In this document: positions 1-64,000 of the stretch, piece by piece
How positions within the stretch are numbered: position 1 is the first letter of the stretch
How the letters are laid out: the number at the start of each line of letters is the position of its first letter
NCBI GenBank assembly: GCA_963995505.1
Contig: OZ023189.1
Coordinates: 15,151,495 to 15,215,494, forward strand
Length of the DNA stretch: 64,000 nt
Direction of reading: 5' to 3'
DNA from: Hypericum androsaemum
Taxonomy: Eukaryota; Streptophyta; Magnoliopsida; Malpighiales; Hypericaceae
Position numbers and translations under genes: made by a program
Notes under the pieces: model-generated
Databases searched by the model: none
Seen by the model: the letters and a program-made list of their open reading frames with translations, nothing else
What the model was told of the DNA's origin: nothing

Positions 1-243
1 AGAACTTTGATAGAAGTTGACCATAATAGCCACTCATGTGGATGGACTTATGTGTAACCCTCAAAACATATGAGTCCTTAGATTTGGCCTAGTGTGTAAA
101 TAACTCACCAATATACATTTTAGTTCATGAAAGTAATAAACAAATTGCACTAATTAGTTCCTCTATTGGTACCAATCAATACGATTTTATAATTTTTGAA
201 GTAGACATACCTCTAAAAAGACTACAGAAATAAGGTTAGTTAC
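1..243. other. AT-rich flank left of copia element 1
   Basis: No gene, RNA or repeat boundary is visible here. It ends at the base before the TG end of the copia LTR. The last five bases (gttac) only partly match the five bases after the other LTR (gtttt), so the target duplication has decayed or the ends have been rearranged. Confidence 0.6.
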
Positions 244-532
244 TGTTAAGAATTCAGCAACTAGAGAACAAAACGCGCAAAGAATATTTACACAAGAGAT
301 AATGTGGTTCGACCTAGTGCCTACGTCCACGGAGAGAAAGGAGAAATTTTATTGATGGATCCGAGTCACAAAGTTGTGTAAAACCTTAGGGTAGCATGCC
401 TTTATATAAAGGCAAACCCTTATACATCAAGTAAGCTATCTAGGTCAAATTAGGAGTCCAAAACCTAGTCCGAATAGAATAGAAAACAAGCCCACAAATC
501 GTTTCCTCTTTAATTTCTCGACATCTCTAACA
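244..532 (-). repeat. 3' LTR of copia element 1
   Basis: 289 bp, starting tgttaagaattc and ending tctaaca on the plus strand. It matches 2434-2722 over its full length with scattered substitutions. The bases just beyond it (533-550) read as the polypurine tract on the minus strand, which identifies this copy as the 3' LTR. Confidence 0.9.
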
Positions 533-1277
533 ATCTCCACCTTGGCGAGAAATTATTCTGTGGACGAACCATGAAGCTCCATCTGAACTTCAACAAACTC
601 CACCTTGATGAAATACCGCGACATGAAGAACCATGAGAACTTGAGAAACCAAACCGACTCTACCAGCTCCAACTTAACCATAGATACACTGCCATCAATA
701 ATACCATCTCAACTTTCTCACCACCTTTTTCCGTTCAATCACATGGAGTCAGCCCCCAAGCTCAAGCTTCCGAGCTTGCTTGGCCTATTCCCTCCAATCT
801 CCATTGAACCCCAACTAGCAAGTCCATCTGCTGAAGTAACCTTGTGACCAGTAGACGCGTCCTCTATTTTTTGGTCAGCCCCATGCTCCACAACCTCGAA
901 CTACTTCTCTGCTGGACCTTCTTGCCTCATACCAATGCTACATGCCATAGCATACAAAGGACAACTTTTTGTTCCACCAAGTAGAACCCTCGACGTGCCT
1001 CGAACTTGAGTAAGATACCTGATTTGTCCGTGGTGCTACCAACGGCTTCGTATTTCCCATACAAAACCTACCCAACACCTTTGAAGTGCACGTCTCTTTA
1101 GACAATCATAGCATCTCTTTCGTCCTTCATCACCACCACAGCATCCTTCTCCACCTCCATTAGCCCACCTACAATATTATAGTTGTACCCACTATAATCC
1201 AAGGCTCCTAACAAGATCAAATTCCTCTCCAACTTCGGAACATGCCTAACCCCACACAATTTTCTCTCAACACTATC

Positions 1278-2256
1278 CTACATCTTGATTTGGATATCAC
1301 ATATGCCAGCAATTCTGCAAGTAGAACTATCACCCATAGTTACCATACCTGAATTAACGAACTTATAGCTGTCGAACCACCCTCTCTTGGGCGTCATGTG
1401 GAAAGAGCAAGCACTATCCAAAATCCAGGAATCAGAATGCTTTGGACTTGACAAAACAGAAAGAAGATCACCATCTGACCCGTCCGAATATGAGGCCACA
1501 TTCACAGAACCTGATCTTTTTTTCTCGCGATCCAGAGTTTTTTTTGGACAATCCTTCTTCACGTGCCCTTTTTCTCCGCACTCGAAGTAATTTCCCTTGA
1601 ACCTCCTTGACCACGACTTGGATCCCTTCCTGTCTTTTATCCCACTACGATCACCATGGCTACCCCTCACAACCAGCCCTTCTACTTGTTCATCGCCAAT
1701 TTTCCTTCTTTGATGAAACCCTTGCAGAGCACTTGTGATATCTTCTAACACCAGGGACTCCTTCTCCCAAGTTAGAGTTGTAACCAAATTTTTGTAGGAG
1801 CCAGGTAAAGAATTCAGCAGCAACAATGCCTTGTCTTCTTCCTCGAACTGCACATCAACATTTCTCAAGTCGCTCACAAGTTGACTAAAACTATTAATGT
1901 GTTGGCTCAAATCCGAGCCCTCCTTCATCTTGAGCCCGTACAATCTTTGCTTAAGATAAAGCTTGTTTGACAAAGACTTAGACATATACCTTGTCTCCAA
2001 TTTCTTCAATACCTCAGCTGGTGACTCCTCATCCATGACGTGATACATCACATCATTCGCCAAGCACAAGCGAATTATTGCCACCGCCTTGGCACCCATC
2101 TCCTTCCACTCTTGCTCCTCCATCTTCTCGGGCTTTTTCTCCGAGAGCGCTGACCATCCCTTGTTGCACGAGGAGATCCTTGACACACCTTTGCCATAAC
2201 CCAAAATTCGAAGAACCATCGAACTTCACAAGAGCAAACTTCGCGCTGTCTGTCAT
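1278..2256 (-). pseudogene. copia gag with zinc knuckle and protease start (frameshifted)
   Basis: A gag reading frame starts with MTDSAKFALVKF near 2256. It shifts frame around 2150 and continues as a 313-residue frame ending at 1278. It contains the UBN2-type gag region, a CCHC zinc knuckle (C-x2-C-x4-H-x4-C in CGEKGHVKKDC) and the protease active-site neighbourhood LDSACSFHM. After the stop at 1278, another frame (1100-1270) still resembles the region that follows copia protease (VRHVPKLERNLI). Both the frameshift and the stop mean the copy is not functional. The frames seen on the plus strand here are shadows. Confidence 0.85.
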
Positions 2257-2520
2257 CCTCCAACCCAAGCTCTTGATACCAATTGTTAAGAATTCAGTAA
2301 CTAGAGAACAAAACGCGCAAAGAACACGGACACAAGAGATAACGTGGTTCGGCCTAGTGCTTACATCCACGAACTTCACAAGAGCAAACTTCGCGCTGTC
2401 TGTCATCCTCCAACCCAAGCTCTTGATACCAATTGTTAAGAATTCAGTAACTAGAGAACAAAACGCGCAAAGAACACGGACACAAGAGATAACGTGGTTC
2501 GGCCTAGTGCCTACGTCCAC
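2221..2520. repeat. 150-bp tandem duplication over LTR end, primer-binding site and gag start
   Basis: Bases 2221-2370 and 2371-2520 are near-identical copies; I see only a few differences, near 2361-2365. The unit covers the gag initiation region, the primer-binding site and about 87 bp of the LTR. The element therefore has two primer-binding sites and a stub of a second LTR end. The period is exactly 50 codons, so the minus-strand gag frame stays open through both copies. Confidence 0.92.
2422..2432 (-). other. primer-binding site (initiator tRNA-Met type), copia element 1
   Basis: On the minus strand, immediately after the 5' LTR end, the sequence reads TTGGTATCAAGA. It is close to the usual copia site TGGTATCAGAGC, complementary to the 3' end of initiator tRNA-Met. 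A second copy lies at 2272-2283 because of the 150-bp tandem duplication. Confidence 0.75.
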
Positions 2521-2722
2521 TGTGAGAAAGGAGAAATTTTATTGATGGATCCGAGTCACAAAGCTGTGTAAAACCTTAGGATAACATGCCTTTATATAAA
2601 GGCAAACCCTTATACATCAAGTAAGCTATCTAGGTCAAATTAGGAGTCCAAAACCTAGTCCGAATAGAATAGAAAACAAGCCCACAAATCGTTTCCTCTT
2701 TAATTTCTCGACATCTCTAACA
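2434..2722 (-). repeat. 5' LTR of copia element 1
   Basis: 289 bp, matching the LTR at 244-532. The primer-binding site abuts its left edge, which makes it the 5' LTR in minus orientation. It would carry the element's promoter. Confidence 0.9.
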
Positions 2723-3330
2723 GTTTTCTACAAAAAATTTGAGATGAGTGTGTCTTCTTCGGTAAATCATCTGACACCGTATTCCAGCTTAACTATATAG
2801 GCAACAATTTGATTCTACGAATTTTAACTGCATTAAAATTTAATATGAACTTTTCACTTGTGATACGAATATTGCAATACTCTAACCTAGATTAGTGGTA
2901 TGGTTAGATTAGTTTTTTATAAGTAAATTATATTTATCAAGAAAAAATTACCAAAATAGCAAGTAATTACATTTGCTATTTTACATCCATTTGTACTCGT
3001 TAGATTAGTGGTTGATGGGGGTAAATAATGATTATATGATTAATAATGATCTATAGTTTTAGGATTATCATTAGAAGTTGATTTCTAATTGGTTATTATG
3101 TAATAGGTTTGTATTGATTTTTTATAAATAGGACATATTCTCTATTGTTTTAGTTGATTGATTTGATAAATAAAATATAAGATTTTTTCTTATTCATCGT
3201 GTTGCTCCGGTTATTGATCTGATTAAAACTCTATCGTTTCGTTCTACAAATCTCTTGTTGCATCAGTGGTACGAGTATATTTTCGGGGAAAAAAATTAAT
3301 CACATTCGCGCTCGCAATCGTCCTACCGTC
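2723..3330. other. AT-rich intergenic DNA upstream of the PRA1 gene
   Basis: No gene is visible. The stretch is AT-rich with tracts such as ttttttataaatagg and leads into the promoter of the PRA1 gene. Confidence 0.5.
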
Positions 3331-3337
3331 TCCCCTC

Positions 3338-3344
3338 TATAAAA
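3338..3344 (+). promoter_or_regulatory. TATA box of the PRA1 gene
   Basis: The sequence tataaaa lies about 160 bp before the start codon. It is followed by a leader of CA-rich and GAAGAA repeats, typical of plant 5' untranslated regions. A transcription start near 3370 is inferred. Confidence 0.6.
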
Positions 3345-3505
3345 CTTAATAAATGCATCCACACACCAGCTAGTCATAGTCAACTCATCCGACTCTCTCA
3401 AACCAAACCCAAACAACCAACCAACCACAACCCAAATAGAAAACAAAACAGAAACAAGAGATCAGAGGAAGAAGAAGAAGAAGAAAACCGGTCTAGAGAA
3501 AAATT

Positions 3506-4093
3506 ATGACAACGTACGGAACGATCCCGACCAGCTCTCCAGGAGGAGGAGGATTGAAAACGACAACCTCGTCGAACCTGGAGTTCATCTCCCGAGCCAA
3601 GCAGCGACTCTACACGTCCCTAAACACCCGGAAGCCGTGGACTCTGATGCTCAACCCCCGATCCCTCTCCCTCCCCCGCGACCTCCACGACGCCGCCTCC
3701 CGGCTCCGCACCAACCTCGGCTTCTTCCTCACAAACTACCTCATCGTCGTCCTCTTCGTCGTCTTCCTCTCCCTCCTCTGGCACCCCATCTCCCTCATCG
3801 TCTTCATCGCCATGATGGCCGCCTGGCTCCTCCTCTACTTCCTCCGCGACGGGCCCCTCGCCGTCTTCGGCCGGGTTATCGACGACCGGATCGTCCTCGT
3901 CGTGCTCGCGGTGCTGACCATCGTGTTCTTGCTGCTGACCCATGTGGTGGTCAACGTCGTCGTGTCGTTGGCTGTTGGGGTGGTGCTTGTTGTGGTCCAT
4001 GGGGTGTTTAGGAGGACGGACGACCTGTCGTCGTTTGAGGAGGAGGAGGAGGCCGGCGCCGGGTTCCTTGCCTCCACCTCGGCTTCATCATGA
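3506..4093 (+). CDS. PRA1 family protein (F-type), prenylated Rab acceptor
   Basis: An uninterrupted frame of 195 residues. PRA1 proteins are small membrane proteins of the endomembrane system that bind prenylated Rab GTPases and act in ER-Golgi and endosomal traffic. The N-terminus (YGTIPTSS, then EFISRAKQRL) and the following RKPWTLML match the plant PRA1-F group. Two long hydrophobic blocks at about residues 72-112 and 127-165, separated by a charged loop (FLRDGPLAVFGRVIDDR), are the two membrane hairpins of the fold. The cytosolic tail contains FRRTDDLSSFEEEEE. Length and the single exon are usual for the family. The gene is very GC-rich compared with its AT-rich flanks, with Leu/Val codons ending in C or G. 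It has its own TATA box and no coding neighbour nearby. Confidence 0.92.
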   Translation: MTTYGTIPTSSPGGGGLKTTTSSNLEFISRAKQRLYTSLNTRKPWTLMLNPRSLSLPRDLHDAASRLRTNLGFFLTNYLIVVLFVVFLSLLWHPISLIVFIAMMAAWLLLYFLRDGPLAVFGRVIDDRIVLVVLAVLTIVFLLLTHVVVNVVVSLAVGVVLVVVHGVFRRTDDLSSFEEEEEAGAGFLASTSASS

Positions 4094-4720
4094 TGATGAT
4101 ATGATGAAGCTCCAACTTCTTATTGGTTTGATTTATAATATATTAATTAATTAATTATCCTTCTTTTGTGAGTTTTGTTTATTTCATTCTAGAATTGATT
4201 CTTGTATTTGGTTGATCTTGATTATATTCCCATTTGTTTTTCGGAATTTTTCGGGATCAAATCGTACGAAGAATAATTAAGTGATTGTGTATATCTATTT
4301 CGATCTCGGTGTTGATCTAGACCAAAATCTTCCGGCCAGTCATGTGTTGGGTAAGCTTTGAATGGTGGGTGAATCGAGAGAGATCGTTAAATTAGATCTA
4401 AAGTAGAGACGCCACTTGTCCGATTAATGTCAGATCCGATGCATGTGGTGACATCATTTACTTCGCCAAGTGGACAAATCATGATCTTGTGAATTTCCTG
4501 ACATTGATCCAAACTCCCATATTTAATAAATATCTAAAGTTGATATTATCAAATTTTATTTGTCAACTTTGATCCTCAAATTTGTTTTGAATTCAACTAT
4601 GTAATAATATGTTATGCATGGAGTAGTGTAAAACTAACTACGGACCACAAAATTAACATTTTCTAATATTATATGTTAGAATTCGGAACAAAAAACTTGT
4701 AGAGGACGCAGTAAGTATAT
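4094..4720. other. 3' flank of the PRA1 gene
   Basis: AT-rich sequence containing the presumed 3' untranslated region. No gene or repeat is recognised before the 9-bp target duplication of the next MULE. Confidence 0.5.
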
Positions 4721-5202
4721 TAAAATCAAGGGCAAATTACTCTTATGTCCCTGTACTTTGGTCATCCTCTTCCTAGGGTCCCTGGATTTTGGAAAATGAT
4801 TTTTCCGTCCCTAAATTTTGATGATAATAGACTCTCGGGTCCTTTTAGCCAGAATATTCCATATTCTCCGGCGATACTCCACTTGAAATGACCAAAATAC
4901 CCTTCAAAAAAAACAAAACAAAAATTTTCTACTTCAAAGAACAACTCCAATTCACGATGAAATAAAAAAGAAACCCAAGATCGAAGAACACCGATTAAAA
5001 AAGAAACCCAAGATCGAAGAACACCGATTAAAAAAAAATCCAAGATCGAAGAACATCGAAGAACACCCAAGTTCGCTCTTCCACCCTGCAACATTTATAT
5101 TTTCTTTTTTTCCCTTTCAGCAAATCCATGTGACGTTTACTGACAAACACCTGAAGGAGGTAATATACCCGGCATATGCAATGCTGCAAGACCTCGAAGC
5201 GA

Positions 5203-5352
5203 GGCTTTTTTCTAGTGAAGATAGAAGAAGACCGATCTTTCGGAGAAGGATGGCATGATTTTGCACGCTGTCACAACCTGAGAGTTGGCATCTTTCTCAC
5301 ATTTCGCTACCACGACAACATGGTATTTACGGTGCATGTCATTGATCGGACC
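5203..5352 (+). pseudogene. captured REM-type B3 domain fragment
   Basis: The plus-strand frame reads the C-terminal half of a B3 DNA-binding domain: FLVKIEEDRSFGEGWHDFA, then the LRVGIFLTFRY block and FTVHVID. This matches the strand order of REM (reproductive meristem) B3 proteins, whose usual form is ...F.GW..F...L..GDFLVFRY...F.V.IFD. The N-terminal half is not in the same frame. Downstream, acidic exon-like pieces (ESTQPHIVPSS, EDEEGDYEY) look like the linker between two B3 domains. A possible second B3 start (VTMKLQSCYV) lies at about 6045-6090. Nothing suggests an intact protein. Confidence 0.72.
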
Positions 5353-5404
5353 ACCACCTCCGAGCAACAGCATTCTCCTGAGGAAGACGAATCCACTCGG
5401 CCTC

Positions 5405-6025
5405 AGAATGTCCCCTCCTCCACTGGTATGCTTTTAATTTTGATATGCACACATATACTTGACTAGCAATGGCTTAGCATATATAGTTCTTAAAATGTGA
5501 TTCCATTTTTATTATGCAAGGTGAAACTCCAAAAGAATCCACTCAGCCTCATATTGTCCCTTCCTCTGCTGGTGAGCTTTTAATTTTAATATGCTCACAT
5601 GTACTTGACTAGCAACGGCTTAGCACATATAGTGCATCGCCGATTTTAGAGTTGTTGCGTGGTGTGTGTGCTTTGTCGATGATAGTGATGAGATTGTGCA
5701 TTTGAATGGAGACAATGAGTTTTCTCAGGATAGTGAAGATGAAGAAGGTGATTATGAATATACAGATGAAACTTTAGATGAAGATGAAGACTTGGTCTCT
5801 ACTGAGTCTTTCTCAGGATACTGAAGATGAAGACAGTGATTATGAATATACAGGTGAAACTTTAAATGAAGATGTAGACTTGGTAGATCTTCATCTTGAT
5901 AATAGATGATGTCCCCTCCTCTACTGGTGAGCTTTTAATTTTAATATGCTCACTTGTACTTGACTAGTAAGGGCTTAGCATATTTAGTTCATAAAATGTA
6001 ATTCATTTTTTATTATACAAGCAAA
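5405..6025. repeat. internal exon-intron duplications inside Pack-MULE A
   Basis: A unit of about 100 bp (end of an acidic exon, a donor-like ctggtgagct or ctggtatgct, then gcttttaattttaatatgctcac and cttgactag) occurs three times, near 5412, 5562 and 5912. A second duplicated pair (about 5731-5800 and 5817-5885) encodes the acidic repeat EDEEGDYEYTDET. These are direct repeats of exon plus intron, so the captured B3 gene was already expanding or expanded after capture. Confidence 0.75.
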
Positions 6026-6559
6026 ACACCATTCGAACAACAGTCATGTATTGTCACAATGAAGTTGCAAAGCTGTTATGTGCATGGTCGTCAATTGGTA
6101 CGTGACTATTGTCTCTTTATCGGGCCAAACATCGTCATCTCTGCCAACCTCGACACAAATGACAAATCTATTTATCCAAGCCAGCGACTTTCCAACCAAA
6201 CCCAACTCTTGCATTTTGCATCTTGCATCGTCTTCATCCATTGAAACCTAATTAAAAAAATTTATCCATTGATTTCTGGGTTGCATAACTTGAAGAAGGA
6301 GCTTAAGAACGTCTCGTGCCACGGCGGCCGTCAGAGAAAGCGATGAGGAAGGCCTTGACGGCGGTGCGAAATGCAACGATGTGGTCCCGCAGCCTGAGGA
6401 GCGGGGCGCCATCCGTCGCCACTTCATCTTCTCTGTATCAGTCGACCCGTACTCCGACCAAAAACCCGTACCCCTACTTGTTGAGAAGATGAAGGTGTCG
6501 GTGCCATGGAGGAGAGAGAGGATGTCGGTGTCGGTGCCATGTCGGTGTCGGTGCCATGG

Positions 6560-6655
6560 CCTTTGGTTTTTTGGGTGTTTAATTGAGATTTTGGGTGTTT
6601 AATTAGTTTTTTGGGTGTTTAATTGAGATTTTGGGTGTTTAATTGATTTTTTGGG
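6560..6655. repeat. short tandem repeat (ttttgggtgtttaatt)n
   Basis: About four imperfect copies of a 20-24-bp unit containing ttgggtgtttaatt, placed between the GC-rich interior and the right arm of Pack-MULE A. Confidence 0.8.
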
Positions 6656-7462
6656 AAGGGGATTGAACATGAAGATGTGATTGAAGATGAATGTCGGGGG
6701 AGAGAGAAGAGGGGAGGAAGGAGGGTGGTAAATTAATCTTTTTCAAGTGTGAGGGCATTTTGGTCTTTCCAAGTGGGGTATCGCCGGAGAATATGGAATA
6801 TTCCGGCTCTAGGGACCCGAGAGTCTATTATCATCAAAACTTAGGGACGAGATAATCTTTTTCCAAAAGTCAGGGACCCTAGGGGGAGGGTGACCAAAGG
6901 TCAGGGACGTGACGATAATTTGCCCTAAAATCAATGTGGGAACATTCAGCATTTTTAAATAGGGCAAATTACCCTCTAGTCCCTGACTTATGGTCACCCT
7001 CCCCCTAGGGTCCCTGACTTTTGAAAAATGATTGTCCCGTCCCTAAGTGTTGATGATAATAGACTCTCGGGTCCCTGGAGCCGAAATATTTCTTTTTCTC
7101 AGGCGAACCCCCACTTGAAAAGACTAAAATGCCCCTCCCACTAAAAAACAAAAAATCCCTCTCTTTCTTCCTTCTCTTCTCTCTCTCTCCCACTTCATCT
7201 TCTTCCTTCCACCTTCAAATAAACACTACTCAGAATTCAAAATCAAATAATCAATACCCACTTAATTAATTTCCCAACAATGATAGTGGACAAGGAATCT
7301 GGATATTTTTTTGCAGTGGACAAACACAAACGGAGATGGGTATTGATCTCTTAAAAGTTTCAGATTTGGGAAATTATAGCTTTGATTGGAAGTGTAACCT
7401 ACAGTAACTCAATAATTAAAACACACAGCAACTCAAAAATTCAAACACACAGCAACCTGGGA

Positions 7463-7619
7463 AAATCCTCATCGATGGCAAAGGCTGCTTCTCCTCTTCC
7501 ACCTTCTGCAGCTCATCGTAAACGGCATCGTCGCCTTTGAGGAGGAACTTGGAATGGCGGAACGTCTTGTGACAGTATCTCCTCTTCTAAAATTTCCTGC
7601 TCGGGCACTTGCCTCCCAT
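7463..7619 (-). pseudogene. captured exon 1 of a ZNF593/BUD20-like zinc-finger gene
   Basis: The minus-strand ATG at 7619 opens MGGKCPSRKF, then a stop, then KRRYCHKTFRHSKFLLKG and DDAVYDELQKVEEEKQPLP. After a one-base frame change the frame reads IDEDFP. This is the N-terminus of the plant homologue of ZNF593/BUD20, a nucleolar C2H2 protein of 60S ribosome biogenesis. In that family the sequence continues into the zinc finger (GQFYCLHC), which is absent here. The in-frame stop after residue 10 and the frameshift show it is non-coding. Family assignment rests on motif memory. Confidence 0.65.
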
Positions 7620-7694
7620 CTTCTTCTCCCCGGAGATTAGGGTTAGGGTTTCTCCTTTCGAGGGTTTTAATTTTATCAAACTGGGGCGCGAGAG

Positions 7695-7893
7695 GCCGAG
7701 CTGTGGAGTGGGACTCGGAGAGCAACCTGTGGGTTTGGACGACGAAGACAATCCTTGACAGCTTGGAGAGAGCATCCAACGACTTCTTCTCGTCAGGGAA
7801 GTCCTCCCTTGTAATGGCCCAAAGTCAAATTCTTCTCGTCAGGGGCCTCAGAGCGACGTCGTACATGCTCTTCATAGGCTCCAAAGTCGACAT
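7695..7893 (-). pseudogene. captured exon 1 of a PELP1/RIX1-like gene
   Basis: From the minus-strand ATG at 7893 the sequence reads MSTLEPMKSMYDVALRP. After a disrupted stretch it continues DFPDEKKSLDALSKLS and THRLLSES. This resembles the N-terminus of plant PELP1/RIX1-like ribosome-assembly proteins. A short internal duplication (gacgagaagaa twice) has inserted a stop and shifted the frame. Its 3' end runs into the 5' leader of the ZNF593-like exon in the same orientation, so the element is a chimera of two genes. The assignment is tentative. Confidence 0.45.
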
Positions 7894-8313
7894 CTTGGAG
7901 GACGGAGGAGAGGAGAGGAGGTGGTTGGGGCTCTTTTAGGCTTTAGAGATTTTAGCTTTTTAAGGGTTTAAGTGAGGACTCGGCCCATTTTTTTAATTGA
8001 TTTCAGATCTAGCAGATTTTGTTGTTCATTGGGTTTGAGTTTTAGTTAAAAATTTGAGGAAGAAGATGAAGTAGGGAAGAAGATGAAATTTTTAAGTGGG
8101 AAGGAGGAAATTTTTTGTTTTTAAGTGGGAGGAGCATTTTGGTCATTTCAAGTGAAGGTTTGCCGGATAAAAAGGAATATTCCGGCTCCAGGGACTCGAG
8201 AGTCTATTATTATCAAAACTTGGAGACGGGACAATCATTTTCCAAAAGTCAGGGACCCTAGAGGGAGAGTGACCAAAGGTTAGGGACGTGAGAGTAATTT
8301 GTCCTTTTAAATA

Positions 8314-10040
8314 CGATGATAAAACGGTGCCAGTTCATTTATTCATTAAGCAACTTAAATTGCGAATTAAACTTAACATGAAAATGCAGAAGTTGATAAT
8401 TCCTATGACGGATACAATAATTAATACGGGGTGTTTCATCGCATTAGATCGTTGATAACAATCAAACTGTAGGATTTCATTTCCTCGCTTTTGCACATAA
8501 CCATTTTTTTTAAATCGCGGTCCGACCTACCTGGGACCAATCACAAGTCTTTTTGCCTAAAATTTGGTGAGAAATTTGACCGCTCAAAATTCGGTCATAT
8601 TATCTGGTCAGATACTTTCGAATGAACCGATTTATTTAGAAGATAAAAATTGACGACAAAAAATAACAAAACGTAAAACGGCAAAAAATATATACAGAAA
8701 AACTTACAAAAGTTACAAAACGACTTAATCAACTTCTAGTTTCTACCCAGCAAAAGTAGAATCCCCATCCTCAACCTAATGTGATCACAGCCGAAGTCAA
8801 ACCATTGTCTTGGGCCGATGGAATTGTTAAATTAATGTGTTTCTAGACTTTTTAAATTCATGTTTGAAGATTTTGTTTCCATAAATTATATATCAAAATT
8901 GGTAATATTTGAACTTATTTGGTAATTTATCACTTTATGCTAAATTTAACTTATTTGACCTTATGTAATAATTATTAATAAAAAAAAAATCTTGGTCCAT
9001 CCGACAATCCAACCAGATGGACCGAGTGAACTAAAAAATTAAAGATTTTTGTGGCGATTTTCGGTTCGATTTTAAAAATACTGCACGTAACCTCTTTATA
9101 TTGTCACACACAACTTATCCGTGCTCTCGTTAGCCTAAATATTGTGGGCCCAACCCAAATGGTATGGACATCCACCAAATTTTCCTAGGGATCCGCAAAT
9201 TGTCATGGGCCAAACAATATTTTGGATTTTGCTATGAGCCCAAATCTTCCAAAGGAATCAGATGCCGTTGGTGGTATGATATCTTCCGGCTAGCCACCTG
9301 ATTTTTACCTACCTCCCTGTTAAATTAACTTGTGTCTCGTTGCCGCTTTATCAACATAATTTATATCGGCCAGACAAGAGTTAAGGTGTCAGAGTTCCAG
9401 CATGCCAGAAACATCCTATCAATATTATTGACGATGTGTTCTTTGTGGCTACTGGTTTCGGACGATGTCGCAACAGTTGATGTTTCAAAATATTGTTGAA
9501 ATTATTTAGCGTTAGAAAACTCACTTATCCAAATCCGAGTCGGAAGGACCGTAATTGATGACAAAATTCTGAATGCTAAGTTTTCATGAACTCAACAACA
9601 AACTGCCACCCCTAAAAAAACAACAACAAACTGCCAAATCCAAGTTGTTGGGTACTCTCTGGTGGGTACCATATATTCAAACAGTACCTGAAAAAGAACA
9701 ATCACGTTGCCTAAGACCCCACCACCGGCTGTAACCGTCGGAAATTACAACGATTATATCAGTCGATTTAGCGAGTGTCTGAATATCTGAATTTGCCAGA
9801 TATATTATATCTTGGACGCTATCATTTCGCCAAAATATATATATATTACACAAGTTGATCACTAGCCTAAATTTTCTTGTATTCTATACACAGCAAAATA
9901 CGTGGAGACAGTTTGGCATTGGACCAGAGTGAAGAGAATACACAACACACACCATGTGTGGTTTTTGGCACTAGAAAACTAAGTAATAAGGGCGGGGCTA
10001 GGTGTTTGATAATGATGTTTCAGCGACTCAAAAGTCTTCT
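8314..10040. other. AT-rich intergenic region
   Basis: No coding frame with family resemblance is seen. The right end (about 9850-10040) is the presumed 3' untranslated region of the minus-strand kinase gene. I see no inverted-repeat element with clear ends. Confidence 0.5.
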
Positions 10041-13000
10041 TCACATGGAACCCTCTTTTCTTCCCTTATCCCTTTCCAAGAAAGCTGGCCGTTGCGTATC
10101 AAGAGAAAGCTTCCCACTGAATGCCTCCAAATCCTCGTTCGATACGGGACCACCATGGTGGTGATGATGTTGTTGCTGCTGTTCTGCCAAGAGGCGGCCG
10201 CTCCTGTTTCCGAAATCGTAACCGGGAGTTGACATGTAATTGGTGTCGATGAGCATGTCGCCTTCCAGTATCCGGAGAACCTATGGATAGATGAAAACAT
10301 TATGAGCTTTTGCATCGTTCTAAACAGAATCTCAGCCGGAAGTTTCTGTTTTTTTACCTGTGACATGCGAGGCCTCGAATGAGGATCTCTACGTATGCAG
10401 AGTGATGCAGCATGGAGCATGCAGTAGACCTCATGTTCGGAGTAGCAATTCCCTAGCCGTGGATCAATGAGCTCATCAATGGCATATTCCTCCAAGAGAG
10501 GGCGCGCCTACACCGATAAACCGTATAAAAACTTGTTCGATCTCAAGCATTACATGAGAGTGAGAGAGAGAGAGAGTAAGGCTCTACCCATTCAGTGAGA
10601 CATTGCTGGCCCTTTGGCCTGTTAATGTCCACAGCCTTTCTCCCGGTAACAAGCTCAACTAATACAACTCCAAATGAATAGACATCGGCTTTCTCTGTGA
10701 TTTGACCGCTTTGAGCATATTCCGGAGCCAAATACCTGCAATGCAGTACAGTGTTGGTTTAAAATTCTGAGTTGATTAGATAAGATCCAACTCAAGTGGA
10801 TGCTGCAAGTGAAATTACCCGAAGGTTCCAATTACTCTTGTATCCACACCGGTATCTCCATCCGGCTGCCATCTAGCAAGGCCGAAATCCCCAACCTACA
10901 TAGGTAATAGCCAAACTTCAGACAAGATAAAGCACAAGAATGTAGCATAAAAAAAAACAAACATCTAAATGGACAGAGGCGTTGCAACAAACAAATCCAT
11001 AGAAGTTTCATACCAGTGGTTCAAAATCATGGGTGATAAGGATGTTGTTCGGCCGCATGTCACGGTGAACAATGCATCCAACTCTGCACTCTTCGTGAAG
11101 ATACCGCAACCCCCGAGCAGCACCAACAGCAATTTTCTGGCGTGACGACCATTCCAAAGGCTCCCGATTGTTTCCTACAGAAAAATCAGATTTATAAATA
11201 ACTGCAACAACAAAGTTAGAATAGCATAAACATAGATCACTTCCAATTCCAGATATGGCTCTCACCACCACAACCTAGCAATTACGGATCTACATGTCAC
11301 CTAGCTCTATAAATGCAACCTAATCGAATATACTTAATTTTGCAAGCATGACTTGGAAGTAGATTCTGACATAAACATGGCTTGCAACGCGCACAAAGAC
11401 ACGAACACCACAAAAAGGAGTACAATAAATCAACTTGAAAAAGGTGTAAACTCGTCAGAAAATCGCTATTTGTGCCAGGAAAGAGAAGTTACCATATAGA
11501 TGAGAATCTAGAGATCTATTGCATATGTATTCGTAAACCAGTAATCTTCGGTTCCCCTCAATACAGAAGCCGATGAGCATCACAACATTTCTATGTTGAG
11601 CACAGCTCAGGACTTCAACCTCCGAGCAAAATTCATGGTCCCCTTGTGAACTGGCCAGTTTGTGCTGCTTGACCGCAATTGCTTGGCCATCCGGAAGAAC
11701 ACCTCTGTGAACTGATCCATACCCTCCCTCGGCCAAAAAATTAGCTAGTGAGAATGCCCCAGTGGCAAGCTCCAGGTCTGAATAGCTGAACCATCTTGGG
11801 GGCTTTCCGAATACGGGAGCCTTATGTTGACACATTGAACATAGAGGAGGAGGCCCAGGAGGCGCGCTCCTTGACAGGGATATAGCTTCTCTAACATCTC
11901 CAACCAAGTCTTGTTCAGGTCTATAGTTTGATGATCCGGCTTGTCTGTCCGGTTTTGAGAACCTCTCCAGCAGATCCCTCGTTGTTGACGCTTGAGATAT
12001 ACCGCTGCTTCTGACCGAACCTTCCCCGGCAGGCCGAGAAGATTGATTGTGAGAATTAAGCAATTCCCCTATCCATGGTTCAAACCTCAAACTACCAGAA
12101 GCTGTAGACAACTGCTCACTCTCTGTTTCTGAACCCGAATCATTGCATTCCATGTTTTCCTTGATCACCATCGATTCCATCTTCTTTAGATCGCCATTCC
12201 CATCCAAGATACAGCATGGTGAAGTTCCAGGATCACTCGAAAGAGACGAAGTTCCTGCTTCAGTAGCTGTGAACGGAGTCCCAAGCTCCGGACTACTGGT
12301 TGGTGTAACAACCGGTCCTCTGATGGACTCTGACGAGCCTTCCTTGCTCTCACGATCCTTACCCGAAGTCTCTGCAGCATCTTCGTCCTTCTTGGACGGT
12401 CCAACCAAGTTCAACCGGACAATTTTAGGCTGGGAGCGCTTCATAACCACAATGTTGCAGTTGAGTTCCTCCATACACAACCTCTCCTCGTGCCTCAGAT
12501 GCCTACAAAGACACACACCCCTCGAATGAAAACCCGAAACAGCAGAACATAAACAAGGAAGACAGCGGGCGGAGGAAGAAACTTACTTGTCCAGAACAAC
12601 CCAACTGGCCTGAGCTTTTTTGGCCTCGACGGCGACCGCTCCACAGGTCGAACCCGAAACTATCTTTATCCGGACATTAACCTGCCCGAAACAAAAAAAA
12701 AACCAGAACCGAGTAAACCAACCAACCACCAACAGCACTCCATTAGCAACTAAACCCTTGGCTCCAACATACCTTGTTAGGATCGTAGACGTCGTGAAGC
12801 TGGAGGAACATCTGTGAGCAGGAATCTGTAATGTCGAACTTGTTCTCGGAGGCGGCGGCCGCCGGGGAGCTGTGAGACCTCCGGTGGCTACCACTCGCGC
12901 AGTCCCCGGAGAACCTCGGGAACCCCCACAGCCTCCTCCTCCCTGCGGACAACAACAAAAAGAATCATTTTCAGACACACACATTGTCAAGACCTAGGAC

Positions 13001-13231
13001 CAGCTTCGGAGTTCCGGTTTTACCTGTGGGGGGTTGGGAAGGGACGACGACGAGGAGGGTAATGCAGTCGCCAGGCTGGACGACGTGGGTGAGGGCCCAC
13101 ACGAGGGCCGTCCTGGGAATCTCCTTGGACGCCTTCACCGCAACCACCGCCTTCTGATCCGAGCCACCACCTCCTCCGTCGACTCTCTCCTGCTTCACTC
13201 CTCCGCCAGCTCGCTCCTGCTCTTTACTCAT
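10041..13231 (-). CDS. USP-linked protein kinase (inactive kinase SELMODRAFT_444075-like)
   Basis: Nine exons on the minus strand: 13231-13024, 12942-12773, 12681-12587, 12502-11493, 11174-11014, 10895-10819, 10735-10588, 10507-10358 and 10280-10041. Every junction is GT-AG and the total is 2259 nt, an exact 752-residue frame. Residues 1 to about 180 form an adenine-nucleotide alpha-hydrolase/USP-like domain ([22 protein letters not shown], written here only in part). A Ser-rich linker contains [12 protein letters not shown]. The kinase domain begins near residue 400 ([15 protein letters not shown]). The Gly loop is AEGGYG with the first Gly replaced by Ala. The ATP-binding Lys (IAVK), HRD, DFG and APE are all visible. 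The tail has a Gln/His run ([12 protein letters not shown]). Homologues are named inactive although most catalytic residues persist. It is probably a cytoplasmic signalling protein; its substrate is unknown. Confidence 0.93.
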
Positions 13232-13480
13232 CGTTCCAGCTAACGAGGACGGATAAATAACATGAAAGAGAGGGTGGGGCCCCACAGGTGTAACAGCTCG
13301 GGGGTACTTCTTTAAATGGCGGGGCGACTTCAAACGGTAGCTAGCTAGCTAGCTCGGGATCAGTACCGAGAGGAGAGAGAGTAGATGAGGAGAGAGAGAG
13401 AAGAGGAAGAAAGAAGCCGTTGATTTTTTATAGAAAGAGAAGCAATGGGAAAATCAGCCTTGTTGTGAGTGATGTATGGA
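13232..13480 (-). promoter_or_regulatory. 5' region of the kinase gene, GA-rich
   Basis: Upstream of the kinase start codon lies a leader with gctagctagctagct and a purine stretch of GAGAGA repeats at about 13365-13405. GA repeats of this sort are common in plant 5' leaders and core promoters. I see no convincing TATA box at a usual distance, so the transcription start is not placed. Confidence 0.4.
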
Positions 13481-14210
13481 TGGATATCATAGAAAAATAT
13501 ATATACACAACGAAATATTTTACTCTACTCAAAATTAAATTAATTAATATTTTAACTATATACTAAGTGTATAAATCAAAATTATGGGCTCAAGCTGGGA
13601 TAAGTTAACATAAATGATAACCTTTATAGTTAACTAATAAATTATTGTATTTCAAATTTTACATGAAAAATATAACTAAGATAATCGTTAAGACATCCTT
13701 CCATTTACTCTTCACACAAAAAAAAAAAGACATCCTTCCACTTATTTCTTTTTTTTTTGAGAGATCTTCCACTTATTTCAGTTGTATATATGTTCGGACA
13801 CTGCTACTTCCTTCCCATTTCTTCTTCTGATTTTCCATATCTGCTCTATGTTTTTTTAGTTTATTGTTTAGGTTCTAAATATTTATAGTTACAAAATATT
13901 TTTAATTAGTGAGATGTATTTAATTCGATCTTAGCAGAGTAAAAAAAAATTCGGATGCTGGAGATCTAAAAATATTGTTGTTATATTTGCTTTTGCTCAA
14001 ACAATCGTCTTTCTCTTAAATTAAGAATTCTCGAATTCAAACTCTTGTACAATATTAAACTTTTATTAAATTTTTTTATCATCTTTTAAAATATTTATTC
14101 AGTTTAAACAGTAACATTTGAATGCCAGTATAAACCAAAATGGTCCTTCTTTGTATCACTTGCGTAATCGATACTGTTTCCTATATTAAAACTGGTGGTT
14201 CTAATTTAGT
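13481..14210. other. AT-rich intergenic DNA
   Basis: No gene is visible. Poly-A and poly-T tracts and a repeated catccttccact motif (13692 and 13731) are present. The last bases overlap the decayed target duplication of MULE C. Confidence 0.5.
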
Positions 14211-14219
14211 TTCAGAGAG

Positions 14220-15294
14220 GGGTAAATTACTCTCAAGTCTTCCAAATTTGCTTAAATATACTCAAAAATTTTCCGTGTTTAAAAAATGATAATGTTGTCC
14301 CTCGTGTTTGATTTTATTATACTTTCAAGTCTCTCGATGAGTTTTTTTTCTTTTTTTGTTATTGAAATGACAAAAATACTCTTAGAACAAAAATAAAAAG
14401 AACTGTTGACATTATCTCTTCTTCTACCTCAATAATTTCATTGAACAAAAAATCTTCTTGGTCGATTCAATAAACCTTGAAAAATTAATAACCCATTCAT
14501 CTTCTTCATCGAACACAAATGCTATAAACACCAATTCTCCCTTTTAATAACCCGTTGGGATGTCGAGCCGCGGCGGAGACGTCGTCGGGCGGGTGGGGTG
14601 CGACCACCACGTAAACGAGTCGTGCGTCACCCGCGCGATCGCATCATGAGTGGTCGGCCCCGTCTCCTTCGACCTAGACAATGGCGACGCGAGCACTATC
14701 GTCTGGTAGTGAGTGGTTGGCCCCCAAGAACCGTCGTCGCAAAAGGTCCTCGCCAAGCACCATCTTCGTCCTCACTAAGCACTGTTGTCGCCGCCCTCGT
14801 CCTCGCCAAGCACCATCCTCGCCCTGGATTGACGGTAGATTTGGATTTAATTGAAGTTCTACCTAAGGTTCTCGATGTTCTTGGGTTTAAAATTTTTAGG
14901 CAAAAGGTTGGATTTCTAGTGTTCTTTGGATGTTTAATCGAATAGTGAATTAGTGTCCCTGCAGTTCGTGGGTGTTCCTGGATCTAGTGGATTTTGATTT
15001 TCGAGGCTGAAACAATCAAAGAGCAGTTCACCAATTGGGATTAGGGTTCTTACGGAATGGGAAATTTTTTAGGAGGAAGAAGAAGAGATGATGTCAGCAG
15101 TTTTTTACTTTTGTTCTAAGGGTATTTTGATCATTTTATTGACAAAAATGAAAAAAAAAAAAAGCTGATAACGTGCGCCAGGGACCCAAAAGTATAATAA
15201 AATCAAACACGAGAAACGTCAGCGTGTATTTTTTAAACAGTAGGAACTTTTGAGTACATTAAACAAATTCGAGAGACTTAAGAGTAATTTATCT
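14220..15294. mobile_element. MULE C with GC-rich captured segment
   Basis: Inverted arms of about 170 bp (14220-14390 and about 15115-15294) share AAATTACTCT-type starts and the internal phrase tgacaaaaatactc / gagtattttgtca type. The flanks ttcagagag and tttagaaat match at 6 of 9 positions, consistent with an old 9-bp duplication. The interior contains a sharply GC-rich island (14550-14830) unlike its surroundings, probably a captured host exon. I could not name the donor in any frame. Confidence 0.72.
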
Positions 15295-16806
15295 TTTAGA
15301 AATTCTTATGCACTGCAATCGAAACTTTAATAAAAAAGGGACCATAAATTGATTTTTTTTAATAAAAAACAAATTGAGGAAGGCAGCTGAGCTGAAGGAA
15401 AGCAAACCTTGCAAACCGTGTGAACGCCGTCGTATTGCGAGGATTTGAAAAACGAAGATGGCGCGACCTTTTATTTAGCAAAGTGAAAAGGGAGTTTAGT
15501 GACAGTGGCTTTATGTCCTCTGTCGTTTTATTAGGGCGTAATTTGAAAACCTGAAAACAAAATTCCAAAGAACCGAAAAGTGAGGTCAAATATTGACCCG
15601 ATTCGGGTTCATAAAAAAATTACAAATCTGGCCTAGGTGCGGTAAATATTGGTGCCTAAATTTCTTAACTGTGGTCATAAAACCATAGGAAAAAAAACTG
15701 GTTGGATTCTTTTTTTTTTGTAGGGTGCAAATGTTATCACTAATGTCCCTTTTTAAACTTTTACCGTGATGGTATGTATACCTTGTAGAGGTCTGTAATT
15801 TTATTTTATTTTTAATGTTATATTATACCAAGTATCGGGTAACGAGAAATTATATAGTAATACTTATATTTTTGTATATGATTACAAATATAAAATCTTA
15901 ATAATTTACTATATCAAGTTATACGTGCGAGGAACTATTGTAAAAATTTATTGGGTAATGCCAAAATAATCCACATTTACAAGTATTGATAAACATCTCG
16001 GATAAATTTTTTACATTGATAAAGTTTAAAATTTTTTTAAATAAATCTAATTTGTTAATATCTTATAATGAATTTGAATCCCACAAGAGTGTATTATCCA
16101 GATCGGTGGTCTGTTTCTGTTTTATTTTCAACGTACTTTTGATTATTTTGCTCTTTTCATAGAACGATATATTTTCTTGTACATACCTAAAGCTGCAAAG
16201 GAAAAAGGGATTAGATTCTTGAAGCATTACTTTCATAACCCGCTCTTAATTTTTTCAATTCAAACTTGGGCTAAAATAAAAGGGTTTGACACCAGTGTGA
16301 CGGCCTCAACGTCTTTATAAATTAAGTAGTCAATTACATTTCAGTCCCATTATTTATTGAGGACTTTTTTGAAAATTACAAAGTGAGTACTGTACCACCA
16401 ATAAATTAGCACATAAAAAGAAGCAATCGGGGAAAACCCCACTGGGCGTAGAACAAAACCATAGGGTTGGTCTTTTTCCACGCATATATCGAGCTAGGAA
16501 CATACTTTTCGAGATAAAAAATATCAAGCTTTTTTTAGAGGGATAAGAAATATCAAGCTAGGAGGTCTAATTTGAAAATTAATTGTTCTCTATATATCGT
16601 CCGGAAGCAAATTCCCAAATAATATGTCTTGTCTTAAAAAAATTCCAATAATAAATGAGAAAGCGGCTGGTTAGCTGCAAATTGGGCTTAGGCATTGATG
16701 AGAATTGACAATGCCGCAGCTGTGGCACCCGTCTCTGTGCTAAGGACCAGCTTGTCCATCATGCCTACGGCCTACGATCCCTGTCTCTTCCTCCCCTTAC
16801 TTCATG
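15295..16806. other. AT-rich intergenic region
   Basis: No gene with family resemblance is visible. The sequence is AT-rich and low in complexity in places. Confidence 0.5.
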
Positions 16807-16815
16807 TTTTTTTAA

Positions 16816-17854
16816 GAGATAATTACTGAAGGAATCCCAGGGTATAGTCAAATAGATTTTGATGACCCTGTAATTTTTCTACTAATTACTGAGCCCCTGT
16901 AGTTTGGTTATTATCATACATTCTGATTCCGGGCTGATGTCAGCATTTTTTTCTTCCTTTTTTGTCACTTGAAAAGATCAAACTGCCCCTCTCACTAAAA
17001 AATCAAAATCAAAGTAAATAAAATTTTGACGGCCACGACTCCACCTCGGTGGCCCCCCGCTACTCCGCCTTATCGGCATCGGCCCGCCCTCCGCGAGATC
17101 GGCCTCAAGCTCGCCGAGCTTGCCCGCTCCGTCAATGTAAGATTCACCTTCCGCGGTGTCGCCACCTCCCGCCTGAGGACGTCAAGCCATGGATGCTACA
17201 GGTCAACCCCGGCAAGACCCTGGCGGTCAACTCCATCATGGAGCTCCACAAGCTCCTCTGGCTGGACCTCGCCGGGGCGCCGATCGAGACTGTGCTGGCG
17301 TGGATCCAGAGCCTAAACCTGAAGATCGTAACCGTCATGGAGCAGGAAGCCAACCACAACCAGGACAACTTCCTCGACCGCTTCACGGAGGTGCTATGTT
17401 ACTACTCCACGATGTTTGACTCGCTCGAGGCTTGCCTCAAGCTCGCGATTGCCGCGGCACCGGTGTCGTCGTCGACAGCCTCGTGGGCCGCGTTGAGGCC
17501 GAGCTTGGTGAGAGTGAGCTCGCACTGCGCCAGCGCTTATGGGTGGGAGATCACGCACGTGATGTACTCCCGCCGGACCCGGGAGATGCACCTCGCCGAC
17601 GATGTGGAGCCGGTGTCGGAGGAGGGCGATGTGGAGCCGGTGCCGGAGGAAGAAGAAGCTTTTCTTATTTTTGTGTAAGGGCATAAAGGTCATTTTAATG
17701 ACAAAAAAAAGAAAAAAATAATAATTGCTGACATCAGCCGGGGACCCGAGAGTATAATAGTAGCCAAACTACAGGGGCTCAGTAATTAGTAGAGAAACTA
17801 CAGAGTTCTCAAAGTCTATTTGACTATACCATGGATCATCTCAGTAATTATCTC
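16816..17854. mobile_element. Pack-MULE D, carrying a DELLA-type GRAS fragment
   Basis: Inverted arms of about 180 bp (16816-16998 and about 17675-17854) start GAGATAATTACTGA. They are flanked by a perfect 9-bp duplication (tttttttaa, 16807-16815 and 17855-17863). The interior (17030-17670) is GC-rich, and much of it is coding sequence from a GRAS-family gene. No transposase is present. Confidence 0.92.
17090..17430 (+). pseudogene. captured DELLA/GRAS-domain fragment
   Basis: In one plus frame (about 17090-17164) the sequence reads LREIGLKLAELARSVNVRF and FRGVA. In the next frame (about 17169-17430) it continues PEDVKPWMLQ, AVNSIMELHKLL, IVTVMEQEANHN, FLDRFTEVL and [11 protein letters not shown]. 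These are consecutive blocks of the GRAS domain (VHIID to LHRII and following) in the form typical of DELLA repressors of gibberellin signalling. A frameshift near 17165 breaks the copy. The DELLA/TVHYNP N-terminus and the PFYRE/SAW C-terminus are absent. From 17430 to 17678 the open frame goes on in GC-rich sequence I cannot place, possibly from another gene. The longest frame is 209 residues and could be transcribed. Confidence 0.85.
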
Positions 17855-17863
17855 TTTTTTTAA

Positions 17864-20623
17864 TAAAAATTTCTTATTCAAAGTCGAAAAATATCATATT
17901 TAATGCTTGGTTATTTTTTGTGATATTCTGTTATTGATATATTCAAAAAGCCTTGATTCATTTCATTTTATTGATATGTGTAACCTCCTCTAAATTTTCA
18001 TGGTGCATATAACGTAAGTGACGATAAAACATGTTGAAAAATACTTGAGTTGGTTTGCATTACTTTTTTTATACCAATTAACATACAGTTAGCTTTTTAA
18101 AATTATAATTTGGTCATTTTTAAATTTTCCCAAAATATTTTTTGTAATCAATCAAAAAGTTACTACATTATTTAAAATACCAAAAATGTAAGGTATATTT
18201 AGAAAAATCAAAAGCCAACCGGAAAAAAATCGAAACACAAATGTTGTTTGGCTTGAAGAAATTATAGTATCGTTCAAATGTCGCAACAGTATTTATGTAC
18301 AGTATGATTGTTGGATTGAAAAAAAAAATCGATCCAACGCTTAGAATTGGATCATAGGGCAGATTAATTAAATTTTCATGATCCTAAGATATATGACTGC
18401 ACAAATAGCGTTCGATAATTTATTTGAACTAGAGAAAAAAAATTGAGTATTCAGAATTTCGATTTACTTAATAAAATTTTTGATTCAAATTTTGTAAATG
18501 TTAAAAATATTATTAACAAAAAATTTTCTTTAAAAAGACCTGACAATACTCTATTCTAATATTTTAAAAAAAACCTGCGAAAGTGAAGTGTACGCCGGGT
18601 GGGACCGGCTCGCCGAAAACCCATAACATTAAACAACGCAGCTCGCTCTCCGTGACAAGTTTTATTTCTTCCGAAGCAGGCGTCTGGTCGCCCACCTTGG
18701 CAGCCAGTCATTCACACCCACGCACGTCTCCTCTGTTAGCATTAATAATGATACGTAAGTTGGCATGTCCATAAACGCAAAAACGACGTGCAGTAGCGGC
18801 AGGTGAATAATAATAATAATATTATTATTATTATAAACAATAATCAATAGATCCAGATCGTGTCCCCTTCGTGATAGCTTTTCGAAGCTACGAACCATTT
18901 GATTATTTTGCTGCATTTTTTTATGGTTTATTTAGCTGCATTTGGTCTTGGTTAACCGCTGCTTCTTATATTGTAGATAATGGTCCTTTTTTATTCTGAA
19001 AATGTGTGCATGATGTCCGGCAATGGAGGTTCTTAGAAGATCTTTATCGGTGATCAGTTCCAATCGATCACCACAACAAGACAAATCACAGATTAAAAAA
19101 AAAAGAAAAAATGGGGCACTTTTGGCTCGAGGATCGCGATTTAATTTAAAATTCTAATATAATCCTAATGACACGTGATACAATATAATTCGTTGAAATA
19201 GATATTAGTAGATATTATTTATTTAGTTATCATAATTAATATTATCTTTTGATTAAAAAAAATAAAAGAATAAAAATTAGTAATTTTTAATTCTCTATAA
19301 ATAGAGCTCAATATTGACATATTTTAATACACAATCTAAACTTCTCTCCTTTCTCACTTTATAATCTCTATAGACCTACAAGAAGAAAAAATAGAGAACA
19401 AAAAGAAGAAGACGACGAAGAAGTTTTTCACTTCTCCACTGAACGCATTAGATACCTATCAAATTATATGATTAATAGAGAACAACTCCAGAATAGAGAA
19501 GCACATAACACTCTTAAAAACGATTTGATTGAGCATATATGGCAAAAATTCGGCACTCGTAATTAAATATGTAATTTATATTTTCTGAATTCATAATTTA
19601 TCATTTCACGCATCAATTTGTAGCTCTATTTATTTCTTTCTAATTTTATATTCCAACTTTTGTAATCTTTAATTTTATTATTTAATTTTGATTTTTTCCT
19701 TGTTATAATTATGGATGCATAATTTTATATATTTATTATAATTTATATATAAACATAAATTAAATTATAGATAATATATAAATGAAAGAAAAATTATTTG
19801 TTTATTTGGTGAGCAGATTGGATGAGATCACCAATAAAGATTGTAAAAATTTGAGTTTGATTGAATTAATTATTTATTGGGTGAGCGGATAAACGTAGTC
19901 TTAGTTCTTAAGTTGGTTTGATAGTTCGATAAAAATTGGCCCAAATGTTAAAAAATTAGATTTGGATTTGAGTTTCTTATATTGTTCCGATAGTTCAAAT
20001 GAAATTTTGTCTAAACATTTTTAAAAATAAATTCTTAAATTTCACAAATAAAAATACAATATTAAAAAACTAACTCCCTAGCGTAACGCTTATGCCATCA
20101 GACCAGTTTGAATAAGATGATCTCAATTTTTTTAACTTTGTTAATTCTTCAACGTAACGTTTTATGTCATCAAACTAATTTAAATAAGATTTTTTTATAA
20201 GTAATTTAAATAAGATATATGGCATAAAGATTGACTATAAAATATGGAGTCAGGTATATGTCATTAATTTCTTGAAGGGAAAAGATCTTACAGAAAGAAC
20301 TAAAGACAAATGTCCACGATCCCGGTAGCAGTTTTCTAATGGGAGTCTATTGTTTTTTTTTTCATCCAAAAGCGGAATTAGGGGTTTGTATGAGTTTTGA
20401 TAATCCTGGGATTTTTCGGAGAAGACAAGTTTTGGTCCGTGTTTTGTTGTTTCAATTATTTAAACAGTAGGAACGTGCAAATTAAATTACTACGCGACCT
20501 ACTACGTTCTTTGTCTCTTCTTCGAAGGATGTGCCCATAGTAATCAATTAATCCGCAGAAATAGATGTTTGTTTAAACGATACGCAAAACTTATTGACAT
20601 ATACCCAACAAGAATTAGTATAG
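17864..20623. other. AT-rich intergenic region
   Basis: No gene is recognised. A perfect (aat)n/(att)n palindrome lies near 18807-18834 and could form a hairpin. A cytosine- and guanine-richer patch at 18580-18800 has no family match. The rest is low-complexity AT-rich DNA. Confidence 0.5.
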
Positions 20624-20632
20624 TTTGAGAAA

Positions 20633-22023
20633 GGGATAATTACTACCAGATTTTTAGTGTTTGGCATATTCGCCGTTCATTCTTTTGATATTCGAAAATC
20701 GATTAAAAATTCTCCCTAGTTTAGTAAAATTATACTCTCAGACCCCTCGTTGACATCAGCGGAGTTTTTTCATTTTTTGTCATGGAAATGACAAAAATAT
20801 CTTTAAAAAAATAATAATATATATCTACTTTCTTCGGCCTCAAGATCTCACTATTCACCAAGAACCAAACTTTTAAGGAAAAATTATGCTCAGGTCCCTG
20901 TAGTTTGGCGTCCCTCCCTCTAGGGTCCCTGGGTTTTCAAAATCCATGTTGTTGTCCCTGTAGTTTGGTTTTAGAAACTCCCGAGTCCCTGATGGCTCTT
21001 TTTTTCATTTTTTGTCATGGAAATGACCAAAATATCTTTAAACAAAAAATAAAAAAAATTCACCTTCTCCAACCTTTTATTTTTTTAAGGGTATTTTGGT
21101 TATGGAAAAATGAAAAAAGAGCCGTCAGGGACCCGAGAGTCTCTAAAACTAAACTTCGGGGATGTCAGGAACGATTTCAGAAATGCAGGGACCCCAGAAA
21201 GAGGAATGCCAAACTACAGAGACATGAGCATAATTTTTCCAACTTTTAATCAAGAATGTAAACGTAAACGCAAACAACAACCAATTAAAACACCTGCATT
21301 TCCAAAAATCCACCACCACCTGATGATCTCTTCTCCACCTCCAACTAAAAGCCCATCGACCCAGAAGAGGAAAAGCGAAAGCAACAGGAACCTGAACATT
21401 AAGAACCAAACAATCCACAGAGAACCCAGCTTGAACCCACCAAGGAACTCCAAGAACCAAACAATCCACCGGCGAAAATCGCAAGCAAACAGGTAAAGGG
21501 CGAAGATGGCGTCATTGTGGGTTCTGAGCGAAGTCGTGGGTTCCGCCGGTGGGATCTAAGCGAAGTCGTGGGTTCTGAGCGACGGCTAATGGATTCTGGG
21601 TTCAGCGTGAGGTTCCTGGGTTCGACATGAGGTTCATGGGTTCGGCATCAGATAGATCCTAGATTTTTATTTGATTTCAATTCTTTAATAAAAATTAATG
21701 GGTGTTGATTTTAATATTTAGATAAAAGTTTTTTATTTCAAGGTTGAAGATGAAGATCGGGAAAGAGATAGTTTTTTTTTATTTTTTCCAAGGGTATTTT
21801 TGTCATTTTTATGACAAAAAGCAAAAAATATCTGCTGATGTCAGCGAGGAGGAGTTTTTAATCTATTTTCAAAAATACGGGGGTTGAGAGGTGAATGAAA
21901 AATATCTAGGGACCTCAGAGTATAATTTTTCCAAACTATGAGAGATTTTTAATCGATTTTCGAACACTAAAGGGGGTGAGCGGCAAATATGCCAAACACC
22001 AGGGGCTTTGTAGTAATTATCCC
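20633..22023. mobile_element. MULE E (outer element)
   Basis: Long arms (about 20633-20820 and 21780-22023) begin GGGATAATTACTAC. The flanks tttgagaaa and tttcagaaa match at 8 of 9 bases. A second, smaller MULE (F) sits inside, directly after the left arm. The remaining interior (21241-21770) contains a Lys/Glu/Pro/Asn-rich low-complexity reading frame and repeated gtcgtgggttctgagcg units, with no recognised donor gene. Confidence 0.88.
20877..21240. mobile_element. MULE-type MITE F nested in element E
   Basis: 364 bp, almost entirely two inverted arms (20877-21070 and 21085-21240) starting GGAAAAATTATGCTC. It is flanked by a perfect 9-bp duplication (aacttttaa, 20868-20876 and 21241-21249). 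The small frames inside are arm sequence, not genes. Because it lies in element E, F inserted after E. Confidence 0.93.
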
Positions 22024-22032
22024 TTTCAGAAA

Positions 22033-23347
22033 TTATGATTTGATCGATTGTTGACTTATTGACATATGTAATTGAGTATGAACTATTGTAAAATTTTGTC
22101 GTGAAAACGATGGACGGTGAGATAGTCCCGTAAATTGCTATAGATAAATAAGATTAATTAGACCCAGGATTTTCGTTCAAGTTGGAATATCAAAATAATT
22201 ACCTTTCGGAGCAATTCGAGTTCCGATACATTTCCGTGGCGCGATAATATCGTAGCATGTGAAAGTAAGCGATGATTGTCTAATCTCGAAGTTAGGACGA
22301 TAATTAAGGGGTCATTATACAATAATCAGTCACGAGATGGTCCCACGTGGATATTTATTATTGTTTGAAAAATAAAGACATTAAATGCAAACTGGGTTTG
22401 TATTGCCTCTGTAGCTACAGATTTCCAAGCTAACAGGTCACACAGTATCCAAATCTCTCCAATTAGTACACTCACCGGTCAATTAAATTTTCCTTTTGCA
22501 TGGGAATATGTGATTTTAGGTTTCCTCCACTTCGCATGGTCGCTATGCGGGGTGGGTTCTGTGATTTTACGATATCAGGATAAAAATAAAACTGCACCGC
22601 AATTTTTTTAGGTAAATGGACATTGTCAGTGTGACAGTATCAATAGAAACTATCGGTGTTTATTGTGGCGATTTGCGGTATGCTTTGAAACCACAATTTG
22701 TTCGTAATGGAATAAGTTCATTGTGAGGAAAACTGTACTGCTTGAAGATAGGATCCTGGTTGACAATCCAACCACTACATATCAAAAGAATAGAGTGTAA
22801 CTTCGGACCATTTGGAAGTGTTTTGAATTCCTCCTCGGAATCTTCGATGCTCTAAGCTACAGCAAGGTAGGAACACGAGAAACCAGAATGTAACAGATCA
22901 ACCAATCAAAAGAAGCGATTTTTGTTGAAAATACTAAGTAGTTGCCTCCTGGAAGACTGAAAATAGTTGCCAATACTTCAGGTTATTTCATGCTCTTAAC
23001 ATGTCTCAAACCCCTTAACTATGTAATCGATGTCGTAGTTTCACGGTGCGGTACAAAACACACACCATTTCAAATTTGCGGGTTTCGTTTTTTCGGTTGT
23101 GCGATTTGCTTCCGTTTTAAACTCACCCTAGCTATGCTTATTAATTTCTACCTAGTCGACTTTCTTGTATGAAATTCAATTTTGTCCATTCTTCAATTAT
23201 TTTTTAAAGAGGTGGTTTAGAAGGTTGTATTAAGTAGAATAATTGTAGTAAAGAATGGATAAAAATAAGTTAAATAATAATAGATATTATCGCATATTGG
23301 ATGTCAATAGGATATTAGGACTACATTACATGTTGAAACGATTGTTT
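22033..23347. other. AT-rich intergenic region
   Basis: No gene or bounded element is recognised. A 76-residue plus frame at 22942 has no family resemblance. Confidence 0.5.
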
Positions 23348-23355
23348 GTCTTAAT

Positions 23356-23947
23356 CAATGTTTTCAAAACTGACCCGGATTTTTAAAATTTTATGGTTCA
23401 TCCGATCGGACCGGTCGGGCCGCTAGTCAGACCGGTATGTCTATTTGTATATTAATATTATTAAATAAGGTTTTATAATTTAATTTAGCATAAAAATGAT
23501 AAAATACCAAATAACTTCAAATATTTACCAACTTTGTTATACAATTTATCTAAACAAAGTTTTCAAACATCAATTTAACAAATCTAGAAGTACAAGAAGA
23601 TGATTATACAATTTTTCTTGTTTGACATATTACTCGAATTTGTTTGACTTACTTGACATATTATCGAGAATTGTTAAAAAAATAAGTTTGTTGTGATCCA
23701 AAAGTGATGTACACGCTCCCAACGTGGAAGTAGAGGTTTTGTTCCTAAATTAAATTCGATAAAATGGAAAATAAAAACTCTTATCCTGGTGAACCTGGTC
23801 ACCCAGAGGTACCTGACCAGGCAGTCCGACCAGATTTTGACCGGTCGAACCACTTCATGTATTTTATTCAAAAATCGACCCGAGTTTGATCCTGGGTAGT
23901 ATCCGACCGGTCCGACCGCTAGTCGAACTGCAGTTTTGAAAATATTG
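23356..23947. mobile_element. non-autonomous hAT-type MITE (592 bp)
   Basis: Terminal inverted repeats CAATGTTTTCAAAACTG (left) and its complement with one change (right) are flanked by a perfect 8-bp duplication, gtcttaat (23348-23355 and 23948-23955). An 8-bp duplication fits hAT elements. Subterminal regions contain repeated inverted ggaccggt/accggtcc motifs, candidate transposase-binding sites. No coding sequence is present. Confidence 0.85.
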
Positions 23948-23955
23948 GTCTTAAT

Positions 23956-26900
23956 CTAGTCATCATTTACTATTACTTCAGAGTATGCGTCAGTTTTTTT
24001 TACAAGTAAAAATTTACACCAAAATTATAATTAAGAGATCAGAGTAATTAAGGAGATTACAGAGATACCAAAATTACACCAAAAATTAAACTATGTAACT
24101 CCGTCAGTTCTTATTACATAAATACCCTTAATTTACCTCTATTAAAGAGATAATCAAAGTAATTAAGGAGTGGCAGTCTGAAAATAAGCAAAGGTGACAC
24201 GTGAGGAAGCAAAGGCCAAAGGGGCAGGAGCGTCAGCCAACTGCTAGCAACAACTTTTTTTTTGAGAGGTGCTAGCAACAACATGTTAGGTAAACCATTA
24301 TTTTTTTTAAGGGATGACCAATAAACCTTTCATTTACAGTAATAGTGGGTTACAATACGAATTACTTGACAAGTATAAATGCAAATACAATAGAAAATTC
24401 AGACTCGAACAATTATAGACAACATGTTTCATAATCACAAGCCAAACTATTGGATACAAATGATATTGGCAATAGCATCAGCTTGCCTCACCCTTAAACT
24501 GCTAATCTAAACTCTCCTCTCAATTAATTAGCTAAAACTCGATGGAAGAAGAAGGTTATTTCCTCTCCCGTTGGAGGGTATACCGCATTTTACCCCACGT
24601 CCCACCTCATCTTATCTTCAATGGTCATTCACTAAATGTAGGTCATTTTCCTTTAAAAATATTTTCTTAATTACACAATATTTGGATATCCACTAAAATG
24701 ACTGACTCTAGTTCAAATCATATTAGTGTAGCAAAATTTTGTTTCAATGTCTCGAACAAAATCTCTAGTTAGATTCTAAAATAACCTTTTATCAATTAAT
24801 CTATGTACTCAGGCCAAAAAGAACTTGCTTGTATTACTCGTATGAAACAAAATATAAATAAATTAACGGAAATCAATTGTCAATCCATTAACGGAAATCT
24901 ACAAACCCGGTGGTCTCTATCATGTTATTTGTTAATGTCAGGCCCACTCCATTCAATTTCATTTCACCTATAGATACTATAATGGTCCTTGTTGGTTGTC
25001 AAAAAAAAAATGGTCCTTGTATGTTTCATCTCCCGGGAAACTTCCATGGGTTTGGAACAGGAAAAGGGTGAATGCCAAATCAATTGATTAGTGTATTGAT
25101 GTTGGATAAATAAAGAAATAGGTGGTGCGTATATTATAGGTGTATATGTCACAATAATTACAGTCTGAATTGCACTATAACCCAAATTTATAATGAAACT
25201 AAAAAAAATCACAAATTTTTAATGAATATGTCTACACTTATAAACAAATGTTGGATCCTAAATAATAATTAGCTAATTCTTTCAATAATATTTGCTACTT
25301 TGATTTTTAAAAATACTATTATTTTGTTAGATTGTTAAAGGATTTTTTTAATATATGAACAAATATCTTCTGATGTCGACGGATGCAAGGTCGTAATGAT
25401 TTAACGTGGCAGTTGCATGACACTTTCATAATTTGCAGAAAATAATACAATTGCCCAAAAAGATGGTAACATAACTTTGTAAGGTACTAATTTTATCAAC
25501 CTTTTTATCGGTAATAATACGAAAAAACCATGGCCAGGTGATTTTTCATATTTTCGTAACGGAGAGGACGTACACAGTTCATGACACAGGAAAGAAAAAG
25601 CTGAGCATGGATCAGGGAAACTCGAAAAGATTGTCTCGGGAAAACGAACAAAGATTGGTCAATTCAATTTCTGCCTTGCGAGGGGAAGCCTTTGTTCATG
25701 TTCTTCACATTGATTCCTGGCATTTTGATGCTAAAATTGATTGAAATTGACTTTGTCCTTGACACCAAATATACCATGAATCCAAACCCAAAAATGTCTG
25801 AGTCATATTATGTGGGGCCCATCCAAAAAAATCACCCCTCTTACTGTATTTTAAGGCCTTTCTTTTTTGAGAATTAAAACTGCTTATATTAAAGACCATT
25901 ACGTCGAAAAATCCGAACGCATGTAGTTCCGGCGAACATAGCCCTTTCTTCTCCGAATCATGCTATAAGTAATTATTCACTGAATTCGTTAATATATATT
26001 AGATCATGATAGGATCCAAAAGATTGGAAATATCCAAACTAAATTTTAACATTTTTTAATTCCTACAGCCAAATTTGAAACATATAGTTATTCTCTTTCA
26101 TTAATATAATATCAGTGATCTAAAGGTCATTAGCAGAAATTGTTTGTAACAGTAAGAAATTTATATTCTTTTAAAGAGAGTCTTGACTCTAAATTTTGAG
26201 ACTGAAACCTATATCATAAAAAAAATTACCATCTAAATAAAATTTGATAATACTTGACTTTAAATATAAGTTCACCTTAACAATGGTCACTGTGTTCTTA
26301 GCTAGAATGGCGAAAATGTGAGGCCTGTTTTCCGGTGTGACATGAAAGAAAAAAACCCAAAAGCTAGGAATTTTGGAAGCTAGGACTTGGGAGGTATTAC
26401 TATGCCAACCACTACTCGAGTGTTTTATGGGTGTCTTGATCCATGGGACCTGGATCCGATTCCGGATTGAGATTTTTAGCTGATCCTTGAGAAAAATGAA
26501 ACCGATGTTACCACTTATTACATCATCCATATCTTTTAGACCATGCTAATTTTTTCCCTATCGTTCCGATAATTTTGGAAAATGAATTGTAACGGTAAAA
26601 GTGGGACCGGATTTGGTCCTGGAACAAAGAATTCAGGGCTAATCTGGATAATAAATTATTTGATATATACAGAATAAATTATTCGATCGTAAGTAGGTAT
26701 ATTATTGGATCATAATTGAGTAAACTATTCGCTAATTGGGTAGATCATTGTATCCAACCCTTTTTATCCCGGACGGTTCCGATTTATCCGGGACGGGATA
26801 AACACGAACCATTGAATCATAACTGAGTAAACTATTGGACCGTCCAGAACAGTCCTGGTTGAATTTGACCTTCCAGAACCAAATCCGCTCCCGGTAAAAG

Positions 26901-27029
26901 GATATCCATAGCGGTTCAGTAACACTAGCCATCTTTTGGGCCTATTATAGGCTGGTATTGGTTGGGCCGAACCTGGTAATGCCACAGGATCTGGAAGCCC
27001 ACGTTTCCTAATAAAAAAGTAACATGTAT
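23956..27029. other. intergenic region without recognised genes
   Basis: AT-rich, with short frames that resemble nothing I know. Around 26560-26990 there are repeated cgggacggg/ggttccg motifs that may be remains of a repetitive element, but I could not fix its ends. Confidence 0.45.
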
Positions 27030-27106
27030 GTACGAACATGGGTTAAGATAGGCGATTTGGACCATAAATACTCAAAACTGATGTAGACACAAGGAGCGAC
27101 GGTGAC

Positions 27107-27313
27107 ATGATGGGTTCAATGATGCGACGAGAGTTGGCTACCGAAGCGTTGAAGTCCCAGATCGTTGTAGATCAATTCGTAACTAATTTTGTTTTGAAAC
27201 TTTTAGTGAGTGATGAAGGTGAAAATTGGAGTGCTGGTCAACGGCAATTGTTCCGCCTAGGAAGAGTTCTCCCAAGGAGAAACATAATTTTGGTTCTAGA
27301 CGTAGAAAATTGA
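27107..27313 (+). pseudogene. ABCC (MRP-type) transporter nucleotide-binding-domain scrap
   Basis: The frame contains [20 protein letters not shown], then [12 protein letters not shown]. This matches the ABC signature region followed by Walker B of the second nucleotide-binding domain of ABCC transporters, where the usual form is ...NGENWSVGQRQL...LARALL...ILVLDEAT. It stops at DVEN where DEAT is expected, and the rest of the protein is missing. It is therefore a relic exon, 125 bp from the 3' end of the convergent PS2-type gene. Confidence 0.75.
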
Positions 27314-27437
27314 CACACTTTAAAATTTGGGTTGATTATAATTTATAACAGTTAAACCAAGTTTTTTTTCTTCTTCTTCTATATAGTGATTACATTTCTC
27401 CACTGGATCAACAACATTAGAGCATCACCATCACAAT

Positions 27438-29095
27438 CTACTGAGGAACAGGGACAATCTTCAGGAAGGAGCCAAGAGAAGCACCAGCTGAGATGGTCTG
27501 CAACTTGCAATCAGCAGCAAACATATTGGAATTGGAATTGGAATTGGAATTGGAATTGGAATCCTCCATTGAAATCCTGCCGATCAGTTGGAGAATCACA
27601 CGCTCTTGCTCCTCTCCGTCGGTCCACTCGTGGATTTCCGCCTTGATTAGCCCCGGATTCCCGCTAATTAAGTCCCACAGCGGGAAGTTCTTCCTCGGCA
27701 TCACGTAATCCGTCTCCTTAAGCCTCAGGCTCGGGCAGTAATCTCCACTCCCATCGCCGAGGTAGATTATCCTCTTGTTGTTGTTGCCCTCCTTGGCTAG
27801 GGATGCTTGGATCCTGTCGATTACCACACCCTGCAGGAATCCCGAAAGATTTTCGAGTTATGAAAATTCTAACATAGGTTATCAACAACTCAATCTCAAG
27901 TTATTCAATTTTCGGTCCAATAAATTTTGTCTGTCACGAGGACTGACCTTTTACCTTAAAACTATGTACTAAAGAAATAAATTCAATTGTCTTGGAGTTT
28001 AGTTTATTGACAGCGTTGACTAGGTGCCAATAAGTCCACTAAATTGGTAGGGGGGACAGGTGTCATAACCAAGTCCTCTGCTCAAAACGTGGACAAAATT
28101 TTGTGATGTCCGTGTCAGAAAGCGCAAAGAAGTGAAGATTGTCTTCCTAAAACTATGGACCAAATTGAAAACAAATACTTTATTTTGTACGCAAGGTTGG
28201 ACTCCCGTAACATCTGGCCCATCTTAAACAACATAAATAATACACTAATTAACTAAATTAGCCCATAATTGTAAAAAAAGAACCAATCAGAGTCGTAGAA
28301 CCGCCCTAAACATGTCTAAACATGTCCCGAAAATGCTCGACTCGAAGAACATAAATAATTGTAAAAACGGGAGGAAGATATAGACCTTGCACATATTTGG
28401 AGGGCAGAGAGGGCATCCATGGCCGGATTTAGTGAAATCGTGGAAAGGGAAAATCCTGACACGTCCTTGTTCGTCGACGAATCCCGGGTTTGTGTTAATC
28501 TCCGAGAAGTAGTCTCTTAACCCTAGCTGCTTCAATATTGTCTCGATGAAGAACATGTTTGCGTCGCTAACAATCCTCAACTCGCACCTAAAAATAATAA
28601 AAAATCGCCGTTCATAATTCAAAGTTAAGTACATTCATAAATTAACCCAAAAATTTTTGAAAAAGGAAAACCATGTCCATGAATTGTGTCATACCCTAAA
28701 GCATGAGCTGATTTAATGGCAGAAATAACCCTGGGGTGAATTGGGATTCGGGCAAGAACCTCCTCGATATCGGCGATGGTCTTTCCCTGGGAGTGGATTT
28801 CTTGCATCATCCTATCCTGTAGGGTTCCAATATTGTCATTATTTTCTTAATGTATCACCTAATCATGTTACACAAACATAATTTGTAACCGCTCGTTAAA
28901 TATGGTTAGATAGTGTTCGAACTTAGGAAAATTTGAAGATGATGAAGAAGTTATTACCATGAGAGAGTTCCAAGGCATGGTAGGGAGGAGCTCATTGAAC
29001 AAATCGGTGAAGCCCAACTCGTCGACCACCCAGTTGTCGCTGTCGACGTCGACGATAGTCTTGTCGAAGTCGAACACCGCCACAATTCCGGCCAT
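27438..29095 (-). CDS. PS2/PPsPase1-type HAD phosphatase (thiamine-phosphate or pyrophosphate phosphatase)
   Basis: Four exons on the minus strand: 29095-28958, 28816-28695, 28587-28386 and 27827-27438. All junctions are GT-AG, giving an exact 852-nt frame of 283 residues. HAD motif I is VFDFDKTIVD (nucleophile D9, acid D11). SDAN in exon 3 is motif II and GDGSGDYCP in exon 4 is the acidic motif. CPLCPPNMCK is the cysteine-rich signature of the plant PHOSPHO1-like group, which includes Arabidopsis PS2/PPsPase1 and the thiamine-monophosphate phosphatase relatives. Members hydrolyse small phosphorylated substrates in the cytosol, and several are induced by phosphate starvation. The C-terminal region has an expanded Asn-Ser dipeptide run encoded by a hexanucleotide repeat. 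Length and intron pattern are normal, so the gene looks functional. Confidence 0.92.
27526..27562. repeat. in-frame hexanucleotide repeat (ttggaa)n
   Basis: About six copies of attgga/ggaatt lie inside the last exon of the PS2-type gene. They encode alternating Asn and Ser on the minus strand. Copy-number change would alter the protein in two-residue steps without shifting the frame. Confidence 0.9.
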
Positions 29096-29196
29096 TGGAC
29101 CAAAGATTTTGTAACGTTTTAGCTAATAGGGCTCAATTGAATTTGATGGGTTAATTCTTGTGGTGGAGTGAGGAGTTGGAGGAGGAAGTGTATTGT

Positions 29197-29205
29197 TTTA
29201 TATAG
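29197..29205 (-). promoter_or_regulatory. TATA box of the PS2-type gene
   Basis: On the minus strand tatataaaac lies about 105 bp before the start codon, a normal spacing for a plant gene with a short leader. Confidence 0.65.
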
Positions 29206-29387
29206 GTGGTGGGGGTGGGGAATATGTGAACAGTTTCCAAAGGAATATTACGTGAAGGTGGTGGTTGTTTGTTGTACAAGTAATGGAAATTAATTTATAG
29301 GTGGCTAATTTGTTAGGGTAATTAGGGTTATAAAGTGGGAATTGGATTTGAGGGTTATTTAGAGAGGAATAATGGAGGCATATAGTG

Positions 29388-29395
29388 GAATATTC
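29388..29395. promoter_or_regulatory. candidate P1BS (PHR1-binding) site
   Basis: gaatattc fits the palindromic PHR1 consensus GNATATNC and lies about 290 bp upstream of the PS2-type start codon. PHR1 drives phosphate-starvation genes, and the Arabidopsis homologue of this gene is phosphate-starvation induced. An 8-base degenerate motif arises often by chance in AT-rich DNA, so support comes mainly from the gene's identity. Confidence 0.5.
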
Positions 29396-29399
29396 GCGG

Positions 29400-30074
29400 A
29401 GGATGGAGGTTACTAGTTGTCCACCTTAGAGACGCAATTTAGCCAACTAAAACATAGGATAAGGAGATTCCTCCTATGGGTAACTCTCAGAACCTTTCAC
29501 AATTTTGTGTGGCTGCTATCTAAGCTATGCGTATTTTTATCGATAAAAATATTACTGGAAAAATTATTTGGATTCAAAATTGACAGTAATCGATTCTAAT
29601 TGTTTGAAGTTTATTCCAAAAAATGTGCCTTTTGTTTTTTTTTAATCTTAAGCCACCTTCACCTAATTTAGGTTCCCTATTATACATCCACTAGTATCGA
29701 ATCTAGATATATGTCCTGTGGCTTCACGATTGTATCCAATTGAGGTTATTATTGCAGGAATATATATATTTTTGGGTGGACTCTACTGAAACAGATTTTA
29801 ATTAGGAAGCCTTCAGGCAAAAAATTTTTTTTTTCCTTTTTGCGAGTGGGAGACGCGGTAATTATTAATTATTGATTAAGGAGCAATTAAAGAGAGATTT
29901 ATCGAAATGCTTGTTAATTTGGTAGAGGAAATAGAGTGACCACACTAAACCTAATCTAACCTATGATAAGTAGAACTATACAAATAATTTATATGACATG
30001 TCAATTTCGCCTTATTATTCTCCAATTGATATCTATATTTTTCCACCCAAAAAAATTGATATCTAGATTTAGCT
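29400..30074. other. AT-rich intergenic DNA between the PS2-type gene and copia element 2
   Basis: No gene is seen. The region ends at the 5-bp target duplication cttgc (30075-30079) of copia element 2. Confidence 0.5.
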
Positions 30075-30079
30075 CTTGC

Positions 30080-30605
30080 TGTTAAGAACAAAGATTGAAA
30101 CGAATAAAACACGGGACACAAGAATTACGTGAAAACTCCAAGGCGGGGAGAAAACCAAAACTAGCCAAATTAGTTGACTTTTGGTCAACCAGTCAAACTG
30201 TTGACCAAGTCAACTCAAAAATTAGGATTTTTAACCCCAAATCTCCACAGAGCGGCGACTGACGGCAGGACCAACACGGAAGGCGGTGAGTGGATGGCTG
30301 ATGACTCAGGCCTCGGTCGTCCGAGTTGGGCAACGGCCGGAACGATGCTTCGCCGCCGCGGCAGCGGGTTTGGGAGTTCTCTCTCTCTCCCCGACGATCT
30401 CCTCTCTGGTATCACGGGCAAAGGAGAATCGTCCACTATGTGAGTCCAATCGGTTATAAGGCCTCCGTGAGGGTTCTCTCTATCTCACAACTCTCTACTA
30501 CACGCAAAAGACCTAGGCATAGGCCGATATATATAGGAGATTATTACCCTACTCTAAATAGGAATAGAGTACTAATTTATCTAGAATTTGAGACAAACCT
30601 TAACA
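30080..30605 (-). repeat. 3' LTR of copia element 2 with a leader-derived insertion
   Basis: Compared with the 5' LTR (273 bp after removing the hAT and one target copy), this LTR is 526 bp. The extra segment (about 30157-30412) closely matches the element's own untranslated leader at about 34398-34660 in the same orientation. The sequences on either side (gagaaaacc and cacgggcaaagg) are continuous in the other LTR. Confidence 0.88.
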
Positions 30606-30687
30606 AATCTCCACCTTGGACCAAATTCTATGACTCCAACATCAACGCTGCTCCAACTTCAACACCAGCCCCTAATAGCAATCAGCA

Positions 30688-32645
30688 TCAAGCACGAACA
30701 CCTACCAAGTTCAAGCAATGCTCGAACTTAGTACCAGAAAGCGGCTTCGGCAACATGTCTGCAGGGTTGTCCTTGGTGACGAAACCAACAATTCCATCAT
30801 TGGTGCTTCCAAACTGTAGACACACGCCCTTGGTACCCTTCAAGTACCTCATAATCCACTCCACTTCTCTCCAATGACCTTCTCCAGGATTTTCCATAAA
30901 CCTGCTAACAACACTCACAGCATAGGCCAAATCTGGGCGTGTGCAAACCATAGCATACATCAGAGAACCAACAGCATTGGAGTAAGGAACACCAGACATG
31001 TAATTGACCTCTGCAGCTGACTGTGGAGATAAAACGGACGAAAGCCAAAAATGTGTACCAAGAGGAGTACTCACAGGATTACCAGTCACATCAAACCTGT
31101 CAAGCACCTTTTCAATGTAACTCTCCTGACTCAAAAATAATTTCCTTGCTCCTCTATCTCTGGCAATCTCCATGCCAAGAATCTTCTTAGCAGGACCCAA
31201 ATCTTTCATCTCAAACTCGCTACTCAACAGAGCTTTGAGCTTCCTCACATCTCCTTTGTCACTGACAGCAATTAACATGTCATCTACATACAAGAGCAAA
31301 TACACTTGGGAACCGTCGCGTAGCCTTTTCAGGTAAACACAACTATCATACTTGCTCCTCTCATAACCATGAGAAATCATAAAGGAATCAAACTTTTTAT
31401 ACCACTGCCTCGGAGATTGCTTAAGGCCATACATGGACTTCTTCAACAAGCACACATGGTCTTCTTTGCCTTCAATATGAAACTCTCAGGCTGTGCCATA
31501 TAAATTCGCTCCTCAAGCTCTCCATTCAAGAAAGTTGTCTTCACATCAAGCTGTTCAAGCTCCAAATCCTGCATAGCGAAAATACCAAGAAGAGAACGAA
31601 TTGAGGTATGCTTCACAACTGGTGAAAATACCTCATTAAAGTCCACACCAGGAATTTGACTGTATCCTCTAGCTACTAGCCTAGCCTTGTATCTATGCTC
31701 TTCAACTCCAGGTATACCATCCTTCTTCTTGAATACCCACTTGCAACTGACAACCTTCTTATCCTTAGGCAGCTTAGTAATCTCCCAAGTCTTGTTTTTG
31801 TGAAGAGATTCCATCTCTTCCTCTATAGCAACCAACCATCTAGCAGAGTCTTTCAACTTCACAGCATCTGAGTAACTAGACAGTTCTTTACAGCTATCAA
31901 CTTCTTCTGCCACATTCAAAGCAAAAGCAACAATATCAGCCTCACCCAACTTCTGTAGAGGCCTGATAATTTTTCTGGGCTTGTCTCTAGCAATAGAATA
32001 CGTTGGCTCCCTCTCAACTGTGCTAACATTCTCAGCTTCATCAGACAACCCACCATGAGTAGGATCATGGTAATCAACATCACGGAAGGAACTCGCTTCT
32101 GGATCAGCAACAAACTCCACTTGCACTTTTGACTTTTGCAAGTTCACACTTGGAGCACTGGAAATACCATATGAAGAAACATCCTCCTTCTTACGCAGCA
32201 TATCTGTCTCTTTGAAAATAACATTCCTACTCAACAATACCTTAGATGGCTCGGGACACCACAACTTGTATCCTTTCACTCCAGAATCATAGCCAAGGAA
32301 GATACATTTCACAGATCTTGGCTCTAACTTGTCATTATTCATATGAGCATAGGCAGGACACCCAAATATCTTCAAATCAGCATAACTAGGAAGATTTTTA
32401 GACCATATTTCTTCAGGTACCTTGCAATCAAGAAATGCATGAGGTGAACGATTGACAAGGTGACAGGCAGTAGAAGCAGCTTCAGCTCAAAATGACTTAG
32501 GCAAACCAGCATTTGACAGCATACAACGAACTTTCTCCAACAAAGTTTTGTTCATTCTTTCAATGACTCCATTCTGTTGAGGTGTACCAGGGATTATCTT
32601 ATGTCTGACCATACCCTCATTCTTGCAGAACTCATCAAACTAACT
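30688..32645 (-). pseudogene. copia integrase end, reverse transcriptase and truncated RNase H
   Basis: Minus-strand frames 32375-31443 and 31455-30688 form the reverse transcriptase. They contain KARLVARGYSQ, DVKTTFLNGEL, SMYGLKQSPRQW and the catalytic LLLYVDDMLIA, all in family order. A one-base shift near 31450 separates the frames. Upstream (32640-32380) the integrase tail reads GTPQQNGVIERMN-like, interrupted by a stop. RNase H is internally deleted: the frame jumps from the NDGIVGFV strand directly to the KDNPADMLPKPL tail, skipping the catalytic core and the LTTEAEY-type region. Confidence 0.88.
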
Positions 32646-33071
32646 AGAGCAAAACTCTAATCCATTGTTTGTGCAGAGATGCTTGACATCTCTCCCAGTC
32701 TGCTTTTCAATCATAGTCTTCCATTGCTTGAAAGTGACAAAGACATGATCCTTGCTCTTCAAGAAGAACGCCCACACCTTCCTAGAATAATCATCAATTA
32801 CAGTTAGCATATACTTGGAACCATTCTTTGATGCAACTTGAGATGGTCCCCAAAGATCAGAATGAACATAGTCAAGTATTCCTTTTGTAGTGTGCACACC
32901 TTTCTGAAAACTGACTTTCTTTTGCTTGCTTAACACATAGCACTCATAAAATTTCAGCTTTCCAATACCCTGTCCACATAATAATCCTCTTTTATTTAGT
33001 TCGGTCATACCTTTCTCTCTCATGTGACCAAGTCGCATATGCCACAATGAGGTATTCTCAAAATCTTTCAA
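32640..33071 (-). pseudogene. copia GAG-pre-integrase and integrase core
   Basis: The frame contains LWHMRLGHM (pre-integrase zinc-binding His), the cysteine-type YVLSKQKK region and the integrase core with DYVHSDLWGPSQ and DDYSRKVWAFFLK. The second catalytic acidic position is altered: TNNGLEF replaces the usual TDNGxEF. A stop follows at once. With Asp changed to Asn the integrase would be inactive even without the stop. Confidence 0.85.
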
Positions 33072-33122
33072 CGAGTCAGATGCAGCAGCAGCAGCAGCAG
33101 CAGTCCCAGTAACTGTAGAATC

Positions 33123-34286
33123 TTACAAAACGTACAGATTTCCAACCTCCTCGTTGGCCTTCATATGCACTAATGAGTTCTTCCTCACACAAAAAACTCC
33201 ACCTTCTTCGGTGTACTTGTACCCCAATGTATCAAGAGTACTCAGCGAAATCAAATTTTGCTTCAAATTAGGGATATACCTCACATTCGTCAAGGTTCGA
33301 ATGACACCATCATGCATCTTGATCTTCACTGTGCCAATACCAACAACTTTACAGACAAAATTATTTCCCATGAGAACATTATCCTCCGCACGTTCATATG
33401 TTGAAAACCAGTCCCGGATGGGACACATATGAAACATACAAGCAGAATCAAGGACCCAAGCATCATCAACTTTAGACTTCCCATCAATCACAGACAAAAG
33501 GTCTCTATCAGATTCTTCTTTCTGAGTGGTGATGGCAACACTAGCACTGCCGCTATCAGAACTTTCTCCTCTCAGAGCACTGAACTTTTTGCCTTTCTTC
33601 TTGTTCTTCAACTCCGGACAGAACCATTTAATATGCCCAACCTTATGACAATTGAAACAAGTCTTATCCTTGTGCCTTGACCTTGATTTGCTTCTGCTCT
33701 TCTTCCTCGAACCAGACTTAGCATTCCTCTCCTCAAACCACCCTCTCACAACCAAGCCAGTCACTTGGCTATTTTCAGAGGAACTTACAGTGTCATTATC
33801 AATTTTCTCTTTCTCCAAGAGTGAATCATGAACATTATCCCAACTTAGAGTATCATGGCTGAACAACAGAGTATCCCTGAATTGCTGATAAGAGGCAAGC
33901 AACGAGCACAATAACAATAAAGCAAGATCTTCATCATCATACTTCACATCCAGAGTTCTAAGATCAGCCACTATATCCTTAAATTCATTAAGGTAGTCGT
34001 GACCAGACTTATCTTCTTGCATACGGATAGAAAATAGTCGTTGCTTCAAGCACAGTTTGTTGGTCAAACTCTTGGGCATGCACAACTTTTCAAGCTTTGC
34101 CTACAATGAGGAAGCTGTCGTCTCCTTCAACACGTCCCGCAAAATATTATCTGACAAGTGCAACTGAATTTGACTCACAGCCTTACTGTTCTTTGATGCC
34201 TTTATCGCAGCATCCAAACTCGAAGGCATCGACTTCTCATCAAGTAGAGTCTCATCCAGCTCTAGATGTGTCAGAATCGCGCGCAT
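33123..34286 (-). pseudogene. copia gag and protease
   Basis: Continuous minus frame except for a TAG at 34101-34103, where the family has Trp (SLWAKLEKL). It contains the UBN2 gag block (LTNKLCLKQRLF), a CCHC zinc knuckle (CFNCHKVGHIKWFC) and the protease LDSACMFHMCPIRDWF. It is similar in organisation to the gag of element 1 but clearly a different subfamily. Confidence 0.88.
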
Positions 34287-34397
34287 CTTTACCTGTCACA
34301 AGGAAAAATTGGTTTTCCTCGTCAACTGAGGAATCTTGTACTTCATCGAAGTCATCCTGAAATACCTCGAACCAAGAAATCAGCCTAAACTGGTTAG

Positions 34398-35049
34398 AAA
34401 ACTAAAATTAGCCAAATTAGTTGACTTTTGGTTAACCAGTCAAACTGTTGACCAAGTCAACTCAAAAATTAGGGTTTTTAACCCCAAATCTCCACGGAGT
34501 GGCGGCTGACGGCAGGACCACCACGAAAGGCGGCGAGCGGATGGCTGATGACTCGGGCCTCGGTCATCCGAGCTGGGCGACGGCCAGGATGATGCTTCAC
34601 CGCGGTGGCAGCGGGTTTGGGAGTTCTCTCTCCCCCCCGATGATCTCCTCTCTCCTCTCTCAGATCTCAAACTTCGAACTCCTCCCCGGTGTGGCTCCAG
34701 AGCACGGGGATGGTCGCTTTCTCTAGGCGACGATGGGGTGACGGCGGGTTGCGGGGCATTCTCCTCTCCTCTCCTTGCGCTGGGTTCAGGCAGGAACCCA
34801 AAAAACTCGACAAGCGAGCTTCGCTTACCGCTGTGACGGCTCCTCAAACAGCGATGAAGCGGACGGCGCTATGGCGGGTCTCGACAGAAGGGACGTGGGG
34901 CGGACCTCGGGTGGCAGCTGATCGGGGCGGCGGCCAGCTGTGGTGGTTGGGGGCTCCAAGGGTGATCAGCTCTCGGGTCGGGTTCAAAATCTGATCCTCT
35001 TTTTTTTCGTGTCATATACTCGAGTCTCAGATCTGGCTCTGATACTAAT
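34398..35049 (-). other. untranslated leader of copia element 2, GC-rich
   Basis: Lies between the primer-binding site (35036-35049) and gag. It is GC-rich and unlike the coding part. The section 34398-34660 is duplicated inside the 3' LTR. Reading frames here have no family resemblance. Confidence 0.7.
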
Positions 35050-37153
35050 TGTTAAGAAAAAAGATCGAAACGAGTAAAATACGAGACACAAGAATTACGT
35101 GGAAACCCCAAGACGGGGAGAAAACCACGGGCAAAGGAGAGTCGTCCACTATGTGAGTCCAATCGGTTACAAGGCCTCCGTGAGGGAGGGTTCTCTCTAC
35201 CTCACAACTCTCTACTACACGCAAAAGATCTAGGCTAGACCTGACCACAGTTCGAATTTGGACGAATTCGAATCGAATTTATCCGAATTTATCAAAACAT
35301 TAAACCATATTCAATTCTTCAAAAGACGAATCGAATACGAATTATGAATTTTCAAATTAGAATCGAATTATAATCGAATTTGAATTATAATCGAATTCGA
35401 ATTAATTCTATAATTTTAATACTTAATTAAAAAAATTCTAAAACCTCTAATTTTTTTGGATATTTTGAATATTTTTGTAATATTTTTGAAAAAGTTTAAA
35501 AAGTTATGATATTTTTTGAAAAATTTAAAAACTTTGATTTTTGCTTCAAATATTAAAAAAAATTAGGAATTAGTGTTTAACATTTTTTGGGAAAAAGAAA
35601 TAAACTAAAGATTGGGCTTGCACTTAATGTACCAAATTAAGTTGCCTACGTATCCTTAGCTCCGAAGGAATCAAAGCCCACGTAGTTCTCTTACCTTGAT
35701 AAGCGCTACATATTACCTCCGATATATTACAACATTCTAAAAATGTTAAATGAGATGTAGGATAATAAACACCCGATAAAAGATGTGTAGCATAATTAAA
35801 ACATTCTTGGTTGCGTCGTGATCCACCAAGTCAATGCCCATACTATGAGCCACCACCCTCTCCTTCAATACAAGCTGTTCGATAGGATCGTTTTTAACTT
35901 TCCTCATGCCACCCTTTTGTATAAAGAACATGATCCTCTGCAAATCATGATGTTTTATAAACGTCTACTCAACCGGTGGGATATGTCAGATTTTGTTGTA
36001 GAAGAAAGTAAGAAGAAAGGAGCAAGAAATAGGAAGAGGAAAGTTGAGCTGAGAGAGAAAAATAAACTTTATTTCTCAATCATTTTCGGTATCCGCATGT
36101 CTCCCAGTCGAATACGTTGAATGATGGTGCCAAGTCTAATATTAAAGTACTAGGTTATAAGATAAAAATATAAAATATATAGGCAAATAATGAAAATACC
36201 AAATATAAAATGAAAACTAATCCAAGGTTAATATGGGTGGAATCTCAAGGGAAGCATGAAATACTGAATGGAATTTTGACAGGATAAACAAATATTGAAA
36301 ATATAATCGAAATCAAGATGAATAAATTATAATAAATAGAGAGAGAAAATAGTTTCAAGAAATTGCTCCTTGTTGTTCAAAAAATGGGCGCGGACGGGCT
36401 GCTGCAACTCCCTTGGATGTAGGAGTCGCAGAATGAAGTGACAAGAGGTCACACGGGGCCTCTCCCATCGACAAGTCACTGTCATGGAATACAAAAAGAG
36501 AGAGTTGGTGATTTAGTAGGGAGGGGTAATTATATAGTAATATGAGTAATTATATGAGAAATATGACTAATATATCTAATTAGTAAACTTGAGGGAGAAT
36601 TTATATAGCTCAAATTATCAATAAGAGAAGTAGAGAATTGAGATTGGAATGTGTAAAATTTGAAGAATAAGAGGTGGTATTTATAGAGTTGTGAAGAAAT
36701 TGTGAATTTATAAATTTTTTTTAAAAAGTACCAACAGTAAAAAAAGGTAACTTGGGGATTAAAACGGTAACAAAAAAAATGGTAACAAAAAATGGCAATT
36801 TGCCCCTGGCGCTGACGTCAGCGAAATTCAAATTCACCCCCCTAAATTTTTATGAATTCGAATCGAATTCGATAAACGAATTCGATTCGAATTCGCCGGT
36901 TTGACGAATTATAAAAAACTTGAACCGTATTCAATTCTTATCATGACGAATTCGAATCGAACTTTTTGACGAATCGAATTATTGTCGAATCGAATCGAAT
37001 TTTTTACGAATCGAATCGAATCGAATCACGAATCGGATTCAATTCATGGCCAGGTCTAATCTAGGCATATGCCGATATATATAGGAGATTATTACCCTAC
37101 TCTAAATAGGAATAAAGTACTAATTTGTCTATAATTTGAGACAAACTCTAACA
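35050..37153 (-). repeat. 5' LTR of copia element 2, split by a hAT element
   Basis: LTR sequence 35050-35235 continues at 37059-37153 after the hAT insertion, with the 8 bases atctaggc present on both sides as the hAT target duplication. The two parts together match the 3' LTR apart from that copy's leader insertion. Confidence 0.92.
35236..37058. mobile_element. non-autonomous hAT element, deletion derivative of the copy at 46181-49350
   Basis: Ends TAGACCTGACCA and TGGCCAGGTCTA form the inverted repeat. The 8-bp duplication atctaggc (35228-35235 and 37059-37066) is perfect. The terminal 450-550 bp on each side match the coding hAT at 46181-49350, including arrays of gaattcgaatcgaat motifs. 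The middle keeps only a remnant of the transposase (about 35700-35806 matches 47391-47487). About 700 bp of unrelated sequence (35806-36510) has been taken up. Confidence 0.94.
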
Positions 37154-37158
37154 CTTGC

Positions 37159-38916
37159 CTTAGACATAAATGTGAATATTCTCCCTGGCAAGTGAAAAAT
37201 TCCCTTCTCGCTCATGATTCCAGTTTCAACATCGTATTATTCCTACTTAACTAATAGGTTTGAAGTCGAATCATAAAAAAATATATTTATTAAAAAATTT
37301 AGATTAGTCGATAGTCCGAAATCTAAACCAAAAATATTATTCAATCTCACAAGCACCTTAGGTTTTTGTGGGAAAGACAAATATAGAAAAGCTAATTAAT
37401 AATGGTGGTGGAAGTGCACCTACACGTATACTGTTTAATTTGTCACCTTATATTATAATCTTTACACTTTGCGATGTGTAACAAATGAAGAGAGGGAGGA
37501 TGGTGACTCATCGATCCGTACCTCCCACCCAAACACCCATTATTCCATAATGGCGATTAGTCCCACTTTACGTTTCCCCAAACTGTGGGATTCCTTTTTC
37601 TGTTTCAACTTTCAATCGGTGGCTGAAAACGTTTAAAAGGACATCTGCAAGGGCACATTATATTGTTACGGAATCGAGTACTTTAACGTAAAAGATATCA
37701 TCTATTTAATAACATCCGTTTCTTTGATAATCAAATATTTTTTTGATTATTCTTAAAAAATATTTAGTATTTAACAACACTATTGATATAATGTACACGT
37801 GTAGATTTGGCATAATCGTTTTGGTAGATAGTAAAACTTATCAAAGAAAGACACGTCATATTTATTAGTTAAAGGAAGTGGGAGTCAAAGAACATTTAGT
37901 CAAACGGTAAATGATATTGACAATTTTAAAGAGATCCAAGTTCAAGCTCTAGCAAGTATAATAATAATACAAAACTTTGCAAGTGGAAGTCTGATGAGAT
38001 GATCTCGGGATTTGTTGTACTTGTATGACTATCTAATTGAAGATACGACCGAAAAAATCAAGTCTTGCAAATTTTAGCTCGATGTAGTTTCAATCTTGAG
38101 GGGGCATGCCGGAAAATCGGACATTATATTTAAATGTATAAGTGAAAAGAACTCCAACTATCAATTGTCTTAAAAGTTCTGATTGAAGATGAATATTCTA
38201 ACAATTTTTTTATCATTTGTTTACTGTTGTACGTGACCTTAATAAACTTTATCTAGAGGATTTAGTAGTACCTTTGGTTTTCTCCCGGCTTATTTTGCTT
38301 AGTTTGTTGCCGGCCAGGCGATATTTTTGTTAAGTAGATGAAATTTTATTTCCCATGTGAATTTACAACCTTGAGTAACTCCATGTTCAGTTCTAACTAT
38401 ACAACTAATTACAGGAGCTATTTAACAAGTCAAAAAAAATTATAATTCGCCTCGCAAAATTTTTGAAGTGTCGGTCTAAGATAACCATTTTCGAATCCGA
38501 TAGACTGTGGAATGCAAAATTCTGTGTACCATGTACGAGACCTTGTCACTCATAGTCATACCTCACCTTATCTAATTGGACCAACTTGAGAGAGGATACT
38601 CAATGTCATCTCCGACGCATCATTGCACCCCAACAATCTTGCTGAAATAATGCCATAAGAGTCTTGGTACGTAGGTGATTAGCAATTAATTAGTCACACC
38701 GAGGTGGCCAACGCGAAATTTCCATTCTGACATTTTTTTCCTTAAGTAATTTCTTTTATAGACCCAAGCTTAGATTTAATTGTCCAATTTTTTTTATATA
38801 ATCTTTAATTACTGAGCTAGGTTTAAATGATTTTGTTTTGACCTATTTTTCATCGTGTTGTTATTCTTTTTTTACAAATAAATATATACTAAAAACCCTA
38901 GAACAAGTTATAAAAA
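37159..38916. other. AT-rich intergenic region
   Basis: No gene or bounded element is recognised. Confidence 0.5.
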
Positions 38917-39902
38917 GGGAAAAGTCCACTTTAGTACCCTGTGGTATCGCCCAAAATCACTTTAGTTCCCTGTGGTAAAAAACCGACCAATCGAGTCATA
39001 CTTATTCCAATTAACATCAAAAAGGGCCTCGGGCAGCTGCCCGGAGCTTCCCGGATCTGCCCGAACCCTGCCCCGGCTACGTGGCTAGCCACGTCACCAA
39101 TTTTTGATGACGTGGCGCCACGTGGAGAGGAGGAGGAGGAGGAGGACGCGGGGAGGAGGAGGAGGAGGAGGAGGAGGAGGAGGAGAGGAGGAGGAGGAGG
39201 ACGCGGAGGAGGAGGAGGAGAGGAGGAGGAGGAGGAGGAGGAGGTGGGGGAGGAGGAGGAGGAGGACGCGGAGGGGAGGAGGACGCGGAGGACGAGGAGG
39301 AGGAGGAGGAGGAGGAGGAGGAGGACGCGGAGGAGGAGGAGGAGGAGGAGGAGGAGGCGGAGGAGGAGTAGGAGGAGGAGTAGGAGGAGGACGCGGAGGA
39401 GGACGCGGAGGAGGAGGAGGAGGAGGAGGAGGAGGAGGTGGGGGAGGAGGAGGAGGAGGAGGACGCGGAGGGGAGGAGGAGGAGGAGGCGGAGGAGGACG
39501 CTGAAGAGGAGGAGGAGGAGGAGAGGAGGTGGGGGAGGAGGAGGAGGAGGAGGAGGACGCGGAGGGGAGGAGGAGGAGGAGGAGGAGGAGGACGCGGAGG
39601 AGGAGGAGGAGGAGGTGGAGGAGGACGCGGAGGAGGAGGAGGACGCGGAGGAGGACGCGGAGGAGGAGGAGGAGGAGGGAAGGAGGAGGAGGTCCACGTG
39701 GCGCCACGTCATCAAAAATTGGTGACGTGGCTAGCCACGTAGCCCGGGCAGGGTTCGGGCAGATCCGGGCAGCTCCGGGCAGCTGCCCGAGGCCCTTTTT
39801 GATGTTAATTGGAATAAGTATGACTCGATTGGTCGGTTTTTTACCACAGGGTACTAAAGTGATTTTGGGCGATACTACAGGATACTAAAGTGGACTTTTC
39901 CC
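38917..39902. mobile_element. inverted-repeat element with a (GGA)n core
   Basis: Arms of about 200 bp (38917-39124 and 39693-39902) start GGGAAAAGTCCACTTTAGT and are nearly perfect inverted copies. Each arm contains the palindromes ACGTGGCTAGCCACGT and ACGTGGCGCCACGT. Between the arms lies about 560 bp of almost pure GGA/GAG repeat broken by ACGC and GGTGGG interruptions. I see no convincing target duplication. The end sequence resembles that of the MULE at 56907 (GGAAAAAGTACAGTTTA), so it is probably a MULE-type or foldback element. The long Glu/Arg/Gly or Ser/Pro/Leu frames are artefacts of the repeat. Confidence 0.85.
39125..39692. repeat. (GGA)n purine-only microsatellite
   Basis: Strand-asymmetric homopurine tract, plus strand G/A only except for scattered C in gacgcgg and T in gtgggg or agtagg. 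Several higher-order repeats are visible, such as gtgggggaggagg recurring at about 39243, 39438 and 39529. Confidence 0.95.
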
Positions 39903-41169
39903 AATAATAAATGTTTGTTCCTGGAACACAAGTTTCGCATATATTGTTTCTATATTAAGATTTAATTTATCTACTTGGTCTCTTTTCACTTGGAATTCTA
40001 TTGGATTTTTTTACGAGATTTAAAAACAATATACAGGTTCTCTCTTTTAGAGCAGCTCTGGTACCTTTGAGTTGTGTTTGGTTCCATAGCTTGGACATGA
40101 CTAGACAAATTTTTTTGTCTAAGTCTATGTTTGGCACATGAAATGGACGGAAAAAAATTGAAAGTTTTTTCTAACCTATTCCCAATTTCTCGTCCCATTT
40201 ATTTCCATGAGACAGAAAATTGTGTCCAAGGACATAAATCTATTCTGATATGTTTTTACCATATAACCCTAAACTCTTTTTTTTTATTTTTTTACTAAGT
40301 TTAACCCAATTATGACTAATTATTTTCTATAATATATGATTTTTGGGTCTCATATACAATTATTTTTAATTCTTGTATACTCATTTAAATTTTCTAAATT
40401 TTATATTTCGGATACAAATCTATATAATGATATAAAATAGTTAATTAAAATATTTGATTAATACACATACATATAAAATGGTTAATTTGGATATTTAAAA
40501 ACACGACTCCGTTGTACACTGTTCATGTACCAAGCTTTCTTAATAATGCTTATACCTAAAAAAAAATACATATTTGTCAAATTATGTGTCCATATATTAA
40601 AAATATTTGTATTGATCTGAATTTGTAAGGATGTTTTTTGAAGAATTTAGTTTTAATGTTGATTTTTTATGCAATGATTTTGTTTTTATAGTATAATAAT
40701 TTTTAATGTAACTGCGATGATCGATTTTACTCGAATTAATGAATATTCTCTTTTGTTGTCACGATGGGTAATTTTATCTTTAATAAAATTTTACACTGAA
40801 CTATTACACATACTAAACAAAAAACTTGATTTATTTAATCATATACTGATATTACTAAACTTTTTTTTTGAGCCAGTTGATATTACTAAACATAGGGCTA
40901 TCAAATATGTTCTATCATGTATCTCTAATCCTATGCACCTTTGATGATAAGCGTATCCACAGTCAAGGAAAAGTGATTTATGGCAAGGGAAGGCCCATTT
41001 TAGTATAGCCCAGCCCCGGTCGAAATAGCCATACTCCATCCGTGCAGTGGGCCATAAGAGCCCATTTCATAATGTTGAACAAACCTAATCAAAATTTATT
41101 TTCCCCGGCCCTTAAACTTGGTTATATATTGTGCCATTGAGCTTGTTTTATATTTGACGCCGTTAAATT
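39903..41169. other. AT-rich intergenic region
   Basis: No gene is recognised. The sequence ends where gypsy reverse-transcriptase similarity begins. Confidence 0.5.
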
Positions 41170-41175
41170 GTGGTG

Positions 41176-43430
41176 TACAGCAAGACATTAGAGGAACATG
41201 TGCACCACCTACGATAAGTGTTCAAAGCGTTGGAGGAGAACCAACTATTTGTGAAGAAAGAGAAGTGTATGTTCGCACAAACGGAGGTGTCTTTCCTTGG
41301 CCACTTTGTTCGAGGAGGACGCCTACGGATGGATCCTAAGAAGGTGGAGGCAATTCGAGCGTGGGAACCACCACGAAGGTCCCCGCGTTGCAGTCCTTCC
41401 TTGGGTTGGCGAACTACTATCGAAAGTTTGTCAAGGGGTACTCAGCGATTGCCACCCCATTGATGGACCTAACAAAGAAAGACCGAGCATGGAAGTGGGA
41501 CGACGGGTGCCAAGAGGCCTTTGAAAAATTAAAGACAGCGATGACGGAGGAGCCGGTGCTAGCCTTACCCCATACGAGGTATAAACTGACGCCTCTAACT
41601 TTACTATTGGGGGTGTTTTGATGCAAGATGGTCATCCAATTGCGTATGAAAGTCGCAAGCTGAATGACACCGAGAGGCGCTATACTATCACAGAGAAGGA
41701 GATGACCGCGGTGGTGCACTGCCTTCGAACGTGGAGACACTACTTGCTGGGTTCGAAGTTCGTGGTTAAGACAGACAATGTGGTAACAAGTTACTTCGTG
41801 ACGTAAAAGAAGATCTCGCCGAAACAAGCAAAATGGCAAGACTTCCTCGCGGAGTTTGATTTCGTGATGGAGTACAAGATGGGAAAGACCAATGTGGTGG
41901 CTGACGCACTTAGTCGCAAGACCGAGTTGGCCGTGATTGCTACGACAAGCCTACCGCAATCGCCCTTGATGAACAGGATAAAGGAGGGGATGGGGCACGA
42001 CCCTATCGTGGAGTAGTTATGATCGCAAGTGCGTGATGGTAAGACTCGTAGATTCTGGGAGAAGGACGGGCTGCTCTACACCATCAGAAACAAGTTGTTC
42101 ATACTGTGGTGGGGAGGCTTACGAAGGGAGATCATTCAGGAGTGTCACGATATAAAGTGGGTTGGACACCCCAGAATGGCGCGCACCTAGGCGCTTGTTG
42201 AAGAAAGCTTTTATTGGCCGAAGATGCAAGACGATATCGAACTCTACGTTTGGACGTGCTTGGTGTGCCAACAAGACAAGGTGGAGCAAACAAGGCCTGG
42301 AGGGTTGCTTGAACCATTGCCGATACCTGAGAGGCCATGTGAAAGTGTCTCGATGGACTTCATCGTAGGTCTTCCGAAATCATAAGGTTACAGAACAATC
42401 ATCGTGGTGGTGGACATGTTCTCTAAGTGTGGGGTGTTCATCGCTGCATCGAAGGAGTGCATAGTGGAAGAGACGACAAAGTTGTTTTTCAAGAACGTCA
42501 TCAAGTATTGGGGCGTGCCGAAGTCTATAGTGAGTGATCGTGATTCGCAGTTCATTGGACGCTTTTGGAGGGAGCTCTTCAAGATTATGGGGTCTAACCT
42601 CAACTTCTCATCAGTGGTACATCTGCAGACTGATGGACAGACGGAGCGGGTGAATGGGTGTTGCAGATCTATCTCTGCCACTACATCAACGCCAACCAAC
42701 TAGATTGGGCGAAGTTGCTGGACATGGCGCAATTCTCCTACAACTTGCATTGGAGTGAGGCGATGCAAGCAAGTCTGTTTGAGATCGCAACAGGGCAACA
42801 AGCCCTCACTCTGTCAACACTTGTGATAGGATACACGAGCGTAAGCCCTACTGCCTACCGTTTCCCCAAGGATTGGCATGAGAAGACAGAGATGGCGAAG
42901 GCCTATTTGGCCCGAGCCTAGAAGAAGATGAAGAAGTGAGCGGACACTAAGCGGAGGGATGTGTCCTTTAAGGAGGGAGACTTTGTGCTAGTTAAACTCC
43001 TAGCGCACCAGTCCAAGGCCGCGCAGAAGCTAAACAAGGCCTTGATAAGGTATTACGAAGACCCTTTTCGAGTCATGGAGCGAGTAGGAAAGGTGGCGTA
43101 CAGACTTGATCTACCGAGCAATCTGAAGTTTTACCCGGTGTTTCACGTCAGTCTGCTCAAGCCTTACCAGGCGGATAAGGAGGATCCAAGTCGCCAGGAG
43201 TCGCAGGGAGTCCCAACCAACATCCACTCCCATTACAATAGGGAGATAGAGAAGATCAAGGTACGATGAGTCATTCGAGTAAGGGGACCCAACCCGAGCT
43301 ACAAGGAGTATCTCATTTAATGGAAAGGACAATCGGACAGCGAGGCTAGGTTGGAAAGAGACTACGACCTATAGAAATTTTGTGAGAAGATTGCCGAGTT
43401 TGAAGTCACGACGAGGGCGTCGCGAAACTA
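41176..43430 (+). pseudogene. gypsy RT end, RNase H, integrase and chromodomain (multiple stops)
   Basis: Reading through several frames: FLGHFVRGGRLRMDPKKVEAI and LQSFLGLANYYRKFVKGYS (reverse transcriptase thumb), then AYESRKLN and EKEMTAVVHCLRTWRHYL (RNase H), VADALSRK, HPRM (integrase zinc finger), MDFIVGLPKS and SIVSDRDSQF (integrase core acidic residues), and QTDGQTERVN. At the end a chromodomain reads REIEKIKVR, then YKEYLI and WKGQSDSEA. At least six in-frame stops or frameshifts are present. The chromodomain places it among chromoviruses. Confidence 0.88.
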
Positions 43431-43442
43431 AGTGGGGGAGAA

Positions 43443-44042
43443 TATTACACCTCGCACCTCCAGGGCCAGCTAGACATGCGAGGAGGTGCGAGTAAGGAGG
43501 CCTTCCTGGCACACAACAAAGAGCCACGAAGGGGAAGACCGATTTGTGAAGAGTTGCGAAGGAGAACATAGCTAGCCATCGAAGGGTTGCGAGCCAGCCA
43601 ACGAAGGGTTGCGATGGGCTCACAACCTAGGCATGAAGGGCTGCGACGAAAAGGAAAGAATGGCACTAAAGGGCTGTCAGGGGCCACGAAATAGGCCACC
43701 CAGTAGGTCAAGTTGGCCAAATTGTAAGCACCAAAGGTGCCCCTTTAGTGTAGGCTTGTACATGGCCTTTCAGCCAAGAGTTGTAAAGAACGGGGCCTGC
43801 CCACATTGTGTATAAATAGGCCGACCCCCACCACTTGTATCATCCAGAAATATTGAGTAATAAAGCATTTACGTTTTGTGCATTTCTTGTTCCGAAAAGT
43901 GTGAGTGTGAGTTACAGAAATTCTGAGGCATACTAACCTCTTTCTGCGAGAGAGAGTGTAAGTGTGGTAGTGAAGGCTGACTTGGGGGCAAGATAACCTC
44001 GAGTGCTGGCACGACTAAGCGAGAAACAAGTTTATGCGTGAC
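43443..44042 (+). repeat. presumed 3' LTR of the gypsy element
   Basis: Begins just after the purine tract. It contains a TATA-like tataaata (43812) and aataaa (43858), the usual LTR promoter and polyadenylation signals. The right end is uncertain because no second LTR is present for comparison. Confidence 0.6.
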
Positions 44043-44045
44043 ACG

Positions 44046-45054
44046 TGGATGTGGGTAGCCTTATTTTTCTGTTTGCATATTTTTATTACCGAATTTTAAA
44101 ATAGTTGCATTTACGAATTCAATATATGTATTGGATTAATCATTCATCACTAGCTGATCTATACATTTTTAAGGGTAAATTATGCCATAATTACATTTGA
44201 CGAGTTCGAATCCTGAACTTTTTTATTTCACTATCTTTGTCCATTGATTTATATATTTAGCTATCCTTTTCAAAATATATGTATTGTTTTTAAAAAAATG
44301 ACTAAGAGAGCGATAAGAGATTTCTCTCAGAGTAGATTGGTCTAACTGGTCGGACTACTAGTCAGACCAAAGTTTTTAAATACTATATAATAATAGTTAA
44401 TGATAGAAAAAAATACACCACTTTATTTGTTTTTAAATAAAAATATCACCACTTTCTCACTCCTCACACTACCAAATGCACCACTTTCCAAGCCAATCCC
44501 ACTTCCCCATGTGAATTCCAATTTCCTAAAACCACCCACACCCACAATCGCAACCCACCCCAATCTAGGTCATAGAATAAATAATTAATTTCACTCTCAT
44601 CCACACCCAACCCAATCCAATTAAATATTTTCCTACCGCACTCACAACTCATCCCAACCTAGGCCACAGAGTTAACAATTAATTTCTATCTCATCTATAT
44701 GTTATCTTTTATCATTATATATATATATATATATAAATTATAATAAATATACGACAATGAATATTCCATAATTATAACAAGAAAAATAATAATAAAGTAA
44801 CAATATTAAGATTACAAAAGTTGGGATACAAAATTAGAAAGAAATAAATCAAACTACAAATAGATGCTTAAATGATAAATTATAAATTCGAAAGATGCAA
44901 ATTTGAATATTATTTATTTTTAGTTTTGTTAAAGATAACTTTAATTTTTATAAAACCACAAATAATATCCACAAAAATCTATTTATACGAATAACATTAT
45001 GTCAAGTATAACTAAAGTAGATTGAAAAGAAAAAAATATATTAAGAATTAGGGG
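44046..45054. other. AT-rich intergenic region
   Basis: Contains an (AT)n microsatellite at about 44719-44736 and two imperfect copies of a cacccacaacccaatcc-like segment (44520-44680). No gene is recognised. Confidence 0.5.
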
Positions 45055-45062
45055 CCGAGGCC

Positions 45063-46012
45063 TAGGGATGGCAATTAGACCCTTATCCTGAGGGTCTACC
45101 CTGATCCAGACCCGAAGGGTCCAAGATCCGTTGACTTTGACCGGGTCTAGACCTTGATTCTGCCCGGATCCTGATATTTTAAAAGGATAAGGGCATGGAT
45201 ATGGATCTATAGGATCATGCCCTAATCTTACCCGAATTTTATAAATTAATATTAAAATAATTTATATGTATATTAATTATTAGACATAATACCAAATTTC
45301 CAATTTTTTTGGTAGCAAATATTCTTTACTAAAACAATAGTTCAAAACAGAGCAAGCACAAAAAGAAAGAAGTGATACAGGGCCCTGATATTTACATCAG
45401 TTACAAACAACCCCAGCCTCGACCAAAACGTTCCCTCAATCTCAAGAGGTGAAGATGAGGGACCTATAAATCCTTGTAGGCAATCAAGAAATTGAGCAAT
45501 GATGATTGTGAATGATCGAGCCATTTATCCAAAGAATTCACTCTTGAGCATGAAAGAAGACAGAATGGAGGAGAAGCTCATTATCGCACCTCGCCTTATT
45601 AAAGATAATACTGTACGAAGCAGCCACAAGATAATATTGTATGAAGCAGCCACATGCCCCATGTAATAGCAGCTAAAATTACCAACAAAATTCTCAATTT
45701 TAACTTACCCAACTTCAACTTTTTTTGGATTTGCTTGTTTGGTTTCTTTGTATTGATTTGTTTAATGCATGAAAATGTCTCACTGCTATTTAAAAATTAT
45801 CAAAAGATAATTTAATTTTAAAAAATTAAATATTTTAAAAAAATTGGACCCGCGGGCCGCCCAGATCCTGCCCAGTTTTTTAGGACCCAGATCCTGCCCA
45901 AATCCTTATTTTTAAAGAGGATAAGGGTAAAGATCTGCATCCACCTTTTAAAAAGAGGATAAGGATATAGATCCTATGGATCCTACCCGGATTCTGCCCA
46001 TTTCCATCCCTA
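45063..46012. mobile_element. non-autonomous hAT element (950 bp)
   Basis: Ends TAGGGATGGCAATTAG and (complement) TAGGGATGGAAATGGG, with subterminal inverted repeats rich in ggatcc/gggtctg motifs. The 8-bp duplication ccgaggcc (45055-45062 and 46013-46020) is perfect. The middle (45330-45660) has an unplaced 60-residue minus frame. No transposase is encoded. Confidence 0.92.
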
Positions 46013-46647
46013 CCGAGGCCACAACCCAAGGCATGTCGGCCCCCTGAGGCCGCGGCTCGACCCCGCTTTTGCACTAATTTTTTTTTGTCTGCTAACGGGC
46101 GGGCCCAACCCTAGGGCTACGGATGCACATCGTCTAAGTCACTTTTGGCTTTTTCTTGTCTCTCCCAAGTCAATTCCACTTAGACCTTACCACGGTTCGA
46201 ATTTGGACGAATTCGAATTCGAATTTATCAAAACATTAAACCATATTCAATTCTTCAAAAGACGAATCGAATACGAATTATGAAGTTTCGAATTAGAATC
46301 GAATTATAATCAAATTCGAATTATAATCGAATTCGAATTAATTCTATAATTTTAATACTTAATTAAAAAATTCTAAAACCTCTAATTTTTTGGATATTTT
46401 GAATATTTTTGTAATATTTTCGAAAAAGTTTAAAAACTTTTGATTTTTTTTAAAAATTCAAAAACTTTGATTTTTGCTTCAAATATTAAAAAAAAATTAG
46501 GAATTAGTGTTTAACATTTTTTGGGAAAAAGAAATAAACTAAAGTTTGGGCTTGCACTTAATGTACCAAATTAAGTTGCATACGTATCCTTAGCTCTGAA
46601 GGAATCAAAGCCCACGTAGTTCTGTTACCTTTATGGAGCTAACTCAC

Positions 46648-48738
46648 CTAGTCGGATGTGTTTGTGCTTTCACCGGTTGTGGCATCATCGAGGTCGTATA
46701 GTTGGTCGGGATTTTTCCGGACTAATTCTTGTTGTCGTCTTTCCGCCTTAGTCCAATCGGCGACCAATGCTTGTGCCTCCAAAGATTGCGGTGTCATTGA
46801 GTACCGGTGTTCATCCAAAATATTACCTCCTGCACTAAATGCTTGTTCCACGGCAACCGTCAAAATCGGACAAGCGAGCAATTCTTTTACAACAATTGAC
46901 ATAACCAGAAATTGTTCTACATGGTTGTTCCACCATTCTAATAAAGAAAAACTAGAAGATTTGACAAATGGAATATCAAATTGTGTGTTAAGATATAAAT
47001 CAAATTCCGAATTGGTTAAACTTATTCCTCGGGGTCTTTTTTGTTTTTTCATTAACAATCTTTCCGTAAAACTTAATTTTTCACCTTGTGAGGGAGAGGG
47101 AGTTGGTTTATTAGATGTAGAAGCATTATTCCTAATACTATATTCACTCATTAAATCTAAAATATCTTTTTTTACATTGTTTGTAATTATTACAATATGA
47201 TCTTCTAGATTTGCAACTTGCAAAAAAATTTCCAAATTTGTGTAATACGCATATAATAAATTTTGTAAACCATCAATTTTAATGTTCGGCATAAAAATGG
47301 TTGCAATTAAATTAAGTTGGAGAATCTTCTTGAAATACTTTAACCATTCGTTAGCCATTTCTGAAACGCATGATGACAATGCAAAATCTTGATAAGCGCT
47401 ACATATTGCCTCCGATATATTACAATAGTAAATGAGATGTAGGATAATAAACACCCAATAAAAGATGTGTAGCATAATTAAAACATTCTAAAAGTTCATT
47501 TAATTTTTCTACAAGGTCCCAATGGTGAGGTTGTAACATAATATTATTAGTTTGATCATTAGATGCAAAAAAATTACATAGAAGTTCTTTGTATGGAAGA
47601 GCTTCTTTTAACAATTCATAAGTCGAATTTCAACGATGTTGAACATCTTGTGGAAAACGTTTTGGTTTCATATTGTTTAATTTGCAAAAATTTTTCCATT
47701 CTTTTAGCAATTTTGGGCGAGCCCATAGTAAATTAAGTGCTTGTTTAATTGGTCCTAATGTAGAGTCTAAAGCTTTAATTCCATCTTGGGTACAAAGATT
47801 AAATATATGACATGCACATCTAATATGAAAAAAATTTCTCCAAATCGTGTACAAAAAATTTCTAAATCTTTAACCATAACATTATTAGAACTTGCATTAT
47901 CTAGAGAAATTGAAAATATTTTTTGAACTAGATTATATTCTTGTAAAATAGTATGCAACATTTTATAACAATTATTCCCACTGTGACTATCATCAAAAAC
48001 TCTATATGCAATTATTCTTTTTTGTATATTCCATTTATTATCAATCCAATGACATGTAACACCAAAATATGAATGTGTTTGCCAATGATCACTCCATATA
48101 TCATAACATATAGAAACTCGACCATCAAAATCAAAGAAAAAAGTTTGTAATTTTTCTTTATTTTTCTTGCATAAATCTTTTACATATCGTGTTAATGTAC
48201 TTCGTGGAACTTTTTTTGCACTAGGATTTAAAGCATTTTGACAATAAGTTGTAAAATTAAGTTTTTCACCAAAACTAAAAGATAAATGTTCGGTAGCAAC
48301 TAATTTAGCTAATTCCTCTATATTATTTTGATCGGTATAATGAAATAAAATATTAGGTGTAGTAGATAATTGAGTTTGTGATTTTTCAAAACCAACTTCA
48401 CATGGATGTTTAGTATTCAAATGAATAGTATAAGTACCATATCCATTCCCGGTTTTGAATTCATATTGTTTACCACAATAATTACATGTAATTTTGAAGA
48501 TACCTTTTTCTCCAGTAGAAATTTTTGTGAAATGCTTAGTAAAAAGTAATGAAGGTGGTCTTTTTACCTTTTGTGAATTGTTGAATATTGAATCAACACT
48601 TTCCCGTTGAGCTTCATCATGGACGTTCATCATTTCTTTCGGAATAGGATAAGTAGAAATCGGTGGAAAATCTGATTCAATAGAATCGTGATGTTCCACA
48701 CGGTTTTCCATACCCTTTTTTGCTCTACTTGATGACAT
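46648..48738 (-). pseudogene. hAT transposase (zinc finger BED / RICESLEEPER-like), broken
   Basis: Start ATG at 48738. The first frame (323 residues, to 47767) has a BED finger with C85, C88, H106 and H111 (CNYCGKQY, HLNTKH). The RNase H-like catalytic core shows CYDIWSD and SLDNASSNN. A frameshift near 47840 leads to GIKALDSTLGPIKQAL. A TGA at about 47632 replaces Trp of the HRWNSTYELL motif. Another shift near 47430 leads to the last frame, with the DUF4413 remainder and the hATC dimerisation block (FLVMSIVVKELLACPIL, then VEQAFSAGG). Only three small lesions separate it from an open frame, so decay is recent. Confidence 0.92.
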
Positions 48739-49044
48739 AATTATATAGTAATATGAGTAATTATATGAGAAATATGACTAATATATCTAATTAGTAAACT
48801 TGAGGGAGAATTTATATAGCTCAAATTTTCAATAAGAGAAGTAGAGAATTGAGATTGGAATGTGTAAAATTTGAAGAATAAGAGGTGATATTTATAGAGT
48901 TTGGAAGAAATTCTGAATTTATTTAAAAAAATTAAAAAGTACCAACAATAAAAAAAGGTAACCTGGGGATTTAAACGGTAACAAAAAAATGGTCAGAAAA
49001 ATGGTAATTTGCCCCTGACGTCAGCAAAATTCAAATAACACCTG

Positions 49045-49071
49045 CCCCCCCCCCCCCCCCCCCCCCCCCCC
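49045..49071. repeat. homopolymer C run (about 27 C)
   Basis: A run of about 27 cytosines in the subterminal region of the hAT element. The corresponding position of the sister copy near 36836 has only about six C. It is either a recent slippage expansion or an assembly or sequencing error. Confidence 0.85.
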
Positions 49072-49434
49072 TTTTGAATTTTTATGAATTCGAATCGAAT
49101 TCGATACGAATTTGAATCGAATTCGATACGAATTTGGTACGAATTCAACTCGAATCGAATTCTCAAAATGAATTCGAATTGAATTCGCCGGTTTTACGAA
49201 TTACAAAAAACTTGAACCGTATTCAATTCTTATCATGACAAATTCGAATCGAACTTTTTGATGAATCGAATTATTGTCGAATCGAATCGAATTTTTTACG
49301 AATCGAATCGAATCGAATCATGAATCAGATTCAATTCATGGCCAGGTCTAATTCCACTTCCCCATGTCAATCCCCCAACTAGATTTTGAGGGTTTTGTGA
49401 TTTTTTGGCAAAATTTTTTTGGTAAGTATTTTTT

Positions 49435-50198
49435 GGGTAAATTATCCTCAGGTCTTTGGTTTATAATTTTATTATTTTTAGGTCCCTGGTTTTTCAAAAT
49501 AGTATATATCGTCCCTGTTTTTTAGAAAAATGTTGGTCTCGGGTTCCTGGCTAACATCAGCACCTATTTTTTCTTTTTTTGTCATATGAAATGACCAAAA
49601 TACTCTCGAACAAAAAAATAAAAAATTATAATCTTCAACCTTAAGATGCTCATGAACACTTTCCTAGAGATCAACCTAAAATTTTTCAAAATCAAATAAC
49701 ATATTTTCTATCACCAAATCATCAACCTAAATCACATCAAACAACAAAAATAGATTAAATTTTTCCAACCCAAATCATCAAGTCCCCATCCCCAGCGAAG
49801 GCATCTAAGAACACTAAATCAATTTCAATTTCTGAGACAAGGAGATGGGGAGGCCGACTTCCAATCATCTTCCTCGCCCAAATCTTCAAAACCACTTCGG
49901 TTCATCTTCTACTCACAAATTGAAAACACCATGGAACCCTAAGGCATAAAAGTTTTCTGGGTTCGATTTCCATGATTTAAATTTCCATGGTTTAGATAAA
50001 CTGAACAGTAAACCAATTTCTGGGTTCATCTTCTGCTTGTTGGTCTCAAGAACTCCATGGGCAAAGCCGAAATCACCATCACCACCACTAACGCCCGGGT
50101 TCCGGTTCCCTCCCGCCGTCGCTAAAGGAGGAGAGGTTGGAGCATTACAACTTCCGGCGTCGGTGTCAACCGGAGGGATATCGACTAGCTCGATTTCA
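49435..50198. mobile_element. single MULE-type arm and adjacent sequence
   Basis: From 49435 the sequence GGGTAAATTATCCTCAGG and the following phrases (ggtccctgg, gtcatatgaaatgaccaaaatac) match the arm style of MULEs A-F. I could not find the opposite arm. Interior-like sequence follows, ending in a GC-richer 190 bp (50030-50190) of unrecognised coding look. Probably a truncated Pack-MULE. Confidence 0.5.
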
Positions 50199-50362
50199 GA
50201 TCGAAACTTTTATTCGATTTCAGTTATCGAATAAATTATTCAAGTTCCAACCCTAAATTGAAAAAAAAATTCGATTTAGGTCACTTTTTGCACTCTCTCT
50301 CCTCCCTCCCCCTCTCTCTTCCCCCTTTTTTTCTCCCTCCCTCACCCGCTCTCTCTCTTAAG
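50199..50362. repeat. copy 1 of a 165-bp direct repeat (arm of a foldback element)
   Basis: agatcgaaacttttattcga and the following CT-rich tract recur at 53407-53573 in the same orientation with few differences. In the second location it is the left arm of an inverted-repeat structure. Confidence 0.85.
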
Positions 50363-51289
50363 GAAGTTTTGAGTATCCAACGGTTCGCGACGCTTCGAGG
50401 ATAGTTGTGCTACGAACTCGAAGTAAAAAAGTCGTTGTATCTTGGAAACAATTGCCGTAGCCCATAAGCACTTAATACGGAGCAATCTCGTCTTACGGAG
50501 AAAGAATCAAATTCTTGCCTCGACTTTAGATCCTAATCAAGTACACCATCCTCTGGGTTACAACAACAACTCCGAAGTAATTACATGAAAAGCAAAGCTG
50601 GGTTGCACGGGAAGCAAGCCACAGCAAAGAACATTCTTGTTAACAAGCACACCTAGAACACCGAAACATGTACAAAGCAAATGGTGGAAAAAGCTACGCC
50701 AGAGCACCTAGAACATCCCGACCATTTTGGTGGTGAAATTTGGAAGAGAGACCCGACAGTAGGACCACTCCGAGGTGCGCCACCTTTGATTAACTTGCCA
50801 GTAAGTATTACATTTTGCAATGTAATGAGAGTGTTTCGCTGGCGTTAGTTCGCAATTAACCAAATTTATTTTAAGATGGCGTTAGTTTGGTGATTTATAC
50901 ATTATGGACATTGGTTTCGAGCAACTTTTGGATAATATTTCATATATCGTTTGCAAAAGTAGTTAATTAGTTTATAAAAGTTGATACTCCATATACCATT
51001 GTCTAAAAGTTTGGTGTTAAATATGAAAATTCTAATATAATATATAAGAGAATTGTTCCCTTGTCGTTATTATCCTCACAACTTATGTTTTATCTTAAGT
51101 TGATAAAATTCCCTTTAGATCTCATTCTTGTGGAATATCCATCCAATATATTCAGATCTGTTACATAAAGAAATATTCATCCACCTGATATCTATCCCGG
51201 TCTCTTCAAATCTACACATTTTTTCAGATCTCTCATATTTAGAGTTTAAAATCACTTTCAAATCCACACATTAATTAGCAAGGATTCTT
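50363..51289. other. unassigned sequence
   Basis: No family match in any frame. The segment 50390-50800 has balanced base composition and may be exon or retroelement leader sequence, but I cannot name it. Confidence 0.4.
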
Positions 51290-52685
51290 GCAATTAGTAT
51301 TAGAATCAGGGCAAGGTGTGTCTTTTACAAAAATCTCTTTATGAATCAAAGTTGGCCAGCAAACAATGATTTGCTAAATTGACCTCTTTACTTCTTGCTA
51401 TGGGTTTTGTTCAATCCTAAAGTGATCATTCTTTGTTAACTATGGTGGACTCTGCTGGTTTTTTCCTAGCATTATTGGTTTATGTTGATGATATAGTGTT
51501 GATAGGGGAATCTACTCAGTCCATTGCAACAGTTCAGCGGCATTTTAGTACCAAATTGAAGGTTAAAGATCTTGGTGAACTAAAATACTTCTTGGGTCTT
51601 GAGCTGGATAGACAACCTGATGGACTTCATCCATGTCAAAAGAAATATACCTTGGATCTTCTAACAGAAATTGGGTTCTTGGGATGTAAACCAGTTTTCA
51701 CACCTACAGAACCTGGTTTTACACTTTTTGCAGAAGAAGATCCTAGTCATCTCTTGGATGATATTCATGTGCCTGTTGATGAGGAAGAGTGTACACTTGA
51801 TCCAACTGTTACTTTTACATCTTCTTCTTACAGGAAATTGATAGACAAGCTCCTGTACTTGACTACAACTCGTCCAGATATCACTTTTGGAGTACAACAT
51901 CTAAGCCAATTTAATAGCAAACCTTCTCATAATCACATGAAGGATACACAACGTGTTCTTCGTTATCTGAAATGTAACCTAGAAGCTGGTATTCTCTTTT
52001 CCAATAGGTCTGACTTTCAGTTAAAGGGGTTATGTAGACAGTGATTATGTGAATTGCTTTGATACTCGTCAATTTGTTATTGGTTATGCGGTGTTCCTTG
52101 GTGATTCTCTGATTGCCTGAAAATCAAAGAAACAGACTACAGTTTTGTGTTCCTCATCTGAAGCAGAGTACAAAGCTCTTGCTCAGCTGACTAATGAACT
52201 ACAGTGACTGCAATATATTCTTCAGGATTTACACATACCTCTCTTAGGTCCCTCATTGGTTTATTGTGACAATCATTCTACCATTTATATAGCAGAAAAT
52301 CATATTTTTCATGAGCGTGCTAAATATATCGAGATAGACTGTCATGTCACTCGAGAAAAGGTCCAACAAGGTTTGCTAAAGCTCTTTCATGTGCCTACAA
52401 AATATCAGGTTGCTGACTTGTTTACAAAGGGCTTATTTGGGAAACAACATCATTATTTGGTGTCCAAGTTGGGCATGATTGACATCCATGCTCCAACTTG
52501 CGGGAGGCTGTTGTCGAAAAGTGTACCAAGTGCAGCATGCTTTGGCTCTCTGAGTTTAAAACTTTAGCGTGTTGTACTTGGGACATTTTAGTCATTGTAT
52601 AGCTAAGGATATTAGTATAAATACTGGGATACATTGTGTACCAATGGTAGAGACCTATAATAAAGAGAACAATTTTATTTCTTCA
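51290..52685 (+). mobile_element. 5'-truncated copia element 3 with 3' LTR
   Basis: Plus-strand reverse-transcriptase/RNase H remains (below) end at a purine tract (gcgggaggc). A 177-bp presumed LTR follows (52509-52685), starting TGTTGTCG and ending TTCA, with a TATA-like tataaata (52615) and aataaag (52660). Everything upstream of the reverse transcriptase palm is missing. It belongs to a different copia lineage from elements 1 and 2. Confidence 0.85.
51433..52510 (+). pseudogene. copia reverse transcriptase palm and RNase H remnant
   Basis: The frame 51433-52044 has the catalytic LLVYVDDIVLIG, VKDLGELKYFLGLEL and LIDKLLYLTTTRPDI. After a frameshift the RNase H reads YVNCFDTRQFVIGY, SSSEAEYKALAQLTNELQ and VYCDNHSTIYIA, then HIEIDCH-like and KYQVADLFTKGL. 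A stop at about 52119 and another near 52203 interrupt it. Confidence 0.88.
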
Positions 52686-52689
52686 GTTT

Positions 52690-53400
52690 TCCCCTTTTTG
52701 CTCCAAGCCAAGTAACCGTCTCCGTCCAACTTGGAAGCTCCGATTAAGCTCTGAATGAGCTCTGATAAAGCTTGCCTTTGCTACTTTGACAGACCTTGCA
52801 GTTACAAGCGAGAGATGCTCCACGAAAATACAACTACACCATACAAGATACAAGGCAAAGAAAATCATAAGAGCGTGGGTGGGAATTGTGAAACAAACAG
52901 ACGCGGAGAAAAGAAAATGATAGGGGACCTGGAGGATCTTGTTGAGGACGTAGAGGCGGCGGGCGGCGTATATGCTGGTGATTGGGAACTGCAGGAGGAT
53001 GGTTGGTGGGGAGTTGTCGGAGGAGGGTGGCTAGGGGTTGCAAGGACAAAGAGGGAACTAAACTAAGGAAACCCCCTTCGGTTGGTGCGTTCTTTCATTT
53101 TTTTCTTGCTGGTTTATGGAGGAGAGAACTAAACTAAGAATTAGGAAACCCTCTTCGGTTGGTGATTTCTTTCCTTCTTCTTGCTGTTTTCTGGGGAGAG
53201 GGCGGGAGAGAGAGGCTACTTATTATGAGCAGGAAAGTTTTAAAGTAAGTGGAATAAATGCCCCTCGGAGTCCTAAGTTAGTTATGGTTTTTGGCCCAAA
53301 ATGGTGCTACATTAGTATTTTTTTTTTACCAATTTAGTGTTATTGTTGAAAATATTCTGGATACGGTGTCCCTTTCTTAGGTCAAATTTATTTTTCGACT
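52690..53400. other. unassigned sequence with a short tandem duplication
   Basis: An imperfect duplication of about 70 bp (53050-53118 and 53122-53194) contains gaactaaactaag and cttcggttggtg. Overlapping frames at 52755-53066 have no recognised family. Confidence 0.45.
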
Positions 53401-53406
53401 TTGACC

Positions 53407-54300
53407 CAGATCAAAACTTTTATTCGATTTCAGTTATCGAATAAATTATTCGAGTCCCAACCCTAAATTGATTTTTTTTATTTGGGTCACTTTTTGCACT
53501 CTCCTCCTCCCTCCGGCCTCCCCCTCTCTCTTCCCCTTTTGTTTCTCCCTCCCTCACCCGCTCTCTCTCCTCGGTCTCCTCACTTTCCCTCTATCTCTCT
53601 TCTAGTTTTTTTTTGTGTAGTTACTAAAAAGTCAATTCCATTTACCCTTGTCTCTCTTAAATTCTACTATTCTAAATCAATTCTTAATTTATTTTCAAAA
53701 AATGTCACACATTTATTTGTTCATGAAATTTATTTAAATAACTTGTCTACTATAAATGACACTTGTTATACTTGAACAACATTTCAACTTAAAAAGGTCA
53801 AATTTATGTTTAATATAAATAAATTATTTTATCTAGCAATATATAATTAAGTAAAATTATTCACTATCACAAATCAAATATTTAAAATTGTATTACAAAC
53901 GGGAAGGATTATTTTTGCAAATCCATTATTTATTATCCAATTTAAAATGGCTATCTATAATATTGAATCCAAATTCATTTCATTTTTTAAATATACAATC
54001 TAGAATTCGGACTCACTCGACCGGATAATTTAGATTCGATGTAGGTAAAATTTTAAAATGTGGTAAAATTTCTGACAAATATTTAACATCATTTAAATAA
54101 ATTTCATGAATAAATAAACATGTAATATTTTTTAAAATAAATCAAGAATTGATAAAAATTGTAGAATTTAAGAGAGATAAAATAAATGAAATTGATTTTT
54201 AATAAATACACAAAAAAATAAACTAGAAGAGCCGGGGGTCTCCAGAGAGCGCGCGTGAGGGTGGGAAAAAAGGGGAAGAGAGAGGGGCATCGCAAACAAG
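53407..54300. mobile_element. foldback-type inverted-repeat element
   Basis: The segment at about 53515-53745 (CT-rich tract, cttctagttttttttt, then aagtcaattcc and aatttattttcaaaaaatgt) is inverted at about 54085-54300. The arms are roughly 75-80 percent alike by eye. The loop is AT-rich with no gene. The outer 110 bp of the left side (53407-53515) also occurs at 50199, so the arm belongs to a dispersed family. I could not fix exact ends. Confidence 0.65.
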
Positions 54301-54805
54301 TTCTGCCATGGACTATCAGCCAAACTCCAATCTCTACTTGGAGCAACAATATTCAGCGACTTGATGCTGATGATGATGCAAGAGCACTCAACATGCCCAA
54401 TTCCATGATCTTCGGACAACTCCAAGATCTCCCAAGATCAGAAATGTCAGAGCCTATAAATAGAAATCCTCATCTAACTGTAAGTGACGCGATGTTCATT
54501 TTCTCATTGAATAAAGATTTTTGGAAAAAAAAACCTTATTATCTTTGGATTTATACTAACTGGTATCCAAACATCCATTAAATTGAGTGATTTAGATTTG
54601 AATCGGATAAGTCCTTGAAAAAAATCTCCCAAAAAATATTTCTTTTCTCTAATTTTGTTGAGTCTCTACTATACAGGCCAGAGACTATAACATTGCTTGA
54701 GAATATGGTCAATTTGCCATAGCCAGGAGCTGGTGGTGGTGGCTTGAGGTACATGGAATAATCTAAAGATTGCCTTTAGATGATGGGATTTCCTTGATGT
54801 TCTCT
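54301..54805. other. sequence upstream of the bHLH pseudogene
   Basis: An open plus frame to 54581 has no family match. A TAG (in frame with the bHLH sequence) lies at about 54811, so no start codon is available in this stretch for that frame. Confidence 0.5.
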
Positions 54806-54813
54806 GAGTAGGG

Positions 54814-55618
54814 AAACTTATGGAGCTCCAATGGTGATGGACATGGCCAAGCTCAAGCAGCAGCTTCCTCGGGCGAATCGGAGAACACCACCACCACCAA
54901 GAAGAAGAAGAAGAATGATAGTGGTGCTAATAAGATTGTCGCTACCAAGAGAAAAAGTGTGGCTGATCTAAGTGGCTTTGAATTGGAGAATCCTCCCTTT
55001 GAGGTCTTAGAAAATGATTACTGTTCCATTGCTACAACAGGGTTTAGGCTAATCTCTGATGAAGATCAACCAAAGCAGAAGAAACCCAGATCAGATAATA
55101 GTAATATGAAGAAGCCAAGCTCATCCAATATCAATTTCCAGCAGCCAAGCTCATCATCTTCCTCCATTGACCACGAGCCGGCCCCCGAAGCCATCCAGCA
55201 GATGAAGGAGATGTTCTACAGGGCAGCCGCCTTTCGGTCAGTGAACTTAGACACGGAGGTGGTGGTGGAGAAGCCGAAGAGGAAGAACGTGAAGATCTCG
55301 AGTGACCCACAAACAGTTGCAGCCAGGATGAGGAGTGACAAGATCAGTGACAAGATTAGGGTTTTGCAAAAGCTGGTCCCTGGTGGCTGCAAGATGGACA
55401 CTGCTTCCATGCTTGACGAGGCTGCTAATTACCTCAAGTTCCTTAGGTCACAAGTCAAAGCACTGTAAAATTTAGGGCACAAGCTTGACTCAGTGATGAT
55501 GATGAATAATTACCTTAATCCTTCAACAACAACCATTGCCTTTTCCTCATTACCTCTTAACCATCACCAGCTTTTTCCCATGCAAAGTCACTTTTCATCA
55601 CTCTTCCAAAAGCCCTAA
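54814..55618 (+). pseudogene. bHLH87/HECATE-like transcription factor, decayed
   Basis: Open from about 54814 to a TAA at 55466. The bHLH domain (about 55270-55465) contains [44 protein letters not shown] and FLRSQVKAL, the plant bHLH VIIIb form. Three faults are visible. No ATG exists in frame between the upstream TAG (about 54811) and the domain-bearing sequence. The basic region reads [10 protein letters not shown] where the family has RxRRERISEK, losing the Glu-Arg pair needed for E-box binding. And TAA replaces the expected Glu after KAL, although the following 50 codons (NLGHKLDSV, NYLNPSTTT, to a TAA at 55616) keep the family's C-terminus in frame. A first exon lost upstream would be an alternative to a true start-codon loss. 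Confidence 0.8.
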
Positions 55619-56897
55619 TCAACTCACCCAAAGAATGCAAAAAGAAAAACCCATTAGTCAATTAAGAAGTCTTGTTAGCTTTTTGCTTTGTCATGCTTAG
55701 TCCTTGTATTTTGTTTTCTTTTGAGCAGAAAAAGCTAATATCATGAGGCTAATTATGAATGTTTGATTACACTGTGATTACATTCCTGATTAAGTGACTC
55801 ATCATCATTTTTACTTTCTGCCAAGTGCTTTCAGAAGTTCTATTTCCCCTCCAGGGTTTGGTGCCTCCATTTTATCGAAAATACCTGATATCTGGATACA
55901 CATCAAACCGATTTTTTTAGTTCCGATGTATTTCATAATTTATTTATTTTTAAATTTGATACGCGAAAAGCCCTACCAATTATAGCACCTATGATTGAGA
56001 TCAAGGAGCTAGCGAGAAAGTGATGGCCACTTTAATTGCGCCTTTATGTAATTTGTTTAATCCATCCAATGCACTTGGGCCTCACTTTTCTTGGAGAACT
56101 TTTATGACATTAATTTAATGTAACCTGTTAGCAAACCAATGCAAAAGACATTCTCTTAAGAGTTGCAAACCCAAGCCTGTGGTCCTGTCCCCTAGATTCA
56201 ATCCAAGGCGTGCCCTTGAAAATCCCACTTTTTTCTGGTTGCTTAGCAGATGTATTATGCCTTTTCTTTGGCAGGTTCTCCAATATATTATTACACTAAA
56301 TTTTTTAGATTAATGTGAGTTGATATAAGTACTAAATGATTTGAATTTGTTTAAGAACTTCTCAAGTTAAGTATTTTAATTGTGAAAGATACGATTATGA
56401 GAGCCACTACAATGTTCGACTCTGAATATCAGAATTTTTCGAAAGAATCTCGGCCCTGTATTTTAATCTCGGCTAATGATGTTGTTAAATGATTGCGGTG
56501 ATGATGATGTGGGTTTATTGGCTTCTGCCTCCTTGGCTGGTTCCACAAGTTTGTCTTATAATAGTTGAGAAAAAGTTTCAATTTCAGGTTTTGTGGTTGG
56601 GGATATGTGTTAACTTTAGGCGCATTCTATTTTGTTTAAGTATGTATCAATCATTACTGATTAAGTCCGGTTATATTCAGATAACAAATATAAAAGTACT
56701 AAATCCAAATTAAAAAAATACAAACGAAATACAAATTTATCAGCCATTACACTCACGATGGAGCTACTCAAAATGCACATAGTTACAGAGCATAACGAGG
56801 ATTTTGTTGAGCCAACTCATGTTGTAGGCACATCCTATTTTTCTAGGAGCTTATGCTAGCTTTTTTGGTTTTATTCAACTAGTGAAAGACAGCAATA
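55619..56897. other. AT-rich intergenic region
   Basis: Includes the former 3' region of the bHLH sequence. No gene or bounded element is recognised before the MULE at 56907. Confidence 0.5.
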
Positions 56898-56906
56898 ATT
56901 AAAATA

Positions 56907-58324
56907 GGAAAAAGTACAGTTTACCTACCTGTAGTTTGTCCGATTTCGCGTTCAAGACGTGTGGTTTCAATTTGATAATTTAGTCTCTGTGTTTTCCAAT
57001 CTTTTATAGTATACGGTCCACTCCGGATGACGAGGATAAAAATGTTCACGTGGCTTGCCACGTAGGCTAATACGACGTCATTTTATTGCCACATGGCAAG
57101 GTAACTGGGTAAGTTGTTTGACATAGTTTTTAGTGAATAATTACCAAATTGATCCCAGCTATTTTTTATATTAAAAAAAAAATCCTATCGCTCCTCCTCT
57201 CCTTCTCCACCACCTCCTACCTCTTCTCCTAAAACATTAGCTCACCCGAAATCCAAATGGAACCGAAAAACAACAAGAACCGAAAACAAAAGGGAAACAA
57301 TAATTGGGGCCGTAAAACGGTTTATTGGTATCGGGATCGCCCTCGACAAACAAAAGGGAAAAAAAGAGGAAAATGCAAAGGGAGGAGAAAAGAAGAAACA
57401 TAGGAGCTGGTGGTCGGGGTCGAGGAGCTCGTCAAGGACGGGGGTGTAGCCTCTGTGCTTATCGTTCCTGAGGACTCTCATCTTCTCCTCCATAATTTAG
57501 GCTAACGGATCAATATTAAAACTCGCCCTAACGAAAAGAATCCGATAGACGGAGGAAGTAAGGGGCACCTATTTAAGGGAGGAGACGGAGCGGGTGAGGT
57601 CGGGGTCGGAGAGGTCGACGCAGTTGAGCACCGACACGGCGTCGCCTCCATTCTCCGCCGTCTTCTTCTTCTCCATCTCTGATCTTTCTATATTTCTTTT
57701 TCTTTTTTCTTCTTTTCCTCCGTTCAGGTTGTGGTTGAGAGTGCGGGACGAGGAGGGCCTCTAGTAGCTTCCGTGATTCCCGTTGACCATATCGGCGTTC
57801 CTGCATCGGGGGCATAGTACTAACAGCGGGATTAATGGAATTGAAGCCATTTTTGGATTACAGACCATGCTAATAGTTGGGCCCACGAGAAGGGCACGAC
57901 GCGGGACGAAGGGAACGAGAGGTAGGAGGTTTCTGTTCCATTTGGATTTCGGGTGAGCTAGTGTTTTAGGAGAGGATGTAGGAGGTGGTGGAGGAGGAGG
58001 AGGAGAGGACGAGGAGAGATAGGAGGAAGGAGAGGAGGAGCGATAGGGTTTTTAAAAAAAATATAAAAAATAGCTGGGATTAATTTGGTAATAATCCACT
58101 CAAAACTATGTCAAACAACTTACCCAATCATCTTGCCACGTGGCAATAAAATGACGTCGTATTAGCCTACGTGGCAAGCCACGTGGATATTTTATCCCCG
58201 TCATCCGGAGTGGACCGTATACTATAAAAAATTGAAAAATACAAAAACTGAATTATCAAATTAAAACAACACGTCCTCAACGCGAAATCGAACAAACCAC
58301 ATATAGATAAATTGTACTTTTCCC
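56907..58324. mobile_element. Pack-MULE H, carrying 2-oxoglutarate dioxygenase pieces
   Basis: Arms of about 350 bp (56907-57262 and about 57940-58324), starting GGAAAAAGTACAGTTTA and GGGAAAAGTACAATTTA, are flanked by a perfect 9-bp duplication (attaaaata, 56898-56906 and 58325-58333). Each arm includes an ACGTGGCTTGCCACGT palindrome. The interior (57240-57860) contains two exon fragments of a dioxygenase gene in minus orientation. No transposase is present. Confidence 0.94.
57404..57665 (-). pseudogene. captured exons of a 2-oxoglutarate/Fe(II) dioxygenase-like gene
   Basis: Minus strand 57660-57570 reads AENGGDAVSVLNCVDLSDPD, then LTRSVSSLK and a stop. This is the N-terminal DIOX_N start of plant isopenicillin-N-synthase-type dioxygenases. 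Minus strand 57493-57404 reads MEEKMRVLRNDKHRGY, then TPVLDELLDPDHQ, which is the next conserved block of the same proteins. The block between them (QACLDSGFFY-type) is missing, as is the catalytic HxD...H jelly roll. Order and orientation fit two exons with intron sequence between. Confidence 0.82.
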
Positions 58325-58333
58325 ATTAAAATA

Positions 58334-58979
58334 TGGGTCAGTCTCCCAATAAAATGCAACTGATTTCTAGCAGCTCATTGTTTCGTAAGCTTGCACAAGT
58401 GGAATATTTGACTTTTATTAAAACAGCTGGCGAAATGGTTCTAAATTTTGACATGGGCAGCAAAATCTCAACTGTTCATTTTTTTTGGGTGCCTCAATTC
58501 AATCTGAAATACGACAAAGCCAATTAATTATTCTTGATGATCCACTTGCACCATCTTCTAGTTTAGTTTGTTACATCCATAAAAAAGGTCTATGAGTTCT
58601 TTTACGTTATCTGTTTATAATTTGTCTTTCTTTTTCTTTTCCTCCGGGATTGTTGAAAATTTTATAATGGTCCTTTTAATTTGGTAAACCCAATAATTAT
58701 AATTTTACTAAATGAAAATTTTATGCTGTATTCTACTCAATTCACTTTTTAGTTTTTTCCGGAAAATCGATAGTTCAAAGAATCATAATGACGGGAAGCA
58801 GGAAAATTTGGTCCATTGTGCTTTTCTTTTATCGCGTAAACCATTGGGCTATTGTTTGTTGAGAATAACAAAAGCCCATCAACAGAAAACACACCAATTC
58901 TATTTTCAATGGAAAACAACCTTAAATTGGACAATAGCCACATGAACTTGGAACTGGAATAACTGCAGGATATATACAA
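58334..58979. other. AT-rich intergenic region
   Basis: No gene is recognised; its right end is the 3' flank of the kinase pseudogene. Confidence 0.5.
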
Positions 58980-60330
58980 CTATCTTGCAAGAGGGGACGC
59001 TCCACTGTGAACCTGGATACTCATGTGCTCAACACAATCCTTGAACTGAGTGCTGATACCTTGCCTGGTCCGAGCGGTCTCTGCGAGTAGGGCCTCGTTC
59101 AGCTCGATCACCACTTGGCTCATCGTTGGCCTCCTTGACGAAGGAGTTGATAAACAGGTCAATGCCAACTCTGCCACTTTCCACACTGAGTTGGTATCGA
59201 ACTCTCCTCTGTCGATCACAGACCGGCCGGTTAGTATCTCCAGGAGGACTGCTCCGAAGATATAGACATCACTCTTCTCGGTTAGCCAGGTTGTGACATA
59301 GTACCTGCAAGATGGAAAACACCAATGTGATCCAATCCATAAGGAACTAGACAGGATCAAGCATTTGCTATGGATTTGAACTGATGCGGCTAAGTTAAGT
59401 AGTTACTCGAGATCGAGGTAGCCAGGGGCTCCTGCAACAATGGGTGAGATATGAGTCCCAGCTTCAGTTGGGAACGCTCGTGACAGGCCGAAATCGGACA
59501 GATTCGCCTGGAACTTATCGTTGAGCAAAATGTTCGTCGACTTCATGTCCCTGTGAACGATTGGTGGCTTACAGCCACTGTGAAGATACTCCAATCCTTG
59601 AGCTGCCTCCACGGCTACTTGGAGCCTTCCCTACCAGTTTAAGAGGTCCTCGTTCTTAGCTGCATCGATGACCAGCATGTATTAGCTATTTGGATTGTCA
59701 CAGAGAAGCAAATCATCCGAAAGAGTATCATCTGTAACCTGAAAGATGGTCCTGTAGGTTGCCATTGGCCATGTACTCGTAGATCAGGCCGAGATTTGGG
59801 CCTTCGTCGCAGTAGCCAACAAGGGTAGTTAAGTTCTTATGATGAATTCTTAATAGAAGTTTCACCTGCAGTGCAAAAACAACCATTGATTGGTAGGCAA
59901 TCTGACATATTCAGAACATGTTATCTTCGGCCGGACTAGTCCTACATCTGCTTGGAACTCCTTGAATCCTTGTACCGAAGATTCGGAGAGCATCTTAACT
60001 GCAACTGGCATACCATCCAAGTAGCCATAGTAAACTGTTCCAAATCCTCCCTTTCCAATCGTCTTATTAAAGTTGTTGGTCATTTGAGTTAGTTCAGAGT
60101 AATTGTATTTCCGTTTCTTGGGATCCAATGGCTCGTGTGACCTGCCACTGATTATTTCCACCTTGTGGTCCTGTTCTATTCCTTCTCCTGAGGCAAATCA
60201 GTAGAATAGCCAAAGCTACAGCTAGGACTAAAGCACCAGCTACTGCTCCGGCGACTAGAGCAACATTGCTGTTCTTTTTCTTCTCCTGTCCTACCTTGAT
60301 AGGATACCGGCCGTCAACCCTCTTCAGCTT
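58980..60330 (-). pseudogene. LRR/malectin-type receptor-like kinase, ectodomain missing
   Basis: Minus strand. A transmembrane segment (NVALVAGAVAGALVLAVALA) near 60290-60210 is followed, after a one-base frame change, by the kinase in pieces: 60161-59946 (GKGGFGTVYYG, VAVKML), 59865-59739 ([13 protein letters not shown]), 59659-59407 ([21 protein letters not shown]) and 59304-58980 (TEKSDVYIFGAVLLEILTG, RRPTMSQVV). Junctions are GT-AG. Damage includes TAG at 59631-59633 in LNW-stop-GRLQ where Glu is expected, and a deletion after the GRSVI block that joins directly to EFDTNSVWKV. Sequence 60340-60960 shows no recognisable LRR or malectin domain. Closest to the At1g51xxx/IOS1 type of kinase. 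Confidence 0.85.
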
Positions 60331-60339
60331 AGCTGCCGA

Positions 60340-60963
60340 TATCTTCTGGGGAGGAATTGCAGCAAATGCCTACTTTTGAACTCAACTACTTCAAACAGGA
60401 AGCAATGAACTTGCCAAGAAAGGATCTGCAAGAACTTGCTACGTACGTGATATTAAACGTTCCATTTCATGATTCTGACGTGGTACCGTATTTCTGTCCC
60501 GGCGCCGGCCATGTTTCGAGTCCACAACGTTGAGCAGAACTTGCTCCTGGAGGAATCAGTCATGATATGGATGTTTGAGCAGTGTCTAAAGACACTCACG
60601 CGAAAGCTAAAGCCGGGGAGCTGCATGTTGAACCTGCTTTCATCTGGCTTTCTGGTTTATTCCCATGTAACTATAGTTTCTCAAAGTTGGAAGTCAATGT
60701 GACTGGCTTAATCAATCTCTATCAAACACAACGCGAAAATTCACTCGAGAGGAACGAAAAGATAAAATCGCCTTGCATTATTCTTGGTAGTTACTGACAA
60801 AAGAATCATACATATTACACACACCGAGCTTACATGTAAATGGATTGGTCTTCTACAGTTTCATTCCCATTAGGAAAGATTAAAGCTATCTCCTGTAGAT
60901 TTATACGTCCTATAACAAAATCATGACACGGGATATTCACCAGATCTACATTAAGTTCGTGTT
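60340..60963. other. region between the kinase and ELF3-like pseudogenes
   Basis: Holds no recognisable LRR or malectin exon in any minus frame, although this is where the kinase ectodomain would be. Short plus frames are without family match. Confidence 0.45.
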
Positions 60964-63890
60964 CTAATCACATTGCAGTCGCTCCATCTGTATAGAACGG
61001 AAAATCCGAGCAGTGGATTCTACTGCGGTTCTGGGGTTATGAGATACAACCTTAATAACGTGTGCCGATTGCTCTTTAGGTTGATCATTTTGATCAGATG
61101 ATTGCACTGTAGGTTCCATAGGTAACAGAGGGAATGTATCATATAGATTCATGTATGCAACTTAAAAGGTTGAAATGAATCCGATGAACGAGACCGATCC
61201 GATCAACTAGGCTTCCCAAGGAGATGCAAAACTCTTCATCTTCGGTGCACATAACAGGACTGCTAGCCGAAATTCCCTGTTTCTCGGGGTAACACCATGG
61301 AGATTGTCTGATATTGGCAGGACTTGGAGCTATTGGTGCCTTTTCAGAGTGCAAACCCAAATTGGATTGCGGCGGGGCTATTACTTTACTAGCCCCACTG
61401 CGGATAGAGGGAAAGGGAAGCTTTACTACTGCATTTTTGTTCGCAATCTCTGTGCTGCAATGCCGCTTTGGAGAAAGATCTTTCAGGTGAACAACCAACA
61501 ATGACTCTTTATTATGAAGCTCAGAAGATAATCTCTTCAATGGAGAAACTTTAGATGCTGCTTTGCCAAGATAGAAACTTCCTACTAGAAACGCATCGGG
61601 GGAGGCAGCAATCAACTTTTGCACCTGTTACACACGAAAAACAGAGAAATGAAAAGGAAACTCATCCTAAAGCACACATCCCAGCGCATTCTTTCTTGAG
61701 CACTTGAGCAGGAATTCAAAAATCAGGTTACCTTGATGAGCTTATGTAACTCAAACACTTGCAGCGAAAAAACTCTGTTGGCTGAAAAAATAGGAAAAAG
61801 AAGTTGATCAATAACATCAGCAGAAAACAGATACGATACATGAATGCACATTAGACATTATATAGATGTTCGATATAGTACCACCATTGGTAAATAATGC
61901 AGAATTTTTTGGATGAGCATGCAGTTCCTCATACCACAGAACTGGTCAACTGGTCACCTAGCCCATTTACGTAGTATTAGCTTAACATCTCGTTCCTCCT
62001 ATCAAACATGCAATGAATGAAGGACTTCAACCTCAACAACTTATCCACGACATCAGAAATTCTCTTTTTTTTAAGGCATCTATGAGACTATGCTTGTACT
62101 TCAAGAGTTGCAGCTTTCACCGGCATCCATTGGGCTCAGCAAATAAAGTAATTGTTGTTAATAGCGAGAGAAATACTTACTTGACAATTGCCTCTCTCTT
62201 TCCAGAATTGCTTTTCGCCTAATGCTCTCACAACATCATCAATAGTTATTTCTAAAGCAGATACAGACTGCCCTAACAACGTTTTTGGGACATCATCACA
62301 TCTCTCAGCATCACTAGCTTGCAAGGAGCCATGATCATTGCCTTGACAACCACTTCCAGAGATTTTGCCATCATTTCTAAGGGATGACCCAGAATTCAAC
62401 ACAATTCTCACTGTGATAGGACGCTCCAAGCTTATCAGCGCGGGATCCACCAAAAGTTTAGGGACGCCCCCATGTTTCGCCTTGCAAAAGCACTTTGACT
62501 TGGTTGGGCTTTCCCATCCTGCAAGCTTTCCAAGGAAGGGCTTGTGTATTACTGATTTGAAGACAGATGTGTTTGTTTCGGTAATTCAGCACACTTGGCT
62601 TAGGCTGGCAGGGCCAAAGATGCATCAAATGACCTTTTACTCCTAACTGATGTCACCAATGTGGACCTTTGATGTAAATCCTTAATGATTTGATTCTCTT
62701 TCTCTTTGCTCTGAACTTCACACATTGCTGTTGCTTACGGACTAGGTCGCTTTTCTCTATCTTTGTTTCATCAGAAGCATGTCGAAGTTGCGAAGGTGTA
62801 GCCAAACTCGACTGTGGTTGGTTATCAAAGTCTTTGATATGCCAAGTCCTACTATGATGCATAGCAGCTCTGGCCTGCATGGAGCTAGGAACTGTGAAGT
62901 CACTTTCTTCTTCAGTTCTCTTCAAAGAAGAGTTCTTAAAATTGGAAAAGCTTGATTTGAATGATATGTCCTTCGGGCCAGACCAGAGTGGCTGAGGCAC
63001 ACTCAAACCCTCATCTCTTTTTATATTTAAAGATTTATGTTCCTGACCGGCAATTAAAGTGCTTGGCCTAAATGTCCCATGAGAGTGCGGGAGATACTTC
63101 TCTGGTAGCGAGTTGCCACACGGGTTACGTAAACTTCTCTCGTGGCTTCCAGCCTGCAATTATCAGTAAATAGAGAACAAACACATCAATGGGTGAGAAG
63201 GAATGTGAAAACAAGTTGCATATAGGCATCCTTTAGCCAATCACATTTTTTCCTGACATTAACTTTAGATAATACAGAAAACATCAGAGGCAACTGCTGT
63301 CTACACAATGATAGCTTTTTCCTTTATCTAGAGAATAAATTTGATCCCCAAGTGAAGCAGGAACTGGAGCATGGCAATGCTTAAGATCAATTTGAGATGG
63401 ATGACTGTACGAAGAGATTCAGATCAGAACAAAATTTTCTGATTCCAAGATCTGTCCTCAATGTATCGAAACCGAGATACAAACTTGAAATAGATCAAAC
63501 CCACGTAACTGAAATTGGCATAGATACTTCTCATTCTCTCAAGCATGCTGATTTACAAAGCGTACAAGAAACCCATTCAAGAATTTGAACCAATCCAAGA
63601 TACAACAATGTCAGACTTACATGGATGGTTTAAGGAAACTGATGGAACCAAACTGTTGCCCTTGTTCTGCGGAAGGGGCAACACGGATGATCCCGAATCA
63701 AACCTAAGAGACGACGGTACACTGAGTTAGTTGTTCGTAGAGAGCCATTTTGTTCCTTGGAGGAGCCCTTGGCCCTCCTTTATCTGTATCATTAATATGA
63801 AGCCTTGGGAACATAGGGCTAGCCACCCTCTCATCCTTGGCTTTTTCCCCTCAACCACAACAAACTCGCCTCATAAAACACCAACATCCT
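60964..63890 (-). pseudogene. ELF3-like (EARLY FLOWERING 3) gene, decayed
   Basis: Minus strand, in family order. Exon 1 remnant (about 63890-63690): [35 protein letters not shown], then after a small insertion SGSSVLPLPQNKGN. Exon 2 (63153-62180): low-complexity linker, ending in EITIDDVVRALGEKQFWKER. Exon 3 (61781-61732): VFSLQVFELHKLIK. Exon 4 (61624 on): VQKLIAASPDAFL, FYLGKAASKVSPLKRL, then near the end VIKVVSHNPRTA and ARIFRSIQMERLQCD before the stop at 60964. ELF3 is a scaffold of the circadian evening complex. Lesions: frame break at YEQL, stops within exon 2, a shift at the exon 2-3 joint, and loss of most of exon 4 (the region with the PVMSP.EGLVYKPY block and the glutamine-rich prion-like domain). 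It may be the remnant of a duplicate. Confidence 0.82.
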
Positions 63891-64000
63891 CACCCAAATT
63901 CAGCACAAGAAGGAAACAACACAATCTACTAACCAAAACTCGGTAGCCAACAAACGGAGGAAACCAAAAGCAACCATTCCACTGGAAAGTTCAAACCTTT

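Follow-up and report, generated by a model that had tools for sequence, protein, structure and literature searches.

A window of 64,000 nucleotides, by which we mean the whole stretch of DNA that was analysed, carries a dense set of Mutator-like elements (MULEs) with long terminal inverted repeats (TIRs), and it raises the question of whether these elements make up one gene-capturing family that moved recently, or are remnants of several families whose ends are read in a common way. To our knowledge, the recognition of very diverse arms by a transposase is not a settled matter. Elements of this kind are already well known, but their ends have a spacing pattern of about 30 bases in common. We consider it very probable that the window holds nine non-autonomous TIR-type MULE remnants, some with captured pieces, which would have been moved in trans and whose arms would carry a register of transposase contacts.

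Inventory of the elements and their target site duplications

The seven MULEs with long inverted repeats listed in an earlier sequence-only reading all exist. An eighth element, G, which was absent from that list, and an orphan arm, I, were added:

4730..6925: element A, TIR-MULE; target site duplication (TSD) TAAAATCAA, 9/9; arm identity 82%
6962..8304: element B, TIR-MULE of the A family, 36 bp from A; TSD TTTTAAATA, 9/9; arm identity 86%
14220..15294: element C, TIR-MULE; TSD 6/9; arm identity 78%; no capture recognised
16816..17854: element D, chimeric Pack-MULE; TSD TTTTTTTAA, 9/9; terminus GAGATAATT
20633..22023: element E, TIR-MULE, contains F; TSD 8/9; arm identity 61% (multiple alignment)
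20877..21240: element F, 364-bp MULE nested within E; TSD AACTTTTAA, 9/9
38917..39902: element G, MULE-like; arm identity 98%; without a clear TSD; GAG-type repeat in the interior
49435..49625, + strand: I, orphan left arm of a ninth element, detected by the arm model
56907..58324: element H, TIR-MULE with extended arms; TSD ATTAAAATA, 9/9

Inverted repeats of more than 100 bp bound all eight complete elements (8/8). I is a single arm, whose partner was not found; a copia-like element lies downstream of it. The duplications are those that had been claimed, i.e., perfect in A, B, D, F and H, 8/9 in E and 6/9 in C, with the D repeat being of low complexity and hence a weak witness. At G the duplication amounts to 4/9 at the natural ends and to 6/9 after shifting, neither of which is convincing. 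When the window was scanned blindly for perfect 9-bp duplications combined with a terminal match of at least 17/24, seven matches were obtained, namely A, B, D, F and H, one low-complexity match within the H arms and one CGAATTCGA repeat; C, E and G were not recovered at these thresholds. The same scan of 60 locally shuffled windows gave a mean of 0.017 matches, with a maximum of 1; the TIR plus TSD structure is far above chance. The common end type proposed for A to F holds in part: only A, B and C have the exact terminal sequence GGGNAAATTAC, each at its left end, and departures from it are seen at the remaining ends (GAGATAATTAC for D, GGGATAATTAC for E and GGAAAAATTAT for F). The first nine bases of D, GAGATAATT, equal the terminus of maize Mu.

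Captured and possibly captured gene pieces

Five interior pieces were considered as captures:

5164..5463, + strand: B3-domain open frame in A (Pfam PF02362, E 1.3e-5, 25.4 bits)
7419..7640, - strand: possible captured exon in B, without a supporting profile or homologue match
17081..17440, + strand: DELLA/GRAS piece in D, with a frame break near 17166-17175
17400..17625, - strand: prephenate/arogenate dehydratase (PDT) piece in D, frames broken, antisense to the DELLA piece
57405..57677, - strand: possible 2-oxoglutarate dioxygenase exons in H (DIOX_N)

It had been proposed that at least four elements carry recognisable host exons. This is firm for D, where profile and protein matches point to the capture of DELLA and PDT pieces. 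The GRAS match reached E 1.8e-22 on one open frame and 4.2e-32 on the read-through, and the best protein match to this piece was 72% identical across 40% of the query; the PDT match reached E 1.2e-4 on one frame and 1.4e-6 on manually joined pieces, the latter exceeding the curated cut-off. Rice Pack-MULEs include chimeras of several genes, and D, which joins DELLA and dehydratase pieces, clearly illustrates how two genes can be captured by one element. Opposite its GRAS piece, a Pfam match to AvrPtoB_bdg (E 0.0014, under the cut-off) was judged to be a chance one. In A, the capture of a B3 domain has moderate support, the match of 25.4 bits lying under the curated cut-off of 30.1, and the interior also contains a repeated exon/intron-like unit besides this piece. 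The case is weak in H, where DIOX_N matches of E 0.018, 0.015 and 0.08, all below the cut-off, hint at dioxygenase capture, and in B the piece is only presumably ZNF593/BUD20-like. Homologue searches with the H and B pieces gave nothing convincing, a WDR3 match in B (E 0.32) was judged to be due to chance, and ten further interior pieces returned nothing but one chance row. With Pfam, no host-gene capture was recognised in the interiors of C and E.

The claim that none of the elements encodes a transposase stands for the interiors of A, B, C, D, E (right part) and H, in whose 36 six-frame translations no transposase domain was found. At the level of Pfam domains in those same interiors, no transposase or autonomous partner was seen in the window.

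Relationships between the arms, and age

The arms of A and B are 78-84% alike and represent one family, those of F are a cousin of A/B (61-67%), and the other elements are further apart. Arms of different families among A to F share 44-67% identity; up to eight arm families may be present among the nine remnants. When the rule of 80% identity over 80% of the length (PMC3310237) was applied together with near-identical ends, only A and B came near to forming a single family. In the first 118 bases, seven of the eight arm pairs differ by 13-22%, the exception being G. Mismatches were found at 4/63 TSD positions versus 144/819 positions of the proximal arms (p 0.02); since the arm pairs have diverged and little change is seen in the duplications, the two arms probably differed already when the elements moved. 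Gap counts were 10 in the first 118 bases and 28 beyond, a figure that includes free end gaps and was not relied on.

These data bear on the proposal that a single Pack-MULE family, active now or until recently, has captured genes at a high rate, which we regard as unlikely. Five perfect TSDs and the kinship of A and B speak for it, as does the frequency of captures: they are supported by searches in 2/8 complete elements, with leads in 4/8, versus published values of 1.6-9.4% of MULEs for four genomes (PMC3310237, Table 4). With the rice rate, the probability of at least 2/8 captures is 0.17, and with the rates of the other three genomes it is 0.007-0.02, but the window was chosen for its apparent richness, so that this comparison is not a fair test, and a high capture rate that has this one window as its basis is possible. 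The identity between families speaks against a single family, and the divergence of the non-G arm pairs, together with the broken, frameshifted reading frames of the captured pieces in D, speaks against recent activity. Hence, what survives of the Pack-MULE interpretation is a set of non-autonomous MULEs, some with captured pieces, and the elements would be old insertions.

A register of repeated phrases in the arms

The common phrase order that had been noticed in the arms is real and can be quantified as a register. A GTCCCTG-like phrase recurs about 18, 49, 78 and 110 bases from the terminus, across arms of different families. When a slot was defined as one of these distances (each ±1), and was counted as filled with a match of at least 8/13 to GTCCCTGTAGTTT, 46/64 slots were filled in 16 arms, as opposed to 14 such matches outside the slots within the first 150 bases. 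Training on A, B and F at 18/49/78 gave a model that was applied to the held-out elements C, D, E, G and H, where the five top mean positions were 110, 19, 78, 77 and 49 (z about 10; 0/2000 shuffles). With a leave-element-out model of 120 bases, all 16 arms rank 10-31 among 127,762 positions, and the full 120-base model revealed the new arm at 49435; on the reverse strand, one position nearly equals the mean model score (-2.44 versus -2.08). The register is incomplete in some arms: G has the phrase at 19 and 50 only (2/4 sites per arm), and the left arms of C and E have 1/4 sites. Internal repetition at 30-31 bp was detected at p<0.01 in 12/17 arms, with a combined p of 8e-9 for one left arm per family (1e-6 without A/B/F), but only 9/17 arms exceed the 95th percentile of control segments; taken alone, both D arms, both H arms and the C left arm showed no significant repetition.

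In viral contigs, the pattern scan gave one match, inside a phage-like coding frame and without the register, and a scan with the variant pattern gave none. The 15-mer GTCCCTGTAGTTTGG occurs at 33 places in these contigs, where the companion positions score 2-8/13; at least 17/33 are near-copies of two sequences, which makes this a small control.

We tentatively propose, as a possibility rather than as the expected outcome, that the arms of plant MULEs contain a conserved ruler of up to four degenerate GTCCCTGNNNTTT-like sites, and that the transposase reads this ruler and not the overall sequence, of which the families share only 44-61% identity. A different origin, which we also hold with less than even confidence, is that a unit of about 31 bp was duplicated in tandem to give an ancestral arm, and that the 30-31 bp register was inherited as a neutral relic without present function. 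The families look distantly related, so that descent would in part account for a common register. When the two arms of one element are compared, moreover, the motif is no better kept than the linkers (mismatches at 49/221 motif versus 81/493 linker positions, p 0.07, in the wrong direction). A neutral relic sits less easily with the 0-3 gap openings per arm relative to the B left arm (first 116 bases), though identity drops to about 45%, and with the GTCCCTG columns, which between families are more alike than the linkers (0.516 versus 0.423, p 0.0014).

It is also conceivable, if improbable, that the phrases are targets of a VANC-like anti-silencing protein or of silencing RNAs rather than of a transposase. 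VANC21 binds a 9-base motif that occurs as tandem arrays in the non-coding DNA of one Arabidopsis MULE family; according to the same source (PMC5735166), however, VANDAL arrays are quick to gain and lose units, whereas in our arms the distance between site and terminus is fixed. No VANC-like match was obtained with Pfam in the six interiors.

Comparison with known systems

The view that Pack-MULEs are best documented in grasses holds for numbers, but cases from tomato, Arabidopsis and sacred lotus are in print, with 46 Pack-MULEs in Arabidopsis and 220 in tomato (PMC3310237, Table 4), and 1,447 in sacred lotus (PMC4053705). The tomato and Arabidopsis MULEs of Ferguson and Jiang 2012 (PMC3310237) have, like ours, long TIRs, gene fragments, a size of about 1-1.4 kb and 9-bp AT-rich TSDs, e.g., TTTTAAATT. 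The repeated motif-I and motif-II within the TIR of PM-ZIBP resemble the repeated phrases found here; whole arms are tandemly duplicated in the elements of that paper, whereas ours are single, and PM-ZIBP TIR identity is 87-95% (five rows), higher than in this window. Sites at a fixed distance that are common to several families, as found here, are not described in the excerpts of PMC3310237, and no description of such sites or of periodic MULE arms appears among the open-licence PMC matches listed. Rice Pack-MULEs (Jiang et al. 2004, as cited in PMC8903248 and PMC13317346) likewise have captured host gene fragments and no transposase. In Aedes aegypti, Muta1 and its relatives also have repeated short units in their TIRs (10/12 long-TIR families), but in Muta1 nine units of 12 bp are separated by 3-4 bp (PMC5225508), whereas the arms described here have at most four sites, at intervals of about 30 bp. 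Maize Mu/MuDR shares the 9-bp TSD, and MURA binds one TIR motif of about 32 bp (PMC3310237, PMC4178011).

A proposed model for the locus

In the model that we favour, that of trans-moved remnants, the transposase would be supplied from elsewhere in the genome, and insertion generates the 9-bp AT-rich target duplication. Some elements acquired host-gene pieces between their arms, becoming Pack-MULEs, which shuffle exons, and D fused pieces of two unrelated genes in opposite strands. The transposase would contact an arm at up to four sites of the register, spaced by about three helical turns, and related transposases could in this way act on widely differing arms. If the ruler is true, mismatched arms would stay mobile and one transposase could move many families and their captured genes; the spacing pattern of about 30 bases may then reveal how elements of very different sequence are recognised by one enzyme. 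Searches that use such a fixed spacing grammar could also detect divergent elements that are missed on identity, and the arm model found one here. In the same window, the tRNA scan found none, the RNA-family scan found none at the gathering score, and arm A gave no match to plasmids; a 290-bp candidate was noted at 26603-26892.

Boundaries and duplications of the elements

Element boundaries were re-derived from terminal pairing and 9-bp flanks considered jointly, and by blind scans with 60 shuffled windows as the control. The seven Mutator-like elements (MULEs) of the sequence-only reading, A-F and H, were confirmed together with the scores of their 9-bp target site duplications, and an eighth, G, was added:

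4730-6925, element A, duplication 9/9
6962-8304, element B, duplication 9/9
14220-15294, element C, duplication 6/9
16816-17854, element D, duplication 9/9
20633-22023, element E, duplication 8/9
20877-21240, element F, duplication 9/9
38917-39902, element G
56907-58324, element H, duplication 9/9

The blind scan of the window returned A, B, D, F and H, plus two further matches, one inside the arms of H and one in a CGAATTCGA repeat; the 60 shuffles averaged 0.017 matches. C, E and G were not recovered by the scan. The duplication of D, TTTTTTTAA, is a weak witness because of its low complexity. The arms (terminal inverted repeats, TIRs) of G are 98% complementary and carry the related end GGGAAAAGTCC, and at its natural ends only 4 of the 9 flanking bases are alike. 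F lies entirely within E and has a duplication of its own, therefore E is the older. A and B are 36 bp apart, and the elements plus an orphan arm occupy 9,638 bp (15% of the window). GC content was above that of the flanks in 7/7 elements tested (A-E, G and H); rice and maize Pack-MULEs prefer GC-rich sequence (excerpts of PMC3310237). The interior of G holds, at 39127-39692, a 566-bp GAG-type repeat flanked by the near-identical arms. In H, a 70-bp inverted repeat (57199-57268 and 57930-57999) prolongs the arms towards the interior; its two halves are 93% complementary and may be a captured sequence carried at both ends.

A phrase register in the arms

Counted from the terminal base of the arms, a GTCCCTGTAGTTT-like phrase is repeated at ~18, 49, 78 and 110 bases. 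With a slot of this register counted as filled by a match of at least 8/13 at most 1 base from 18, 49, 78 or 110, 46 of the 64 slots in 16 arms were filled, and the remaining positions of the first 150 bases held 14 matches of that grade. The arms of A, B and F filled 23/24 slots; in each arm of G two slots were filled, and in the left arms of both C and E a single one. Self-similarity pooled over the 16 arms, which are not independent, peaked at lag 31 (z 7.8) and lag 30 (z 7.2). As a control for circularity, a 13-base model was trained on A, B and F at 18, 49 and 78 and scored on C, D, E, G and H: the five top mean positions in these held-out elements were 110, 19, 78, 77 and 49, and none of 2000 dinucleotide shuffles reached the held-out statistic at 18/49/78. 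Counting against the register, one position on the reverse strand was nearly equal in mean score (-2.44 vs -2.08). When a 120-base arm model was built with the tested element left out (A and B together), all 16 arms ranked 10-31 among 127,762 positions. Tested singly, 12 of 17 arms had the 30-31-bp repetition at p<0.01, the others being both arms of D, both arms of H and the left arm of C; 9/17 exceeded the 95th percentile of 3000 control segments. Viral contigs served as a small outside control: at 33 places with GTCCCTGTAGTTTGG, many of them near-copies, the companion positions scored 2-8/13.

The full 120-base model, which includes the known arms themselves, located one extra arm (score 26; next best, 3.0):

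49435-49625, plus strand, orphan left arm I

This arm aligns with those of F, E, C, D, A and B (E 1.6e-15 for F); in it the phrase occurs at 48 and 77, and a weak version (7/13) at 18. Directly downstream of it lies a copia-like element (50197-53601, direct repeats 92-95% alike), which may have split element I.

Repeated short units also occur in the arms of 10 of 12 Aedes long-TIR MULE families (excerpts of PMC5225508), as repeated phrases do here, and motif arrays are known in VANDAL elements (excerpts of PMC5735166); among the open-licence papers listed by literature searches, none described a fixed multi-site register common to plant families. The register steps (31, 29 and 32 bp) are near three helical turns, and maize MURA binds a ~32-bp TIR motif (excerpts of PMC3310237 and PMC4178011), so that the register sites would be putative transposase contacts on a single helix face. 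Between families, GTCCCTG columns were more alike than linker columns (0.516 vs 0.423, p 0.0014), and left/right agreement within elements was no better at the motif (49/221 vs 81/493 linker mismatches, p 0.07, in the wrong direction). This column pattern suits sites that were important during mobility and decayed later, and it suits a neutral relic of old tandem duplication equally well.

Families and age of the insertions

Arm identity, tabulated for A-F, was 78-84% between A and B, 61-67% between F and A/B, and 44-61% between the arms of C, D or E and those of other families, the left and right arms of the same element being 61% (E) to 86% (B) identical. By the 80% rule that defines tomato TIR families (excerpts of PMC3310237), A and B form about one family and C, D, E and F are each separate; G, H and I, judged by eye on the 17-arm alignment, are still more divergent. 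The one arm style proposed earlier thus stands, and the single family does not.

Over the first 118 bases, G left out, 144 of 819 aligned bases differ between paired arms, whereas 4 of 63 differ in the duplications of A-F and H (Fisher p 0.02); the chance of five perfect duplications at arm-level divergence is 3e-4. Since the arms are more diverged than the duplications, much of their divergence either preceded insertion or accumulated faster than in the flanks, and under either reading the recent activity that had been suggested is not shown by the data.

Captured genes

The interiors of A, B, C, D, E and H (36 frames) were scanned, and no transposase domain was found in them, in agreement with the earlier claim. 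That at least four elements carry host exons held for D (firm) and A (moderate), which are tool-supported; H is weak and B is a candidate only. In D, a 218-codon open frame matched GRAS (E 1.8e-22), DELLA chains in the PDB (best E 1.1e-20) and three GRAS-domain proteins, two of them source-named DELLA (best 72% identical over 40% of the query). An upstream GRAS stretch in a different frame gave E 0.011 alone, and the frames read through with X at the break gave E 4.2e-32. On the opposite strand, one frame matched prephenate dehydratase under the cut-off (E 1.2e-4) and three frame pieces joined by hand matched above it (E 1.4e-6); the joined pieces gave E 1.6e-6 in NCBIfam, far under the model cut-off, and E 0.024 with a PDB dehydratase, and the longest of these frames searched alone had no match. 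From general plant biology, we take this piece to be arogenate dehydratase. The GRAS frames and the opposite-strand dehydratase make D a two-gene chimera.

In A, a B3 domain matched under the cut-off at E 1.3e-5 (25.4 bits, cut-off 30.1; 1.7e-4 in the six-frame scan), and a PDB search with this piece returned chance-level rows only, one a plant protein (At1g16640, E 1.1). The interior of A also contains an exon/intron-like unit in ~3 copies of 80-90% identity (5408-6055). H gave DIOX_N at E 0.018, 0.015 and 0.08, weak values given the 36 frames scanned; its piece presumably resembles a particular subfamily of 2-oxoglutarate dioxygenases and has what would be an exon end, marked by a splice-like GT. 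The piece in B presumably resembles ZNF593/BUD20, and homology searches with it gave no convincing match. In the scanned interiors of C and E no captured gene was recognised.

Published Pack-MULE counts are 46 in Arabidopsis, 220 in tomato, 2,853 in rice and 276 in maize (excerpts of PMC3310237, Table 4), and 1,447 in sacred lotus (excerpts of PMC4053705). At the rice rate, tool-supported capture in 2 of 8 complete elements is unremarkable (P 0.17); at the Arabidopsis, tomato and maize rates it is unusual (P 0.007-0.02), and 4/8 would be unusual at all four; these P values are no fair test because the window was picked for its richness.

Neighbouring sequences

The window contains 53 open frames of 110 codons or more. 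Of these, 20 outside the elements were scanned, and PRA1, protein kinase pieces, a phosphatase, a bHLH, and copia and hAT pieces were found; taken together with the captured genes, they point to plant nuclear DNA. The copia-type pieces are:

1281-2225, minus strand, copia-type retrotransposon piece, gag
31446-32486, minus strand, copia-type retrotransposon piece, reverse transcriptase

A hAT transposase remnant (46217-49095; dimerisation domain, BED finger) is flanked by AT-rich CGAATTCGA-like repeats. At 26603-26892 there is a small element candidate, possibly a MITE of a different kind, with GGGASCGGATTTGG-type ends and a flank repeat of 8/9 (GGTAAAAGT/GGTAAAAGG). Two copies of a 150-bp unit (2220-2520, 98% matches) adjoin the copia gag frame.
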